DNA from: Thalassotalea fonticola | GTDB taxonomy: Bacteria; Pseudomonadota; Gammaproteobacteria; Enterobacterales; Alteromonadaceae | Assembly (NCBI RefSeq): GCF_032911225.1 | Contig: NZ_CP136600.1 | Span: 620,001 to 684,000 of the forward strand | Direction: 5' to 3' | DNA length: 64,000 nt | Shown here: positions 1 to 64,000 of the stretch, piece after piece | Position numbering within the stretch: position 1 is the first letter of the stretch | Layout of the letters: every line of letters starts with the position of its first letter | The notes under the pieces: model-generated | The model's input: the letters and a program-made list of their open reading frames with translations, nothing else | Told to the model about the DNA's origin: nothing | Databases searched by the model: none | Program-made: the position numbers and the translations under genes

Positions 1-1103
1 TGCATTTGTCTTTTACTCGAACCGGTTGCGCCCTCGTTATTAACTTGTTGAAAAGCAACATAAGCTACATCTTTGCTGTCAAAATCTAAATCAATATAAA
101 AATTGGCTGGTGGTGTTGTGGTACCATTCTCGCTACCACCGATAGAAAGCGCATGATCAAACTTTTCATTGCCTTGTAACTCCCATGCACTATCAGCGGT
201 TTTACCATTTAACTTGTATACCGCCATACCTGATGCAGCAATACCAACATCAACAATATGCAAGTTATTTTGGCTATCAAAAGCCGCGCTAAGATTTACG
301 GTACCACCGGCTATAGTTGGCCCAGAGGGTTCAAACGATTGCCATGCAGCCCCATCAAAATAGGCGACTTGTAAATCAGCAGCACCTAAGGCATTATCGC
401 GATATACGAAGTAAGGGACGTCATCACCATCAATGGCAATATCACCTGAAAGCATGTTTTGTTGTTGCGATTTAGCTTGATCAGTCGTTACCGAAAAAAC
501 TTCCGTTAATGATACCGAGACATCAGCCACCGAATTATCAAATTTATAAAGCTTAGCATTGGTATTATTAGGCGCCAGCAGTATATATGCGTTACCAGTA
601 CTATCGACTTCCATCTTCATGGCTCTTGGGTTTACCGCGATATCAACAATCGCTTTATCTGTCCATGAAAGGCCACCATCAATACTAGATTTAATCTTAA
701 GCTTAGCTGTCGCGTCTTTACCTTCAACTACAGCTAGCATTAAACTATTGTCAGCTGGGTTTACTCTTAACTGTGAAAAGGTATTATCAGCTTTTTCAGA
801 AGTCACATCAATTAAACTAGTTAAGGCACCGTTAAAATCTAACGAGTTAGAATATTTAACAAATTCCACTAAATCTTTGCCGGTAACAGCATCATGATAT
901 GCGGTATATAAATTATTATTAGTATCAACTGCCAAGGATATATGCTCAGCATTTCCTGCTTGTGTATGGAACAGGAAGTCAACGTTATTGATTTGGCTGT
1001 TTTCAAAAAAAACTGGAGTATCTGCATAGCCAATTCCTGATTGAGCAAACAAAAGCAATCCTAACGTTGGTATTTTATATTTAAGTGAAAATCTATTTTT
1101 CAT
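1..1103 (-). CDS. Secreted Asp-box (beta-propeller-like) protein, C-terminus beyond window edge
   Basis: The minus-strand frame stays open from an ATG at 1103 to the left edge, giving about 367 N-terminal residues. It begins MKNRFSLKYK and has a hydrophobic stretch ending near GYADTP, which reads as a Sec signal peptide, so the protein is probably exported. A segment SSIDGGLSWTD matches the Asp-box (S-x-D-x-G-x-x-W) found in sialidase-like beta-propellers. The rest is rich in short beta-strand patterns with Asp and Asn turns. I cannot assign an enzyme activity: Asp-boxes occur in sialidases, other glycosidases and non-catalytic propellers. Its position beside the sulfatase/fucosidase genes suggests a role in polysaccharide binding or cleavage, but that is inference only. 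The start has no strong ribosome site. Confidence 0.7.
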   Translation of the reverse strand, partial: MKNRFSLKYKIPTLGLLLFAQSGIGYADTPVFFENSQINNVDFLFHTQAGNAEHISLAVDTNNNLYTAYHDAVTGKDLVEFVKYSNSLDFNGALTSLIDVTSEKADNTFSQLRVNPADNSLMLAVVEGKDATAKLKIKSSIDGGLSWTDKAIVDIAVNPRAMKMEVDSTGNAYILLAPNNTNAKLYKFDNSVADVSVSLTEVFSVTTDQAKSQQQNMLSGDIAIDGDDVPYFVYRDNALGAADLQVAYFDGAAWQSFEPSGPTIAGGTVNLSAAFDSQNNLHIVDVGIAASGMAVYKLNGKTADSAWELQGNEKFDHALSIGGSENGTTTPPANFYIDLDFDSKDVAYVAFQQVNNEGATGSSKRQM

Positions 1104-1606
1104 TGTTGCCCCATTGGCTCATTTTAGTTTTAAACAATCAATTTCATCATTGTGTTATTTTAATGTGGTTGTTTTTATATTTAATTATACATTGTATATA
1201 TAATTTAAATACCGATATTAAGTCAAGAACTAATTGTCTATAAATTCTACATTTTGCTTATGGTGGAAGTTAAATAATGACTTTTAGACGCGAACAAGCA
1301 GTTTTTTAGTACGTGTTAGACGACTATTCTTATTTTTATTGATCTCAACACTATACGTAGATTCTTTATGTTAATTGGATTAAGCACCCGTTAATTGTTG
1401 TTTTTCGTGTATTAATATATATAGGTGCAATGATGTTTAATTAAGTGTTCAGATCAATGTGAAGCGTAAGAATGGAAAATTCAGCTTATAAATCTTGGCG
1501 TTTATCGCCTTTGTGGGGGGTATCCGTTTGTATGTTACGTAGCCCAATTACTATTGCCAACAAAGGCAATAGCTTTGCCTGCCAGGAACGGACAAAGGCT
1601 TTACTT
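1104..1606. promoter_or_regulatory. AT-rich intergenic region upstream of the Asp-box gene
   Basis: This 503-base gap has no convincing ORF. It should hold the promoter of the minus-strand gene starting at 1103. It contains two TATATATA-centred stretches (about 1191-1213 and about 1407-1430) resembling the candidate operator described for other genes here. A short inverted repeat (AGGCAA/TTGCCT at 1564-1580) lies just downstream of the sulfatase ending at 1607 and may be a weak terminator, although it has no clear T-run on the minus strand. Confidence 0.4.
1191..1213. promoter_or_regulatory. Candidate shared operator, copy A
   Basis: An AT-rich near-palindrome with a TATATATA core and a terminal AAATACC half-site, similar to the copies at 4601, 8520 and 12289. 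It lies 88 bp upstream of the start at 1103. It is the least symmetric copy of the clearly matching set. Confidence 0.3.
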
Positions 1607-3001
1607 TTATTTAGCCGGTTTTTCGGATTTTAACGGCTTTGTTCTGATCTGGTAGGGCAAATACGGCAAAATATCGCTTTCCCATGCCCGTACTTTCTCG
1701 GTCATCTGTTTTACCACTTCAGGATGTGAACTGGCTATGTTATGTTGCTCAGCAAGATCTTTATCTAAATCATACAAACTCATTGAGCGGTAATAGGGGC
1801 TTACCAGCAGTTTCCATTTGCCTTGTCGCATTGCTTTGGCGACATCATTGGTTTGTAAGTCACTAGAATGCAGGTTCAAACCACCATTACGCCAGAATAA
1901 ATCCCGAACTGGTTGTTTGTCGCCAGAGAAAACTGGCAGTAAACTGATACCGTCCAGTTGATGCTCGGCCGGAACCACTGCCCCGGTAAGGGCGAGAATA
2001 GTTGGCATAATATCGAGTGAAATGGTTAATTGCTCAGAGACTGTATTGGCTTTAATTTTTGTCGGCCACCAGGCTATTGTTGGTACCCGATGACCGCCTT
2101 CAAATAGTGAACCTTTTTTACCACGTAGCGGCCCGGGTGATGATAGTTTCATTGGGCCATTATCCGAAGTGAAAATAATTAAGGTATTCTCGCTTAAGCC
2201 AGCAAGCTTTACTGCTTCAACTAATTTACCGACGCTGACATCGAGCTCACCTATGACTTGTTTGAATATTGGCTCTTTATCAATATCTTGCTTGCGTTTT
2301 TGTTTATCAGGGCCACGCTGAATAGGTGAATCAGGGCCTTGCATTGGATCATGTACAGCTTCATGGGCCACATAGAGCACAAATGGGTTGTTTTTATTGT
2401 CATTAATAAAATTTATCGCATGCTCAGTGATCAAATGCGTTGAATAACCTTGTTCAACCACTTGTTTCTCGTTATGCCACCAGTCGTAGCTGTGCATCCG
2501 ATCATAATGAGAGATATAGTCAATGTTGCCACTTAAAAATCCGACAAAGCGATCGAAGCCAAAATTCATCGGACGATAACGCTCTTCATAGCCCACATGC
2601 CATTTTCCAAACAATCCGGTTTTATAACCTTTCGCCTTAACTAAGCTGGGAAAGGTGATTTGAGTTTTGGGATCAACACCAAAGCTGTGGGAAGGGTGTT
2701 TTGGATCGGCATTTACTACGCCGTCGACACCGGTTTTGTGCTGATAACGCCCGGTAATTAATCCTGCTCTAGTCGGGCTACATACGGTCCCGCTTGAATG
2801 AAAATCAGTAAATCGTAAGCCTTCACGAGCTAACTGGTCCAAGTGTGGCGTATGGTGGATGCCGTTATAACTGCCTAAATCACCATAGCCCATGTCATCA
2901 GCCATGATCACAATGATGTTTGGTTGACTGGCGGGGCTTTCCAACGCCATAGATTGACCAGCTAATAATAGGCTTAAACCGATCGATAGTAAGTTTTTCA
3001 T
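1607..3001 (-). CDS. Secreted S1-family sulfatase
   Basis: A 464-residue type I sulfatase that would remove sulfate esters from a polysaccharide or its oligomers. A Sec signal peptide covers roughly residues 1-19. The N-terminal metal site is PNIIVIMADDMGYGD. The active-site motif CSPTR has its cysteine at residue 74 and must be oxidised to formylglycine for activity. A later TSDNGP motif supplies further metal ligands. The length is typical of the family. It is the downstream gene of a two-gene minus-strand operon: the upstream sulfatase stops 4 nt before this start, and the ribosome site AAAGGA overlaps that stop. The exact sulfate position and sugar cannot be read from sequence; fucose sulfate is inferred from the GH29 neighbours. 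Confidence 0.9.
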   Translation of the reverse strand: MKNLLSIGLSLLLAGQSMALESPASQPNIIVIMADDMGYGDLGSYNGIHHTPHLDQLAREGLRFTDFHSSGTVCSPTRAGLITGRYQHKTGVDGVVNADPKHPSHSFGVDPKTQITFPSLVKAKGYKTGLFGKWHVGYEERYRPMNFGFDRFVGFLSGNIDYISHYDRMHSYDWWHNEKQVVEQGYSTHLITEHAINFINDNKNNPFVLYVAHEAVHDPMQGPDSPIQRGPDKQKRKQDIDKEPIFKQVIGELDVSVGKLVEAVKLAGLSENTLIIFTSDNGPMKLSSPGPLRGKKGSLFEGGHRVPTIAWWPTKIKANTVSEQLTISLDIMPTILALTGAVVPAEHQLDGISLLPVFSGDKQPVRDLFWRNGGLNLHSSDLQTNDVAKAMRQGKWKLLVSPYYRSMSLYDLDKDLAEQHNIASSHPEVVKQMTEKVRAWESDILPYLPYQIRTKPLKSEKPAK

Positions 3002-3005
3002 CTAT

Positions 3006-4547
3006 TTATCCTTTATTGGTATGTCCAGTCATCGGGCGGCTAAAGCCCTGTTGGCGATAACGTTCGAGTAAGCGTTCAAGCTCAGCGACTTTATCCGGAT
3101 TTTGTAAATACAAATTTTGCGTTTCACTGGCATCATTGGCTAGATTATAGAGCTGACCTTTAGGTGTATCCGGGTTCTGCTTTAATAATTTTTTGCGCTG
3201 GCCTTTCGAGCCAAAACCGCCAGATGTTTGGCCCTTAATGTATTTCCACGGACCTTGTTGGATGGCAAACATGCCACCTATGGCGTGATATACGGTAGCT
3301 TCTCGAATATTTTCCATACCGGCCTTGCCGTAAAATGCGGGTAATAAATTGTAACTGTCTTCACCAGCATCACTCGGCAGTTTGCTATCAACGATACCGG
3401 CGATGGTGGCTAACAAGTCAACCAGAGATAAATTTTGGTCACTGACGCTACCGGCAGGGAAATGCTTAGGCCAACTGGCAATAAACGGCACTCGGTGTCC
3501 GCCTTCATAAATGTCGGCTTTCATACCGCGCCAATGAGCATTGGCCAGATGATTATATTGTTCAATATCGCTTGCTTTCCAATGTGAGCCATTATCACTG
3601 GTGACTATCACTAAAGTGTTGTCGCTCAGACCATTCTCTTTTAATGCACTATGTACCCGACCAATGACATCATCGGTTTGATTGACAAAATCACCATAGG
3701 TACCGGCTTCACTCTTGCCCTTAAATTCAGCTTTAGGAACCCAGGGAGTGTGTGGCGATGGCAATGGCATATACAGGAAAAAAGGCTGCTTTGTTGAACT
3801 GGCTTGCTGCTTGATATAGTTTTCAGCCTTGTTTGCTAGTGTAGGTAATACTTCAATATGTTTAAAATCGGGAGCGCTGGCACCTTCACGCCAAAAACCA
3901 TCACCACCGTATCTTGCTAATTTACCCTTTGTGACTTCACTACTGGCACTTTGTAGCACGGATTCATTTTCAATATATAGATACGGAGGCATGTCTAACG
4001 ACGCCGGGATGCCAAAGTAATAATCAAACCCTGATGATACAGGTCCTGGTCGCAGCGGCTGGCTATAATCGGTTTTTGCTTTATTACCTAGGCCAAGGTG
4101 CCATTTACCGATGCCTGCGGTGGTATAACCTTTATCTTGTAACATCGATTGAATGGTCATTCTGCCATCTTCAATCAAAGCGGGCGATTCACCATATAAC
4201 ACCCCTTTTTTTAGGCGTGAACGCCAGGCATAACGACCGGTCAATAAACCATAACGAGTTGGTGTACAAACTGCAGATGGAGTATGGGCATCGGTAAATC
4301 TGATCCCAGCTTTCGCGATGGCATCCATATTTGGAGTAGGGATTTTACTGGCGTTGTTATACGCACCAAGGTCACCGTAACCCAAATCATCAGCCAAAAT
4401 AATCACAATATTAGGTAGTTTTTGCTCAGCTTCCGCATTAACAACACTTTGTTGTTCGGTTGAACAACCTTGCATTGCGAAGGCAAAAGTAATCGCTAAA
4501 GTGATTTTTTTTAAAAGGGAAAACTGCAAGTTATCTCGTGGTTTCAT
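3006..4547 (-). CDS. S1-family sulfatase, predicted lipoprotein
   Basis: A 513-residue type I sulfatase. The N-terminus has a hydrophobic segment ending in MQGC (Cys28), a plausible lipobox, so the enzyme is probably membrane-anchored in the periplasm or on the surface. PNIVIILADDLGYGD forms the metal site. CTPTR with Cys94 is the formylglycine precursor, followed by a YGLLTGRYAWRSRLKKGVL stretch that resembles subfamily S1_15 (tentative). A close relative of the same architecture lies at 23293-24735 in this window. It is the first gene of the minus-strand sulfatase pair and is divergent from the GH29 gene at 4769. A candidate operator (4601-4624) lies 54 bp upstream of its start. Confidence 0.9.
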   Translation of the reverse strand: MKPRDNLQFSLLKKITLAITFAFAMQGCSTEQQSVVNAEAEQKLPNIVIILADDLGYGDLGAYNNASKIPTPNMDAIAKAGIRFTDAHTPSAVCTPTRYGLLTGRYAWRSRLKKGVLYGESPALIEDGRMTIQSMLQDKGYTTAGIGKWHLGLGNKAKTDYSQPLRPGPVSSGFDYYFGIPASLDMPPYLYIENESVLQSASSEVTKGKLARYGGDGFWREGASAPDFKHIEVLPTLANKAENYIKQQASSTKQPFFLYMPLPSPHTPWVPKAEFKGKSEAGTYGDFVNQTDDVIGRVHSALKENGLSDNTLVIVTSDNGSHWKASDIEQYNHLANAHWRGMKADIYEGGHRVPFIASWPKHFPAGSVSDQNLSLVDLLATIAGIVDSKLPSDAGEDSYNLLPAFYGKAGMENIREATVYHAIGGMFAIQQGPWKYIKGQTSGGFGSKGQRKKLLKQNPDTPKGQLYNLANDASETQNLYLQNPDKVAELERLLERYRQQGFSRPMTGHTNKG

Positions 4548-4600
4548 TTGTCTATCCTGACGACTGTGTCACTGTTTTAGTTGTAATTAATACTTATTTG

Positions 4601-4624
4601 TGTATATTTATATATCAAAATACA
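4601..4624. promoter_or_regulatory. Candidate shared operator, copy B
   Basis: A 24-bp AT-rich near-palindrome with arms TGTAT and ATACA around TATATAT, in the divergent promoter region between a sulfatase (start 4547, 54 bp away) and a GH29 gene (start 4769). It matches the copy at 8520-8542 over most positions. A role as a regulator site is inferred from its recurrence and spacing. Confidence 0.4.
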
Positions 4625-4768
4625 TAGCAAGCCTAACTTAAAACCATTGAAATGCCTAGTGCTTATTTTTTAATAGATCGAAATCATAATCAGAAGTATA
4701 AGATTGCGGTTTCGGATAAATAAATTGTTTTTTCAACAGCGGCTTACAGAACAGGGCAGCAAGATGAA

Positions 4769-6283
4769 ATGTTACGAGCTAAATTACCAAGGAAAATATT
4801 GACTGTGAAAAAGATGATTTTGACTGCGGCGTTGTTAACTATCAGTTGTTTTCAAGCCATTGCAAGCGAAAAACCAGACAACAGTAAAGAGACAAACGGG
4901 GATACAAGCGCATCTAGCTGGCAGCGTATCGAAGCCAACTATCGACTACCAACTTGGTATGAGGATGCCAAGTTTGGTATTTTTATTCACTGGGGGCCAT
5001 ATTCAGTACCAGGCTGGGCACCGGGTAAAGCCTATTCTGAATGGTATCCGCATAATATCTATCGCGCCAATAGCAAACGCTCGTCGAAGTGGCGCCAATA
5101 CCATCAACAAACCTACGGCAGTGATTTTGGTTATAAAGATTTTATTCCGCAATTTAAGGCCGAACATTGGGATCCACAGGACTGGGCCAAATTATTTAAA
5201 CAAGCTGGTGCCCGTTATGTGATCCCGGTTGGCGAACATCACGATGGCTTTGCCATGTGGGATAGTGCTTTGACTCGTTGGGACGCAAAAGATATGGGGC
5301 CAAAGCGCGATATTATTGGCGAACTCGCCAAAGCTGTACGTTCCTCAGGAATGAAATACGCCGTGTCGTATCATCGTGAGCGTCATTTCAGTTATTTTAA
5401 TCAGGACGATGAGCGGCTTAAACGTGAGCTGGCGGCCAATCCTGACGCGGCTGAGCTTTATGGGCCGTTTGAATTGAGCAAGGAGTTCATTCGCGATTAT
5501 CAAGCACGTTGGCAAGAAATTTGTGATAAATATCAGCCTGATTTCATGTGGCTTGATGATATTCCCGCTTTTTACCAACAACCTGACCATCCTAATATAG
5601 TTGCGTACCAGCAAACTTTGCTAGAGATGGTGAGCGATTATTTAAAACAATCTCAGCATTGGCAAAAGTCAGTGTATTTTAATAATAAAGGCAAACACCG
5701 CAATTTCGATACCGATGCCGGCGTACTTTCTAAAGACAACATGACCATAGATGGCATCGGCCCTAAGTGGGAAAATCCGGCCACTTTTGGTCATTCATTT
5801 GCCTACAACTATATTGAAGATGACAATGGTAGCTATAAAGATAGTGATGAGTTAGTGGATTTATTGATCGATGTGGTCAGTAAAAATGGCAACTTATTAC
5901 TCAATATTGGGCCAAAAGCAGACGGCACTATTACCGCTCCGCAAAGGGTCGGTTTACTGGCGGTTGGACGCTGGCTCCAAATAAACGGCGAAGGCATATA
6001 TGGCAGTCGTCCATGGCAAGCCTATGGCGAGGACAACATTCGTTATACTCGCAAAGGCAACAATACGCTGTTCGCCTTTGATCTCGAAGCCCGAAACGGA
6101 AGCATATTGTTACCTTTAACCGCACAATTCAAACAATCGGATATCGCGTCAATTGAATTACTGGGTTTCGATCAGGTGCAGTGGCAGATCACCAGCGCAG
6201 GATTAGAAGTCAGCAACCCGCAACAAAAATCTGTCGAGGCGACGGTTTATAAAATTAATTTTCATCAGAATATTATCAACTAA
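4769..6283 (+). CDS. GH29 alpha-L-fucosidase (secreted)
   Basis: A 504-residue GH29 enzyme, expected to release L-fucose from non-reducing ends by a retaining mechanism. The family signature KFGIFIHWGPYSVPGW is near residues 70-85, EHHDGFAMWDS follows, and the catalytic nucleophile is the first Asp of MWLDD (Asp263). After the barrel comes a C-terminal beta-sandwich. A signal peptide MILTAALLTISCFQAIAS is visible. The ATG at 4769 has a poor ribosome site; a GTG at 4805 preceded by AAGGA is an alternative start that gives a tighter signal peptide. The gene is transcribed alone on the plus strand, divergent from the sulfatase pair. The acid/base residue cannot be assigned by eye. Confidence 0.88.
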   Translation: MLRAKLPRKILTVKKMILTAALLTISCFQAIASEKPDNSKETNGDTSASSWQRIEANYRLPTWYEDAKFGIFIHWGPYSVPGWAPGKAYSEWYPHNIYRANSKRSSKWRQYHQQTYGSDFGYKDFIPQFKAEHWDPQDWAKLFKQAGARYVIPVGEHHDGFAMWDSALTRWDAKDMGPKRDIIGELAKAVRSSGMKYAVSYHRERHFSYFNQDDERLKRELAANPDAAELYGPFELSKEFIRDYQARWQEICDKYQPDFMWLDDIPAFYQQPDHPNIVAYQQTLLEMVSDYLKQSQHWQKSVYFNNKGKHRNFDTDAGVLSKDNMTIDGIGPKWENPATFGHSFAYNYIEDDNGSYKDSDELVDLLIDVVSKNGNLLLNIGPKADGTITAPQRVGLLAVGRWLQINGEGIYGSRPWQAYGEDNIRYTRKGNNTLFAFDLEARNGSILLPLTAQFKQSDIASIELLGFDQVQWQITSAGLEVSNPQQKSVEATVYKINFHQNIIN

Positions 6284-6457
6284 AAGAGCAATAAAGGAAC
6301 GCTAATGGCTGACTAAGTTAGCATACGTGGCCCAATGAATGAGCATGCCAAACTTCGTGACCATGTATTTTTGTATCGCATCGGTTTTACTGTTATTAAT
6401 TTGCTGCCATGTCACTAATGGATGCTGTGCTGCTGAGTTTTTCTATCGAAACGGTAT

Positions 6458-8308
6458 TTATTGATAGGGCGCGATGATTAAGCGTTTAACCCAAATGGCT
6501 TGATCATGTTGAGCGACTCTTGGCGACAGGGTAATGGTTTGTAAGCCCGACTTGGTTAAATTTAATAGACCAAGTTCAACCATTTCATAGCGCATTCTTG
6601 GTTTAATTTTTTTACCTTTGCTATCTTTGCTGCCTAATAAGCTTCTCCGGTAGCCAGTATCCATAGTGACAAAGCTTAAGGTGTCGTCATTGGCCTGTAT
6701 TTGCCACTGTGAACCATCGCCAGCGAGATCGCTGGCGTATTCTATTTTAACTGTGTATTTACCCGGAGTTAAAACGTTAACTTGCCATTGTGCATTGGCA
6801 TTTTTATGCTGCCATTGACTGATGTTTTGACTATGCTTATGTTCACCAAATTTTTCCATCCAACGAATTTCTTCAATTTTAGCCGCTGTAACTGTGGCAA
6901 AATCGGCAGCTAATATCGTGGGGTAAACGCCATCAATAGCGAGTGCCTGACTGCTGACTTTTGGCGTACCATCCAGGGAAATTTCTACCACATGAATTAA
7001 GTCCTCATTGAGTTTTTTAGGGAGTGTTAATGTGAGGGTTTCATTGTCTTTTACAAATCTGACTTTAGCGCCGTCACTTAACATTTCAGCGTTTAGGACT
7101 GAGTTTTGTAAACTTGGCAAATGTAATTTGCCAAGTTTCGGTAATTCAAAGATGTGCAGGTAAAGTTTGTTGTGTTTAACTGTGATATCGCCCCAGGGAA
7201 AACCATAATAAGGCGAAGCTGTTGTCGCATAAATAGCCGCTTTATTTATCGCTAACCATTGACCGGCTATGCTCATGTTTTCTACTGCTTGCTGAGGAAT
7301 TGAACCATCACCTTTAGGGCCAATATTTAGCTTAAATAAACCGCCACGGGCGATCACTCTAATCAGGTTTTGCATCAATGTTTTCGGTGACTTCCAATGC
7401 TCGTCATACCAGGCATATGACCAGGAATCATTGGTGGTATCGATACTTTCCCACACACCGTTATGACCTTTCAGCGGGATATGCATATCTCCCATGGTTG
7501 AAAAGTCACCTAAACCGTTACCGATGCGGCTGTTAAGTAAGCAGTTGGGTTGATATTTATGAACTAAATCAACCAGAGCCTGAGAGTATTGTTTTGGCAT
7601 ATTGCCTGGCGTATCGAACCAGAATTGTGAAATGTCACCATAGTTGGTTAATAGCTCAGTCACTTGTGGAATGACCTTATTGTCGAAATAGCGTTTAAAG
7701 TCTTTTTTATGGCTGTTAATATTTGGGCCTTTATACATGGCGGCGTCAGGTTCAGTCCAATCAAAATTTTGTGAGTAATAAAAACCTAAGCGGATGCCAT
7801 ATTTTTTACAGGCTTGTGCAAGTTCTTTAAGTGGGTCGCGTTTAAATGGTGTTGCCTTGGTGATGGTAAAGTCACTCACCGCAGAATCGAACATGGCAAA
7901 ACCTTCATGATGTTTTGCGGTGATCACGATCAAGCTTATGCCACTATCTTTGGCAAGTTTGGCAAAAGTATCGGCATCAAATTTTTCCGGGTTAAAATGT
8001 TTAGCGTATGCCTTATAGTCATCGGTAGGAATTTCCGCCATATGCATCAGCCATTCACCAATACCATAGTAGGTTTTATCTTGCCATTTCCCTGCCATTT
8101 GTGAATACAACCCCCAGTGAATAAACATTGAATATTTATCGTCTATCATCCATTGCAAACGTGGGTCGTTAACATTTTTATTAGTCGCAAGCTGTCCCCA
8201 TTGTTCATCCATTTGCACCGTTTGATTAGCACTCAATACACAAGTGCTAGTGAATATGGTTAAAACCAGAAAAATTATATTAGCGCTTTGTATTATATTT
8301 TTGGGCAT
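6458..8308 (-). CDS. GH29 alpha-L-fucosidase with extra C-terminal beta domain
   Basis: A 616-residue GH29 enzyme. A Sec signal peptide ends near VLSANQ. The barrel shows SMFIHWGLYSQMAGKW and TAKHHEGFAMFDS, and the nucleophile Asp232 lies in FWFDTPGN, the hydrophobic-W-x-D-TP arrangement shared with the GH29 genes at 16111 and 20870. Beyond about residue 430 there is a linker and a further domain of roughly 130 residues with a KYTVKIEYASD pattern, likely a carbohydrate-binding-like beta-sandwich. A similar tail occurs in the 16111 protein. It is convergent with the GH29 at 4769 and divergent from the sulfatase at 8595. Substrate linkage is unknown. Confidence 0.88.
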   Translation of the reverse strand: MPKNIIQSANIIFLVLTIFTSTCVLSANQTVQMDEQWGQLATNKNVNDPRLQWMIDDKYSMFIHWGLYSQMAGKWQDKTYYGIGEWLMHMAEIPTDDYKAYAKHFNPEKFDADTFAKLAKDSGISLIVITAKHHEGFAMFDSAVSDFTITKATPFKRDPLKELAQACKKYGIRLGFYYSQNFDWTEPDAAMYKGPNINSHKKDFKRYFDNKVIPQVTELLTNYGDISQFWFDTPGNMPKQYSQALVDLVHKYQPNCLLNSRIGNGLGDFSTMGDMHIPLKGHNGVWESIDTTNDSWSYAWYDEHWKSPKTLMQNLIRVIARGGLFKLNIGPKGDGSIPQQAVENMSIAGQWLAINKAAIYATTASPYYGFPWGDITVKHNKLYLHIFELPKLGKLHLPSLQNSVLNAEMLSDGAKVRFVKDNETLTLTLPKKLNEDLIHVVEISLDGTPKVSSQALAIDGVYPTILAADFATVTAAKIEEIRWMEKFGEHKHSQNISQWQHKNANAQWQVNVLTPGKYTVKIEYASDLAGDGSQWQIQANDDTLSFVTMDTGYRRSLLGSKDSKGKKIKPRMRYEMVELGLLNLTKSGLQTITLSPRVAQHDQAIWVKRLIIAPYQ

Positions 8309-8356
8309 GGCTGTTTCCTAAGACAGATAAAATCATGAAATACATTACATTCAGTG

Positions 8357-8377
8357 TTCTTTTTATATATAAAGATG
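8357..8377. promoter_or_regulatory. Candidate shared operator, weak copy C1
   Basis: CTTTTTATATATAAAGATG lies 49 bp upstream of the GH29 start at 8308. It shares the TATATATA core and the spacing of the other copies but lacks the GTAT/ATAC arms, so the match is weak. Confidence 0.25.
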
Positions 8378-8519
8378 TGTTGCAACTATTCTTTTATAAA
8401 GTAAGGTAAATATTGTTTGTTAGTGCCTATATGATATGTATACCTTGGTTTGTGTTGGTGTTTTATATGTAGTAAATCAGTAAGTGGCCGGATAATCAAC
8501 AGTTATTGAACGTTAATGT

Positions 8520-8542
8520 GGTATTTTATATATACAAATACC
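8520..8542. promoter_or_regulatory. Candidate shared operator, best copy C2
   Basis: The most symmetric copy: arms GGTATTT and AAATACC flank an AT core, giving a 23-bp near-perfect palindrome 53 bp before the sulfatase start at 8595. Similar elements sit at comparable distance before the starts at 4547, 8308 and 12358. Confidence 0.45.
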
Positions 8543-8594
8543 TCGCAGTGTAATAGTATTTAATGAAATGAAGTTATATTAATAGGTATTTATA

Positions 8595-10136
8595 ATGAAA
8601 AAAATAGTAGCTCCATGGCAGAAGTTTTCCCGCACTTGTTTGCTTGTACTGCCTTGTCTTTTTGTGAGTGCTGTTAGTAGTGCTAGTACAGAAAATATTG
8701 CTGATACCGAACGGCCCAATATTTTATTTTTATTAACCGATGATCAAACAGTTAATACTATTAATGCATTGGGAAATAAGGCGATTAAAACGCCAAATTT
8801 AGATCGCTTAGCTCGTAATGGCACGACCTTTAGCCATGTATTTAATCAGGGCTCTTGGTCACCAGCGGTATGTGCGCCCAGTCGGGCGATGATCAATACC
8901 GGCCGCAATGTTTATCGTACCGGGTTTGGACCAAAAAAATCGGGCCGTAAAAGTTATCCGTTGTGGGGGGAAACATTCCGTAACGCCGGTTATGAAACCT
9001 TTATGAGTGGAAAGTGGCATGTCACCAAAGAGGCGTTTACCCGCAGTTTCGATTTAGCTAATGCCGTTTATGCCGGTGGTATGTCAAGAAAAGAAGATGG
9101 TGGTCAGTGGCAGCCAAAAATGTGGAATTACGATGCCACGGCAGCGAAAAAAGACAATTTTGTGGTGTATAGTAAAAAACAGCATTCGAGTGAACAAATT
9201 GCTGAAGCCGCGGTTGATTATATTAATGGTAAAGGTCGCCGCAATGAAAAACCCTTCTTGATGTATGTGGCATTTCTTGCGCCGCACGATCCTCGCCAGT
9301 CACCACAAGAGTATGTCGATATGTACCCGGGTCAAGCGGTGCCATTACCAGCCAGTTATATGGCGCAACATCATATCGACCAGGGGGATTTTACCGTTCG
9401 CGACGAACAGTTGTTACCTTTTCCTAGAGAGCCGCAAGCGGTGAAAAGCTTTATTGGTGAATATTATGCGATGATCACCCATTTAGATGAGCAAATTGGT
9501 AAAGTATTAACCGCATTAGAAGCGTCTGAATTTGCCAAAAACACCATAGTGGTAATGACCTCTGATCATGGCTTAGCGGTAGGCAAACATGGCATGCTGG
9601 GCAAACAGAACCAGTATGATCACAGTATTCGCGCACCATTTATCGTTAAAGGCGAGGGCATCGCAGCAGGTCGTGTTGCCAAAGGCATGTTTTATTTGAA
9701 CAGTGTATTTCCAACCACGGCCGAACTCGCTGGAATTGACATTCCTGAGACGGTTGATGCACCAAGTATTGTGCCGTTAATCCAGGGCAAAACCGACAAA
9801 ATGTTTGATCACATTGTTGGCAGCTACCGTCATTTTCAGCGTATGGTGCGTAACGACCGTTATAAATTGATTTATTACCCAATGATCAAGAAAACGCAAC
9901 TGTTTGATTTAGTCGATGATCCTGATGAATTGCGTAACCTTGCCGATTTACTCGAGCATCAACAAACCATTAGCGAGTTGCGCGTGGAATTGGAAACGCT
10001 GAAACAGTGGACCGGCGATCCGTTACTCGACAGCGACCCTAAAGGTAGCTATGCCAACTATTTAGGTGAAGTACGTTGTGACTGGCAAGTATCGCAAGAC
10101 GATTGTACCCAGCCTAAAAAAAGAAAGTCTCACTAA
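8595..10136 (+). CDS. S1-family sulfatase (secreted, CAPSR type)
   Basis: A 513-residue type I sulfatase. A signal peptide ends near SAVSSAST. PNILFLLTDDQ is the first metal site. The active-site motif is CAPSR with Cys93, the variant seen in iduronate-2-sulfatase-like and choline-sulfatase-like members. MTSDHGLAVGKHGMLGK supplies the late metal and substrate ligands. It therefore belongs to a different subfamily from the CTPTR/CSPTR enzymes nearby, and probably attacks a different sulfate position. It starts with an ATG after AGGT, 12 nt upstream of the next sulfatase, so the two form an operon ended by the terminator at 12152. Confidence 0.9.
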   Translation: MKKIVAPWQKFSRTCLLVLPCLFVSAVSSASTENIADTERPNILFLLTDDQTVNTINALGNKAIKTPNLDRLARNGTTFSHVFNQGSWSPAVCAPSRAMINTGRNVYRTGFGPKKSGRKSYPLWGETFRNAGYETFMSGKWHVTKEAFTRSFDLANAVYAGGMSRKEDGGQWQPKMWNYDATAAKKDNFVVYSKKQHSSEQIAEAAVDYINGKGRRNEKPFLMYVAFLAPHDPRQSPQEYVDMYPGQAVPLPASYMAQHHIDQGDFTVRDEQLLPFPREPQAVKSFIGEYYAMITHLDEQIGKVLTALEASEFAKNTIVVMTSDHGLAVGKHGMLGKQNQYDHSIRAPFIVKGEGIAAGRVAKGMFYLNSVFPTTAELAGIDIPETVDAPSIVPLIQGKTDKMFDHIVGSYRHFQRMVRNDRYKLIYYPMIKKTQLFDLVDDPDELRNLADLLEHQQTISELRVELETLKQWTGDPLLDSDPKGSYANYLGEVRCDWQVSQDDCTQPKKRKSH

Positions 10137-10148
10137 AGGTAAATAGAT

Positions 10149-12071
10149 ATGATGAATAAACCAGTATTACCGTTAGCAAAATTAGCCCTTATTGGACTAT
10201 TAGCCTTGGCCGCGCAAGCATGCAAACCGGCCAATGACAGTCAAACGACGGCATTAGTTAGCGAGACAAAACAGAAGAGTAAACCAAATATTGTATTGGT
10301 GATCACCGATGATCAGGGTTATGGAGATGTTGGCGTTTATCAGAACCCGTTGCTGCAAACGCCGCAAATGGATTTATTGCACGCACAAAGTGTGCGGTTA
10401 ACTAACTTTCATGTGTCACCGACGTGTTCGCCAACCCGAGCTGCGCTATTTTCCGGACAAAATTCATTAAAAGCCGGAATTTGGCATACGGTGATGGCGC
10501 GTTCTATCTTAGACGCTAAACATTACACTTTGGCGGAAGCCTTGCGTGATAACGGCTATAAAACCGGCTTATTCGGTAAATGGCACTTGGGCGACAATTA
10601 CCCTAATCGTCCGGAAGATCAAGGTTTTGATGAAGTGTTAATGCATGGCGGCGGCGGCGTTGGCCAAACGCCAGATTACTGGGGCAACACTCAATTTGGT
10701 GATACCTATTTAAGAAATGGTAAACCAGAAAAATTTTCTGAATACGCCACCAAGGTCTGGTTTGATGAAGGCATTAAGTTTATTAAAGAAAATAAACAGC
10801 AACCGTTCTTTGCCTACATTTCTACCAATGCGCCGCATTCACCATTTCGAGCGCCACAAGCATATGTTGAACCTTACCTGAAAGAAGGCTTATCTGAAAA
10901 TGGTGCACGCTATTTTGGCATGATAGCCTATGTGGATGAGCAAATAGGGCGCTTACGAGCCGAAATTCGCGATGCCGGTATTGAAGATAATACGATTTTC
11001 ATCTTTGCTACCGACAATGGCTCGACCATGAGCGATAGCCGTTTGTTTGGTAAAGCCAATATGCCGACCTATCGACAACGACTTAAAGATGATCCTAATT
11101 GGCAGTCATGGAACTACAACGCCGGCATGCGCGGCTATAAAACTTCAATGTATGAAGGCGGGCACCGTGTGCCGTTCTTTATCAGCTATCCAAATGGTAA
11201 TTTAGGCCAACCAAGAGATATTGACAGTTTAACGGCACATTTCGATTTATACCCAACCTTACTCGAATTTGCCGGTATTGATGTTGATAAAATTAAGCAA
11301 AAACAAGAACTCGATGGGGTGAGTTTGAAAGGTCTAATTGAAGGCCAGCAAGATAATATTGCCGATCGGACTATCATGGTCACCAATCAACGGGTTGATC
11401 AACCCAACATCGACCGACCTATGGTATTGATGACTCAGCGCTGGCGTTATATTACCAACGCGAAAGGATCCGCTCGTAATCCAAAATTGAAAGAACAATT
11501 GTTTGAGATCGCCAATGACCCGCATCAGGACCACGACGTCAGTGATGAATATCCAGAAGTGGTCGCTGATTTTCGGCAGCAACTCAAGCAGGTTTGGCTA
11601 GACAACAGTACTCGCTTCGGTACGCGCCAGCTAATTGTGGTGGGTAGCGATGATGAAAACCCGGCGCGCTTAAATGGCATGGACTGGATAGAAGCGCCTA
11701 ACACCTTTGATGTGCCGGTGTATCCGGGTTTTAAACCTTTGCATCATGAGATACAAAAAAATGCCTGGTTAAACAAAGAAAGCCAGTTTAAGCCATTGCC
11801 ATGGTCGTTAATGGCGGAGCAAACGGCTCAATATCAAATATCAGGTTATCTGTGGGATAAACCTGCCGGCAAGCCAGTTGAACGCAAATACGTATTTGTC
11901 GAAATCGACGGCAAAGTCTACCAAAATATCGTGCATAACAATGCCAATGGTGGTGAGTTAACCTTACCACTTAAGCAAGGACCGTTTAAAATGAAGGTTT
12001 GGTTTGCCGACGATGAACAAGGTGTTGAGAATAGATTAGCGGCGATATACGTGTATGTGAAGCGCTTATAA
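10149..12071 (+). CDS. Long S1-family sulfatase, putative lipoprotein
   Basis: A 640-residue type I sulfatase. The hydrophobic N-terminus ends at AQAC (Cys25), a possible but non-canonical lipobox. PNIVLVITDDQGYGDVG and CSPTR (Cys93) mark the catalytic core, and FATDNGSTMSD the later metal ligands. About 130 residues follow the usual end of the fold; this tail (VERKYVFVEIDGKVYQNI) looks like an extra beta-sandwich, perhaps carbohydrate-binding. It is the second gene of the 8595-12071 operon, with ribosome site AGGTAAATAG just before the ATG. The length exceeds most S1 sulfatases because of the tail. Substrate unknown. Confidence 0.9.
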   Translation: MMNKPVLPLAKLALIGLLALAAQACKPANDSQTTALVSETKQKSKPNIVLVITDDQGYGDVGVYQNPLLQTPQMDLLHAQSVRLTNFHVSPTCSPTRAALFSGQNSLKAGIWHTVMARSILDAKHYTLAEALRDNGYKTGLFGKWHLGDNYPNRPEDQGFDEVLMHGGGGVGQTPDYWGNTQFGDTYLRNGKPEKFSEYATKVWFDEGIKFIKENKQQPFFAYISTNAPHSPFRAPQAYVEPYLKEGLSENGARYFGMIAYVDEQIGRLRAEIRDAGIEDNTIFIFATDNGSTMSDSRLFGKANMPTYRQRLKDDPNWQSWNYNAGMRGYKTSMYEGGHRVPFFISYPNGNLGQPRDIDSLTAHFDLYPTLLEFAGIDVDKIKQKQELDGVSLKGLIEGQQDNIADRTIMVTNQRVDQPNIDRPMVLMTQRWRYITNAKGSARNPKLKEQLFEIANDPHQDHDVSDEYPEVVADFRQQLKQVWLDNSTRFGTRQLIVVGSDDENPARLNGMDWIEAPNTFDVPVYPGFKPLHHEIQKNAWLNKESQFKPLPWSLMAEQTAQYQISGYLWDKPAGKPVERKYVFVEIDGKVYQNIVHNNANGGELTLPLKQGPFKMKVWFADDEQGVENRLAAIYVYVKRL

Positions 12072-12151
12072 GCAAGAATTATCAGCAACTCATTGCTTTT
12101 GTTGATTGCGCTAACTGTAAAGTTTCAATATAAGCGATAAAACACTTTAAA

Positions 12152-12187
12152 AACAGCGGAACAATCGTTTTTGTCCGCTGTTTTTTT
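12152..12187 (+). terminator. Rho-independent terminator
   Basis: The stem ACAGCGGA/TCCGCTGT with a 10-12 nt loop is followed directly by seven T residues, 80 bases after the sulfatase operon ends at 12071. Confidence 0.85.
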
Positions 12188-12288
12188 ATGATTAAAAATC
12201 AGTGGCTAACTCTTTTTTTTAGTAGTGTTTACCTTAAATTTACATAATTAATATTGACTTGTCGATAAACTGATTGTAGCATCCTTAT

Positions 12289-12310
12289 TCATACTATATA
12301 TAAAAATACA
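12289..12310. promoter_or_regulatory. Candidate shared operator, copy D
   Basis: TCATAC then TATATATAAAAATACA, an AT-rich half-symmetric element 48 bp before the sulfatase start at 12358. Its reverse complement reads TGTATTTTTATATATAGTAT, close to copies B and C2. Confidence 0.4.
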
Positions 12311-12357
12311 TCTAAAGTAGGTGTGTTTGCCGATGTGAAAGGTTTAGACAAGTAAAG

Positions 12358-13827
12358 ATGAAAAGTTTTTCTTTGACCAATAAGGTATTTTCAACCGTGT
12401 TACTGGTTGCTTCGCTCGCTCTTATTTCAGGCTCTGACGCAGCTGCAAGTTCTGACAAAACAACTCAGCCCAATATCTTATTTATTCTTTTAGATGATAT
12501 TGGCAAAGAATGGGTCAGTGAATACGGCTCAGAATCGGTTAAAACGCCGACAATTGACGCCTTGGCAAATTCCGGAATGCGTTTTGATAATACTTATGCG
12601 CATCCGCAGTGTACGCCAACCCGCATATCTTTTTTAACTGGTCAGTACCCTTATCGTAATGGCTGGGTCAACCACTGGGACGCGCCGCGTTGGGGTCATG
12701 GTTATTATGACTGGCAAAGCAACCCAAGTGTTGCCAGAATTATGCAACAGGCCGGTTACGCCACTGCCGCGGCCGGTAAATGGCAAGTCAACGATTTTCG
12801 CTTACAACCCGAGGCAATGACCAAGCATGGCTTCGATCAATATTTTATGTGGACCGGCTATGAAGCCGACAATGAGCCAAGTCAAGAGCGTTACTGGAAC
12901 CCGTATATTCACAGTAAAAATGGTAGCAAAACCTACCCGGAAAAATTTGGTGAAGATTTGTTTTCTGATTTTCTGCTTGATTTCATTACCACCAATGGTG
13001 AACAGAACAAACCCTGGTTTGCCTACTACGCGATGAATTTGCCACATGGCCCATATGTCGCTACCCCGCATGAGCCAGAGGCAAAAACAAAATACGCCAA
13101 ATTTGCCGCCATGGTGCGTTATGCCGACTTCATTCTTGGCAAAATGGTCAAAGGCTTAGAGGATAGCAATCAGCGTGATAATACCATTATTGTCTGGACC
13201 ACAGACAATGGCACCGCCAGTAACATTACCGGCATCCGCGATGGTAGAAAAATTAAGGGCGCGAAACTGTTAACTACCGAAGCTGGGATTAATTTACCGT
13301 TTATTGTCAATTCTCCTAAATTAGTGCCGCAAGGTGTGGTTAGCAATGCTCTGGTTGATATTACTGACTTGCTGCCGACTTTTGCCGAGCTTGCCGGTAT
13401 TGAATTACCCGCTGAGGTTGAGTTTGATGGTCACTCATTTGCGCAACACATTTTAGGCAAGGCGGATGATTCAGAGCGTAGCTGGATCATGGCAATGGGT
13501 GGCCGAAATAATGCGCAAGTGTCAGAGCTGGGCATTGAGAATTCCTGGAATTTTCGTGACCGGGTGTTCCGCGATAAACAGTACAAACTATACGTGAATC
13601 CCACCAATAATCGTGATTATGAAAAACTGGTGGATGTAGTCAATGATCCGGAAGAAAATATTAATTTAATCAATAGCAAAGAGCCGAAAGTGCAGCAAGC
13701 ACTGGCGAAACTTAGTGCTGCTGCGCAAACGATGCCAAATAAAGACAAGGATCCGACGTATCGTAAAATTGCTGAGAACACCTGGGATGTACCGGTGACC
13801 GTGAAATCTCAACGTTGGAAACAATAA
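12358..13827 (+). CDS. S1-family sulfatase (secreted)
   Basis: A 489-residue type I sulfatase. A signal peptide ends near SGSDAAASS. PNILFILLDDIGKEW is the first metal site, with Gly-Lys in place of the more usual Gly-Tyr-Gly-Asp. CTPTR with Cys85 is the formylglycine precursor. WTTDNGTASN provides later ligands. A GRKIKGAKLLTTEAGINLPF segment replaces the usual KG-x-x-EGGxRVP loop, so the substrate pocket differs from the other five sulfatases. It heads a plus-strand operon with the GH29 at 13860 and the FAH-family gene at 15129, ended by the terminator at 16037. Confidence 0.88.
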   Translation: MKSFSLTNKVFSTVLLVASLALISGSDAAASSDKTTQPNILFILLDDIGKEWVSEYGSESVKTPTIDALANSGMRFDNTYAHPQCTPTRISFLTGQYPYRNGWVNHWDAPRWGHGYYDWQSNPSVARIMQQAGYATAAAGKWQVNDFRLQPEAMTKHGFDQYFMWTGYEADNEPSQERYWNPYIHSKNGSKTYPEKFGEDLFSDFLLDFITTNGEQNKPWFAYYAMNLPHGPYVATPHEPEAKTKYAKFAAMVRYADFILGKMVKGLEDSNQRDNTIIVWTTDNGTASNITGIRDGRKIKGAKLLTTEAGINLPFIVNSPKLVPQGVVSNALVDITDLLPTFAELAGIELPAEVEFDGHSFAQHILGKADDSERSWIMAMGGRNNAQVSELGIENSWNFRDRVFRDKQYKLYVNPTNNRDYEKLVDVVNDPEENINLINSKEPKVQQALAKLSAAAQTMPNKDKDPTYRKIAENTWDVPVTVKSQRWKQ

Positions 13828-13859
13828 TGTCAACGACAAATAATAATAGGAAGCACCTA

Positions 13860-15086
13860 ATGAAAAATATCTCTCGCCGTAATTTTATCCAGATTGCTGG
13901 TGCCAGTGCCGCCACACTTGCGGTACCTGGTGTATTGTCTGGTTGTTCACCGGCCACACAAAAATCAGCAATTGTGGTGCCTAGTTACCTGCAGGGATAT
14001 GAGCAAGATTACCTACAAGATCCAAGACAAGCGAGTCTGAACTGGTTCAAAGAAGCGGGTTTTGGCTTGTTCTTACATTATGGTTTGTATTCGATGCTGG
14101 GTGGTGAATACCAGGGCCGAAAAATTGTGAATAAAAACAAGCCTGATCAGGCGATTGCGGAATGGATCCAGTGGCATGGCAAGATCAATGTCAGTGATTA
14201 TGCCAAATTAAAAGATAACTTTACCGCTGCTCGCTTTGATGCCGATTATATTACCGATTTGGCCCTGGCTGCCGGAATGAAATACATCAATATTACCACC
14301 CGTCATCACGACAGTTTCTGCTTATTTGAAAGTAAATACACAGATTTTCACAGCGTAAATTCGCCGGCTCGTCGCGATTTGGTAGCCGAACTGTCTGAGC
14401 AGTGTCAAAAGAAAGGTCTGGGCTTTTTCCTTTATTATTCGCATGGTCGTGACTGGAAACATCCGCATGCGCCAACTAACAACGATTGGGGCGTCACTGC
14501 TCGTCCACGTTATGGCCAAAAACAGCCGGAGTATCTGGCTGAAGGTGAGGAAAATCTGGCAATTTATGCCGAGTTTATGCAAAACCAGGTGAGTGAGTTA
14601 CTCACTAACTATGGTCCGATTGCCGGCATTTGGCTAGACGGTGAAGGCGTACCAAAAGTCTTTGCTAAAAAGTATGACAAAATACACGGTGGCGGCGGTT
14701 TGGACAAAGCCATTGAATTATTAAAGGTCAATGAACTCTACGCCAAAATCCGTGAGTTGCAGCCAAACACCTTAATTTCGTACAAAAAAGGGTTAACCGG
14801 TACGGAAGATTTTGTCGCGCCGGAGCGCAAAAGTTTCGGCCTGGACAGTGGCGGTAAAGCGATGGAGATATGTTCAACCTTGCAAGCTCACAGTTGGGGC
14901 TATAACAAGTTTACCCCGCACCGTTTAAGTGCTGAGCAAGTCCTTGAAACCTATAATAATGCGCAAAAACATGGTGCGAATTTACTGTTAAACAGTGGCC
15001 CGATGGGCGATGGCAGCATTGTCAAAGAAGAAGCCGAAACATTAAAACAAATGGGTAACTTACTACGTCAACAACGTAATGCTTAA
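13860..15086 (+). CDS. GH29 alpha-L-fucosidase with Tat-type lipoprotein signal
   Basis: A GH29 enzyme of about 408 residues. The ATG at 13860 is preferred because AGGAAG lies 6 nt upstream; an upstream ATG at 13815 would overlap the preceding sulfatase by 13 bases. The N-terminus contains SRRNFIQ, a twin-arginine motif, followed by a hydrophobic segment and LSGC, a lipobox. Export of a folded lipoprotein is therefore likely. The family core shows GFGLFLHYGLYSMLGGEY and TRHHDSFCLFES, with the nucleophile Asp260 in IWLDGEG. It is shorter than its paralogues because it lacks the C-terminal sandwich. The operon context with a sulfatase upstream and an FAH-family enzyme downstream ties fucose release to its breakdown. 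Confidence 0.87.
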   Translation: MKNISRRNFIQIAGASAATLAVPGVLSGCSPATQKSAIVVPSYLQGYEQDYLQDPRQASLNWFKEAGFGLFLHYGLYSMLGGEYQGRKIVNKNKPDQAIAEWIQWHGKINVSDYAKLKDNFTAARFDADYITDLALAAGMKYINITTRHHDSFCLFESKYTDFHSVNSPARRDLVAELSEQCQKKGLGFFLYYSHGRDWKHPHAPTNNDWGVTARPRYGQKQPEYLAEGEENLAIYAEFMQNQVSELLTNYGPIAGIWLDGEGVPKVFAKKYDKIHGGGGLDKAIELLKVNELYAKIRELQPNTLISYKKGLTGTEDFVAPERKSFGLDSGGKAMEICSTLQAHSWGYNKFTPHRLSAEQVLETYNNAQKHGANLLLNSGPMGDGSIVKEEAETLKQMGNLLRQQRNA

Positions 15087-15128
15087 TCGTTTGCAGAAAA
15101 TATTTAATCAAAACATTTAGGAAACCTA

Positions 15129-15968
15129 ATGAAATTAGTAAGATTTGGTGCCCCAGGCCAGGAAAAACCGGGATTAATCGATCAAGACGGCAAGTTACGT
15201 GATTTGTCGGCGCTGATCAGTGATATCGACAGCACACTTTTAGGCGGCGCTGGTCTGCAACAATTAAAAAGCCTAGATCCAGCAAGTTTACCGGTAGTTA
15301 ACGGTGAACAACGTTTTGGTAAGCCGGTTGCCACTGTCGGTAAATGTATTTGTGTCGGTTTAAACTATGCCGATCATGCGGCAGAGTCAGGCATGGAAGT
15401 GCCTTCTGAACCGGTATTGTTTGCCAAAGCAACGTCATCATTACAAGGTTCCACCGACGTGGTAATTTTGCCGCCAGGCTCAGAAAAATCAGACTGGGAA
15501 GTTGAACTTGCGGTGGTGATTGGTAAAGAAGCTAAAAACGTAAGCGAAGCCGATGCCATGGATCATGTTGCCGGTTTATCTGTGATGAACGATTTATCTG
15601 AGCGTGCCTATCAAATCGAAAGAGAAGGTCAGTGGATGAAAGGCAAAGGTTGTGACACCTTCGGTCCTATGGGTCCTTATTTAGTCACAACCGATGAATC
15701 TGGTGACGGCGATAACCGTAAAATTTGGTTAGAAGTGAACGGTAAGCGTATGCAAGATGGCAATACCAATACTATGGTTTATAAAGTGCCATTTTTGGTC
15801 AGTTACATCAGCCAGTTTATGAGCCTACAACCGGGGGATGTGATCAGTACCGGTACTCCTCCTGGTGTTGGTTTAGGCTTTAATCCGCCAATCTACCTGA
15901 AAGAAGGCGATGTAATGCGCTTGGGTATTGAGGGACTGGGTGAGCAGCAACAAGTGGTTAAGTTATAA
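15129..15968 (+). CDS. FAH-family hydrolase, candidate 2,4-diketo-3-deoxy-L-fuconate hydrolase
   Basis: A 279-residue cytoplasmic protein of the fumarylacetoacetate hydrolase family. The metal ligands appear as Glu124 and Glu126 (DWEVEL) and Asp155 (MNDLSER), followed by KGCDTFGPMGP and STGTPPGVG, the classic family blocks. Members of this subgroup split 2,4-diketo-3-deoxy-L-fuconate (or the rhamnonate equivalent) to pyruvate and lactate as the last step of the non-phosphorylating deoxy-hexose route. A second copy with the three ligands at identical residue numbers sits at 35491. The ribosome site AGGAAACCTA precedes the ATG. It is the only cytoplasmic catabolic gene in the 1-26 kb block. Confidence 0.8.
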   Translation: MKLVRFGAPGQEKPGLIDQDGKLRDLSALISDIDSTLLGGAGLQQLKSLDPASLPVVNGEQRFGKPVATVGKCICVGLNYADHAAESGMEVPSEPVLFAKATSSLQGSTDVVILPPGSEKSDWEVELAVVIGKEAKNVSEADAMDHVAGLSVMNDLSERAYQIEREGQWMKGKGCDTFGPMGPYLVTTDESGDGDNRKIWLEVNGKRMQDGNTNTMVYKVPFLVSYISQFMSLQPGDVISTGTPPGVGLGFNPPIYLKEGDVMRLGIEGLGEQQQVVKL

Positions 15969-16036
15969 TCAACACCGCTTAGCACTAAGTTTTAACTACA
16001 AAGTCATGCCTTAGTGGTCGACAAAAGTATAAAAAG

Positions 16037-16070
16037 CTCTTAAATGTTTTCCCCGTTTAAGAGTTTTTTT
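16037..16070 (+). terminator. Rho-independent terminator
   Basis: A perfect 8-bp stem CTCTTAAA/TTTAAGAG with an 11-nt loop and a T7 run, 69 bases after the FAH-family gene. Only 40 bases separate it from the next ATG, so part of the downstream expression may come from read-through. Confidence 0.88.
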
Positions 16071-16110
16071 ACCATTGATACTGCAATTTTATAAATATAA
16101 AGACTTGCCT

Positions 16111-18075
16111 ATGAAAAATATAATAAAAAACACCATATTTTCTACGATGATAGTGCTGGTGCTACAAAGCTGTAGCAGCGACCAAAACAAGCCGCGTTTA
16201 CAGCAAGTTGCGTTTACGCAACCGGTTGAACGTGACCATTGGATACCTACAGATCAGGAAACCGAAAAGGAGCGCAATGAGCGTATGGCCTGGTGGCGCG
16301 AGGCAAAATTCGGCTTGTTTATCCATTGGGGCGTCTATTCGGTACCTGGTGGTGAATATCAGGGCAAACCTGCCTCGGCCGAGTGGATTATGTTGCGCTC
16401 GCAAATCCCTGTAGACGATTATAAAGACTATGCAAAAGACTTTAACCCGGTAGATTATGACCCTGAAAAATGGGTGTTGGCGGCGAAAGATGCCGGGATG
16501 AAATACATCGTCATTACCGCAAAGCACCATGATGGTTTTGCCTTATATGATTCAAAGGTAACCGATTGGGATGTGGTGGATGCATCAGAGTATGGCAAAG
16601 ATTTACTCCGGCCATTGGCCGAAGCGGCGCGTAAGCATGGGATGAAGCTCGGTTTTTATTATTCTCAGGCACAAGATTGGGTCCATCCGGGCGGTGCCAA
16701 GCATAAGAACGTGCAATGGGATGCACAACAAGCCGGTTCGTATGATCAATATATTGAGCAGGTAGCCGCGCCGCAGGTGAAGGAGATTTTATCAGAGTAT
16801 GGCGATATCGCCATTTTGTGGTGGGATACTCCGGTTGGCGTCCGGGCATCGCATGTAGAACAATTTAACCTGGGGTTAGCGTTGCAGCCAGGGATTATTA
16901 CCAACAATCGTCTCGGTGGCGGCGCATTGGGAGATACCATTACCCCCGAGCAATTCATCCCGGCATTGGGTATTCCAGGATTTGACTGGGAAACCTGCAT
17001 GACGATGAACAATTCCTGGGGCTATCGTACTAACGACGATAACTGGAAATCGGCAGAAGAGCTGATTAGAAAACTTGGCGATATTGTCAGCAAAGGCGGT
17101 AACTTTTTACTCAATGTTGGCCCTACTCCAAGTGGTGAAATACCAGCAACATCAATGCAATTACTTAGCCAAATCGGTGACTGGATGACGGTTAATGGCG
17201 AAGCGATTTATGCGACAGAGCAAAGCGTGTTCAGTTTCCTTGACTGGGGCCGAGTAACTCAACGTACCCTGGAAAATGGTAATACCCGCTTATATTTGCA
17301 TGTCTGGCACTGGCCGGAAAACGGTCGGTTATCCTTGCCATTGAAAAATAAGGTAGTAGACAGTTTTTTACTTGCTGAGCAAAAAGCTATTGCGACTGTT
17401 GATAACAAGCAAACGAAAGAATTTGTGTTACCAACACAGGCACCTGATGACATCAGTACTATTATTGTTGTCGACATCGAAGGTGCGCCTCAGCTTAGCG
17501 AAAACCGCTTTAATAAAGCGCAATTGGATGGCCAATTTATTTTCGATACTAATCGGGCGATGTTACATAATCATTTGGGTAGTCATATGGTGGTTGATGA
17601 AACGGGAGCTGAGGCTAAAATTATCGATTGGAGAGCAAAACCAGGACGCAGAGCCGAAGGTTGGATCGAATGGGAGTTTGAAGTAGCGCAAGCCGGACAA
17701 TATACACTGTCAAGCCGCATCAGCGCTGCCAGTAAAGCCAGCAAATCGATGCAAGCCGTGATTGAGTATCTGGGAGAAGATAGTGATTCGTTAAAAGTGG
17801 TTTATAACAAGCGTGGCAAAATTATCAAGCCGGTTGGGCAAAGCTTAACGGTAATTATAAACAGCGACGAAGAACAAGCACATTCGCTATTACTTGGTAA
17901 ATTATCTATCGGTAAACCCGGTGTCTATCGCCTTGGCCTGTTGCCACTAGAGCAACAAGAAAAGACCTCAACCAGTACTGATGGTATGGGGCTGGTGAAT
18001 GATGGCACCGGCTGGGTCGGTCCTGATGTGCATCAGGTAAGTCTAACTCCTGTGCCGCTTAAGAACAGACCCTAG
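16111..18075 (+). CDS. GH29 alpha-L-fucosidase lipoprotein with C-terminal beta domain
   Basis: A GH29 enzyme of about 654 residues. The ATG at 16111 is chosen over an upstream TTG at 16075 because it starts directly at the signal, MKNIIKNTIFSTMIVLVLQSC, which ends in a lipobox. The barrel has KFGLFIHWGVYSVPGGEY and TAKHHDGFALYDS, and the nucleophile Asp239 is in LWWDTPVG. After about residue 450 a linker leads to a C-terminal domain of about 150 residues (RAEGWIEWEFEVAQAGQYTL), similar in pattern to the tail of the 6458-8308 protein and probably carbohydrate-binding. It begins a plus-strand cluster with the beta-helix gene and another GH29. An 82-bp gap follows. Confidence 0.88.
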   Translation: MKNIIKNTIFSTMIVLVLQSCSSDQNKPRLQQVAFTQPVERDHWIPTDQETEKERNERMAWWREAKFGLFIHWGVYSVPGGEYQGKPASAEWIMLRSQIPVDDYKDYAKDFNPVDYDPEKWVLAAKDAGMKYIVITAKHHDGFALYDSKVTDWDVVDASEYGKDLLRPLAEAARKHGMKLGFYYSQAQDWVHPGGAKHKNVQWDAQQAGSYDQYIEQVAAPQVKEILSEYGDIAILWWDTPVGVRASHVEQFNLGLALQPGIITNNRLGGGALGDTITPEQFIPALGIPGFDWETCMTMNNSWGYRTNDDNWKSAEELIRKLGDIVSKGGNFLLNVGPTPSGEIPATSMQLLSQIGDWMTVNGEAIYATEQSVFSFLDWGRVTQRTLENGNTRLYLHVWHWPENGRLSLPLKNKVVDSFLLAEQKAIATVDNKQTKEFVLPTQAPDDISTIIVVDIEGAPQLSENRFNKAQLDGQFIFDTNRAMLHNHLGSHMVVDETGAEAKIIDWRAKPGRRAEGWIEWEFEVAQAGQYTLSSRISAASKASKSMQAVIEYLGEDSDSLKVVYNKRGKIIKPVGQSLTVIINSDEEQAHSLLLGKLSIGKPGVYRLGLLPLEQQEKTSTSTDGMGLVNDGTGWVGPDVHQVSLTPVPLKNRP

Positions 18076-18157
18076 TAACCTAAACATTATACAAACTTTG
18101 CCACGCCGTCGGCGAACAGCCGTTGCTTGGCAGGGTTAATTTTTTGAGGAAAGTAAT

Positions 18158-20869
18158 ATGTATCGTGCATGCATGATCACCATAATGACCATAGGTCTTG
18201 GCTTGTTGCCATTGCCAGGCAAAGCTACGCAAACAGTACAACAAGTAGAAGCTGATGCCATCTATGTGTCACCGCAGGGTAAAGCCAAGAATAGCGGCAG
18301 TAAAAGTAGCCCTGTGGCTACCATGGCACAAGCCTTTAAACTTGCTAAAGCCGGACAAACAATTTATCTAAGGGCGGGTCGCTATCACGGCACAGAAGCC
18401 TTGCGTAATTTGAAAGGGGAGGCGGGTAAACCGATCACCGTCAGTGCTTACCCGGGTGAGCAAGTCATTTTTGATGGCAGTCAAGACGTACAGCAACTGG
18501 CGGCAGGGGAAAGCTTGGTCAATATTCAAGCGGGCGGCACTGGCTGGTTACCGCACAAGGGTCATATCTATAAGATGCAATTGCAGCAAGATATTTGGCA
18601 ACTATTTGTCTTTGACAAAAACGGAGTTGAGCAAATGGTTCCGGCGCGTTGGCCGAATGCCAAATTTAGCGATGGCAGTATCTATCTACGCTCTGCCTGG
18701 GCCACGGCTAAAAATGCGCTGAATAAAGACGGTCGTTACAGTTATAACCCGGTGATGAATAAAATCAAAACCGGAGTAAAGGCCAAGGACATCGTCGACA
18801 ACTGTTTCGATTCGGAAATGGATTTAACCAATTTAGCTGAGCTGCAAAAGCTTGATGCTAAGATGTGTTTTGGTGTTTCCATTGATGCACCACCTGAGCA
18901 TAAGCGTCAATTAAGCAAAGCCGATCAGGAATTATTAAAGAAAAGACCGTGGAAGAGCATCAATAATAATGCCGATAATTATGGTCATGATTTGGCGGCA
19001 CAAACGTTTGATGCAACCGGCGCCATGGCAATTTTAAATTATGGTCATTGGCGTACCTGGGCACGTCCGGTAGTCAGTCATGATGGCGATAGTTTTAGCC
19101 ATATTGCTACCCCGCATTTATACGGTACCGGGCATTATTATTATTTAGAAGCGGCATTATCTTTACTCGATCAAGAAGAAGAGTGGTTTTATGATAAAAA
19201 TACCCACACTTTATATTTATGGGCACCAAATAGTATTGCGTTAAATAAACAAACATTAGCTGTACGGGCAAAAGTGCAAGCCAATGCCTTTACCATCAAA
19301 AATGCCGATTATGTGACGTTTAAAGATTTGAACTTTTTTGCGACCACCTTTACCTGTCTACGTTGCGATCAGATGATCTTTGACCAGTTAAACCTGCAGT
19401 ACGCTGGCTCTTCTCGGCGGATGTTAAAACAGTGGGGACAGGTTTCGACCCACAAAAGCGGCCGTAAATTGTTAATTGACGCAACGCCTGATATTGTCAT
19501 CATTGACGGCAAATATAACAGCAATAGTAATAACAGTAGCGGCAGTGTGATCCGTAACTCCAGTTTCATTGACAGTGACGGCCCGGCATTACAATTTCAT
19601 GGTAATGATAATCAGATCATCAACAACCGTTTTACCAATATTGACTACACTGGCGCCGAAGGCTGGCCATTTCAGGCGGCGATCAATACCTTTAAGGGTA
19701 AAAATAATACTTTTAGTTACAATACCTTTTACAATACCGGGCTGTCACAAATGTACCGCGCCCATTCTGGCGATATCACCCATAACTATGTCGATAACAT
19801 TGGCTGGGCACAAACTGATGGCGCAGCAATTGGCGCCAATAATACCGGCTTGGCCGTCGCCTATAATTGGGCATTTTCCGATCATGACAAGGGCATTCGC
19901 ATCGATGCCGCGTATCCACCCACGCATGTCAGCCAATGGCACACCGATAACTACATTCATCACAATGTCACTATGAATAACCGTGGTATTGTCGCCAAAG
20001 GCTGGCGCCATCGGATTTATAATAATACCATTATTGATAAAGGCTATCGCGACCCGGTGAGTGGTGTTGTTGATGTCGAACCACCACGGCTGGTGCTCAA
20101 CAATGATACGGCTCTGGTACAACGCTTTAACGTGACTGAACAGCAAATGGGTTGTAAGGTAGGCATAGATTGTGGCGCCAATTTAGGCACCATTAGTGCC
20201 AACAACTTAGCGCCGTATATTCTTGCAGGCTTGGGCAAAAGGGTGGATCGCAAAACCCAGCTGCTGGCCGAACAACATCATGATCATGAAACCAGTATTG
20301 TTGGCGGTGTCAGCGTCAGTGAATTATTACGTGATCCACAAAATTATGATTTTCGCGCCAAAGATAATTCGCCAATTAGCAACAAGGGCGTTGCGCTGAA
20401 CACCTTTAGTAAAACTGAGCTGTACAATGATTATCAGGGGTTACCGGATAACGTTGATTATATTGGCGCTTATGCGACAAACGATAAGCACTATTCCATT
20501 CCCGGACAGCGTCAAGCCTTAGCCTCGTTTCCTATCCCTTTACATGGCAGTAATAACGCAAAAATTGATAGCGACTTAATCTGGCGTGAAGCGTTGTCAG
20601 CGAATGAATATCGACTGTATTTTGCTAACAGCCAGCAGCAGCTGAGCAAGATGGCAAAACCAACGGCCAGTTATGAGGCCGATGTTGAAACTTATCCTGG
20701 TATTCGCGCAGCTAATAATATTTATACACCAGAGAAGTTATCCTCAGGTAACACCTATTTCTGGCGTGTCGACGTTGTGGTAGGGGAACAGGTGCATAAA
20801 GGCAAGATATGGCAATTTACGGTAGAACAAAACATTCAAACTACAAATAATAAAGAGCAAGGCTTATAA
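18158..20869 (+). CDS. Right-handed beta-helix glycosidase, GH141-like
   Basis: A 903-residue secreted protein with a signal peptide ending near GKATQT. YVSPQGKAKNSGSKSSPVAT, then AGQTIYLRAGRYHG, is the characteristic opening of right-handed beta-helix enzymes. Repeated N-x-x-x-N and I-x-N-N rungs (NSSGSVIRNSSFIDSDG, IINNRFTNIDY) run through the middle. The last 100 residues (TYFWRVDVVVGEQVHKGKIW) look like a fibronectin-III-like domain. The length and layout fit GH141, a family with characterised alpha-L-fucosidase and xylanase members and common in fucoidan-degrading bacteria. I cannot name catalytic residues. The ribosome site AGGAAA is well spaced. It is flanked by two GH29 genes on the same strand and abuts the next start without a gap. 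Confidence 0.75.
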   Translation: MYRACMITIMTIGLGLLPLPGKATQTVQQVEADAIYVSPQGKAKNSGSKSSPVATMAQAFKLAKAGQTIYLRAGRYHGTEALRNLKGEAGKPITVSAYPGEQVIFDGSQDVQQLAAGESLVNIQAGGTGWLPHKGHIYKMQLQQDIWQLFVFDKNGVEQMVPARWPNAKFSDGSIYLRSAWATAKNALNKDGRYSYNPVMNKIKTGVKAKDIVDNCFDSEMDLTNLAELQKLDAKMCFGVSIDAPPEHKRQLSKADQELLKKRPWKSINNNADNYGHDLAAQTFDATGAMAILNYGHWRTWARPVVSHDGDSFSHIATPHLYGTGHYYYLEAALSLLDQEEEWFYDKNTHTLYLWAPNSIALNKQTLAVRAKVQANAFTIKNADYVTFKDLNFFATTFTCLRCDQMIFDQLNLQYAGSSRRMLKQWGQVSTHKSGRKLLIDATPDIVIIDGKYNSNSNNSSGSVIRNSSFIDSDGPALQFHGNDNQIINNRFTNIDYTGAEGWPFQAAINTFKGKNNTFSYNTFYNTGLSQMYRAHSGDITHNYVDNIGWAQTDGAAIGANNTGLAVAYNWAFSDHDKGIRIDAAYPPTHVSQWHTDNYIHHNVTMNNRGIVAKGWRHRIYNNTIIDKGYRDPVSGVVDVEPPRLVLNNDTALVQRFNVTEQQMGCKVGIDCGANLGTISANNLAPYILAGLGKRVDRKTQLLAEQHHDHETSIVGGVSVSELLRDPQNYDFRAKDNSPISNKGVALNTFSKTELYNDYQGLPDNVDYIGAYATNDKHYSIPGQRQALASFPIPLHGSNNAKIDSDLIWREALSANEYRLYFANSQQQLSKMAKPTASYEADVETYPGIRAANNIYTPEKLSSGNTYFWRVDVVVGEQVHKGKIWQFTVEQNIQTTNNKEQGL

Positions 20870-22378
20870 ATGATGATTAAAAAACGAAAAAGCAAATGCG
20901 CCAACGCATTAGCCATTAGTACCGCGGTGTTATTGGCACTATCAACCCCAGCTATCAATGCGGCTGAGCAAGTCAGTGGTTCAGGAATTCCCGGCTCTGC
21001 AGAAATGCTTGAGTTAGGCTTAAAGTGGCAAACGATGAGTAACTCCGCGGCAAAACAACGAGGTAGAGAGTTATTTAATCAAAATAAATACGGCATGTTC
21101 ATTCATTGGGGGCTTTATTCTACCTTAGGTGGAATATACCAAGGTGAAAAGATGGAAGAGGGTGGCACCGGACCCCGAGTTGCGGAATGGGTGATGCGAA
21201 GAAAAGAAATCCCTCGTGCTGAATATGCCAAATTGGCCGATAATTTTAACCCTACCAAGTTCGATGCCGATGAGTGGGTCGCTATTGCGAAAGCGGCAGG
21301 GATGAAATACATGGTGATTACCTCCAAACACCATGATGGTTTTGCCCTGTTTGATTCTAAAGTGACGGATTTTGATGTGATCGATGCCACACCCTTTGGT
21401 CGTGACATCATTCGTGAGCTTGAAGTCGCGTGTAAGAAAGCAGGGCTTTCCTTTGGCGTTTATTATTCTAATGCCCTTGATTGGCGAGATGGTGGCGATT
21501 CCGGCATGAAAGATTATGGGCCAGAAAAACCCAAACAAGCGCAGTTTGTCAATCGATTTGATCCCGCGCCAGTGTCTTTTGATAGCTATATCGCCAATAA
21601 GTCATTACCGCAAGTACGAGAGCTGGTGACTAATTACGACTTATCACAAGTTTGGATGGATACGCCGATTTATATTCCAGCAAAGTACAGTTTTGAATTT
21701 TATAAAACCTTGTATGATGCTAACCCTGAAATTTTGGTCAATCAACGTATTGGTAATGGCTTTGGCGATATTGGTACTCCGGGCGACAATGTTATTCCTG
21801 ACAAGGCCAGTGAAAATACTTGGGAGGGGATTGCCACAACGAACAATTCATGGGGTTATAAATCTTACGACAATGATTGGAAATCACCGATAGAAACCTT
21901 GTACTGGTTGATTGCCAATGTCAGTAAAGGCGGTAACTTCTTATTAAATGTGGGGCCAGATGGGAGCGGTAGTATTCCGGCAAAATCTGTTGATAACTTG
22001 CTTGCGGTAGGAAAATGGTTAAAAGTAAATGGTGAAGCCCTATATGATACTAGACCATGGCATGTTGATCATGAAGGACCAACAAATTTACAAATGAAGG
22101 GTACTAATCATCGCAACAAGCATAAATTTAGTTTTGAATTTACCGGCAATGATTTTTGGTTTACCAAAAAAGCAGGCAATGTTTATGCCATTGCTTTGTC
22201 ACGCTCAGCCGATAATAAAGCGATACTTAAATCTCTTAAAGGTCAAACAGTGAAAAACGTGGTATTACTTGGCTCAGCAGAACCGTTAAAATGGTCTAAT
22301 ACAGCAAACGGCCTAACGGTTGAATTACCTGAGTTTAGTCATGATGGTATCGGCTATGCGTTGCGAATTAGTCTTTAG
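20870..22378 (+). CDS. GH29 alpha-L-fucosidase (secreted)
   Basis: A 502-residue GH29 enzyme whose ATG follows the upstream stop codon directly, which suggests translational coupling to the beta-helix gene. A second ATG is adjacent and may also be used. A signal peptide ends near PAINAAEQ. KYGMFIHWGLYSTLGGIYQG and TSKHHDGFALFDS are the family blocks, and the nucleophile Asp264 is in VWMDTPIY. A short C-terminal beta-sandwich (NVVLLGSAEPLKWSNTANG) completes the normal GH29 length, with no extra domain. It is the last gene of the 16.1-22.4 kb cluster, followed by a bidirectional terminator. Confidence 0.88.
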   Translation: MMIKKRKSKCANALAISTAVLLALSTPAINAAEQVSGSGIPGSAEMLELGLKWQTMSNSAAKQRGRELFNQNKYGMFIHWGLYSTLGGIYQGEKMEEGGTGPRVAEWVMRRKEIPRAEYAKLADNFNPTKFDADEWVAIAKAAGMKYMVITSKHHDGFALFDSKVTDFDVIDATPFGRDIIRELEVACKKAGLSFGVYYSNALDWRDGGDSGMKDYGPEKPKQAQFVNRFDPAPVSFDSYIANKSLPQVRELVTNYDLSQVWMDTPIYIPAKYSFEFYKTLYDANPEILVNQRIGNGFGDIGTPGDNVIPDKASENTWEGIATTNNSWGYKSYDNDWKSPIETLYWLIANVSKGGNFLLNVGPDGSGSIPAKSVDNLLAVGKWLKVNGEALYDTRPWHVDHEGPTNLQMKGTNHRNKHKFSFEFTGNDFWFTKKAGNVYAIALSRSADNKAILKSLKGQTVKNVVLLGSAEPLKWSNTANGLTVELPEFSHDGIGYALRISL

Positions 22379-22445
22379 TAATAGTTTGGTATAATCTCTT
22401 TAATCAATAACATCATCGTCAAAAGGCGTCCACCTGCCGGGTATA

Positions 22446-22486
22446 AAAAAAGCCTTGCTAACATATTTTAGCAAGGCTTTTTTATT
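22446..22486. terminator. Bidirectional rho-independent terminator
   Basis: The long stem AAAAAGCCTTGCTAA/TTAGCAAGGCTTTTT has a 6-nt loop, with A and T runs on both sides. It lies between the convergent GH29 (ends 22378) and SGNH gene (ends 22500), serving both. Confidence 0.9.
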
Positions 22487-22499
22487 TTTCAGTTAACGA

Positions 22500-23279
22500 C
22501 TAATGAGGTAAATGCTGCTTGATGGCGTCACTCACTTTCGTTGCTAAAAACTTAGAGCCTTGTTTGTTAAAATGTACATTCAACGGTCGTTGATATTCAC
22601 TCAAATTTGGTTTTATAGCCGTATACAAATCATTAATGGCAACATTATGTTTAGTCATTATGTTCATTGCCGCCTGATTATATTTTTGTGCGTCTTCTGG
22701 AATGCGAGAAGGGGTAACTCCTGCAGGGTAAGGTGTGGTTGTCGCAAAAATTATTACGGCACCCGTTTGTTTAAGACGCTTGACTATAGCATTTAAATTT
22801 TTTGCATATTGTTCAATACTCAGGGCTGAAGGCTGGCTAGGATCATTGCTTTTTATTCCCTTTCCATTGGTAATACGTTTTAAATCGTGCAAACCCCAAT
22901 TAAAATGAATAACATCCCACTTTTTAACATTTTGACTGCTCAGCCAATGCTCAAGCTGTCTAAGCCCTTTTGCAGTGTCACCAGCATTATCTGGTAATTT
23001 TCCTTGCGCTTTAATTGGTCGATAAACATTGGCTTTGTCTTTCAGTAGCTCTCTGACATCTAAGGTGTAGCCAATGGAGATGCTATCGCCAATGAGCAAT
23101 ACATTGGGTAATTGCGGTTGTGGTACAGCGGCCCATTTAAACTTTGCTGCCTGCTCTTCAAAAGATCCAGGCTCTACTGCGGCATGAGCTAGACTAGTCG
23201 CTGAAAATATAGTGGCTGCGAAGAAGATCATCACCGCGATTACTAACAATTTCTTATACATAAAATTTTCTCTGTTCAT
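22500..23279 (-). CDS. SGNH/GDSL hydrolase-like protein, possible carbohydrate esterase
   Basis: A 259-residue secreted protein with a signal peptide ending at AHAAVE. LLIGDSISIGY contains the block I serine (Ser66), HFNWGLHDL is block III (Asn127), and LNVHFNKQGSKFLA carries the block V histidine (His236). The aspartate normally found two or three residues before that histidine is absent (Leu233, Asn234), which may lower activity or change the triad. In this setting the likely role is removal of acetyl groups from the algal polysaccharide, but this is inferred. A second in-frame ATG seven codons in, behind AGAGAA, is an alternative start. It lies 13 nt downstream of the sulfatase in a minus-strand operon. 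Confidence 0.75.
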   Translation of the reverse strand: MNRENFMYKKLLVIAVMIFFAATIFSATSLAHAAVEPGSFEEQAAKFKWAAVPQPQLPNVLLIGDSISIGYTLDVRELLKDKANVYRPIKAQGKLPDNAGDTAKGLRQLEHWLSSQNVKKWDVIHFNWGLHDLKRITNGKGIKSNDPSQPSALSIEQYAKNLNAIVKRLKQTGAVIIFATTTPYPAGVTPSRIPEDAQKYNQAAMNIMTKHNVAINDLYTAIKPNLSEYQRPLNVHFNKQGSKFLATKVSDAIKQHLPH

Positions 23280-23292
23280 ATTAACGTTAGGG

Positions 23293-24735
23293 TTAATTTT
23301 TAAAAATATTCACTGCAACATCATTGTGCTGCTTAGTGCCTGGGGTTGAACGGCCGGCATCTACTTGCGACTGTAATAACAAGGTCAATTCAGTAACTTT
23401 TTCTGCCATGGTGTCGGCTAAGTTGTGCTGCTCACCGGGATCTGAATCGATATTGTACAATTGAACCGTATTAGCTTTATCTTTTTTAGGTTTGCTCCAC
23501 CCCCCAGAACCAGAGGCCAGGATCAGTTTCCACGGCCCTTGTCGCATGGCAAAGTGGCCAGAGATTGAATGATGAATGGCATTGTTTCGAACAACTGCTT
23601 TTTGACTGTCGTTATCGTCACCAATTAGCAACGGAAGAAAACTGATACTGTCTTCTGCCACATCGTTAGCCAGATTAACGCCTAACAAATCGGATAAAGT
23701 GGTAAAAATATCATTTAAGCTAACCAGTTGGTTAGAAGTAGAGTTGGCGAAAATTTCCTTGGGCCAAGAGACAAAAAATGGTACGCGATGACCACCATCC
23801 CATGCGTCTGATTTATAACCACGTAAGTGGGCCGAAGGGTAGTGTCCTTTGGCGATTAACTCCGGCGCATTCGATGTTTTCTCTGAGCTGCCGTTATCGG
23901 CAGAGCTGATGATAATGGTATTGTCCAATAAATTGTTACGGCGTAAGGCGTCAATAACTTGGCCGGTACTATTATCGGTTTGCATGACAAAATCGGCATG
24001 CTCGTTTAAGCCACTTTTTCCTTGCCATGCTTTACTCGGTTTTACCGGACTATGCGGAGAGTTCCATGGGATATACAAAAAAAACGGTTGTTTTGAATGT
24101 TTTCGACTATCGATATACGAAACGGCGGCTTGGGTTAAACGGGGCAACATCTGCACCGGGGTAATTTTTTCACTGACCTGTTGGTTTTTAATTAATAGAT
24201 TCATTTGTCTGGCATGATGAAAACCAAAAAATTGATCGAAGCCACCTTTGTCAATTGGACCTTCAGTCACTTTCGTGCCAATGGCAACATGCTCACTTTT
24301 ATCATGCTTATCATCAAACAGCATACCCAAGTGCCATTTTCCGATCATATTGGTGTGATAACCTTGGCTTTTTAGCATTTTTGCCAAAGTCAGTCGGTCA
24401 CCGGTAATTAGCGACTCGCCTCCGGTTAATACGCCTTTTTGTAATCGCGTTCGCCAGGCATATCTCCCGGTTAATAGTGCATAGCGTGTAGGAGTACAAA
24501 CCGAAGAGGCTGAGTGAGCATCGGTGAAGGTTATGCCGCTTTGCGCGAGTGCATCGAGGTTTGGCGTTGGAATTTTTCCACCCTCAGGATTCAGGTGTTG
24601 AATTTCACCGTAACCTAAGTCATCGGCGAGTAAGATGATGATATTCGGTTTGCTTTGCTCTTTTGCATTAGAGGTCGCTATGCTTACTACAAATAAACAG
24701 AGCATTAAAAGTAGGGGGAGTGTTAAGGCTTGCAT
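23293..24735 (-). CDS. S1-family sulfatase (secreted)
   Basis: A type I sulfatase of about 480 residues. The ATG at 24735 is chosen because AAGGAAG lies just upstream and it starts the signal peptide MQALTLPLLLMLCLF; a longer frame to 24774 exists. PNIIILLADDLGYGE is the metal site. CTPTR with Cys80 (from this start) is the active site, followed by YALLTGRYAWRTRLQKGVL, very close to the enzyme at 3006-4547, so the two are probably same-subfamily paralogues (S1_15-like, tentative). SADNGSSEKTS holds later ligands. It is co-transcribed with the SGNH gene 13 nt downstream. Confidence 0.9.
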   Translation of the reverse strand: MQALTLPLLLMLCLFVVSIATSNAKEQSKPNIIILLADDLGYGEIQHLNPEGGKIPTPNLDALAQSGITFTDAHSASSVCTPTRYALLTGRYAWRTRLQKGVLTGGESLITGDRLTLAKMLKSQGYHTNMIGKWHLGMLFDDKHDKSEHVAIGTKVTEGPIDKGGFDQFFGFHHARQMNLLIKNQQVSEKITPVQMLPRLTQAAVSYIDSRKHSKQPFFLYIPWNSPHSPVKPSKAWQGKSGLNEHADFVMQTDNSTGQVIDALRRNNLLDNTIIISSADNGSSEKTSNAPELIAKGHYPSAHLRGYKSDAWDGGHRVPFFVSWPKEIFANSTSNQLVSLNDIFTTLSDLLGVNLANDVAEDSISFLPLLIGDDNDSQKAVVRNNAIHHSISGHFAMRQGPWKLILASGSGGWSKPKKDKANTVQLYNIDSDPGEQHNLADTMAEKVTELTLLLQSQVDAGRSTPGTKQHNDVAVNIFKN

Positions 24736-24770
24736 GTTTGCTTCCTTTATCGGCTTTAGTAAACAGAAAA

Positions 24771-24795
24771 CCACTTGTTGGTTATCAACAAGTGG
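24771..24795 (-). terminator. Terminator of the 24825-26357 GH29 gene
   Basis: A perfect 10-bp stem CCACTTGTTG/CAACAAGTGG with a 5-nt loop. Read on the minus strand it is followed by TTTTCTGTTT. It sits between the GH29 stop at 24825 and the downstream sulfatase start at 24735, so that sulfatase likely has its own promoter or depends on read-through. Confidence 0.75.
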
Positions 24796-24824
24796 TTTAT
24801 CAAAGTGATAAACACAGCTTAAGC

Positions 24825-26357
24825 TTATTGCACCGCTGAAAATTTAACCGTTTGCAAATAAAGGCTAGGAATCTCGGAAGGACGCAAGTTAGGCATAATC
24901 ACTTCAACCCCTTTGCTGGTTTGACTGAAGGACAATTGGCCATTTACACCGAGCATAGTCACTTTGCTGCTTTTGCTTAGTTGCAGATCTTTAATCAATA
25001 ACTTACCCGACTCAGGCCAGCGTGGCAAAATGGCATACACATTATTGGCTTTTTTAGTAAAGTATGCCTGTTTCACTGCGTAGCCTGGCTTTGGTGCTGT
25101 AGTCATTTCTTTGATCGGGTTACCGTAGTGGTAATCTTTCTTGGTGTAGCTATCACGCTTGCCTTCGCTCCACTGCGCATCTTTGATCCAGTCTTTAGTA
25201 CCATATATTGCTTCACCATTAACTGTTAGCCAATCACCCATTTCCAATAAACGTGCTTCCATGATAGGTGGAATCCGACCATCGCCGGTAGGGCCAATAT
25301 CGAGAAGGAAATTACCACCGCGGCTGACAATGTCCACCAGGTTAAAAATTAAATCTTCAGTGCTGGCATATTGGTCGATTGATTCATGACGATTATAGCC
25401 AAATGAATGACCAATGCCGCGAGTTTCTTCCCAGGCATGATCACCGTTTGGAAAACCGGTACCGTATTCGGTGGTGTAATAACCGCCGTGCTTGCCACGC
25501 ACTTTACCCCAACGGTCGTTGATCACCAATTGGTCGCCACGTGGGTTTTCATTTAAGATCCATGGCAGAATTTCTAACGGACGCCAGACATCTTCACCTA
25601 AAAACCAGTCGCCATCGGTGTAAAGTACATTCGGCTTGTAGGTGCTTATGAGTTCTTTAATTTGTGGGAAATACACTTCATCAATATATTTGTCTTTATT
25701 CTCCAGCCATTTCGGATTGAACCAGTCCCAGATTGAATAGTACAAGCCCATTTTTACATTGGCTTTTTTATTTACCGCCTCGGTGAGCTCACCAACAAGA
25801 TCACGCTTAGGGCCAATTTCTACCGAATTCCATGGGCGGCCAAAAGACTCGCTGGCATGTTTGTTTGGCCATAATGTGTAGCCTTCATGATGTTTTGACG
25901 TTAATACCACATATCTTGCGCCGGCGCGGTCGAAAATATCGGCCCAATGATCGGCGTCAAACAACTCTGCAGTAAACTGCTCGGCAAATTCTTCATACTT
26001 AGAGTCTTCGCCATAAACTTTGCTTTGATAGGCTTTTACGTCTTTTTGTACAGCAAGCGCTTTTTTATGAGCTGGTGAACCCGGTCTCATCGGTTGGCCA
26101 TCAAAGCGAACATTTTTGTTGCCATCTTTGTGGTGCCAATACCATTCAGCATACTGTCCGTGTGGTGAATAAGCGGGTACTGAATACAGCCCCCAATGGA
26201 TAAAAATCCCAAACCGAGCATCGCGCCACCACTGTGGTGTTTCACGACTGTCAATGGATTGCCAGTTCGGCTGATATTCTTGCGGTGCCCCTAAACTTGC
26301 TGTACTCAATGAAAGCATCGAGGTAAGCCCTAAAGAAAGTAACATTTTAATTTTCAT
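24825..26357 (-). CDS. GH29 alpha-L-fucosidase (secreted)
   Basis: A GH29 enzyme of about 510 residues. The open frame reaches a GTG at 26372, but the ATG at 26357 is preferred because the GTG lies at the edge of a 44-bp palindrome and GGATT is suitably placed before the ATG. The signal peptide ends near STASLGAP. RFGIFIHWGLYSVPAYSP and TSKHHEGYTLW are the family blocks, and the nucleophile is Asp248 (from this start) in LYTDGDWF. That motif and the YAEWYWHH loop resemble the classical broad-specificity subgroup (GH29-A) more than its paralogues here do, which is inference. It lies upstream of the sulfatase/SGNH pair on the same strand. Confidence 0.88.
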   Translation of the reverse strand: MKIKMLLSLGLTSMLSLSTASLGAPQEYQPNWQSIDSRETPQWWRDARFGIFIHWGLYSVPAYSPHGQYAEWYWHHKDGNKNVRFDGQPMRPGSPAHKKALAVQKDVKAYQSKVYGEDSKYEEFAEQFTAELFDADHWADIFDRAGARYVVLTSKHHEGYTLWPNKHASESFGRPWNSVEIGPKRDLVGELTEAVNKKANVKMGLYYSIWDWFNPKWLENKDKYIDEVYFPQIKELISTYKPNVLYTDGDWFLGEDVWRPLEILPWILNENPRGDQLVINDRWGKVRGKHGGYYTTEYGTGFPNGDHAWEETRGIGHSFGYNRHESIDQYASTEDLIFNLVDIVSRGGNFLLDIGPTGDGRIPPIMEARLLEMGDWLTVNGEAIYGTKDWIKDAQWSEGKRDSYTKKDYHYGNPIKEMTTAPKPGYAVKQAYFTKKANNVYAILPRWPESGKLLIKDLQLSKSSKVTMLGVNGQLSFSQTSKGVEVIMPNLRPSEIPSLYLQTVKFSAVQ

Positions 26358-26370
26358 TTTTAATCCACTC

Positions 26371-26414
26371 ACAGGTGTACTGTTATTTTATATTTAAAAT
26401 AACAGTACACCTGT
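26371..26414. repeat. 44-bp perfect inverted repeat upstream of GH29
   Basis: Two 20-bp arms (ACAGGTGTACTGTTATTTTA and its exact complement) flank a 4-nt centre. It begins 14 bp upstream of the chosen GH29 ATG. Its inner part, GTTATTTTA-TATT-TAAAATAAC, resembles the AT-rich operator copies elsewhere. There is no T-run, so it is not an ordinary terminator. It could be an operator, a 5' leader hairpin, or the scar or end of a mobile element at the border with a decayed gene. Confidence 0.8.
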
Positions 26415-26629
26415 AGGTGGTTTTCGTCAACAAGAAATTTGTGATAGCCATATTCATGAGAAATGATAGATCAGATGTGTGACCAGGAAAATACAAAAGA
26501 GGTTGTTTCCCTTCGCTTTTGACTAGTTTAAATTATCAATTATGATTGTATCTGCTACTGATGTCCTATAACCCAACTACTTTAGTTTGAGTATGATTTG
26601 AACGGCCGACAATTCCCGCATAATTATAA

Positions 26630-28198
26630 ATGTATTCTGAAAGGGATCCTTTGCCAATAGGTTGCGTGAGTCTACATTTTGTATTTACCCAGGATTTCTC
26701 TAGTCAAGAGGAAGTGCAACGCTATGCTGATTTTATGAATGATGTTTGCCAGTTAGTTGCCGTTGATTTTCAAGGCTCTTTAAAAGCAGAGCATGGTACC
26801 GGACGTAACATGGCTCCTTTTATTGAAATGGAGTTGGGCAAACAAGGTTTTGTGTTGATGCAAAAAATCAAAGCTGTATTTGATCCTAACAATATATTAA
26901 ATCCAGGCGTTATTATTAATGATGACAAGCAAGCACATATTAAGTCATTAAAAGTATTGCCTGCAGCAGATGCGTTAATTGACAAATGTATAGAATGTGG
27001 TTTTTGTGAACCTGTTTGTCCCTCTAACGGATTAAGTTTTACACCTAGGCAACGTATTACCAGTTATAGAGAAATACAAAGACTACGACAAACCAATGAG
27101 AATCCTGAGCTATTAAACGAACTTGAAACAGAATTTAATTATCTAGGTGTTGATACATGTGCCGCAACAGGGCTGTGCGCAGAACGCTGCCCTGTGGGAA
27201 TAAATACCGGCGATTTGGTGAGAAAACTGCGCAGTGAGAGCAATGCAAAATATCAAATTTTCTGCTTTACTGGCAATGAACTTTTCCGTGGTTGAAAAAA
27301 CAATCAGGTTGCTACTCGCATTTATGGCTTTTTTTCAAAAGGTCATGGGCAAAAAACACATGCTAAAATTGCAACTTTGTTGCAAAAATTGCCATTAAAT
27401 ATAATTCCGATGTGGAGTAAAGAAACACAACGTCGGGCGACCTATAAACCTGTTTCTATAGTGCATAAGATAATTAGCAATCGTCCTAAAGTTGTTTATT
27501 TTCCTAGTTGTGCGAGTCGAACTATGGGCCCTGCAATCGATGCTAAAGAGAAAAACTCTTTACCTGATATAACCTACCAGTTATTTGAAAAAGCGGGTTT
27601 TGAGATCATAAGCCCAGATTTTACTGGTCAATGCTGCGGCATGCCTTTTAATAGTAAAGGTATGTTTGAACAAGCGGATCAAAAGTGCAAATCTACCTTG
27701 CAGCAATTACATAAATTAAGTAATGACGGTGAGTATCCTATATTAATTGATACCAGCCCATGTAAAGCCATGTTCACTGGAGAGTCTGACCTATATGGCT
27801 CTTTAAAAATATATGAACCAGTAGGGTTTATTGAAGATGTTTTATTTGAATATCTTGATTTTACCCCTGTTGATGAAACAATTATGCTGCATGTGACTTG
27901 TAGTAGCCGTCGAATGGGGCTTAATGAGAAAATGATCAAACTGGCAAAGCGCTGTGCAAGCAAAGTGATTATTCCTGAGCATATCCATTGTTGTGGTTTT
28001 GCCGGTGATAAGGGATTTACTTTTCCTGAGCTGAACGCTAATGCCTTAGCGCCACTGAAAGCACAAATTCCAGAAAATTGTCATAACGGCTACAGTAATT
28101 CCCGTACCTGTGAAATTGGCTTGTCTGAGCACTCTGGTATTGATTATCAGTCGATAATTTATTTAGTCGATCGAGCAACCACAGCCAATGAAATTTAA
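26630..28198 (+). pseudogene. Remnant of an FAD/Fe-S D-lactate-dehydrogenase-like oxidoreductase
   Basis: Two open segments in one frame (26630-27295 and 27377-28198) match the C-terminal half of large FAD- and Fe-S-binding oxidoreductases (Dld/YdiJ type). The first has the end of the FAD-oxidase domain (GSLKAEHGTGRNMAPF, NPGVIINDD) and two ferredoxin-like cysteine clusters (CIECGFCEPVCP, CAATGLCAERCP). The second has CCG-type motifs (CCGMPFNSKG, CCGFAGDKG). Between them the likely native frame shifts by one base near 27255 and back near 27365, leaving a TGA at 27293. About 430-480 N-terminal residues, including the FAD-binding domain, are missing. The gene is almost certainly non-functional. 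Lactate is a product of the fucose route here, but that link is only suggestive. Confidence 0.85.
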
Positions 28199-28639
28199 TG
28201 TTTGATAAATATGACAACGCTTTCACACAATCAACTCATATTGGTCAACAATAATTATATTAAGGTTAAAAAAGTACCAAATTGAGGTAAATATCAGGCA
28301 GCTAACATGCCTAAATTTACAATAAGCTTAAATAACTTGGAAAGAAGTACTGATATAATTTATTGTATCTTAAAGCAAAAATAATATAGAGCATAAATAA
28401 TAGCTGTTGTTTTTATTGATAAAACTGCTAACAACAAATTGTCCTTATAAAGTTAATAACGTCATTCAGGTTCATTTAATTATTACTGTGTAAGGTTTGT
28501 CGTAAGAGTAGTTCTATTTTTTAAAAAAAAGTAGCCTCTTTTCAAGTGGAATGAAGATTTATCGTATGTGCAATGGATTAGCTAAAAGCTAAATAGCATT
28601 GCACTAGAATATACAGCATTAAATTGATAGGGGAATAAA
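28199..28639. promoter_or_regulatory. Intergenic leader of the TonB-dependent receptor gene
   Basis: This 441-base AT-rich region between the pseudogene and the receptor contains no gene I can support. It should hold the receptor promoter. The notable structure is the compound hairpin at 28568-28604. A looser inverted repeat GATATAATTT...GTATC lies near 28350. The ribosome site AGGGG precedes the ATG. Confidence 0.5.
28568..28604 (+). promoter_or_regulatory. Compound hairpin in the receptor 5' leader
   Basis: A perfect 8-bp outer stem GTGCAATG/CATTGCAC encloses a 5-bp inner stem TTAGC/GCTAA. It ends 35 bases before the receptor ATG and has no T-run. It may be an RNA leader structure, an sRNA target or an operator. 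Confidence 0.45.
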
Positions 28640-31027
28640 ATGAAACTTAATCAAATTACCAAAGCACTACTGCTAGCTGCAGTTGCTGGTACTACTAGCC
28701 AGGCATATGCACAAGAAGCTGAACAACAAGCTAACCAATTAAAAATAGAAACTATTGAGGTTACGGCTCGTAAATACCGTGAAAGTTCACAAGAAGTACC
28801 AATTTCAATGACAGTGGTAACTTCAGATGCGCTTGATAATATCGCAGCGTTCGATTTTTCAGATATTACTAAACTTGCCCCTGGCCTTGAAGTTAACGGC
28901 AATGATCCTATTAGTGGTACCGTTAAAATGCGTGGTGTTGGTAAAGACGCATTTACTGGTAACATGGATGATTCAGTCGTTATTTTTATTGATGGTGTGG
29001 CGCAAACATCAGTTGGTGCGGCGTTTGGTTCACTATCTGATATTGCTCGAGTTGAAGTGTTACGCGGTCCTCAAGGTACTTTATACGGTAAAAATGCACC
29101 TGCTGGCGCAATCAATATTACCACTAAAAGTATTGATATGTATGAACTTGGTGGTGGCTTTCAAACCAGCCATGCCTACTATGACGAAACATCAACTTAT
29201 GGCACTAATAATAAAGCACACATCAATGTACCATTAATTGATGGTACGTTAGGTATGCGCGTATCAGCTTTTTATGATGACAGTGATGGTTATATCCATA
29301 ATGAGTTTTTGGATGAACCGGCAAACGATTATAAGCGCCAGGGCGCACGAGTGAAAGTGCAATACATTCCAAACGACAATATTGATATTTCGTTTATAGG
29401 TAACTATAACGACAGTTATAACGGCCGTGTATTTTCTTATATCCCTGGTTTTGGTCCTGACTTTATTAGTAAACAAGATCCGAAAAATGTTTTCGGTATG
29501 ATCCACACACCAAAAAGTGAAACCTTTGCCTCACTTTATCCTGATGGCGCCCCTGCAGTCGGAAGCCCAGAAGATTACAGCATTTATGTTGATCAAAATG
29601 CTTTTAGTAATACCATACTCAAAGATGGTCAAATCAATTTCAATCTAGACCTTGAAGACCATTCAATCACCTCAATTTCTTACTATCAAGATGTTAGAAC
29701 ACAATTTGTAAGCGATCAAAACGGTACCCCCATTGATGATGAATTATTAGATATTAACACTAAGCAAACTTTGCTATCACAAGAGCTGCGCTTAAGTAAT
29801 ATCGACAATGAAGTGTTTGATTATTTACTTGGTTTCTATTACGCGAAATCTACCACGAAAGGTCCCGGCGGAAAAACTACTTCTAGCTATATAAACGGAA
29901 TGCAATTAGGTCAATTCGCAGTTGGTGATTTAACGACTGATGTGTTCGGTGAATCGAGTACTGAGTCGTATGGCTATTTTGGTCACTTAACCTATAACAT
30001 TGATGACCAATGGAGCGTAAGTGGCGGTATACGCTACAATGATGAAAGCAAAACCTTTGAATCGTCTTTAGGCATTAATGGTACGGCATATACTTTCCCT
30101 AATCCAATGATGCCAAACGGAGAGTTTCCTTTAAGTGTAACAAGTGATGCTGCACCAAAAGACAAAGACAACTACTACAATGTTTCCGGTAGCTTTAAAT
30201 TACAGTACAAGCAAGATGCCGACATAATGTATTATCTAGCACTTGATACGGCCTATCGTTCAGGCGGATTTAACTTAAATGCAGTGGACCCATTAGAAGA
30301 GCTTAGAACCTTTGGCGCCGAAGATAGTTATTCTACTGAAATCGGAATGAAAAGCAGCTTATTAGATAATCGTTTACAATTTAATGTTGCTTACTATTAT
30401 CAAGTGTTTGAAGATTACCAATTTGGCGATACCATGCGCACCGATAATCTGTCCTATGTGTTTTCTGATTTAGAATCTGCGACGCCAGTATCATCATTAA
30501 CCGCTAATCAATCGCACGTATTAAACGCTGAAGAAGCGGTGAGTACCGGTATTGAAACTGACTTTATTTACTTGTTATCTGAAAATTTTGTGATCACCGG
30601 TGCTTTAACCTATATCGACACCGAATATAAAGAGTTTATGGGGTTTTGCGATAACGGTGCTGAACCAACTGATCACTTGTACTGTGATTTCTCCGGTGAA
30701 TCTATCGGATCTAATTTTGGTCTGGCGCCAGCATCTTGGGTAGGTAATATTCAGCCACTTTATTATACCAATGTTGATGCCTGGGGCGTGAAACTTTCTA
30801 ACTCTGTTCAAATTAATTATGATGATGTAAAAGAAGTGAATGCTGATTATCACTTAGGGTTTGAACCTTTAAACGGTAACTGGAGCTTGAAGTTTTTTAT
30901 CAAAAACTTACTTGACCGTAAGCCGGGTGAAGTCAGCTCTCGTCTAGTTGGCGGCAGTTCTGATACTTACGCTTATGACATGATTGCACCTCGTCAAGTT
31001 GGTATGACATTTGGTTACACCTTCTAA
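28640..31027 (+). CDS. TonB-dependent outer-membrane receptor
   Basis: A 795-residue receptor for energy-dependent uptake of large ligands across the outer membrane. A signal peptide ends at AYAQEA. IETIEVTARK near residues 37-46 is a typical TonB box. A plug domain follows (VPISMTVVTSDALDN, RGPQGTLYGKNAPAGAINITTK). The remainder is a 22-strand-type barrel ending in PRQVGMTFGYTF with the C-terminal Phe used by the BAM complex. It is the only such receptor in the window and sits between the polysaccharide-cleaving and sugar-catabolic blocks. Import of fucan oligosaccharides is therefore the best inference. No SusD partner exists, as expected for Gammaproteobacteria. A terminator follows, so it is a single-gene unit. 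Confidence 0.92.
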   Translation: MKLNQITKALLLAAVAGTTSQAYAQEAEQQANQLKIETIEVTARKYRESSQEVPISMTVVTSDALDNIAAFDFSDITKLAPGLEVNGNDPISGTVKMRGVGKDAFTGNMDDSVVIFIDGVAQTSVGAAFGSLSDIARVEVLRGPQGTLYGKNAPAGAINITTKSIDMYELGGGFQTSHAYYDETSTYGTNNKAHINVPLIDGTLGMRVSAFYDDSDGYIHNEFLDEPANDYKRQGARVKVQYIPNDNIDISFIGNYNDSYNGRVFSYIPGFGPDFISKQDPKNVFGMIHTPKSETFASLYPDGAPAVGSPEDYSIYVDQNAFSNTILKDGQINFNLDLEDHSITSISYYQDVRTQFVSDQNGTPIDDELLDINTKQTLLSQELRLSNIDNEVFDYLLGFYYAKSTTKGPGGKTTSSYINGMQLGQFAVGDLTTDVFGESSTESYGYFGHLTYNIDDQWSVSGGIRYNDESKTFESSLGINGTAYTFPNPMMPNGEFPLSVTSDAAPKDKDNYYNVSGSFKLQYKQDADIMYYLALDTAYRSGGFNLNAVDPLEELRTFGAEDSYSTEIGMKSSLLDNRLQFNVAYYYQVFEDYQFGDTMRTDNLSYVFSDLESATPVSSLTANQSHVLNAEEAVSTGIETDFIYLLSENFVITGALTYIDTEYKEFMGFCDNGAEPTDHLYCDFSGESIGSNFGLAPASWVGNIQPLYYTNVDAWGVKLSNSVQINYDDVKEVNADYHLGFEPLNGNWSLKFFIKNLLDRKPGEVSSRLVGGSSDTYAYDMIAPRQVGMTFGYTF

Positions 31028-31045
31028 TATAAGTCACATATAAAC

Positions 31046-31080
31046 AAAGCCTGTTAGTTGTTAATTAACAGGCTTTTTTG
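31046..31080 (+). terminator. Rho-independent terminator
   Basis: An 11-bp stem AAAGCCTGTTA/TAACAGGCTTT with a 9-nt loop runs into a T-run, 19 bases after the receptor stop. Confidence 0.9.
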
Positions 31081-31109
31081 TACATAATTGCATTTACGAA
31101 TAATGTAAT

Positions 31110-31136
31110 AAAGTCTGTGATTGATATAAAGACTTT
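31110..31136. promoter_or_regulatory. Inverted repeat upstream of the two-component genes
   Basis: AAAGTCT and AGACTTT form a perfect 7-bp inverted repeat 13 bases apart, 53 bp before the response-regulator start. It could be a regulator site in that promoter, or chance. Confidence 0.25.
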
Positions 31137-31188
31137 GGCTATACTAAATTAATCAATAGCTTATTAAATATTATAAAAGAGTATTATC

Positions 31189-31848
31189 ATGCGAATTTTA
31201 CTTGTTGAGGATGATTACCAACTGGGTGAATCATTAGTGTCGGCACTCAGTATCGAAAATTATGCAGTTGATTTGGAAACCGATGGTGCCAAAGTTATTC
31301 CAATGTTAAATGCTGGCGATTACGACATGATGGTTTTGGATTTAGGTTTACCGAATGTTTCAGGCGATGAAATTCTTAAAAAATTACGCGCCGCCGATGA
31401 TCCTATGCCAGTCTTGGTCCTTACCGCGCGCAATACTACCGCCGATATGATCGAAAGCCTCGATTTGGGCGCCGACGACTACCTAACCAAGCCATTTGAT
31501 ATTGATGAGTTGTTTGCCCGTTTACGCTCATTACATCGTCGTAGTAGCGGTAGAGCCAGGCCTGTATTGATTTCTGGTGATGTCGAACTAGAGCCGAAAG
31601 AGCAAGTAGTCACCAAAGCCGGTATTCCGGTCACCTTAACTGCCAAAGAGTTGTCGGTACTGGAAGCGTTAATGTCTCGTGCCGGCCGTTTTGTATCAAA
31701 ATCACGTTTAGAAGAGGGTATGTATACCTGGGGAGATGAAGTAGAAAGTAATACCGTTGAAGTGTATATTTCCCGCTTGCGTAAATATTTTGGCAGTGAC
31801 TTTATTGAAACCTTAAGAAGCGTTGGCTATCGCGTAAAAAAAGGCTGA
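31189..31848 (+). CDS. OmpR-family response regulator (QseB/PmrA-like)
   Basis: A 219-residue cytoplasmic regulator. The receiver domain (1-115) has the acidic pair Glu7-Asp8-Asp9, the phospho-acceptor Asp51 (MVLDLGLP) and the conserved Lys in YLTKPFD. A winged-helix DNA-binding domain follows (TAKELSVLEALM, then VEVYISRLRKYF, ending in LRSVGYRVKK). The closest pattern is QseB/PmrA. The kinase gene starts 7 bases downstream, so the pair is co-transcribed. Because it follows the receptor directly and is the only transcription regulator in the window, control of the surrounding carbohydrate genes is a reasonable guess, but no binding-site evidence links it. Confidence 0.92.
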   Translation: MRILLVEDDYQLGESLVSALSIENYAVDLETDGAKVIPMLNAGDYDMMVLDLGLPNVSGDEILKKLRAADDPMPVLVLTARNTTADMIESLDLGADDYLTKPFDIDELFARLRSLHRRSSGRARPVLISGDVELEPKEQVVTKAGIPVTLTAKELSVLEALMSRAGRFVSKSRLEEGMYTWGDEVESNTVEVYISRLRKYFGSDFIETLRSVGYRVKKG

Positions 31849-31855
31849 TCCGGGA

Positions 31856-33241
31856 GTGAAAAATTACTCGTTAAAAACCAGAATGGTACTATTTGGCTTA
31901 ATGTTGCATGCCGCCATCTGGTTGTTGGCTGCCTCCGCGTCTTCTTATACGGCAGCGCACGTTATTTTTCAAACCTTAGATAAAGATTTACAAGAACAAG
32001 CTCGATTTGTTCGTTTTTCGTCCAGGCTTTTTCAAAGCTTTTATAGCAAATTTGACGTTAATGAGGGCTACGATCCGCTCAAAGATGGTTCTGCAATAAG
32101 TGAGAGTATTGGCTGGGGCAATGTCAATGTTGTGATAAATGATACTAAGGGAAACTTAATTTTTCGCTCTTCCAACGCTCCTGGTTTTGACTTTCCTACC
32201 GGCAATGGTTTCGTCGATGATATGTTTATACAAAACGGCGAAGAAACGCATTGGCGGATTTATAACGAAAACATCGATGGCATATTTTGGGTCTCAGTTG
32301 GTATGAACACCAAACAAGCTAAACAAAGTGCAATCGATTTTGGCCTTAAAGCGTTATACCCTATGATCTTGATCATTCCATTGACCATTATTGGGGTTTA
32401 CATTGGTAGCAAAAAAGGTCTCGCGGCAATCAATAAAATCGCCAGTGACGTTGCGCATCGTAATCCGTCGTCTCTGGTAGCAATTTCAGATATCAATATC
32501 CCTGAAGAAGTCTTTCCGTTAGTTAAATCCCTCAATGGTCTACTCGTTCGATTGGCAAGTGCTATCGAAAATGAACACCGCTTTACCGCCAATGCCGCTC
32601 ATGAATTACAAACACCTCTGGCAGCTATTAAAACTGAACTGCAATTATGTCAACGTCGTTCTAAAACATCGGAAGTTCAAGCTGAACTAGATAGAATTTC
32701 CGCTAGAGTTGATCGTGCAGTTTATACCGTTCGACAGCTATTAACCTTGGCTCGCATCGAATCGGAAGACTCGCAACTTAAAATGGCGGTGATCGACTTA
32801 CATGATGTCGTTGCAGAAGACTTGGCCGATTTAGCCCATTTAGCGGTTGAACGTCAGGTACAAATTGATTTTGCTGAGCATGGGCCATGGCAAATACTGG
32901 GCAACAAAGAAGTGTTGAGTATTTTGATCCGCAACTTATTTACCAACGCATTTCGCTATGCCACTGCAGGCGGGCAAGTGAAAATTTCGGCAAATGTGTT
33001 AACCGACAAGATTGAATTTTATGTCGCCAATGAGTGCGTCGTAATGGATCAACAACAACGAGAGAAACTCACTGACAGTTTTTATCGCTTGCCCGGAAAT
33101 GAAATGCCCGGCGCTGGCCTTGGTTTATCAATTGTGCAGCGGATTGTTGAAGTACATCATGCAGATTTAGCAATTCAACCGTGGCACAACGAGCAAGGGA
33201 TCATGGTTAAGGTCACGTTTCCGATAAAGCAACCCACATAA
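31856..33241 (+). CDS. Sensor histidine kinase (QseC-like)
   Basis: A 461-residue inner-membrane kinase, partner of the regulator upstream. It begins with GTG directly behind a GGGA ribosome site. Transmembrane segment 1 is at about residues 10-30 and segment 2 at about 165-185; the 130 residues between form a periplasmic sensor. The H-box is HRFTANAAHELQTPLAAIKT with the phosphorylated His249. An N-box (LFTNAFRYA) and a G-box (GAGLGLSIVQRI) complete the ATPase domain. The ligand is unknown. Canonical QseC acidic motifs are not obvious in the periplasmic loop, so a different signal, perhaps a sugar-related one, is possible. Confidence 0.92.
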   Translation: MKNYSLKTRMVLFGLMLHAAIWLLAASASSYTAAHVIFQTLDKDLQEQARFVRFSSRLFQSFYSKFDVNEGYDPLKDGSAISESIGWGNVNVVINDTKGNLIFRSSNAPGFDFPTGNGFVDDMFIQNGEETHWRIYNENIDGIFWVSVGMNTKQAKQSAIDFGLKALYPMILIIPLTIIGVYIGSKKGLAAINKIASDVAHRNPSSLVAISDINIPEEVFPLVKSLNGLLVRLASAIENEHRFTANAAHELQTPLAAIKTELQLCQRRSKTSEVQAELDRISARVDRAVYTVRQLLTLARIESEDSQLKMAVIDLHDVVAEDLADLAHLAVERQVQIDFAEHGPWQILGNKEVLSILIRNLFTNAFRYATAGGQVKISANVLTDKIEFYVANECVVMDQQQREKLTDSFYRLPGNEMPGAGLGLSIVQRIVEVHHADLAIQPWHNEQGIMVKVTFPIKQPT

Positions 33242-33266
33242 GCGGATCGTCATTAAAATAATTCTC

Positions 33267-33309
33267 ATACCAGTTCGCGTAATGATTAGATCATTATACG
33301 GATTGGTAT
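33267..33309. repeat. Imperfect palindrome, REP-like element
   Basis: A 43-bp imperfect inverted repeat running from ATACCA to TGGTAT, with GTAATGAT/ATCATTAT inside, in the gap between the kinase and the SDR gene. It resembles dispersed extragenic palindromes of Alteromonadales and may also act as a weak terminator. Confidence 0.45.
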
Positions 33310-33469
33310 CATACTCAGTTAATTAAAAATACACCGATTTTGAATCAAATTGGTAGCACTGCGTGCCAACCCCTTCCTTAGCTAATACTAGGTTTTCGCC
33401 TGCTTTCAGATACGTTTAAGCTGCTGCTTATACACTAGCCGCTATTATTTCTCTTTATAGGGCTTTCTT

Positions 33470-34207
33470 ATGTCAAAATTAGCGGTGATCACCGGCGGTG
33501 AATCCGGGATCGGACTAGCATCTGCTCAATTATTAATGGCACAGCAATATCAGGTGGTTGTGCTTGGTTTACATGAAAATGAAGAGCTAAGCAGGAAAAA
33601 TATTGGTTTTTATCGTTGTGATGTTAGTAGTGCAACTGAGGTGCAGCAAGCCTTTCACAAAATTGTAGCCGAGTATGGCAACATCGATTGCTTAATCAAT
33701 AATGCCGGCATACTTTCCTACGGCACTGCCGTTGATTTAGACGAAAGCGAATGGGACCGAGTGATGGCAGTCAATGTTAAAGGGCCTTTCTTGTGTGCTA
33801 AATATTGCATTCCCCAGATGAATGACAATGCCGTTATCATCAATGTTGCCAGCGTGCAATCCTTTGTTGCCCAGCCATTTGTTGCCGCTTATGCAACCAG
33901 TAAAGCGGCTATTTTGGGTTTAACTCGCTCTATTGCCATCGACTTTGCCCCTAAAGTGCGTTGTGTTGCCGTGTGTCCTGGCACCATAGATACACCAATG
34001 TTGCGTGATGCCATGCAGCAAGCGGCTGAGCCCGAAGCGATGATGGAAGAATTAAATGCCAGTCACTTAACCGGTCGTATTGGACAACCGGAAGAAGTAG
34101 CCGAACTCATTGCCTTTCTTTGCAGCAATAAATGCGGCTTTATCAATGGTCAGGCGATCCGCGTTGATGGAGGCTTAGGCGTCAATATCGGCGGCAGTAA
34201 AAATTAA
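33470..34207 (+). CDS. SDR dehydrogenase, candidate L-fucose dehydrogenase
   Basis: A 245-residue NAD(P)-dependent short-chain dehydrogenase. The cofactor motif TGGESGIG is at residues 8-15, NNAG at 77-80, and the catalytic residues are Ser128, Tyr141 and Lys145 (YATSK). The C-terminal part (CPGTIDTPML, GRIGQPEEVAELIAFL) resembles sugar 1-dehydrogenases of the L-fucose dehydrogenase group. It precedes an enolase-superfamily dehydratase and an FAH-family hydrolase on the same strand with short gaps (55 and 25 nt), the order expected for oxidising fucose to fuconolactone and onward. Other sugar or alcohol substrates cannot be excluded from sequence. Confidence 0.7.
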   Translation: MSKLAVITGGESGIGLASAQLLMAQQYQVVVLGLHENEELSRKNIGFYRCDVSSATEVQQAFHKIVAEYGNIDCLINNAGILSYGTAVDLDESEWDRVMAVNVKGPFLCAKYCIPQMNDNAVIINVASVQSFVAQPFVAAYATSKAAILGLTRSIAIDFAPKVRCVAVCPGTIDTPMLRDAMQQAAEPEAMMEELNASHLTGRIGQPEEVAELIAFLCSNKCGFINGQAIRVDGGLGVNIGGSKN

Positions 34208-34262
34208 TGTTAGCGGGACTATGCATTCTTAGTAGTTCCGCACAATTTTAGTGGAATAGAAA

Positions 34263-35465
34263 ATGAAAATCACAAAAATAGAAACTATCCGTTTAACGGA
34301 GTTTGGCAACTTATGCTGGGTACAGCTGCATACGGACGAGGGTTACATTGGCCTGGGAGAAACTTTTATGGGGCCTGCTGCAGTTGAAGCTTACATCCAT
34401 GAAACCGTGGCACCGTATTTGTTAGGAAAAGATCCTTTACAAATAGATAAGCACTGGCGTGAACTCTATGGCTACTTAGGTTTTCGCAGCAGTGGTGTTG
34501 AAATGCGCGGTAATTCTGCTATCGATATAGCACTTTGGGATCTATGGGGCAAGAAAACCGAGCAACCCGTCTATCAATTACTCGGCGGTAAATCGCGTGA
34601 CACCATACGCACTTATAATACTTGTGCCGGTTACTCCTATATTCGTTCATCTGACGGTCAAACCTCAGATAATTTTGGCTTGCCAACCGATGAGCCGGAA
34701 GGGCCGTATGAAGATTTGGATGCGTTTTTACATCGCGCCGATGAGCTTGCCATTAGTTTGTTAGAGCAAGGCATTACCGCAATGAAAATTTGGCCATTTG
34801 ATTTTGCTGCTGAGGCAAACGATGGCCAATACATTACCAACGAGCAACTCGAACAAGCACTTGAGCCGTTTAAGAAAATACGCGCCGCTGTCGGGAACAA
34901 GATGGATATTATGGTTGAATGTCATTCGTTGTGGAATTTACCAACCGCGATAAAAATTTCAAAAGCACTTGAGCCTTATACACCGATGTGGATTGAAGAT
35001 CCGGTAAAAATGGACAGCTTATCTGTGGTTAAAGAATTTCGAGACCGCACCAGTATTCCGGTAACCGCAAGTGAAACCATTGCCACCCGTTGGGGCTTTA
35101 AAGATTTACTCGAAAACAATGCCACTGATTTTGTCATGTTAGATATAGGTTGGGTAGGCGGTATTTCCGAAGCGAAGAAAATCTCCACCATGGCTGAAGC
35201 TTATCAGTTGCCGGTTGCACCGCATGATTGTACTGGGCCAGTAGTGTTAACCGCATCTTGTCATTTATCACTTAATGCACCAAATGCTGTGATCCAAGAA
35301 TCAGTGCGGGCCCTTTATACCGGCTGGTATACGCAAGTAATGGACAACTTACCTGAAGTCAAAGATGGCAATATCACTCCGCCGAAGGGCAATGGGCTTG
35401 GTATTAAATTCAAACCCGAAGTATTTAACCGAAAAGACTTAGTTATTAAAGTAAGTCAGTTGTAA
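34263..35465 (+). CDS. Enolase-superfamily acid-sugar dehydratase, candidate L-fuconate dehydratase
   Basis: A 400-residue protein of the mandelate racemase/galactonate dehydratase group. The metal ligands read as Glu219 (VECHS), Glu245 (WIEDPV) and Glu271 (ASET), spaced 26 and 26 residues. His221 and His321 (VAPHD) are 100 residues apart. That pattern matches galactonate/mannonate-type dehydratases, with histidines as acid and base. It does not look like the classical L-fuconate dehydratase, which uses a Lys-x-Lys motif. By context it would convert fuconate to 2-keto-3-deoxy-L-fuconate, making it an alternative enzyme for that step; galactonate-type substrates remain possible. It is the middle gene of the SDR/dehydratase/hydrolase operon. 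Confidence 0.75.
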   Translation: MKITKIETIRLTEFGNLCWVQLHTDEGYIGLGETFMGPAAVEAYIHETVAPYLLGKDPLQIDKHWRELYGYLGFRSSGVEMRGNSAIDIALWDLWGKKTEQPVYQLLGGKSRDTIRTYNTCAGYSYIRSSDGQTSDNFGLPTDEPEGPYEDLDAFLHRADELAISLLEQGITAMKIWPFDFAAEANDGQYITNEQLEQALEPFKKIRAAVGNKMDIMVECHSLWNLPTAIKISKALEPYTPMWIEDPVKMDSLSVVKEFRDRTSIPVTASETIATRWGFKDLLENNATDFVMLDIGWVGGISEAKKISTMAEAYQLPVAPHDCTGPVVLTASCHLSLNAPNAVIQESVRALYTGWYTQVMDNLPEVKDGNITPPKGNGLGIKFKPEVFNRKDLVIKVSQL

Positions 35466-35490
35466 TTAAAACAAATTATAGGAAATAGTA

Positions 35491-36339
35491 ATGAAATTAT
35501 TACGTGTAGGCGCTAATGGCGCAGAAAAGCCGGCAATATTAGATGAAAATGGTGAGATCCGTGACTTATCTTACATTGTTGAAGATATTTCTGGAGCACA
35601 TTTATCTAAAGAAAGTTTAACAAAATTAACTGAACTTGATTTATCAACCTTACCTTTGATTGATGAAGATACCCGCATCGGGGCTTGTGTTGGCAACGTA
35701 GGTAAATTTGTTTGTATCGGCCTTAACTACGCTGATCATGCAGAAGAAGCAAATATGCCTATTCCACAAGAACCAATTGTTTTTAACAAATGGACCAGTG
35801 CTATATGTGGTCCAAATGACGATATTGTGAAACCAAGTTCAAGTACCAAAATGGATTGGGAAGTTGAATTGGGAATTGTCATCGGCGCAGATGCGAAAAA
35901 TGTTTCTGAGTCTGATGCTTTAGATCATGTTGCGGGCTACTGTTTAATTAACGACGTATCGGAGCGCAATTTCCAATTAGAAATCAGTGGTGGTCAGTGG
36001 GACAAAGGAAAAGGCTGCGATACCTTTGGTCCAACAGGGCCGTGGTTAGTGACAAAGGATGAGGTAGGAGATGTTCTTGATCTTGATATGAACTTAAGTG
36101 TTAATGGTAGGACTTTTCAAAATGGCAACACCAAAACAATGATCTTTAAACCTGCATTTCTTGTTGCTTACCTGAGTAAATTTATGACTTTAAACGCGGG
36201 CGATATTATTTCAACCGGAACGCCTCCTGGCGTTGGAATGGGACAAAGTCCTGAAGTCTTCTTAAATGTAGGAGATAAAATTAGCCTTTCTATTCAAGCT
36301 CTTGGCAGCCAAACGCAAACGATTGTCGCCGAAGTTTAG
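35491..36339 (+). CDS. FAH-family hydrolase, second 2,4-diketo-3-deoxy-L-fuconate hydrolase candidate
   Basis: A 282-residue cytoplasmic enzyme paralogous to the one at 15129 along its full length. The metal ligands Glu124, Glu126 (DWEVEL) and Asp155 (INDVSER) have the same residue numbers. KGCDTFGPTGPW and STGTPPGVGMG are shared family blocks. Expected products are pyruvate and lactate from the diketo-deoxy sugar acid. It is the last gene of the 33.4-36.3 kb operon, 25 nt after the dehydratase, with ribosome site AGGAAATAGT before the ATG. Having the same step encoded with a fucosidase operon and again here suggests differential regulation or separate substrates. Confidence 0.82.
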   Translation: MKLLRVGANGAEKPAILDENGEIRDLSYIVEDISGAHLSKESLTKLTELDLSTLPLIDEDTRIGACVGNVGKFVCIGLNYADHAEEANMPIPQEPIVFNKWTSAICGPNDDIVKPSSSTKMDWEVELGIVIGADAKNVSESDALDHVAGYCLINDVSERNFQLEISGGQWDKGKGCDTFGPTGPWLVTKDEVGDVLDLDMNLSVNGRTFQNGNTKTMIFKPAFLVAYLSKFMTLNAGDIISTGTPPGVGMGQSPEVFLNVGDKISLSIQALGSQTQTIVAEV

Positions 36340-36361
36340 GTTATAAAGCCACCTTAACGTT

Positions 36362-36416
36362 GAGCTAAAGCATGAATTTTTCAAAATGAACCATTTTGTT
36401 GAATTCATGCTTGCTC
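36362..36416. terminator. Large imperfect hairpin between convergent genes
   Basis: Arms AAGCATGAATT/AATTCATGCTT and CAAAATG/CATTTTG pair with small mismatches over 55 bases, between the convergent FAH gene (ends 36339) and phosphatase (ends 36507). No clear T-run follows, so termination is plausible but unproven. Confidence 0.5.
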
Positions 36417-36506
36417 AAATAACGAATTGTGAATGATTCTATTTTGCTCACACTTTCAGTCTTGCTTCGTTAACTCAATCTTCAATAATTCTTTAATTCT
36501 ATAGAG

Positions 36507-37616
36507 TTAGTCAGTTTTCCATAACCATTGCTGGTGCACAGGCAAGTTATTGTGAATATCATAGGCTTTTAACAATACGCCATTTTCAACAATATCGATT
36601 TCGAAAAAACCTTCTGCTGATGAGGCAAATTGAGAATTCTCGTTAATCCCAACTCCGGTAAGTTTTTTGCTGTTGGCTGCGCCGCTTACTAAGCTATATT
36701 GTGGTCCGAAATTGTTATCATTTTTAAACAGTTGCAAGGAATGTTCATGACCAGCGGCAAACACGGTTTTCTTGTAGGGAGATAGTGCGACTTTCAGCCG
36801 CTGTATTAACCGCTGATATACAGCACTATCAAGATCTTGAACATTCTCGCCATTCAATAATTCCAAAAAGTACTCATAAAGCTGAAGACCAACTTGCGTA
36901 TAATAGCCACCATGCGGACCAACCGTTTCAACAGGGTGGTGAGCACTGATAAGTATCACATTATCAGGGTGTTGCTGATAAGATTGCTGTAGCAGTTGTT
37001 CAAGCTGTCGCATCGCCAACTCAAAAGAATTGACATCGGCTTTGAGCAACCACATAGAGTCGATAAATACTATGCTGATACCTTCTCGATATAAGATTTC
37101 GGGAAGGGGATTGGCGTTGTTCTGGAAGGGCACAAAACGGGTGTTTGTTTTATACTTTTTTGCATATGCTTTAATAAAGTTAGCTTGAGAATCAACCTGG
37201 TTTGCATACCAGTCATGATTACCGGGCACAATAAACATTTCGGCGTTACTATCTCGTGCCATTTGTAACTGCGCCTCTAAATGGCTGATATCTTCAAGTT
37301 GCTCTTCATCAAATTCTGTTTGCCCAATTGATTTTTTTGGGAAACCGTTGGCATAAATATTATCGCCTAACATAATGATAGCCGTTTGCTCTGGCGCTAA
37401 TTTTGCTCGCTCAACCGATTTTTGTAAACTTGCCTGTAATGGAGAAATTGCAGATAAACCTGCGTCACCAAGTAATAATATTCGCTGTTTTAAAGGGCCT
37501 AGATTTTCAGCCGTAACTGCGAGTGTTGAATTGCTAAACGTTACATTTTTTGAGGGCGCATTCACGCTGTAAACGCACAATATTAAAACTAAACTAATAA
37601 AGATTTTGCCAAACAT
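36507..37616 (-). CDS. Calcineurin-like metallophosphatase (secreted)
   Basis: A metallophosphoesterase of about 369 residues. The five family metal-site blocks appear in order: LLLGDAGL, MLGDNIYANG, VPGNHDWYAN, SAHHPVET and AAGHEHSLQLF. The hydrophobic N-terminus MFGKIFISLVLILCVYS is a signal peptide or anchor, so it likely acts in the periplasm on phosphate esters. The ATG at 37616 is chosen, with GGAG six bases upstream; the frame extends to a TTG at 37628. Tandem 51-bp repeats lie directly upstream and separate it from the aldehyde dehydrogenase gene on the same strand. Its role in the polysaccharide locus is unclear; it may be unrelated cargo. Confidence 0.85.
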   Translation of the reverse strand: MFGKIFISLVLILCVYSVNAPSKNVTFSNSTLAVTAENLGPLKQRILLLGDAGLSAISPLQASLQKSVERAKLAPEQTAIIMLGDNIYANGFPKKSIGQTEFDEEQLEDISHLEAQLQMARDSNAEMFIVPGNHDWYANQVDSQANFIKAYAKKYKTNTRFVPFQNNANPLPEILYREGISIVFIDSMWLLKADVNSFELAMRQLEQLLQQSYQQHPDNVILISAHHPVETVGPHGGYYTQVGLQLYEYFLELLNGENVQDLDSAVYQRLIQRLKVALSPYKKTVFAAGHEHSLQLFKNDNNFGPQYSLVSGAANSKKLTGVGINENSQFASSAEGFFEIDIVENGVLLKAYDIHNNLPVHQQWLWKTD

Positions 37617-37638
37617 CATAAGCTCCAAGTTTTAAGTG

Positions 37639-37839
37639 TTAACCATCCTTGGAACTTCTAAGTAAATTGTTCCATGAATTAACAGAACTTTAACCATCCT
37701 TGGAACTTCTAAGTAAATTCTTCCATGAATTAACAGAATTTTAACCATCCTTGGAACTTCTAAGTAAATTCTTCCATGAATTAACAGAATTTTAACCATC
37801 CTTGGAAATTCTAAGTAAATTCTTCCATGAATTTAACAG
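37639..37839. repeat. Four tandem copies of a 51-bp repeat
   Basis: The phrase TTAACCATCCTTGGAA recurs at 37639, 37690, 37741 and 37792, exactly 51 bases apart, with only a few substitutions between copies. Each unit contains TTAACAG, the complement of the last bases and stop codon of the aldehyde dehydrogenase gene (stop at 37833-37835), and the fourth unit runs into that gene. The array therefore probably arose by repeated duplication of that gene's 3' end. Copy 1 has a TGGAAC/GTTCCA inverted repeat that is imperfect in the others. Confidence 0.92.
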
Positions 37840-39401
37840 GCATCACGGTGATATTGATTATTTACTTGTCGTAATATTTGCAAGCTATTGTCATCTTGTA
37901 GTTCTAACGGCAAAAGTGCTTGAGGCAAGTCTTGATAAGCTATAAAACGAGCAAATCGGCTAATGGCGTCACTACCCACACTGGTGGTTGCCGGTGAAGA
38001 ACAAGCCGGGTAAGGGCCACTGTGCTGTTGCGATGCGCATACTTCTACGCCGGTTGGAAAACCATTAACAATTAAACGCCCAACATGACTTTCCAAAATG
38101 TCAGCTAGGGGTTTAGCTAAATCATCATTATCCTGGCATTGAATTGTAGCGGTTAAATTGCCGTGAATAGCATTAGCCACCATCAGCAATTCTTCTATAT
38201 TTTGACAAGTCACTAACAAGCTGACGGGACCAAACGCTTCACTGTGTAAATCGTCATCATTTAGAAACGCTTGCGCAGAGGTTGCTAATAAACTGTTCGG
38301 TGTTTTTAAGCTGTTGTTATCTAACACGCCGCCGGCAAGTACCTCAACGGCTGCATTATTGACTAAGCTGTTGATACTGCTTTGTAACCCACTGGCAATA
38401 CTTGGGTGTAACAAGTAACCTTGATTAGCCTCATTGATAGCCGCGATTAAATCGGATTTAAATGCGTCACTTTCCAGCGTCACAATAACGCCAGGTGACG
38501 TACAAAATTGTCCTGTGCCCATTGCAATTGAACCGGCCAAACCATTAGCGATTTCATTGCCTCGCGCTTGCAAAGCATCAGGGGTAATAAATACTGGATT
38601 GGTACTGCCCATTTCCGCATAAACCGGGATTGGGATGGCACGGGTCGCAGCAAGATCCATGATGGAGCGGCCAGCCGTTAATGAACCGGTAAAACCTATG
38701 GCTTGAATGGCTTCATTAACCACTAAACTTTGTGCCAATGTGAGTGTTGAGCCTTGTAGCATGGAAATCGTTTTACTGTCTATCCCACATTTTTTTAGTG
38801 CTCGTTCGGCGGCAAGCATGCATAGCTCCGACGTTGCCGGATGAGCAGGGTGCGCTTTAATTATCACCGGATTTCCTGCGGCCAATGCTGAGGCAGTATC
38901 ACCACCTAAGACACCAAATGCCAGCGGGAAATTTGATGCTGGGAACACTAATACCGGACCTATCGGACGTAGCATTCTACGCAGATCGGGTTTCGGCGGA
39001 GTTCTTTGCGCGTCACTAGTATCAATACTGGCACGTACCCAGAAGCCATCTTTGAGCATATTGGCAAAAGCACGTATTTGATTACAAGTACGGCCACGCT
39101 CGCCAGTTAATCGCACCAGACCTAAGCCGGTTTCGTCATTGGCGGTATTAAGCAAATCATCGCCCAAGTTTTCAATTTCCAGAGCAATTTGTTCTAAAAA
39201 CAGTGCACGTTGTTGACCACTAAGACTCTTATATGCTGCAAAGCTTGCTTTAGCGCCGGCAACAGCCCCACTAGCATCGACTTCGGTTGCAGATAAAAAT
39301 TGCGTGATTGGTTCATTACTAACCGGGTTATGGCTGCTAAAGGCTTGGCCTTGGGTTGTTTGCCATTGACCTTTAATAAAGCTTTTTTTCGTTAAATTCA
39401 T
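37833..39401 (-). CDS. Alpha-ketoglutarate semialdehyde dehydrogenase-like ALDH
   Basis: A 522-residue NAD(P)-dependent aldehyde dehydrogenase. The general base Glu263 (YAEMGSTNP) and nucleophile Cys300 (GTGQFCTSPG) are present, as are the cofactor segments GFTGS and IIKAHPAHP. The FPASNFPLAFGV and GTGQFCTSPG style fits the 2,5-dioxovalerate (alpha-ketoglutarate semialdehyde) dehydrogenase group, the last step of Weimberg-type pentose oxidation to 2-oxoglutarate. It is the last gene of a minus-strand run that begins with the IlvD/EDD dehydratase at 44206. Its 3' end lies inside the tandem-repeat array. Confidence 0.85.
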   Translation of the reverse strand: MNLTKKSFIKGQWQTTQGQAFSSHNPVSNEPITQFLSATEVDASGAVAGAKASFAAYKSLSGQQRALFLEQIALEIENLGDDLLNTANDETGLGLVRLTGERGRTCNQIRAFANMLKDGFWVRASIDTSDAQRTPPKPDLRRMLRPIGPVLVFPASNFPLAFGVLGGDTASALAAGNPVIIKAHPAHPATSELCMLAAERALKKCGIDSKTISMLQGSTLTLAQSLVVNEAIQAIGFTGSLTAGRSIMDLAATRAIPIPVYAEMGSTNPVFITPDALQARGNEIANGLAGSIAMGTGQFCTSPGVIVTLESDAFKSDLIAAINEANQGYLLHPSIASGLQSSINSLVNNAAVEVLAGGVLDNNSLKTPNSLLATSAQAFLNDDDLHSEAFGPVSLLVTCQNIEELLMVANAIHGNLTATIQCQDNDDLAKPLADILESHVGRLIVNGFPTGVEVCASQQHSGPYPACSSPATTSVGSDAISRFARFIAYQDLPQALLPLELQDDNSLQILRQVNNQYHRDAC

Positions 39402-39433
39402 CAGAGTTCCAATAAAATATTAAATAATGGGGA

Positions 39434-40657
39434 TTAGCGGCATTGACGTAAATACTGGATAAATTTATTTACCCCGTAGTTCCACGCCGGGATCGCATCA
39501 CAATGATTGACCCAGTTGACTAAGGTGCCGAGTTTTTCGGTCGAAATTTCTACCCGATCGCCAGGGACGTGGGTGAAGCCATTGCCGTCGTTGTGACGAT
39601 CTTCCGTCGGTGCAAACATGGTGCCGACATATAGCATCATGCCGTCAGGGTATTGGTGTTGGCTGTTTAAGGTTTGATCGACCAAATCTTGTGGTGAACG
39701 GCTGATCTCACTCATTAAGTTCTTGCCGGAGGTAGTAAAACCATCGGTGCCAGTAATGGTTAAACTAACTTCACATTGCTCAATGTCCCTAAGGGTAAAC
39801 GTATCATCAAATAAACGAATTAATGGACCAATTGAAGAAGCGGCGTTATTGTCTTTGGCCTTGCCCAGTAACAAGGCGCTGCGACCTTCATAATCTCGTA
39901 AATTAACATCGTTACCTAAAGTCGCGCCGATAATTTCTCCGTCATTACTTACCGCGAGAACGATTTCAGGCTCAGGGTTGTTCCAGATAGACTGGCGACG
40001 AACACCAATTTGCGCACCGGTGGTGACCGAGGCTAAAGGTTGTGCTTTGGAGAATACCTCGGCATCTGGCCCTATACCAACTTCTAGGTACTGTGACCAG
40101 ATCCCTTGGGCAATAAGTTTTTCTTTAAGTTCTTGTGCTTCGGCGCTGCCCGGTGTTAAATCTCCTAGGTTTGAGCCGATGACTTCGAGGATATTGGCGC
40201 GAATAGTTGATGCTTTTTGTGCATCGCCTCTGGCTTGCTCTTCAATTACCCGTTCTAATAAGCTACGGGCGAAGGTGACACCACAAGCTTTTGTAGCTTG
40301 AATATCATTAGGCGCAAGCAATACGATTTCGGTATTCTCTTCATAGCTTTCTGCCTGCTTAGGAAATAAGCTTTTGGCTAAAATATTATCTAACGACGTT
40401 ATCGGCTTATGTTGATTTTTCTGAATGACTGTGTGCCTATTTTTATCGGAAAATAAATCAGACATGGTTAAATAAACGTCTGACAAGTCATATACCTTGC
40501 CTTTACTGACACTGATAACACGAGGTCCGGCGATATTGTTTGTTGCCAGTTGTGCCGGTATCCAAGCCCGGCCAATCCAGGTACCCTGGTTACATTGATC
40601 GGGTAGGGTATTGTTCAGATTAAAACCGGTAACTGTGTTGGCTGTGGTAATGTTCAT
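39434..40657 (-). CDS. FAH-family 2-keto-3-deoxy sugar-acid dehydratase (AraD1-like)
   Basis: A protein of about 407 residues in the longer branch of the fumarylacetoacetate hydrolase family. The start at 40657 is preferred because AGGAAAAATT precedes it; the open frame runs on to 40720. NPEPEIVLAVS holds the Glu-x-Glu metal ligands, and GNDVNLRDYEGRSALLLGKAKDNNAASSIGP the family core. Relatives (AraD1 type) dehydrate 2-keto-3-deoxy-pentonates to alpha-ketoglutarate semialdehyde, exactly the substrate of the aldehyde dehydrogenase 32 nt downstream. With the dehydratase at 42410 this forms a Weimberg-type series. The pentose (xylose or arabinose) is not determined. Confidence 0.78.
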   Translation of the reverse strand: MNITTANTVTGFNLNNTLPDQCNQGTWIGRAWIPAQLATNNIAGPRVISVSKGKVYDLSDVYLTMSDLFSDKNRHTVIQKNQHKPITSLDNILAKSLFPKQAESYEENTEIVLLAPNDIQATKACGVTFARSLLERVIEEQARGDAQKASTIRANILEVIGSNLGDLTPGSAEAQELKEKLIAQGIWSQYLEVGIGPDAEVFSKAQPLASVTTGAQIGVRRQSIWNNPEPEIVLAVSNDGEIIGATLGNDVNLRDYEGRSALLLGKAKDNNAASSIGPLIRLFDDTFTLRDIEQCEVSLTITGTDGFTTSGKNLMSEISRSPQDLVDQTLNSQHQYPDGMMLYVGTMFAPTEDRHNDGNGFTHVPGDRVEISTEKLGTLVNWVNHCDAIPAWNYGVNKFIQYLRQCR

Positions 40658-40727
40658 AATTTTTCCTGTTAAAAAATCGATCCTGTTAAAAGTTTTTGCT
40701 GTTAATAACTTTTTAGGCAAATCAGTA

Positions 40728-41462
40728 CTAAAGGCTCATGCCACCGTCGATGATGATATTCTCACCACTCATGAAGCTGGCATCATCGCTGGCGAGTAAA
40801 CTGGCAATGGCGGCAATTTCGCTCGGCTGACCTAACCGGCCCATAGGCTGGCGCTCTATAAACGCATCTAATGCGGATTGGTAGTCGCCCGTTTCGGCCA
40901 AACGTTGATCTAGCGAAGGGGAATGGATTGTTCCAGGGCTAATCGCATTACAGCGAATTCCCTGGTCGATATAATCGGCAGCAACGGCTTTGGTTAAGCC
41001 AATTATCGCCGCTTTACTGGTACCGTAAGCAAAGCGGTTTGCCACGCCTTTTACGCTGGAAACCACAGAGGCGATATTAATAATTGACCCTTGTTGCTGT
41101 TTTAACATGCCCGGTAATACCGCTTTAATAAGATTAAAGGCCGAGGTTACGTTCACTGCTATCGTGGTTTGCCATTGTTGCTCGCTGCAATCAAGTGCTG
41201 AACCATTAAAGACCACACCCGCACAATTCATTAATACATTGATGCTTGGATTCTCTTTAATACAGGCTTCAATTTGCGCGTTATTGGTGATATCTAATAC
41301 ATAGGTGCTAATATTATCGAGGCCTACAAATGTCTTTAATGCCTCTGCGTTTACATCAGTGGCGATAACGTGCGCACCTTGCTGAGCGAAAAGTAGGGCG
41401 GTTTCTTTGCCAATACCTTGGCCAGCTCCGGTGATCAACGCGATTTTGTTTTGCAATTTCAT
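40728..41462 (-). CDS. SDR dehydrogenase resembling 2-keto-3-deoxy-L-fuconate dehydrogenase
   Basis: A 244-residue short-chain dehydrogenase. TGAGQGIG (11-18) binds the cofactor; NCAG replaces the usual NNAG at 79-82. The catalytic residues are Ser132, Tyr146 and Lys150 (YGTSK). The stretch SSVKGVANRFAYGTSKAAIIGLTK and the later GIRCNAISPGT and PSLDQRL are the hallmark of the group that includes 2-keto-3-deoxy-L-fuconate dehydrogenase and animal BDH2. It would oxidise 2-keto-3-deoxy-L-fuconate to the diketo acid split by the FAH hydrolases at 15129 or 35491. It sits inside the Weimberg-like run, 6 nt after the lactonase, so fucose and pentose steps share one operon. Confidence 0.78.
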   Translation of the reverse strand: MKLQNKIALITGAGQGIGKETALLFAQQGAHVIATDVNAEALKTFVGLDNISTYVLDITNNAQIEACIKENPSINVLMNCAGVVFNGSALDCSEQQWQTTIAVNVTSAFNLIKAVLPGMLKQQQGSIINIASVVSSVKGVANRFAYGTSKAAIIGLTKAVAADYIDQGIRCNAISPGTIHSPSLDQRLAETGDYQSALDAFIERQPMGRLGQPSEIAAIASLLASDDASFMSGENIIIDGGMSL

Positions 41463-41468
41463 TGTATT

Positions 41469-42377
41469 TTAATCCTGATCTATCAATTGTTTGCTCATCG
41501 CCACACTTGGATAAACAAAGCCTTGTTGTGCAACCTCTACTGCAAACAACCCACCTGCTAAAGGAAACTCCTGCAGTTGCTGTTCAGTTAAACCGGTTGC
41601 CGCCGTGGTGATATATAACGTATTTAAGGTGGGCCCACCGAAGCAACACTTGGTCACATTAGGCACTGGCAAGTGAATTGCCTTTACTAAATTTCCATCG
41701 GGGTCGAAACGGCTGACACGGCTACCACCCCAATGACAAACCCAAAGATGGCCTTCAGTATCACAACACATGCCATCAGGATGACCTTCGTCTTCGGTGA
41801 AATGAATGTGCAGTTGTTTTTGGCCAATGCTGCCATCATTGCTTAGCTGTGCTTTAAAAATTTTACCGGCCATGGTGTCGGTAAAATACAACCATGCTCC
41901 ATCTTGGCTAAATGTTGGGCCATTGGTAATGCAAATTTCCCCCAAATGTGACAGTTTTTCCGCTTGCTGCTCAGCGCTAAAGCGATAAAAAGCACCACTG
42001 GCATCCACTTGCTTGTCATCCATGCTGCCAAACCAGTAATTGCCTCGGGTATCGGCGCAACCATCATTGAAACGGTTATCAGGTAATTCTTGCTCTAGTC
42101 CACAAATTGAAGTGACCTTGCTATGTTTAAGATTGATATGGGCAACACCCTGTTTAAAGGTGGCCAGTAAACCACCCTCAGTACAAGGTACTACGCTACT
42201 GATATTACCCGGGAACGACCAGGTTTTGCGCACCTCAAGGTCTTTTTCATCACGCTTATAGCTATGCAATTTAGAGTTAATGATATCGACCCAATACAGG
42301 GTTTGCTCAACCTCATGCCAGACAGCGCCTTCACCCAATTGTGCTTTTGCATCCCAAATACAAGTTACACTATTCAT
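41469..42377 (-). CDS. SMP-30/gluconolactonase-family sugar lactonase
   Basis: A 302-residue six-bladed propeller lactonase of the SMP-30 family. The metal ligands are visible as Glu16 (LGEGAVW), Asn152 (ITNGPTFS) and Asp201 (HPDGM), and substrate-side DNRFNDG near residue 100 is conserved. It opens sugar lactones formed by the dehydrogenases; fuconolactone and pentonolactone are both plausible. No signal peptide, so it is cytoplasmic. It lies 6 nt upstream of the SDR and 32 nt downstream of the IlvD/EDD dehydratase on the minus strand. Confidence 0.85.
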   Translation of the reverse strand: MNSVTCIWDAKAQLGEGAVWHEVEQTLYWVDIINSKLHSYKRDEKDLEVRKTWSFPGNISSVVPCTEGGLLATFKQGVAHINLKHSKVTSICGLEQELPDNRFNDGCADTRGNYWFGSMDDKQVDASGAFYRFSAEQQAEKLSHLGEICITNGPTFSQDGAWLYFTDTMAGKIFKAQLSNDGSIGQKQLHIHFTEDEGHPDGMCCDTEGHLWVCHWGGSRVSRFDPDGNLVKAIHLPVPNVTKCCFGGPTLNTLYITTAATGLTEQQLQEFPLAGGLFAVEVAQQGFVYPSVAMSKQLIDQD

Positions 42378-42409
42378 AAAACTGACCTCTAAAAAACTTT
42401 ATCTATTTA

Positions 42410-44206
42410 CTAATGAGAATTACGCGGAATACCATGGGTTTTCGCGATTCGGGTATAATCGCCTTCGGTTTGCAAGGTACCACCTTCACTGAGCTGATTA
42501 ACCCGGCTGCGATAAATTTCTTGCCAAGGGGTCTGATTGACCACAGTAATTAATTGAATATTATCTTTGCGGCGGGCAAATTCTTGCTCATCAATGAGTA
42601 AATTTACTTGGTTAGTATTTAAATCGATGCAAATCAGATCATTATTTTTTATATGAGCCAAACCACCACCAACGGCGGCTTCCGGAGATATATTTAAAAT
42701 AGAGGGGCTGCCGGAGGTACCACTTTGGCGACCATCGCCCATCGTTGGCAGACAAGTAATCCCTTGTTTCACTAACCTGTCTGGCGGCAGCATGTTTACT
42801 ACTTCTGCCGAGCCTGGGTAGCCTACCGGGCCACAGTTACGAATGATCAAAATACAATGTTGATCAATATCCAAATCGGCATCATTAATTCTGTGGTGAT
42901 AATCTTCGGGTCCTTCAAACACGATGGCACGCACGGTGAAACAGTTTGGTGATTCAGGGTTGCTTAAATAGGTATTGCGAAAATCATCATCGATGACTGA
43001 CTTTTTCATTAACGCCGAATCGAACAAATTGCCACTCATGATGGCAAAACCGGCGTTTTCCATCATCGGCTGATCGTAAGTTTTGATGACGTCATGATCT
43101 TTACTGGCGCTGCTGGTATAGATATCACCGACACTTTTACCGGTAACCGTTAATACCTTGGTATCAATAACACCAGCTTTTATCAGTTCACCCATTACTG
43201 CGGGAACACCGCCGGCACGATGGAATTCTTCACCCAAATATTCACCTGCCGGTTGACAATTAACGATGAGCGGTGTTTTTTCGCCATGAGTTTGCCAGTC
43301 ATTGATATTAATATCGACATCTCGTAAATGATTGGCGATTGCTTGAATATGTGGTGGCGCATTGGTGGAACCCCCGATAGCAGTACAAACTCGCATGGCA
43401 TTATAAAATGAGGCTTTGGTCATGATATCTGATGGCTTTAAATCTTCCCAAACCATCTCAACGATGCGACGGCCGGTAAAATATCCCATTTGGGCACGTT
43501 CACGATACGGACCTGGTATTGCGGCACAACCTGGCAAAGACATTCCTAACGCTTCTGCTAGAGAGTTCATCGTTAATGCAGTGCCCATGGTATTACAATG
43601 GCCGGCACTCGGTGCTGATGATGACACTTGATCCATGAAGTTTTCATAATCAATGTCACCCGCGGCGTATTTCTCTCGGCACTCCCAAATAATACTGCCA
43701 GAGCCTACACGCTTGTCGCCTTGCCAGCCGTTTAGCATCGGACCACCAGAATAGACGATTGTTGGAATATCCACAGCAGCAGCAGCCATCAAGGTTGCCG
43801 GAGTGGTTTTGTCACAGCCTGTGGTTAAAATAACGCCATCTAGTGGATAGCCATAAAGTACTTCAATCAGTCCCATTGTGGCCAAGTTGCGATCGAGCGC
43901 GGCAGTAGGGCGTTTGCCCATTTCATGAATTGGGTGAACGGGAAATTCCAGAGGAATGCCGCCAGCATCGCGAATACCATCTTTAAGACGTTGCGCCAAG
44001 GTTAAATGATGGCGGTTACAAGGGGCTAAATCACTACCTGTTTGAGCGATACCAATAATCGGCTTGCCCGATTGCAGTTCTTCACGGGTTAAACCAAAGT
44101 TTAGATAGCGTTCAAGATAAATTGCGGTTTGGTCTGGGCTACCGGGCTCATTAAGCCAGGCGGCGCTACGTAAGCTTCTTTTTTGGGTGTTGCCATTGCT
44201 GCTCAT
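42410..44206 (-). CDS. IlvD/EDD-family sugar-acid dehydratase
   Basis: A 598-residue Fe-S dehydratase. Three cysteines fall in the family cluster positions: Cys63 (APCN), Cys131 (TTGCDKTTPA) and Cys204 (AGHCNTMG). The length and the SAPSAGHCNTMGTA style fit D-xylonate/L-arabinonate dehydratases rather than the amino-acid enzyme IlvD. It would produce 2-keto-3-deoxy-pentonate for the AraD1-like enzyme at 39434. Because a separate enolase-type dehydratase exists for the likely fuconate step, this one most probably serves a pentonate. It is the first gene of the 37.8-44.2 kb minus-strand run; a 186-bp gap with a strong inverted repeat lies upstream. Confidence 0.85.
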   Translation of the reverse strand: MSSNGNTQKRSLRSAAWLNEPGSPDQTAIYLERYLNFGLTREELQSGKPIIGIAQTGSDLAPCNRHHLTLAQRLKDGIRDAGGIPLEFPVHPIHEMGKRPTAALDRNLATMGLIEVLYGYPLDGVILTTGCDKTTPATLMAAAAVDIPTIVYSGGPMLNGWQGDKRVGSGSIIWECREKYAAGDIDYENFMDQVSSSAPSAGHCNTMGTALTMNSLAEALGMSLPGCAAIPGPYRERAQMGYFTGRRIVEMVWEDLKPSDIMTKASFYNAMRVCTAIGGSTNAPPHIQAIANHLRDVDININDWQTHGEKTPLIVNCQPAGEYLGEEFHRAGGVPAVMGELIKAGVIDTKVLTVTGKSVGDIYTSSASKDHDVIKTYDQPMMENAGFAIMSGNLFDSALMKKSVIDDDFRNTYLSNPESPNCFTVRAIVFEGPEDYHHRINDADLDIDQHCILIIRNCGPVGYPGSAEVVNMLPPDRLVKQGITCLPTMGDGRQSGTSGSPSILNISPEAAVGGGLAHIKNNDLICIDLNTNQVNLLIDEQEFARRKDNIQLITVVNQTPWQEIYRSRVNQLSEGGTLQTEGDYTRIAKTHGIPRNSH

Positions 44207-44341
44207 AGGTATCTCTTAAAAGATTATTCTGATAATTAAAGTATAAGAGCAACGACAACAACGCCGCTACGCCTGCGATATAGCAGTGCTAATACTTTTT
44301 TAACCATGGTTTGAGTAGCTAATGATTAAGTAATTAGAGTG

Positions 44342-44374
44342 AGCAATCATTAACGATAAGTGTTAATGATTGCT
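44342..44374. promoter_or_regulatory. Perfect 13-bp inverted repeat between RraA-like and dehydratase genes
   Basis: AGCAATCATTAAC and GTTAATGATTGCT flank a 7-nt loop. On the minus strand it lies 18 bases after the RraA-like stop and 136 bases before the dehydratase start. No T-run follows, so it may be an attenuating hairpin or an operator for the Weimberg-like genes. Confidence 0.55.
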
Positions 44375-44392
44375 AAACTTTTGCTTTGAAAT

Positions 44393-45049
44393 TTATAAAA
44401 CACCGTACTCTTTAAGGGCAGCAGTAGAAGACATACCGGCTTCGATGGCTTTACGAACAACATTTTCTTTCGCCGCTTTTTCTAATGCTTTTTCGATCAC
44501 TTGTTGCTCAAGCTTTTGTGGCACAATCAATACGCCATCCCTGTCACCAAACACTAAGTCTCCTGGCTCAATGCAAACACCTTCTATTTCAATTGCGCAT
44601 CGGAAGTTTTGCACGTAAGTGCGCACTCTAGAATCTTGAGCGTAGCCACCGGTGCTAAATACCGGCCAATTTTGTGCCAAAACCTGTGGTGTATCTCGAT
44701 GAGGGCCATTCACCACTGCGCCGACACCGCCGCGAGTACGAGCGGTTGCGGTAAGCAGTTCGCCCCATAACGCCGAGCTATTACTACCCGCAGAAATGTA
44801 AACTTCACCGGGCTCTATTTGATCTAATGCTTCGGTTAATAAACCGAAAGGTTTTTCCTGCTCGCCGTAAACATCACAGGTTAGCACTGGCATAGCACGG
44901 CCAGCGACTATCATTTGTGTTGTCATTGCTTGCACATCACGGGGAAGAAACTGGTGGTAATAGCCCAGTTCATCAAGAATATCGCCTACCACGGGCGTGT
45001 ATAATTTTTCACGCATTAACGCAAATAATTCAGTGTCATTGGTCCACAT
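44393..45049 (-). CDS. RraA-like / 4-hydroxy-4-methyl-2-oxoglutarate aldolase family protein
   Basis: A 218-residue RraA-fold protein. [10 protein letters not shown] near residue 20 and [16 protein letters not shown] near residues 107-122 are family blocks, with the [11 protein letters not shown] segment near the C-terminus. Relatives are either inhibitors of RNase E or metal-dependent aldolases/decarboxylases acting on 2-oxo acids; the extended C-terminal part and the sugar-acid context favour the enzymatic type. A 2-oxo-acid aldol or oxaloacetate activity would suit a pathway that yields pyruvate, but no reaction can be assigned. It lies 37 nt downstream of the uronate isomerase gene on the same strand. 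Confidence 0.75.
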
Positions 45050-45086
45050 AATGTATGTTTCCTAGTTAATCATTTATAAATAAGGG

Positions 45087-46493
45087 TTAAAAATTAAAAT
45101 AGTGTTTGGCATTGTGGTAACTGATGTTACTGACAATTTCGCCAAGCAAAGGAATGTCTTTCGGCAACAAGCCTTGCTCAACGTCGTGGGCGAGGAAGTT
45201 GCATAAAATACGGCGAAAATATTCATGCCGGGAAAATGATAAAAAGCTGCGCGAGTCAGTTAGCATGCCAACGAAACAACTTAATAAGCCTAAGGAACTG
45301 ATTGAACGAAATTGCTGTTCGAGACCTTCTTTTTGATCAAGAAACCACCAGGCCGCACCATGTTGCACTTTTCCCTTAATATCACCTTCGTTAAATGTAC
45401 CTGCCATGGTTGAGAATATTTCGTTATCAGCTGGATTGAGATTATACAAAATGGTTTTCGCCAGCTTATCTTGACCAGTCAGGTGGTCGAGAAAATTGCA
45501 TAGCGCTAAGGTGTTGTTATAACCACCTATGGTATCGAAACCTTTACCATGGCCGAGGGCGAGTACTTTTTTACTATTGGCGTCTCGTAAGGCGCCAATG
45601 TGTAATTGTTGTACCCAGCCTTTATCGGCATTGAGTTGTGAAACAAAAATCAAAATATCTGACGATAGGGCAATGGCTTGTTCTGCGGATAACACTTGCT
45701 CAGATCGAATCAGAGAAAATGCTTTCTCGACCATAGCTGGTTGGCCAGGACTAAATTGAAAATGGCTCAAGCCGACATCGGACAGGCGACAGCCTATATC
45801 GTGAAAATGTTGATGGCGATTGGCCACCACCAAAAGAAAGTCCTGATAAGTACTAATGGCTTGACCGACCGACTGACTCAACCTGTCGAGCGTGCTATTA
45901 AACTGAGCACTATTGTTTGTCGCCAGTAAACTATCGAGTCGAAATGTCGGTAACATTGTCAGTGAACCGTGGTTTTGACTGGCAAAATCTTGATGATGCT
46001 GCAATGAATCTGCCGGATCGTCGGTGGTACAGATAAGCTCGACATTACGTTGCTTTAGCAGCCCTCGGCTGGAAAAACTCGGCTGAGCCAACAATTCATT
46101 GCTTTGCTGATAAATTTCCGGTGCCGACTGAGACGTTAACATCTGCTCAATACCAAATGGATGTTGCAGCTCCATATGGGTCCAATGAAACAGGGGGTTG
46201 CCCATGGTATACGGCACGATGTTTGCCCACTGCATAAATTTATCTTGCGCAGCGGCATTACCGGTACAATATTTTTCGTTCACTCCCATGGCCCGCATAG
46301 CGCGCCATTTATAATGATCGTCTTCTAACCAGGCCTCAGATATATTGGCAAATTGTCGGTTATTAGCTACATCTTTTGCGGGTAAATGATTGTGGTAATC
46401 GATAATAGGTAAATTAGCTGCATAGTTAAAATACAGTTGCTCAGCGGTATCTGATTGCAACAAAAAGTCTTTAGCGATAAATGTTTTCATCAT
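45087..46493 (-). CDS. uxaC: Glucuronate/galacturonate isomerase
   Basis: A 469-residue uronate isomerase of the amidohydrolase superfamily, converting D-glucuronate to D-fructuronate. IIDYHNHLPAKDVANN near residue 32 carries the His-x-His metal site; CTTDDPADSL, HIGALRDANSK and MLTDSRSFLSFSRHEYFRR are further family blocks. The length matches UxaC. The open frame starts at a TTG at 46496; the ATG at 46493 (or the adjacent one at 46490) is more likely. It begins a few bases after the UxuA stop, so the two are coupled. Glucuronic acid is a known branch of many brown-algal fucans, which explains its presence here. Confidence 0.93.
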   Translation of the reverse strand: MMKTFIAKDFLLQSDTAEQLYFNYAANLPIIDYHNHLPAKDVANNRQFANISEAWLEDDHYKWRAMRAMGVNEKYCTGNAAAQDKFMQWANIVPYTMGNPLFHWTHMELQHPFGIEQMLTSQSAPEIYQQSNELLAQPSFSSRGLLKQRNVELICTTDDPADSLQHHQDFASQNHGSLTMLPTFRLDSLLATNNSAQFNSTLDRLSQSVGQAISTYQDFLLVVANRHQHFHDIGCRLSDVGLSHFQFSPGQPAMVEKAFSLIRSEQVLSAEQAIALSSDILIFVSQLNADKGWVQQLHIGALRDANSKKVLALGHGKGFDTIGGYNNTLALCNFLDHLTGQDKLAKTILYNLNPADNEIFSTMAGTFNEGDIKGKVQHGAAWWFLDQKEGLEQQFRSISSLGLLSCFVGMLTDSRSFLSFSRHEYFRRILCNFLAHDVEQGLLPKDIPLLGEIVSNISYHNAKHYFNF

Positions 46494-46501
46494 CAAACCC
46501 G

Positions 46502-47599
46502 TTACTTACCAACGACTTGTTGAAATGCCGCTCTCATATAACCCATAGCAAACGCCATGCCGGCATGCCAGGGAGCATCACAAGTCATTAACGGGGTATG
46601 ATCTGGAATGAGAATGCCATCATAATTATTGGCTTTGAGTATCTCTAACACCTTGACCATATCGATGTCGCCATCGTCAATGAAGGTTTCATCATAGTGA
46701 GGAACTTTACCGCGCACATTACGAAAATGAATGTAACTGATGGCTTCACGCCGGCTAAAGGTATCAACGGCCTGATAAACGTCACCTTCAGTCATTTCAG
46801 CAATTGTGCCTAAACAAAATTCTAAGCTGTTGCTGCGACTTGGCTCGATATCGAGTAATTTGTGGTACATATCGGGTTGATAGACCAAACGTGGTGATTT
46901 ACGAACAATTGGCATTGGTGGATCGTCCGGATGCGCGGCTAAACGCACCCCAGCTTCTTCCGCTACCGGCACTAAGTTCTTTAAAAACCATTGTAATCGC
47001 TGCCAAAGTACGTCGTGTGGAATAAAGTCGATATCTCCCGTTGGCTTCGCTTGCTCTTTGTCTTGCGGCAACTGCATATTCCAAACCATACCATTTGGGA
47101 TCGGGGTATCATCGACCTCTCGCATATAGACACTATTGGCGTTGCCGCGAGCAACAGGGCCAACTTTGCGGCTACAAACCCCGGCTAATGAAAAGTTATA
47201 ACCAAATACTGGAATGCCGACTTTACCTACATTGCGGATAATTTCCTGCAAGCCCTGCATTTGTTGTTCTTTGTTCGGGCCATCTAACAAAATATCTGAC
47301 CACATGGCCGGATCGAAATTTTCAATCGCCCAAATTTTTAAGCCATGAGCTTCAACTTCTGCTTTAAGTTTGGTTAGGCCGGCAAGCGTCCATATAGGGT
47401 CTTCGGCACCTTTGGCAACGCCCCAGCCGCCAGTATCACCAACCGGCTGATTTGAGTCTTGCTGTTCTTTTTCGCTCGATCCTGCTTTGTTAAAATAGTC
47501 GCATAAATGCACCACTAAGTGGGTTGCACCACACTGACGGGCAAAGTCATAATGTTCGGCATTGAGTTGATGCCGATAAAGGCCAAATCCCAATTTCAT
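46502..47599 (-). CDS. uxuA: Mannonate dehydratase
   Basis: A 365-residue TIM-barrel enzyme that dehydrates D-mannonate to 2-keto-3-deoxy-D-gluconate. MKLGFGLYRH at the start, WAIENFDPAMW, the RLAAHPDDPPMP metal-ligand block, the SLEFCLGTIAEM block and the YIHFRNVRG segment are family features. The length is slightly shorter than the E. coli enzyme but normal for many marine bacteria. Gene order with uxaC downstream and a transporter upstream makes it part of a glucuronate operon. The product would be phosphorylated by the PfkB kinase at 56033. Confidence 0.92.
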   Translation of the reverse strand: MKLGFGLYRHQLNAEHYDFARQCGATHLVVHLCDYFNKAGSSEKEQQDSNQPVGDTGGWGVAKGAEDPIWTLAGLTKLKAEVEAHGLKIWAIENFDPAMWSDILLDGPNKEQQMQGLQEIIRNVGKVGIPVFGYNFSLAGVCSRKVGPVARGNANSVYMREVDDTPIPNGMVWNMQLPQDKEQAKPTGDIDFIPHDVLWQRLQWFLKNLVPVAEEAGVRLAAHPDDPPMPIVRKSPRLVYQPDMYHKLLDIEPSRSNSLEFCLGTIAEMTEGDVYQAVDTFSRREAISYIHFRNVRGKVPHYDETFIDDGDIDMVKVLEILKANNYDGILIPDHTPLMTCDAPWHAGMAFAMGYMRAAFQQVVGK

Positions 47600-47632
47600 A
47601 ATATATACCTCTAATAAAAATTTTTGTTCAAA

Positions 47633-48919
47633 TTACAGCTTGCTTAAATCTTCAATCAACCCCAGTACCGCTAAGCTACTCATGTACAGGGCAAATGCTA
47701 AAATGACAGTAACAATGACATAGTCTTTTCTGCTGTTTTTATCGCTGGCCATAATAGTTTCCCGGCTGGTTAAATACACCAGACCGCCAAGCACAACCGG
47801 CAACACCATGGCGATACAGGCTTGCGACATCAACATCAAAAATATCGGTTTAACGCCGAAGATAACGCCGAGCAAACTGCTCAACGAAAGAATCAATAAC
47901 AGTATGCGATTGCGACAGGTTTTAACGTTGCGGGGAATGCCCTGGTAATCGTCAATGATCCAGGGGATCACCAGTAAATTTGGCAAATGCGAAGAGACTC
48001 CAGCGGCGATCACACCAATGACAAAAATGCTTAAGGCCAGTTCGCCAAATAATGGCTCCAGCATAGGGATCATTTCGGCAATGCGATTTAATTGTAATCC
48101 CTGTTCATGTAGCGTTGATGCGGCGGTGATCATCACCGCGGCACTGACAATAAACATTAACGACGCACTGACCCCCGCGTCCCGACGCTCAATAGCGGCA
48201 TCTTTCATGGTCCAGCCTAATTCTTTGACTAATCCGGTACGGATAACCAGAACATAAACAGATACGGTAGTGCCCACCATACCGGCCATAACCACAAAAG
48301 AATTATTATCACTACCCGCAGCTTGTTCCGGTAATTTGGGTATTAATCCCTGGGCTATTTCGGCAAAGGGTGGCAAGTCAATCAGCATAGTGGTGATGAA
48401 AGCCAATGCCATGGTTGCCACCAGGATAGCGAGGATTTTTTCAAAGGTGTGGGTATCCCCTGAAAAAGCCAGCGCATAAACAGTTGTCGCCACAATAAGC
48501 GCACACCAAGAGGTGGATAGTCCCCCTTCAAGCCATGTTGTGGTCCAAACATTGAGCACATCGGCAACAATACCTAGTACGCCCATCAGTGCACTGACGA
48601 TGATGGTGGCTAAAATCAGCAAAGTAATGAGAGCAAAAGGCTTACTAATATGTTGCCTGAAACCCTCTAACAGCGTCATTCCTGTCACCATAGTAAAGCG
48701 ACTGGCAAGTGACATCAGATAATAGGTGATCAAGCAACTGAGCAATAACGCCCAGAGTAAATCCAGACCAAAAATCGCGCCTGATTTTGACATTGAAGTA
48801 ATGCTGCCGGTGCCAACGTTATAGCCGATCAGGAAAATACCCGGTAACAGCGATGCGATTATTTGCTTAAAAGCATTAGGCTTAGTGGTAGATTTTGCAT
48901 AATTTGCTGTGCTATTCAT
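47633..48919 (-). CDS. NRAMP-fold transporter lacking the usual metal-binding motifs
   Basis: A 428-residue membrane protein with about 11 hydrophobic segments and NRAMP-like spacing (SLLPGIFLIGY, then FGLDLLWALLLS). The ATG at 48919 behind GAGGTAAAG is used; an open extension of 79 residues to 49156 overlaps the SDR gene and lacks sense as protein. The metal-binding Asp-Pro-Gly-Asn of helix 1 reads GYNVGTGS, and the Met-Pro-His of helix 6 is missing (GMVGTTVSVYV). Canonical Mn/Fe transport is therefore unlikely. Its place between uxuA and the SDR, in an operon for uronate use, suggests uptake of a uronate or sugar acid. That function is inferred, not shown. Confidence 0.8.
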   Translation of the reverse strand: MNSTANYAKSTTKPNAFKQIIASLLPGIFLIGYNVGTGSITSMSKSGAIFGLDLLWALLLSCLITYYLMSLASRFTMVTGMTLLEGFRQHISKPFALITLLILATIIVSALMGVLGIVADVLNVWTTTWLEGGLSTSWCALIVATTVYALAFSGDTHTFEKILAILVATMALAFITTMLIDLPPFAEIAQGLIPKLPEQAAGSDNNSFVVMAGMVGTTVSVYVLVIRTGLVKELGWTMKDAAIERRDAGVSASLMFIVSAAVMITAASTLHEQGLQLNRIAEMIPMLEPLFGELALSIFVIGVIAAGVSSHLPNLLVIPWIIDDYQGIPRNVKTCRNRILLLILSLSSLLGVIFGVKPIFLMLMSQACIAMVLPVVLGGLVYLTSRETIMASDKNSRKDYVIVTVILAFALYMSSLAVLGLIEDLSKL

Positions 48920-48938
48920 CTTTACCTCTTGTTTTAAT

Positions 48939-49700
48939 TTAAAAGCCGATTGAGTTGCCGCCGTCGACCGGTAAACAAATACCGGTAATAAAAGCCGCGG
49001 CATCGGATGCCAGGAAGGTTGCGGCATGACCAATATCGGTTGGTGAACCAAAGCGCTGCATCGGTGTTCGTTGCAGTATTCGCTGTTCTCGTTCAGGGTC
49101 TTTGGCCATGATGTCCAGGAACATTTTTGATTCGATAAAACCGGGAGCGATGGCATTAATTCGTACCCCGGAAGATGAATATTCAGAAGCGAGTGTGCGG
49201 GTCAAACCTAACAGACCACTTTTAGAGCTGCTATAAGCGCTAACTTCAGGCAGGCCAAACAGTGCAGACATTGAGCTGATGTTGATAATAGAGCCTGTGC
49301 CACGAGGGATCATATGTTGCAAACAAAGTTTGCTTAGCGAGAAAACTCCGACCAGGTTGGTTTCAATAACAGCGCTAAACTCTTGCTCACTGGTGTCTAA
49401 TGCCGGTTTTTTACAATGCTTGCCGGCGTTATTCACCAGAATGTCTAGTTTGCCGAATGTGGCCAGCACCTCGCTAATTAATTGTTCTCGTTGCACTGGA
49501 TCATCAACATCATTTACCCGGTAATGGGCATCTTCACCTAATTGCTGACATGCCATTTGCAAAGAGCTTTGCTCTCGACCGGTGATCACTACGGTTGCTC
49601 CGGCGCGGATAAATTGCTCGGCAATACCGTAACCAATACCACGACTGCCACCGGTGATTAACGCCACTTTTGATTGTAATGATTGTGCAGGGTAGGACAT
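48939..49700 (-). CDS. SDR dehydrogenase, candidate fructuronate reductase
   Basis: A 253-residue short-chain dehydrogenase. TGGSRGIG (16-23), NNAG (90-93) and Tyr156-Lys160 (YSSSK) are present. The pattern resembles gluconate 5-dehydrogenase/KduD and the SDR-type fructuronate reductases found in Gram-positive uronate operons. It heads the minus-strand operon with the transporter, uxuA and uxaC. No UxuB of the long-chain mannitol dehydrogenase type is in the window, so this enzyme is the best candidate to reduce fructuronate to mannonate. The start follows AGAGAAC, and the gene ends 19 nt before the transporter start. Confidence 0.75.
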   Translation of the reverse strand: MSYPAQSLQSKVALITGGSRGIGYGIAEQFIRAGATVVITGREQSSLQMACQQLGEDAHYRVNDVDDPVQREQLISEVLATFGKLDILVNNAGKHCKKPALDTSEQEFSAVIETNLVGVFSLSKLCLQHMIPRGTGSIINISSMSALFGLPEVSAYSSSKSGLLGLTRTLASEYSSSGVRINAIAPGFIESKMFLDIMAKDPEREQRILQRTPMQRFGSPTDIGHAATFLASDAAAFITGICLPVDGGNSIGF

Positions 49701-49997
49701 GAATGTTCTCTAGTTTTATGATTGTTTATTAATGTTAAGAACAAAAATTGAAAGATACTTCCCCTAGACAAACCAAAAACGATACTTTTTTAACTGATTT
49801 GAGCTGCACGTTATTTGCTTAAACACCAGCTTTGATATTTTCAGCCAGTATTGAACGCCAAAAGGTATCACTTGTATTTCTCTGTAAGAGAGTAATCGTT
49901 AAAAAAGTACTGGTATTGCTACGCGTCAGGCTTAGTTCAGTTACCGGGGTTAACGTTATAGTAATGGTTAAATTTATTATCTTAACCGAGATTTATT
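49701..49997. promoter_or_regulatory. Divergent promoter region with a palindrome
   Basis: A 297-base gap between two divergent SDR genes. No gene is supported. GGTTAA and TTAACC (49966-49971 and 49982-49987) form an inverted repeat around an AT core, ending 10 bases before the plus-strand start at 49998. It could block translation initiation or transcription of that gene. Confidence 0.4.
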
Positions 49998-50816
49998 ATG
50001 ACCATCAGCAGCGCCGCGCCATCAACCGACGTAGAACCTAAACTTGCTATCGTGACCGGAGGCAGTTCCGGCATTGGCGCAGAACTGGCGATTTCACTGG
50101 CAAAAAATGGCTGGGATGTGGCGATCACTTACGCAGGTAACGAGCAGGGCGCCATTGATGTCACCCAGGCGATAGAAAGTGCCGGTCAACGTAGTTTTTA
50201 TCAACGTTGTGATGTTGGCTATAGCGCACAAGTGAATGATTTTGTTGGCGCTGTGGTGAAACATTTTGACATGGTGCCAAACTTATTGGTGAATAACGCC
50301 GGCTGTCAAACCTGGGCACCGTTTCTTGAATTGCAAGAAGACGATTGGGACCGAGTGATCCGCACCAACCTCAAAGGTTGCTTTCTGTTCTCGCAAGCGG
50401 TTGCGCGAGTGATGGTGGCTGATAAACGTGGTGGCGCCATTGTCAATATCGGCTCCGGTTGTAATAAAGAGCCATTTCCTAATCTGGTCGATTACACCGC
50501 TTCCAAAGGAGGGATGGAAATGCTGACGCGCTCAGCGGCTATTGAGTTAGGCAAATACGGTATTCGGGTCAACTGTGTTGCCCCTGGCGGCATTGAAATT
50601 GAACGAACACGTCTGGAAGCGCCAGATTATGCCGATACCTGGGGCGAAATTGCACCACTTGGTCGAGTTGGTTACCCAGATGATATTTATAATGCGGTAG
50701 ATTTCTTTGCATCAGCCTCTTCAAGTTTTGTCACCGGACAAACCATTTGGGTCGATGGCGGTGTATTTACCGCACCAAACTGGCCTTATAAACAAGATTA
50801 CGTAGCCAAGTATTAA
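49998..50816 (+). CDS. SDR dehydrogenase (glucose-1-dehydrogenase-like)
   Basis: A 272-residue short-chain dehydrogenase. TGGSSGIG (20-27), NNAG (99-102), Ser153, Tyr166 and Lys170 (YTASK) are present. A C-terminal extension of about 15 residues (APNWPYKQDYVAKY) goes past the usual VDGG end. The pattern is close to glucose/galactose 1-dehydrogenases, so it might provide the pentose dehydrogenase missing from the Weimberg-like run. It is divergent from the uronate operon and 81 bp upstream of the RND adaptor gene. The substrate is unproven. Confidence 0.7.
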   Translation: MTISSAAPSTDVEPKLAIVTGGSSGIGAELAISLAKNGWDVAITYAGNEQGAIDVTQAIESAGQRSFYQRCDVGYSAQVNDFVGAVVKHFDMVPNLLVNNAGCQTWAPFLELQEDDWDRVIRTNLKGCFLFSQAVARVMVADKRGGAIVNIGSGCNKEPFPNLVDYTASKGGMEMLTRSAAIELGKYGIRVNCVAPGGIEIERTRLEAPDYADTWGEIAPLGRVGYPDDIYNAVDFFASASSSFVTGQTIWVDGGVFTAPNWPYKQDYVAKY

Positions 50817-50897
50817 AATCTAAATTCAATTCAGATTGCTTTAAGCCTTCTTCGATAAGATTAAATTATAAATTTTTATTATTATCCGGAAGGTTTA

Positions 50898-52007
50898 ATG
50901 TTGTCGCTTATATCTCACTCTCGTATTTTTGCTTATATCGCGCTATTTTTCTCACTGTTATTGGTTTCTGGTTGCGACGACGTGGTCGAAGCGGAAGCAG
51001 TATCCGAACCAATAAAAGCGATTAAATACCTGCAGATCAACCCGGAAATATCTGCATTGGAGCGCAAACTTTCTGGTTACATCAAAGCCGTGCAGCGCTC
51101 CGATCTGTCATTTCAGGTTTCCGGCCAATTACTGAGCTTAAATGTTGAAGTGGGTGATCATGTTGAAGTAGAACAATCGCTGGCGATATTAGACCCAGCA
51201 CCTTATCAATTTCGGGTTCAACAAGCGCAAGCTGAACTTGCCAGCGCCAACGCCCAACATAAAAAAAGCAAAGAAAACTATCTACGGCAAAAGTCGGTGT
51301 TTGACAAAAACATCATTAATCAAAATGCCATGGACAGTGCCTTAGCAGAATATGAACAAGCACAAAGCTCGGTACAATTGTCAGCATCTAAACTGGCGCT
51401 GGCGCAACGAGATTTAGCCAATACCGTGCTGAAAGCGCCGTTTTCCGGAATGATCACCAGACGAGACTACCAATCATTTGAAGAAATACCGGCACGCCAA
51501 CCTGTGCTGGAAATTCAAGGTGAACGCGACTTTGAAGTTTCTTTTTTGGTGCCAAGTAACCTTATTGGAAAAATCAGACAAGGCAGTAAACTCAATGTTC
51601 GTATTCCTGTTCTAGGAGATACTAGACAACAAGCACTAGTCAATAAACTCGGGTTTAAAGCCGATGTCAGGGGCGCTTTTCCGGTCAGTGCTGTCATCCA
51701 ATCGCCGGATCAAAATATAAAGTCAGGCATGGCGGCGGATGTGTTTATCGATGTGAGTCATAAGAATGAAATCATTCTGGTGCCTGAATCAGCGGTAGTT
51801 ATTGCCGCTAATAACGAAGAGCAAGTATTTGTTTTTGATAACAAAAATAATCAGGTGCATGCGCGTACTATTGTTAGCCAAGTTGTCGATATGAATACTT
51901 TACAAGTGACTAAAGGCTTATCTTCAGGGGAAATTATCTGTGTTGCCGGAGCCGAGTTTTTACGCGATGGCCAAGTGGTGAGTTTATATCAAGCTCCTCA
52001 ACAATAA
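50898..52007 (+). CDS. RND efflux periplasmic adaptor (lipoprotein)
   Basis: A 369-residue membrane-fusion protein. A lipobox VSGC (Cys26) ends the signal sequence, so it is anchored by lipid in the periplasm. The biotinyl-lipoyl-like halves (LSFQVSGQLLSLNVEVGDHVE and VLKAPFSGMITRR) flank a helical hairpin with many Gln and Ala residues (LASANAQHKKSKENY), followed by beta-barrel and membrane-proximal domains. It pairs with the permease starting 27 nt downstream. No outer-membrane channel gene is present, so a TolC encoded elsewhere is expected. Why it sits among sugar genes is not clear. Confidence 0.9.
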   Translation: MLSLISHSRIFAYIALFFSLLLVSGCDDVVEAEAVSEPIKAIKYLQINPEISALERKLSGYIKAVQRSDLSFQVSGQLLSLNVEVGDHVEVEQSLAILDPAPYQFRVQQAQAELASANAQHKKSKENYLRQKSVFDKNIINQNAMDSALAEYEQAQSSVQLSASKLALAQRDLANTVLKAPFSGMITRRDYQSFEEIPARQPVLEIQGERDFEVSFLVPSNLIGKIRQGSKLNVRIPVLGDTRQQALVNKLGFKADVRGAFPVSAVIQSPDQNIKSGMAADVFIDVSHKNEIILVPESAVVIAANNEEQVFVFDNKNNQVHARTIVSQVVDMNTLQVTKGLSSGEIICVAGAEFLRDGQVVSLYQAPQQ

Positions 52008-52034
52008 TTTAGTGTCTAGCAAAAGGACGTTTTT

Positions 52035-55000
52035 ATGAATCTTACAAAAATAGCACTAGATAATTCTCGGATGACATGGGTATTACTGGCTCTGGTGATC
52101 TTCTTGGGTTTTTCGGTTTATAGTGATTTCCCGAGTCGAGAAGACCCATCTATTCGAATAAATCGCTCATTAATCATCACACAATTTCCAGGTTTGCCAC
52201 CAGAGCAAGTGGAAAATCTGATCTCTAAAAAAATTGAAGAGCGATTGCGTGAAATTGGCGAAATCGAGTTCATCAATTCTACGTCCACCACTGGACAATC
52301 TATCGTCACCATTTCGGCTTTTGAGAATTTACCAGATTTTGACAAAATTTGGGACAAGGTACGGCGCAAATTGGCAGATACCAAGGCATCATTACCGCAA
52401 GGCGTACAAGGCCCATTTATGAATGATGACTTTGGCGACGTTGCTATTGTGACTGCAGCCTTAACCGGTAATGGTTGGGCAATGGATGAATTACGTGAAC
52501 ATGCCCGGGCGATCAGAGACAGGATTTATACCGTAGACGGTATTCGCCGGGTTTCGCTCTATGGCGTGCAAGAAGAAAAAGTGTATTTAGAAGCCAGACC
52601 GAGTCTAGCCGAAACGCAAAGCATCGACATTGCCGCGGCAATGAAATCGATACAAGACCAAAACACCATTATCCCTTCCGGTAAAATATATACGCCGTAT
52701 CGAGAAATTACCGTAGAAACCAGTGGTAAACTCAGCTCTATTGACGATTTACGCGATGTTGAAATTAATGCCAACCAGGGTAATGGTATTCTGGCGTTAA
52801 AGGATTATGTGTCAATACGGCAAAGTTTTAGCGAACCACCGAGTGATTTGGCGTTTTATAATGGTAAACCGGCCATTGTTATTGCCGCATCAATGCAGCA
52901 AGGTCGCAATATTCTTGAAGTTGGGCCACGTCTGAAAAAACTATTACAACACGCTGACGCGAAACTTCCAGTCGGAATGAGCTTATCGTTAGCAACGTTT
53001 CAACCGGATGTGGTCGGAAAATCGATCAATGATGTGAAAAACAGTTTATACCAGACCCTGGCGATAGTGTTATTAGTCGTTATTATTTCTTTAGGTATGG
53101 TTGAAGGTTTGATTGTTGGCGTAACAGTGCCGGTGACCATATTAGCGACCTTATTAGTTATGTTCTTCATGAAAATAGATCTGCAGTTCATTTCGTTGGC
53201 GAGTTTAATTATTGGTTTAGGTATGTTGGTTGATAATGGCATTGTGATCACCGAGAACATTCATTTACGACTACATCAGGGCGCAAAACGTTATGATGCA
53301 GCAATTGATGCCTGTAAAGAATTAGCCTTACCCCTATTAACATCTACCTTAACTACTGTATTGGCTTTTGCGCCAATATTAATCGCTAGCGGCACTACTG
53401 GAGAATATACCCGCTCTTTGGCGCAAGTTGTGTCAATTTCGTTACTGATTTCCTGGTTATTATCACTGACCGTAGTGCCTTTACTCGCGGTGCGTTTTAT
53501 CTCTGCGAAAAGTAAAGACAAGCCATTTGTTTTATTAGCTTTTTACCAAAAGTTACTGGATAGGGTATTACGATTTCCGAAAGCCTTTTTAGGCATGGTT
53601 GCCGGTGTATTTGTTTTTTCATTGGTTATTGTTTCCTTTGTTCCGGTTGAGATGTTTGCGACGTCTTCGCGCTCCGAAGTTTTGGTTTATTTAGACGTAC
53701 CGGCAGGCTATAACGTCCATCAAACCAAGAATGCCAGTCAAAAATTAACGCACTGGTTAACGGATAAATCACAAAACCCGGAAGTTGACTATGTGTCTTC
53801 TTATATTGGTTCGGGCGGGCCTAGATTTTTCTTGTCAATTTCTCCATCAAACCCGGCGCCTAATCGCAGCTTTATTATTGTTAATACCGGCTCGAGCGAT
53901 GATGCTAAAAATATGGTCAGCAAGATAAAACAATTTAGTGCGCAACATATGCCAACCGCCAGAGTAAAACCGCAACTCATAGCTCGCGGTACTGTGCCGC
54001 CTGGCGTGGTGCAGTTACGTTTTAGTGGTCCGGATGCCGATGTGTTGTATGATTTGGCATTACAGGCAGAAAACGGCTTGGCGTCCATTCCAGGTGCGGT
54101 TGATGTCTCGAACAACTGGCAAAATAAAACCAAACGTTTCCATGTTGAAATCGATCAGGCAAAAGTTCGTCGCGCCGGTATCAGTTATCAGTCGATATCA
54201 AATGCCTTAAATGGGGTTTTTAGTGGCGCTAAAGTCACAGAAATCAGGCGCGGAGATACCCTGGTGCCAGTTATAGTTAAGCTTAAAAATGACGCTGTGA
54301 ATGTTAAAGAAGCGAGTAACTTGCTTGATAATGTTAAAATATTCACTTCTGCGGCCAATAGTGAATACGTATTATTATCACAAGTTGCCAGCATCAAAAT
54401 GGTGCCGCAGTTTGGTAGTATCGCACGACGAAATATGGAAAAGAGCATTACCGTAGGTGGTCGCCATAATGTGATGAAGGCGCCGGAATTACAGGCGGCT
54501 TGGGATGAGAAAATTCAGGATGTTTATAACAATTTACCTACTGGATACCGCATTGAATTAGGCGGTGAATTGGAAGGCTTTGAAAACAGTGCCGGTACCT
54601 TATTTCTCACCTTACCATTATTTTTTGGCTTGATTTTTTGTCTTCTCGTTGCCCAATTTTCATCATTTCGTAAAACCGGTATTGTGGTACTTACCATACC
54701 GTTAGCATTTTCGGGTGGCTTTCTAGGGCTTTACCTTACCGGCGCCAATTTCGACTTTATCGGCGCTCTCGGGTTTTTATCATTAGCCGGCATCATTATT
54801 AATAATGCGATTGTATTAATCGACAAAATTACGGCGCAACAAAATACTGGTCTAAGTAAAATTGATGCCATATCGTCAGCGAGTTTAAATCGCTTAAGAC
54901 CAATACTGATCACTACGGCAACCACTATTCTAGCCTTGATTCCCTTGATGTTGATGGCAGAAACACTGTTTTACTCGATGGCGAGTGTGATCATCTTTGG

Positions 55001-55118
55001 TTTGGCCATAGGCACCATGATGACCTTAGGGGCAGTGCCGGCGTTATGCTTACTGTTTTTAAAAGAATCTGAGACAGAAACAACCATTAATCAAGTTACT
55101 GCAAATGCTTCAGGTTGA
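52035..55118 (+). CDS. RND-family efflux permease
   Basis: A 1027-residue inner-membrane pump of the AcrB/MexB superfamily. An N-terminal helix is followed by a large periplasmic domain (FPSREDPSI, FPGLPPEQVENLI), a bundle of helices 2-6 with the proton-relay region GLGMLVDNGIVITENI near residues 395-410, a second periplasmic domain, and final helices with GIIINNAIVLIDKI. The divergent style (SREDPS) is typical of single-component environmental RND pumps. The substrate might be toxic phenolics or bile-like compounds released from algae, but this is speculation. It ends 56 bp before the next SDR gene. Confidence 0.93.
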   Translation: MNLTKIALDNSRMTWVLLALVIFLGFSVYSDFPSREDPSIRINRSLIITQFPGLPPEQVENLISKKIEERLREIGEIEFINSTSTTGQSIVTISAFENLPDFDKIWDKVRRKLADTKASLPQGVQGPFMNDDFGDVAIVTAALTGNGWAMDELREHARAIRDRIYTVDGIRRVSLYGVQEEKVYLEARPSLAETQSIDIAAAMKSIQDQNTIIPSGKIYTPYREITVETSGKLSSIDDLRDVEINANQGNGILALKDYVSIRQSFSEPPSDLAFYNGKPAIVIAASMQQGRNILEVGPRLKKLLQHADAKLPVGMSLSLATFQPDVVGKSINDVKNSLYQTLAIVLLVVIISLGMVEGLIVGVTVPVTILATLLVMFFMKIDLQFISLASLIIGLGMLVDNGIVITENIHLRLHQGAKRYDAAIDACKELALPLLTSTLTTVLAFAPILIASGTTGEYTRSLAQVVSISLLISWLLSLTVVPLLAVRFISAKSKDKPFVLLAFYQKLLDRVLRFPKAFLGMVAGVFVFSLVIVSFVPVEMFATSSRSEVLVYLDVPAGYNVHQTKNASQKLTHWLTDKSQNPEVDYVSSYIGSGGPRFFLSISPSNPAPNRSFIIVNTGSSDDAKNMVSKIKQFSAQHMPTARVKPQLIARGTVPPGVVQLRFSGPDADVLYDLALQAENGLASIPGAVDVSNNWQNKTKRFHVEIDQAKVRRAGISYQSISNALNGVFSGAKVTEIRRGDTLVPVIVKLKNDAVNVKEASNLLDNVKIFTSAANSEYVLLSQVASIKMVPQFGSIARRNMEKSITVGGRHNVMKAPELQAAWDEKIQDVYNNLPTGYRIELGGELEGFENSAGTLFLTLPLFFGLIFCLLVAQFSSFRKTGIVVLTIPLAFSGGFLGLYLTGANFDFIGALGFLSLAGIIINNAIVLIDKITAQQNTGLSKIDAISSASLNRLRPILITTATTILALIPLMLMAETLFYSMASVIIFGLAIGTMMTLGAVPALCLLFLKESETETTINQVTANASG

Positions 55119-55174
55119 TTTCATTTATCGCCGTTAATATTGTTGTTCACTTTAATTTGTTGATGGAAAACTAA

Positions 55175-56026
55175 ATGAATCTTACTGATAAAGTAATTGT
55201 TGTTACAGGTGCTGGCTCTGGCATTGGTCGTGAGTTGGCGCAGCAATTAATTACTAAAGGGGCGATAGTTGCGGCTGCTGATTATAACGAACAAGCCTTG
55301 CTTGAAACTGAGCAGTTGCTTGGCCTGCAAAGTAGTAACAACAATAAGCGCTTTAGCCGTCATGTAGTCGATATTTCTGATCATCAACAAGTAACAGCCA
55401 CGGCGCAAGCAGTCATTAGTTTACATGGTCGAGTCGATGGCGTGATTAACAACGCGGGTATTATACAGCCGTTTAGCCATGTTGAAAATTTACCGGTTGA
55501 GCATATGCAACGCATTTTCAATGTGAACTGGTGGGGCGTGGTTTATATGACTCGTGCTTTTTTACCGGCATTGAAACAAAGTGCGCAAGCTCGCATTGTC
55601 AATATTTCCAGTATGGGCGGCTATATGCCTTTTCCCGGACAAGTGATTTATGGTGCCAGTAAAGCCGCGGTTAAATTAATGACCGAAGGCTTAATGGTTG
55701 AGCTAGCTGGCACTAACGCCGGGGTAAGTGTGGTTTATCCGGGAGCCGTGCAAACCAATATTACCAATAACGCTCCGGATATGAGTGAACAAGCCAAACA
55801 AGCTGCCACAGCACAAGAAGATAAAAAAGTGGGCGTTACGGCAGAAGCAGCAGCAAAAGCGATTATTAAAGGCATTGAAAAAGATAAATCGCGCATTCTG
55901 GTTGGCTCGGACTGTAAATTTATCGATAAGCTTTATCGTTTAATGCCGGTGAAAACCGCGCATCTAATGAGTTGGCTAATGAAAAAATTTGCCGGCATCG
56001 ATATGGACCAGACGGTAGAGAAATAA
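55175..56026 (+). CDS. SDR-family oxidoreductase
   Basis: A 283-residue short-chain dehydrogenase. TGAGSGIG (11-18), NNAG (92-95), and Tyr159-Lys163 (YGASK) are present. The longer C-terminal part (KFIDKLYRLMPVKTAHLMSWLMKKFAG) resembles lipid- or acetoin-type SDRs rather than sugar dehydrogenases, with no VDGG ending. The role is unknown. It is 6 nt upstream of the KDG kinase gene and therefore probably co-transcribed with it and possibly with the RND genes. Confidence 0.75.
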   Translation: MNLTDKVIVVTGAGSGIGRELAQQLITKGAIVAAADYNEQALLETEQLLGLQSSNNNKRFSRHVVDISDHQQVTATAQAVISLHGRVDGVINNAGIIQPFSHVENLPVEHMQRIFNVNWWGVVYMTRAFLPALKQSAQARIVNISSMGGYMPFPGQVIYGASKAAVKLMTEGLMVELAGTNAGVSVVYPGAVQTNITNNAPDMSEQAKQAATAQEDKKVGVTAEAAAKAIIKGIEKDKSRILVGSDCKFIDKLYRLMPVKTAHLMSWLMKKFAGIDMDQTVEK

Positions 56027-56032
56027 TCGCAA

Positions 56033-57007
56033 ATGATGTCAGTTAAACAATCTCCTAAAAAGGCAGTAACTCAGCCACCTAAACAGCCGCAACGGTGTGC
56101 CTCGATTGGTGAGTGCATGCTTGAGTTATCGAGTGAGCAAGGCACAGCATTCGGAACCCAAGTACTTCGCTTTGGTGGTGACACTTTAAATACCGCTATT
56201 TATATGGCGAGGCAAGGCGTTAGTGTCGATTACGTTACCGCTTTAGGCGATGATAAGTGGAGTGACGAAATGCTTATCGCCTGGCAAGCCGAGCAGGTTG
56301 GTACGCAATACATTGCGCAAGTCCCTGGCCGCGTTCCTGGCTTATATGCCATCCAAACCTTTGCCGACGGTGAGCGTGAATTCTCTTATTGGCGCAATGA
56401 ATCTCCCGCCCGTGAGTTATTTGAATTTAACAATAGTCAGACTTTATGGTCACAATTAATGGCGTTTGATTATATTTACCTCAGTGGTATCACCTTGTCA
56501 CTGTATAAACCTGCGGTGCTTGACCGTTTATGGTCGTTTTGTGCTGAATATAAAGCACAAGGTGGCAAACTGGTATTTGACAGCAACTATCGTCCTCGCA
56601 ACTGGCCCGATGCGCACATTGCTCGTCAATGTTTTGATAAAATAGCCCGTTATTGTGAAATAGTTTTGCCTACTCTAGATGATGAACAGCTTTTCGACTC
56701 AACCTTAACGCTTGAGCAATGCCTGGCTCATTATCTCGGGTTAGGGGTAAAAGAGTTAGTGATAAAATTAGGTAGCAAAGGCTGTCTTGTTTGTTCAGAG
56801 GGGAAAAGCATATTAGTACCAACCAAGGCTGTTGCTGCATTAGATACTACGGCTGCGGGTGACTCATTCAACGGTACCTATCTTTCCTTAAGAATGAAAG
56901 GCTACAGTGCTGAACTTTCAGCAACACATGCTCATCAAGTTGCAGGCGCAGTGGTGCAGTTTCCTGGTGCAATTATAGACAAAACTTCTCAGCCTATTTT
57001 CAAATAG
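56033..57007 (+). CDS. kdgK: 2-keto-3-deoxygluconate kinase (PfkB family)
   Basis: A 324-residue ribokinase-fold enzyme that phosphorylates 2-keto-3-deoxygluconate to KDPG. GECMLELS near residue 26 and RFGGDTLNTAIYMARQG are typical KdgK N-terminal blocks. The PfkB signature DTTAAGDSFNGTYLS has catalytic Asp277. The first 20 residues are Lys/Pro/Gln-rich and may be dispensable; the start is at ATG-ATG with only a weak ribosome site. It supplies the step after UxuA in the glucuronate branch; the KDPG aldolase is not in the window. It starts 6 nt after the SDR stop. Confidence 0.88.
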   Translation: MMSVKQSPKKAVTQPPKQPQRCASIGECMLELSSEQGTAFGTQVLRFGGDTLNTAIYMARQGVSVDYVTALGDDKWSDEMLIAWQAEQVGTQYIAQVPGRVPGLYAIQTFADGEREFSYWRNESPARELFEFNNSQTLWSQLMAFDYIYLSGITLSLYKPAVLDRLWSFCAEYKAQGGKLVFDSNYRPRNWPDAHIARQCFDKIARYCEIVLPTLDDEQLFDSTLTLEQCLAHYLGLGVKELVIKLGSKGCLVCSEGKSILVPTKAVAALDTTAAGDSFNGTYLSLRMKGYSAELSATHAHQVAGAVVQFPGAIIDKTSQPIFK

Positions 57008-57093
57008 GCTGGTTAATTCAGATCCAGTTCAGAAAAGAGGGATACACTCATATTTTATTATCGCAAATGTTAAAAATTCCCGGAGTCTAAGTT

Positions 57094-59499
57094 ATGCGGT
57101 TTTTATTAAAGTGTATTAAATGGTTTTTTATTTCAATAACCGTTCTAATATTATTAATTATTTTTTCATGGCCATTTTGGTCACCACTAATGGTGGATGG
57201 AAAATATGAACGCTTTGCAAAGTCTCATGTTCCTGAAAATAAAGAAAATTATTTAGCTCAAATACTTGGCGCGCAACCTGAAATTGCTTGTGGTGGTACC
57301 GCTGGGCAATACAACTGGGGCGAGCAAACACGCCAGTATGTTTCTCTTAATGGCACATGGCAGGTTGAACAAGGCCAGCTCGATGAACAACTTCCCCTCA
57401 AATATAACCATGTTGCAGCAGTGCCGGGGCTACTCGCTGATGCCAAACCGGCATTCAATGGCTTAGGCCAACCAAGTGAAGAACGTGATGTATTCTGGTA
57501 TAAACGTAATTTTGATGCGCCGGAAACAGCCTTAGATACTGCTTTATTATGTATTGCTAAAGTTAAATATGGCGCAAAGGTATGGGTTAATGATGTTGAC
57601 GTCGGTGAACATTATGGTGCCTTTACTCAAGCTGAGTTTAATCTTGCCAAGGCGATAAAGTGGGGCGAAAGCAACGAACTTGTGGTACGCGTAGGGGCAG
57701 AGCGCAGTCAAATTCCTGCGTTTATGCCAACCGGGCAAGATAATGAAAAAGAATATTGGATGCCAGGCATCTGGGATGACGTTAATTTGTTGTTTACCGG
57801 TGCACAAACCATTGTTCGTAGTAAAGTGGAAACCAACATTAATACCGGTATTGCCACCATTAAGAATACCATTAAAAACAACGGTAATAGCAATGTAACC
57901 CTGGTCGTGGTTAACAGTTTACGGGAATGGAAAACCGATCTTAAAGTATCGGATGAAAGTTTAGTAACAATAGCTTTAGCCGCCGGTGAAACCAAAACTA
58001 TTGAACAAAAAGTTTCGGTGACTGGAATGAAGTTATGGACCCTTGAAGCTCCATTCCTGTATGTGGCCGATACGAAATTGAAAGTAGATGATGTTGTGAT
58101 TGATGATCAAGCAACACGTTTTGGCTTTCGCAGTGTTAAATGGAAGGGTGGAGACGAACGCGGATTTTATCTTAACGGTGAGAAAATTTATCTTCGAGGT
58201 TCTAATTTTTCATTAGGTCGTTTCTTTGAAGACCCCGAGGCGGGTACCTTGGCCTGGAACGAAGCTTGGGTACGTAAGTTATATACTTCATATCCGAAAG
58301 ATTATCATTGGAATCTATTTCGTACCAGCCTTGGACGTATGCCTAATTTTTGGTATGACATTGCCGATGAAGAAGGTTTTTTAATTGACGATGAGTTTGC
58401 CTATTGGACTTTAATGGGCAAAATGAAAGATACCGAGACCCATAAATTCGACCAAGCCCATCTTGAGTGGTCAATTGTTGAGTTAGAAAAAGAATTTACC
58501 AGCTGGATCCAGGAAAACTGGAATCATCCGTCTATCGCCTGGTGGAGTGCTTCTAATGAAACCACAGATATGAAATCATTCGACACCATTAGCAATGTTC
58601 GCCATTTAGACTCTACCCGACAATGGGAGAACGGTGGTTGGCAGAAACCCCATGACAAAGATGATCCCATTGAAGATCACCCTTATATTTTTGCCGCCAA
58701 TTTTAACCCGTTATTAGCCTTGTTAGGTGGTAACCAGGGAGCAGGCATTGAAGCCTTAGATAATAACCCTGGTCAATATAAGGGACCATTGAACCCTACA
58801 AGTATTATTCAGGTTACTTACCCATCAGATGAGAACCCATACATTATCAATGAATTTGGCTGGTTATGGCTAAACCGTGACGGCAGCGCAACTAAACTAA
58901 CCGATCAAATTTACCCGCGTTTACTCGGTGATGACAATACCACAGATACCCGCCGTGAGGCCTGGGCATATCTACATGCAGGGTTAACCGGATTTTGGCG
59001 TGCTAAACGAGGTTATCAGGGGGTACAGCATTTTGCGTATCTGAGTCATTCAAAACCGGGTACAGCTTACACCAGCGACAACTTTATTGATCTTGAAAAC
59101 TTAGTAATGGAACCTCGCTGGCATGAATACAGTAAAAATGTTTGGTCACCAGCAGCAGTATATATTGATAAATGGAGCGATGATTATCAACGTGGTCAAA
59201 CCGCAGATATTCCATTAATCATGATTAATGACAACCTGCATACTATGAATGGTGAAGTTCAGTTATTTGTCACCGATGAGGCTGGCAATGTGTTGCAAAA
59301 ATCTGAACGGGTGAAAGTGAGTCTTGATAAAAATGGCGAGCAAGCGTTTGAGCTAGAAATTAAGATTCCAAAGCGTAAACAATTTGTTTTATTTGCTCAG
59401 TTGCTTTATCAAGATAGCCAAAAGCACGATGTTGTTGATAAACGTAAAGTTGGTTTTAAACATCATGGCGTCGAGGTTGCTACTCGCCCCAAAATGTAG
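57094..59499 (+). CDS. Membrane-anchored GH2-family glycosidase
   Basis: An 801-residue GH2 enzyme. Residues about 8-30 form a single transmembrane anchor, so the enzyme probably faces the periplasm. The N-terminal sugar-binding domain (VFWYKRNFDAPE, EYWMPGIWDDVNL) and an Ig-like domain precede the barrel. The acid/base is predicted as Glu489 (WWSASNETTD) and the nucleophile as Glu587 (IINEFGWLW). GH2 covers beta-galactosidase, beta-mannosidase and beta-glucuronidase; the sequence does not settle which. It lies 86 bp after kdgK on the same strand and is followed by a terminator and two GH3 genes that share the membrane-anchor design. Confidence 0.85.
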   Translation: MRFLLKCIKWFFISITVLILLIIFSWPFWSPLMVDGKYERFAKSHVPENKENYLAQILGAQPEIACGGTAGQYNWGEQTRQYVSLNGTWQVEQGQLDEQLPLKYNHVAAVPGLLADAKPAFNGLGQPSEERDVFWYKRNFDAPETALDTALLCIAKVKYGAKVWVNDVDVGEHYGAFTQAEFNLAKAIKWGESNELVVRVGAERSQIPAFMPTGQDNEKEYWMPGIWDDVNLLFTGAQTIVRSKVETNINTGIATIKNTIKNNGNSNVTLVVVNSLREWKTDLKVSDESLVTIALAAGETKTIEQKVSVTGMKLWTLEAPFLYVADTKLKVDDVVIDDQATRFGFRSVKWKGGDERGFYLNGEKIYLRGSNFSLGRFFEDPEAGTLAWNEAWVRKLYTSYPKDYHWNLFRTSLGRMPNFWYDIADEEGFLIDDEFAYWTLMGKMKDTETHKFDQAHLEWSIVELEKEFTSWIQENWNHPSIAWWSASNETTDMKSFDTISNVRHLDSTRQWENGGWQKPHDKDDPIEDHPYIFAANFNPLLALLGGNQGAGIEALDNNPGQYKGPLNPTSIIQVTYPSDENPYIINEFGWLWLNRDGSATKLTDQIYPRLLGDDNTTDTRREAWAYLHAGLTGFWRAKRGYQGVQHFAYLSHSKPGTAYTSDNFIDLENLVMEPRWHEYSKNVWSPAAVYIDKWSDDYQRGQTADIPLIMINDNLHTMNGEVQLFVTDEAGNVLQKSERVKVSLDKNGEQAFELEIKIPKRKQFVLFAQLLYQDSQKHDVVDKRKVGFKHHGVEVATRPKM

Positions 59500-59526
59500 T
59501 CTACGATTACTAAAGTCTCCCAACCC

Positions 59527-59563
59527 AGGTCGGATCACGCTTTTGCTGGTTCGGCCTTTTTTT
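59527..59563 (+). terminator. Rho-independent terminator
   Basis: AGGTCGGA pairs with TTCGGCCT (two G-T wobbles) over an 18-nt loop, followed by a T7 run starting at 59557, 27 bases after the GH2 stop. Confidence 0.6.
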
Positions 59564-59732
59564 ATGCCAAAGTTAGCACTATGAACTCTTAAAACATCGC
59601 AATGCTTGCTCATAAAGTTGCGACAGAAAATTTTTAAAGGCACGTTCATATTGTTTTCAGGTTGATCAAATAAACTCACTAATGAATAAGTGTTAATTGA
59701 TTTAATTTTTGATTACAAATTACGAGAAAACA

Positions 59733-62006
59733 ATGAATATAAAAAAGATTTTAAAATGGCTTGGTTACTCTTTATTAGTAGTATTAGCCGTCATCAGTTT
59801 CTTTATTTACCGAGCATACGATTACACCGTGCATAATGTTGCTTTTGATAAAGAAAAATTTCCTGAGATTAACACTGAGCAAGACTTGGACAAGTTAACC
59901 CATGAGCTTATCTCGAACATGACTCTGGATGAAAAAATTGACCAGATGTACGGACAAACGATGGGCGAGGGCATAGCGACATTGGGTATAAATCACTTAT
60001 TGTTTGATCGCCTACCGCATTTTTATGTTGCCGGTAATGAACGACTCAATATTCCTCGCTTTGCTTTTTCAGATGGTCCTCGGGGCGTAAAGTCCAATAA
60101 AGAGCGCACTATGGGCGATAAAAAAGGCGTGACCTCATTTCCTATCTCTATGTCTCGTGGTGCCAGTTGGGACTTGGAAATGGAAAGCCGGATCTATGAA
60201 GTGATCGCCAAAGAAATGCGTGCTAGTGGTGTCAATTATACTGGCACACCCACGGTTAATTTACTGCGTCATCCTGCCTGGGGACGTGCGCAAGAAGTTT
60301 ACTCTGAAGATCCCTGGTTAATGGGTGAAATGGGACTACAAGCCACTCGATCACTGCAAAAGCACAACGTGATGTCGAGCGTTAAGCATTTTGCTTTAAA
60401 CAGCATTGAAAACTCACGCTTTGTCGTCGATGTTGAAGTTGATGAACGTACGTTAAGAGAAGTTTACCTGCCGCATTTTAAAAAAGTGATACAAGATGGC
60501 AATGTTGCCTCGGTGATGTCTTCATACAATAAAGTGAACGGTATTTATGCCGGTAATCACAAATATCTATTAACCGATATTCTCCGAAATGAATGGGGCT
60601 TTGACGGTTTTGTTATCAATGATTTCATGTACGGCACCCATGACGCGGTAGCCAGTATTAATGCTGGCCTCAATGTTGAAATGCCATTTCAGCAGCATTA
60701 TCAACATGACACCATTAAACAAGCGATTAGTGATGGTGAATTTTCCGAAACCAGAATTGATGAGCTAGTGTTTGATACCTTAAAAACACAGCTTAAATAT
60801 GGTTTGGCGCAAGATCCAATGGAGTACCCTGACGCAATTATTGCTACCGCAGATTCTATTGCTCTCACGAAGGAAGCGGCGGAAAAGGGCATGGTTCTGC
60901 TTAAGAATGGATATGATAAAAACACTAATGTTCTGCCGTTTTCAAAGAGTGCTCATCAAACCGTTGCTGTTATTGGCCGTTTAGCGGATGTGAGAAATAC
61001 CGGCGATAAAGGCAGTAGTGGTACATTTGAACCTTATGTTATTACTCCTTACCAAGGTATCGCTGATTATAATAAAAAGCTGGGCAATAAGGTGGTATTA
61101 GATAACGCTGCTGATCTTAATGCCAGCAAAGCCTTAGCAAAGAGTGCTGATCAAGTTGTTGTCGTTGTCGGTTATACCTATGTTGATGAAGGTGAGTTTT
61201 TACTGGCATCGGATGAAGCCAATGAAGCGGCAAGACTTGGCAAGAGAACGGGTGAAAAAGCAGATGGTGGCGACCGTGAAAGCTTAAAACTTTTACCTGA
61301 AGATGAAGCCTTAATTCAAGCGCTAGCCAATACCAATGAAAACTTAGTCGTGGTTTATGTTGGCGGCAGTGGCATTGATATGTCGGCCTGGAATGAAAAA
61401 GTACCAGCAATCTTATTTTCCTGGTACAGCGGTATGGAAGGAGGTAATGCTTTAGCCAATATCCTCTATGGTGATGTAAACCCTAGCGGTAAGTTACCTT
61501 TTAGTATTGCCAAACAAGCCAGCGATTATCCATATTTCACCCCTTACACTGAAAAGATTACTTATGGTTATTACCACGGTTATACCTTGTTTGATAAAAA
61601 GGATATTGAGCCGGCTTATCCGTTTGGTTTTGGTTTAAGTTACACAAATTACGATTACAGTAATTTAATCATTGCTAATTCAGAACTCACTGAAAATGAC
61701 AGCCTTAGAGTTTCAGTTACGGTTACTAACAGCGGTAAAGTCGCCGGTGATGAAGTTATTCAACTTTATATTGGTTTTGCTAATTCTGCGGTTGACCGCC
61801 CAGTTAAATTACTAAGAGACTTTGCTCGTATTTCACTTGAACCTGGGCAAAGTAAAGTGGTTGAACTTGAAGTTGCTGCCAAAGATATGGCCTGGTACAA
61901 CCCACAAGCAAAAGCCTGGCAAGTAGAAAAAATGAACTACGAGCTATATGTTGGTAGTTCTTCAGCCGACCAAGATTTGCTTGAATCACAATTTACAGTG
62001 CAATAA
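59733..62006 (+). CDS. Membrane-anchored GH3-family glycosidase
   Basis: A GH3 enzyme of about 757 residues. The ATG at 59733 behind GAGAAAACA is used; the open frame starts at a TTG at 59709. Residues about 8-30 are a single membrane anchor. The (alpha/beta)8 domain has FAFSDGPRGVKSN and SSVKHFALNSIENSR. The predicted nucleophile is Asp297 in GFVINDFMYGTHD, where the common SDW triplet reads NDF. The second domain (GKLPFSIAKQASDYPYF, then YPFGFGLSYT) and a C-terminal fibronectin-like domain complete the family layout. Beta-glucosidase or beta-xylosidase activity is typical; the substrate here is unknown. A close paralogue follows. Confidence 0.88.
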   Translation: MNIKKILKWLGYSLLVVLAVISFFIYRAYDYTVHNVAFDKEKFPEINTEQDLDKLTHELISNMTLDEKIDQMYGQTMGEGIATLGINHLLFDRLPHFYVAGNERLNIPRFAFSDGPRGVKSNKERTMGDKKGVTSFPISMSRGASWDLEMESRIYEVIAKEMRASGVNYTGTPTVNLLRHPAWGRAQEVYSEDPWLMGEMGLQATRSLQKHNVMSSVKHFALNSIENSRFVVDVEVDERTLREVYLPHFKKVIQDGNVASVMSSYNKVNGIYAGNHKYLLTDILRNEWGFDGFVINDFMYGTHDAVASINAGLNVEMPFQQHYQHDTIKQAISDGEFSETRIDELVFDTLKTQLKYGLAQDPMEYPDAIIATADSIALTKEAAEKGMVLLKNGYDKNTNVLPFSKSAHQTVAVIGRLADVRNTGDKGSSGTFEPYVITPYQGIADYNKKLGNKVVLDNAADLNASKALAKSADQVVVVVGYTYVDEGEFLLASDEANEAARLGKRTGEKADGGDRESLKLLPEDEALIQALANTNENLVVVYVGGSGIDMSAWNEKVPAILFSWYSGMEGGNALANILYGDVNPSGKLPFSIAKQASDYPYFTPYTEKITYGYYHGYTLFDKKDIEPAYPFGFGLSYTNYDYSNLIIANSELTENDSLRVSVTVTNSGKVAGDEVIQLYIGFANSAVDRPVKLLRDFARISLEPGQSKVVELEVAAKDMAWYNPQAKAWQVEKMNYELYVGSSSADQDLLESQFTVQ

Positions 62007-62031
62007 AGCTTTAACAACCCATCATTTACTG

Positions 62032-62064
62032 CCAATACGTTTATCTAAAACGTATTGGTTTTTT
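62032..62064 (+). terminator. Rho-independent terminator
   Basis: A perfect 11-bp stem CCAATACGTTT/AAACGTATTGG with a 5-nt loop and a T6 run, 26 bases after the first GH3 stop. Confidence 0.9.
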
Positions 62065-62221
62065 CTTTTATCTGCAAATAAAACATATATCGATTGTCAC
62101 CCTACTATTACCCTTTTTATACCTATTCGCTCTATTCATACAGTTTTAAGGTACAACCTTTAGCATAACTATTAATTAATAGTCTACAGGCTACTTTTAT
62201 CGGAGTCGAAAAGGTTTCTCT

Positions 62222-64000
62222 ATGAAAAAAACAATGAAAATTATCGGTTATATCCTACTAGCCTTGTTGTTATTGGCAGGTGTGATGTTATATAAAGTCT
62301 ACGACTATCCTGTTCACTCAGTCGAGTTCAACAAAGCCAAGTTTTCTGCCGTTGATACGGATGAAAAAATTGACCAGTTAACTCGTAGCTTAATCGAGAA
62401 AATGTCACTCGATGAAAAAATTCAACAACTATACGGTAGACCAATATCTGATGCGTTAACTTTGGTTGGTAGCAGTGCAATATTTGGCCGAACCCCACCA
62501 GTATATGGCGGTGGTAACGAGCGACTGAATATTCCTCCCTTTGCCTTTTCTGATGGACCACGCGGTGTTCGAGCCAATAAGCTTAGAACAGCAGGGGATA
62601 AATTAGGCGTGACCTCGTTTCCAGTTTCCATGGCGCGCGGTGCCAGCTGGGATGTTGAGTTAGAAAGTCAAATATATGATGTCATCGGCAAAGAAATGCG
62701 TGCCAGCGGTATTAACTATACTGGTACGCCAACCATCAATTTATTACGCCATCCAGCCTGGGGGCGAGCACAAGAAACCTATTCCGAAGACCCATGGTTA
62801 ATGGGAGAGTTTGGTCTTGCTGCGGTTAATGCATTACAACACCATAATGTGATGTCGTGTGCTAAACATTTTGCCCTAAATAGTATTGAAAATTCTCGTT
62901 TTGTCGTCGATGTTGAAGTTGATGAACGCACTTTACGTGAAGTGTATTTACCGCATTTTAAAAAAGTAGTGCAACAAGGCAAGGTTGCTTCATTAATGTC
63001 TTCTTATAATAAGGTGTTGGGAGAATATGCAGGCAATAATCATTATTTACTCACTGATATTTTACGAGATGAATGGGGCTTTGAAGGCTTTGTTAGCTCG
63101 GACTGGTTTTTTGGTACTTATGACGGCATAGCAAGCATCCAAGCTGGCCTTAATGTTGAGATGCCTTATCAAAAAGTTTATCAGCCAGATACCATTAAAC
63201 AAGGGATCGAGGATGGACAAATTACTGAACCAGATATCGATGAATTGGTATTTGATACCTTAAGAACACAATTAAAGTTTGGCTTGGCTGAAGACCCAAT
63301 GCTTTACCCAGATTCTATTATCGCCACATCAAAATCAATTGAATTGGCTCGCATTGCCGCAGAAAAAAGCATGGTGCTTTTGAAAAACAGTAAAGTAAAT
63401 AATAGGCCCGTATTACCATTTGATAAATCGTCAAATAAAACCATTGCCGTTATTGGCCGTTTGGCTGATATGGAAAACTTGGGTGATACCGGTAGTAGTA
63501 AAACCACTGAACCTTATGTTGTCACACCTTATGAAGGTATTAGCGCCTACCATAAATCACTCGGCAACAAAGTGGTATTAGACAAGGCAACAGATCTAAA
63601 CGCCAGTAAAAAATTAGCCAAGCAAGCTGATCAAGTGATTGTGGTTGTTGGTTATACCCATGTTGAAGAAGGCGAATTTTTATTAGCGTCAGAAGAAGCT
63701 AATAAAGCAGCCAAACTTGGTAAACGTACCGGGCCAAAAACTGATGGCGGTGACCGTGAAAATTTAAAGCTTATCCCAGAAGATGAAGCGTTAATTCAGG
63801 CGTTAGCTAGCACTAACGAAAACCTGGTGGTGGTTTATGTTGGTGGTAGTGCTATTGACTTATCCTCTTGGGATAGCCAAGTACCGGCAATTTTGTTTTC
63901 ATGGTATAGCGGCATGGAAGGTGGAAATGCGCTAGCTAATATTCTTTATGGTGATGTGAATCCTAGTGGTAAGTTACCGTTTAGTATTGCAAAGCAAGAA
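62222..64000 (+). CDS. Membrane-anchored GH3-family glycosidase, C-terminus beyond window edge
   Basis: The frame opens at ATG 62222 and stays open for 593 codons to the right edge. It is highly similar along its length to the preceding GH3, including the anchor (IIGYILLALLLLAGVMLY), the DYPVHSVEFNK segment after it, and FAFSDGPRGVRAN. The predicted nucleophile is Asp294 in GFVSSDWFFGTYD, the standard SDW triplet, unlike the NDF of its neighbour. The visible part reaches the GKLPFSIAKQ block of the second domain; about 165 residues are expected beyond the edge by comparison. It has its own start region after a terminator and was likely created by tandem duplication. Confidence 0.88.
   Translation, partial: MKKTMKIIGYILLALLLLAGVMLYKVYDYPVHSVEFNKAKFSAVDTDEKIDQLTRSLIEKMSLDEKIQQLYGRPISDALTLVGSSAIFGRTPPVYGGGNERLNIPPFAFSDGPRGVRANKLRTAGDKLGVTSFPVSMARGASWDVELESQIYDVIGKEMRASGINYTGTPTINLLRHPAWGRAQETYSEDPWLMGEFGLAAVNALQHHNVMSCAKHFALNSIENSRFVVDVEVDERTLREVYLPHFKKVVQQGKVASLMSSYNKVLGEYAGNNHYLLTDILRDEWGFEGFVSSDWFFGTYDGIASIQAGLNVEMPYQKVYQPDTIKQGIEDGQITEPDIDELVFDTLRTQLKFGLAEDPMLYPDSIIATSKSIELARIAAEKSMVLLKNSKVNNRPVLPFDKSSNKTIAVIGRLADMENLGDTGSSKTTEPYVVTPYEGISAYHKSLGNKVVLDKATDLNASKKLAKQADQVIVVVGYTHVEEGEFLLASEEANKAAKLGKRTGPKTDGGDRENLKLIPEDEALIQALASTNENLVVVYVGGSAIDLSSWDSQVPAILFSWYSGMEGGNALANILYGDVNPSGKLPFSIAKQE

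Follow-up and report, generated by a model that had tools for sequence, protein, structure and literature searches.

A sulfatase- and fucosidase-rich locus with a probable role in sulfated fucan degradation in a Colwellia-like gammaproteobacterium

What polysaccharide is degraded by a gene cluster in which six sulfatases stand beside six GH29 enzymes, and does the cluster itself provide an enzyme able to open the chain? Sulfated fucans are reported to be broken down slowly and to matter for marine carbon storage (PMC12786026). The reading favored here, to which a probability of about 0.8 is given, is that the locus serves a Colwellia-like gammaproteobacterium in breaking down sulfated fucans of the fucoidan kind. 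The best-described fucan degraders are flavobacteria and Verrucomicrobiota.

Gene content, clustering and conservation

The window, i.e. the whole stretch of 64,000 nucleotides analyzed here, spans positions 620001-684000 of a genome assembled as one contig (4,900,776 bases, 99.99% complete). Within positions 1607-26372, six PF00884 sulfatases and six PF01120 GH29 genes were each found above the curated Pfam cut-offs, and all 12 reading frames are open. Pfam, motifs and open frames thus bear out the first-pass annotation, which had described six S1 sulfatases of the Cys type alternating with six genes of GH29 in about 25 kb; the beta-helix protein (18158-20869) and the SGNH protein (22500-23279) that it listed beside them are both present. 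The gene set of the unit drawn there (1607 to 26357) stands and its extent does not, since the longest frame ends at 26372 and the block reaches beyond the left edge of the window, starting at about 588 kb of the contig.

Four GH29 genes, recognized by Pfam, are named alpha-L-fucosidases. They are located at 4769-6283 (forward strand), 6458-8308 (reverse strand, with a C-terminal extension), 20870-22378 (forward) and 24825-26372 (reverse); the last three display 82%, 82% and, over 485 aa, 93% identity to their counterparts in Colwellia piezophila. The remaining two Pfam matches lie on the forward strand, at 13815-15086 (83% to C. piezophila) and 16075-18075 (nearest solved structure 9rzy, 294 bits). 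The former has a twin-arginine-type N-terminus with a TAT_signal score of 21.9 bits, just below the cut-off of 22.7, and the latter a lipobox-like N-terminus as judged by eye. A simple pattern located the candidate nucleophile Asp in three of the six, a miss implying no loss of this residue. The SGNH/GDSL esterase recognized by Pfam (22500-23279, reverse strand) possibly acts as a deacetylase. At the left edge, positions 3-1103 (reverse strand) hold the 5' part of a gene (contig 616982-621103) whose membership of the block is uncertain; its 1373-aa product carries a cadherin domain and is for the most part without an assigned family. Pfam gave no family for a 1247-aa protein at contig 602936-606679.

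The clustering was compared with chance by placing the 79 PF00884 places and 14 GH29 genes of the genome uniformly, in 2000 rounds, and counting in 25-kb windows. At least six sulfatases per 25 kb were obtained in 2 of 2000 placements, six GH29 genes in none and both sets together in none, under a null that is lenient, glycan genes tending to lie together in any case. Many sulfatases also occur in two other windows of this genome region class, the largest observed number being 8 in 25 kb. The 79 places derive from 81 PF00884 matches, two pairs of which share a frame; one place is a short fragment with stops and some others are partial. PF00884 also includes non-sulfatase proteins (PMC5066984). 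In the genome stretches examined, the Cys motif occurs in at least 34 proteins of 400-850 aa.

All 14 GH29 genes of the genome belong to two loci, with six in the present one and eight at 2.35-2.48 Mb, inside a second fucan locus (2.30-2.51 Mb) that holds 28 PF00884 places. Within the same genus, GH29 is found in 8 of 15 genomes (the present one among them), with counts of 0 to 14, and the trait is therefore patchy.

The block is collinear with the region at about 450-608 kb of NZ_KB905160.1 from C. piezophila ATCC BAA-637, where 14 of the 15 genes of 1607-26372 occur in the same order at 62-93% identity. The sole gene lacking a direct counterpart is the GH29 at 4769-6283; a different GH29 lies near that place in C. 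piezophila. Most genes left of the window also keep their order. At the place of the L-fucose permease gene (see below), the C. piezophila protein has its closest match (82%) in 2366266, from the second locus of this genome, and a further sulfatase on the left side is matched over 168 aa only. Homologs of part of the second locus follow the block at 522-608 kb in C. piezophila, whereas the two loci are about 1.7 Mb apart here. GH29 matches number 15 in C. piezophila (one with internal stops) against 14 in this genome.

A candidate enzyme for cleavage of the chain

The system had been taken as exo-acting or dependent on an endo-enzyme encoded elsewhere, none having been recognized in the cluster. 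This part of the first-pass annotation is doubtful, as the cluster encodes a GH141-like parallel beta-helix protein (18158-20869, forward strand), identified by fold match and a conserved Asp pair, that is a candidate endo-fucanase; with the GH141*6 signature missing, it is no more than a candidate. Its best fold match is BT_1002, a GH141 exo-fucosidase and parallel beta-helix. In the alignment of the protein with its relatives, D554 is conserved in 35 of 35 rows and D583 in 30 of 35, and both align with Asp in 9rx2, a structure entry without a GH141 label. They are candidates for the catalytic pair, a role held in BT_1002 by D523/D564. The Pfam model GH141_M scores the protein at 19.7 bits, under the cut-off of 27, which a 783-aa helix protein encoded in the second locus does reach (27.7 bits). 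The GH141*6 signatures HQxWxxxD and DG-x-NxxxxN gave no match in the window protein, which does contain a DG and an RxD.

Six related beta-helix proteins, including that of the window, were found in the genome, all of them in the two fucan loci. PF22842, database-listed for the window protein and many of its relatives, gave no match in this genome with the model used. A scan of genome contigs with the helix protein produced five stretches matching a seed and no confirmed relative, a negative that means little because the exact-word seeds missed a 70% relative in C. piezophila. Among the Pfam matches of the large unassigned proteins of both loci, the second scanned in part, GH3, GH10, GH18, GH43, GH88, CE2, CBM and beta-helix domains were obtained and no model named GH107 or GH168, a negative that falls short of absence.

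A paper of December 2025 describes members of GH141 as endo-fucanases (PMC12786026). This report bears on the explanation that survives best beside the favored one, according to which the GH29 and S1 enzymes act purely from chain ends on oligosaccharides made by endo-fucanases encoded elsewhere or by neighbors, the helix being an exo-fucosidase similar to BT_1002. The fold match to that enzyme, the missing HQxWxxxD endo signature and the much larger second locus in the genome all agree with such an arrangement. However, the four GH141 proteins tested by Rubtsov et al. were all endo-fucanases without fucosidase activity, and one of them, Wf141_3, falls outside GH141*6 (PMC12786026); moreover, the C. 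piezophila block has two GH141-like helices beside its exo-type enzymes. A purely exo-acting locus is thus considered somewhat unlikely.

The favored fucan degradation reading can be compared with the fucoidan cluster of the flavobacterium Wenyingzhuangia fucanilytica CZ1127T. That cluster is reported to encode the endo-fucanases Wf141_1-4 and the sulfatases SWF1 (S1_17) and SWF4 (S1_25) (PMC12786026, PMC6315715). GH141-type helices and S1 sulfatases occur together there as they do here; three of the four helices belong to the GH141*6 branch (PMC12786026), whose signature the window protein lacks.

Sulfatases, substrate and fate of the released fucose

All six sulfatases were recognized by Pfam and by the C-x-[PA]-[ST]-R motif, present as CSPTR in two, CTPTR in three and CAPSR in one. 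The CSPTR enzyme at 1607-3001 (reverse strand; 74% to its C. piezophila counterpart) has 7stt as nearest solved structure, followed by the carrageenan 4S sulfatases 6prm and 9fo1 (S1_16). Two CTPTR enzymes on the reverse strand appear S1_15-like. One (3006-4547), with a lipobox-like N-terminus by eye, is nearest to 6s20 (277.7 bits) and 9bau (S1_15B, 269.4 bits); the other (23293-24774) matches 9bas (S1_15A) at 233.3 bits. The three forward-strand enzymes, namely CAPSR 8595-10136 (best solved structure 5g2v, 147 bits), CSPTR 10149-12071 (640 aa, with a C-terminal extension and, by eye, a lipobox-like N-terminus) and CTPTR 12358-13827, have weak solved relatives at 144-150 bits, none of them close. 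By nearest solved structure rather than by subfamily assignment, two sulfatases would therefore be S1_15-like and one S1_16/S1_19-like.

The variety of CSPTR, CTPTR and CAPSR had been read as a sign of differing sulfate positions. This argument is rejected, since a motif of this type directs formylglycine formation (PMC5066984). The low pairwise identity of the six enzymes (22-41%) is a better sign that their roles may differ. The active site varies as well: DNG occurs in five of the six and DHG in 8595-10136, while GKWH is found in five and is replaced by GKWQ in 12358-13827, which exchanges the active-site histidine for Gln. GKWQ was recovered in 118 of the best 120 of 2088 relatives of the latter protein, itself and one paralog from this genome included. 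The same histidine is lost in one sulfatase type of Wenyingzhuangia, the S1_25 fucoidan 3-O-sulfatases, where it is replaced by Gly (PMC6315715). The S1_25 mark KFG is absent from 12358-13827, which has GKWQ at that place; a GKFG mark is present in one sulfatase of the second locus, 2458162.

Left of the window, the same block holds genes for an altronate-dehydratase-type protein, an aldo-keto reductase, an SDR (named by eye), a TonB receptor, a further sulfatase and, just left of the window, a 1547-aa beta-helix protein. They also include the L-fucose permease FucP (contig 592204-593592; 551.7 bits, above the curated cut-off of 280.4) and a fuconolactonase-like amidohydrolase, for which L-fucono-1,5-lactonase scores best among the NCBIfam models, at 210 bits for a cut-off of 400. 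A FAA hydrolase at 15129-15968 (forward strand; 90% in C. piezophila), missing from the first-pass annotation, is likely of the 2,4-diketo-3-deoxy-L-fuconate hydrolase type. Its best model, the 2,4-didehydro-3-deoxy-L-rhamnonate hydrolase NF053535 (409.7 bits, below the cut-off of 500), is also that of a second FAA hydrolase starting at 35491 (406 bits for the same cut-off), which fits a 6-deoxy sugar acid. The latter is part of a forward-strand group (33470-36339) with an SDR and an MR/MLE-type sugar-acid dehydratase. This dehydratase (34263) is closest to 2pod at 583 bits, an entry named by superfamily that does not imply L-fuconate specificity. The group possibly serves further deoxysugar-acid catabolism, its membership of the block not being established.

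The favored reading can be assembled into a pathway as follows. The GH141-like helices (18158-20869 and its 1547-aa relative) would cut the chain into oligosaccharides, to be imported into the periplasm by the TonB receptor. The six divergent S1 sulfatases would take off sulfates, each at its own position, after which GH29 enzymes would release the fucose units thus exposed; acetyl groups may be taken off by the SGNH protein. In these three steps the families are established and the specificities predicted. FucP, a permease by its family cut-off, would bring in L-fucose. This sugar may be oxidized to lactate and pyruvate, with no phosphorylation, through the fuconolactonase-like protein, the sugar-acid dehydratase, the SDR and the FAA hydrolases, for which similarity is weaker. 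In kind, the gene set left of the window is similar to the non-phosphorylative fucose cluster described in Campylobacter (PMC12566272).

The fucan-type substrate first proposed from gene content thus gains from the uptake and catabolism-type genes, the S1_15-like and S1_16/S1_19-like sulfatases and the six helices in two loci, the specificities still being predicted ones. Several points weigh against it: the fuconolactonase and FAA-hydrolase scores lie below their cut-offs, no GH95 was found in a genome search (the control matched in 1 of 14 genomes, Bacteroides), neither known maturase was detected, the helix misses GH141_M and GH141*6, three of the six sulfatases lack a close solved relative, the nearest solved relatives of those at 1607 and 3006 act on carrageenan or GalNAc, and C. 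piezophila has a protein nearer to 2366266 at the place of FucP. The PL7 alginate-lyase search, for which no control matched, carries no information. A different fucose-bearing sulfated glycan (an animal sulfated fucan, fucosylated chondroitin sulfate, a diatom fucan or a mucin-type glycan) would agree with the GalNAc-6-O-sulfatase that is the nearest solved relative of 3006-4547, and genes alone cannot tell brown-algal from echinoderm or diatom fucans. Such a substrate is nevertheless held to be unlikely, given that all 14 GH29 genes and six GH141-like helices are gathered in two loci, one with an L-fucose permease; for the mucin-type variant, these points lower the likelihood and do no more.

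Sulfated fucan degradation would also be in line with described systems. Verrucomicrobiota loci for fucose polysaccharides are reported to have GH29, GH141 and S1 sulfatases nearby, as here, theirs being of S1_15, S1_16, S1_17 and S1_25; their fucose is processed via L-fuculose-1-phosphate and lactaldehyde in microcompartments (PMC8857213), whereas the present genes point to the non-phosphorylating route. A fucoidan-active gammaproteobacterial S1 sulfatase is known in PsFucS1 (S1_13, from a Pseudoalteromonas of sea cucumber gut; PMC8484680), whose structure 7aj0 is the nearest solved relative of none of the six window sulfatases. A deep-sea isopod study lists its Colwellia genomes with genes for alginate, and Pontiella and Flavicella with genes for fucoidan (PMC11387067). 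No description of the locus was found among the listed titles and starts of abstracts on Colwellia with fucoidan, on Colwellia with fucosidase and sulfatase or on C. piezophila with polysaccharide, a corpus mostly outside subscription papers.

Sulfatase maturation and significance

S1 sulfatases need their motif Cys to be converted into formylglycine by FGE or anSME (PMC8379841). Neither of these known maturases was detected in the genome, although a gene may have been missed. The FGE model PF03781 gave no genome match, three candidates having been scored (the control matched in 4 of 14 genomes), and the sole match to the anSME model TIGR03942 was weak, at 63 bits versus a cut-off of 349 (control 12 of 14 genomes, two above cut-off). 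This match, protein 2990455, was rejected as an anSME, being NirJ (626 bits versus a cut-off of 515). The genome has 13 radical-SAM matches, of which the 10 scanned all received other names (NirJ, MoaA, MiaB, BioB, HemN, LipA, HemW, RlmN, AmmeMemoRadiSam and EpmB). No N occurs in the own-genome stretches checked. FGE needs a C-x4-C Cys pair. PF03781 proteins, present in all seven relatives tested (12 matches overall), were not accepted as maturases, this pair being found in none of the nine judged among the 12.

A relic or silent state of the locus, with sulfatases deprived of maturation as the undetected FGE and anSME might suggest, is highly improbable in view of its 12 intact frames, the 14 of 15 genes kept in order at 62-93% identity in C. 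piezophila and a Ser-type S1 enzyme obtained active from E. coli without added FGE or anSME, although this host itself encodes two putative anSMEs (PMC8379841). A third, unidentified formylglycine-forming system is suspected in E. coli (PMC8379841). That a third system, neither FGE nor anSME, would activate the many Cys-type S1 sulfatases of this genome, alongside a GKWQ clade devoid of the histidine and a rare lineage of GH141-like helices acting as endo-fucanases, is a tentative and rather unlikely proposal.

The locus offers a sulfatase-rich genome in which both known maturases are undetected. Should this gap be real, a sulfated-fucan-using, sulfatase-rich genome of this sort would be unusual and a strong place to find the third system. 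The locus further offers a candidate endo-fucanase outside the characterized GH141*6 branch and, on the favored reading, would add to a known kind of system a conserved apparatus for fucan degradation in relatives of Colwellia.

Genes beyond the fucan block

To the right of the fucan block, a FAD/iron-sulfur dehydrogenase remnant is present as two pieces (26630-28198) separated by an in-frame stop. The N-terminal part of the enzyme was not found and the gene is probably a pseudogene. It is followed by a TonB receptor with an adjoining OmpR-type response regulator and histidine kinase (28640-33241), none of which has a match in the stretch of Colwellia piezophila ATCC BAA-637 that was compared. 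An opposite-strand block (37833-47599) encodes UxaC, UxuA, an IlvD/Edd-type dehydratase, a SMP-30 lactonase, a SDR, an aldehyde dehydrogenase and a RraA-like protein, a gene content that points to uronate or pentonate catabolism. The last part of the window (57094-64000) holds one GH2 and one GH3 protein, plus a third protein that runs past the window end. Together with a PF00884 match at 684690 of the contig, just past this end, they perhaps constitute another small glycan locus.

Sulfatase maturation

Neither FGE (PF03781) nor anSME (TIGR03942) was detected in whole-genome searches of T. fonticola, despite the 79 PF00884 places in this genome. A Cys pair is expected in FGE. In stretches from three relatives (L058, L060 and L061), the neighbours of FGE-domain proteins that lack a C-x4-C Cys pair were identified by eye as a protein of the sulfatase/phosphatase type and a multihaem cytochrome.

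The GKWQ sulfatases

The sulfatase at 12358-13827 displays GKWQ in place of GKWH, and a second GKWQ sulfatase is encoded at 2390519 of the contig. GKWQ is found in 118 of the 120 best-listed proteins out of 2088 (the query itself and one paralogue included). The substitution thereby extends across a widespread sulfatase clade.
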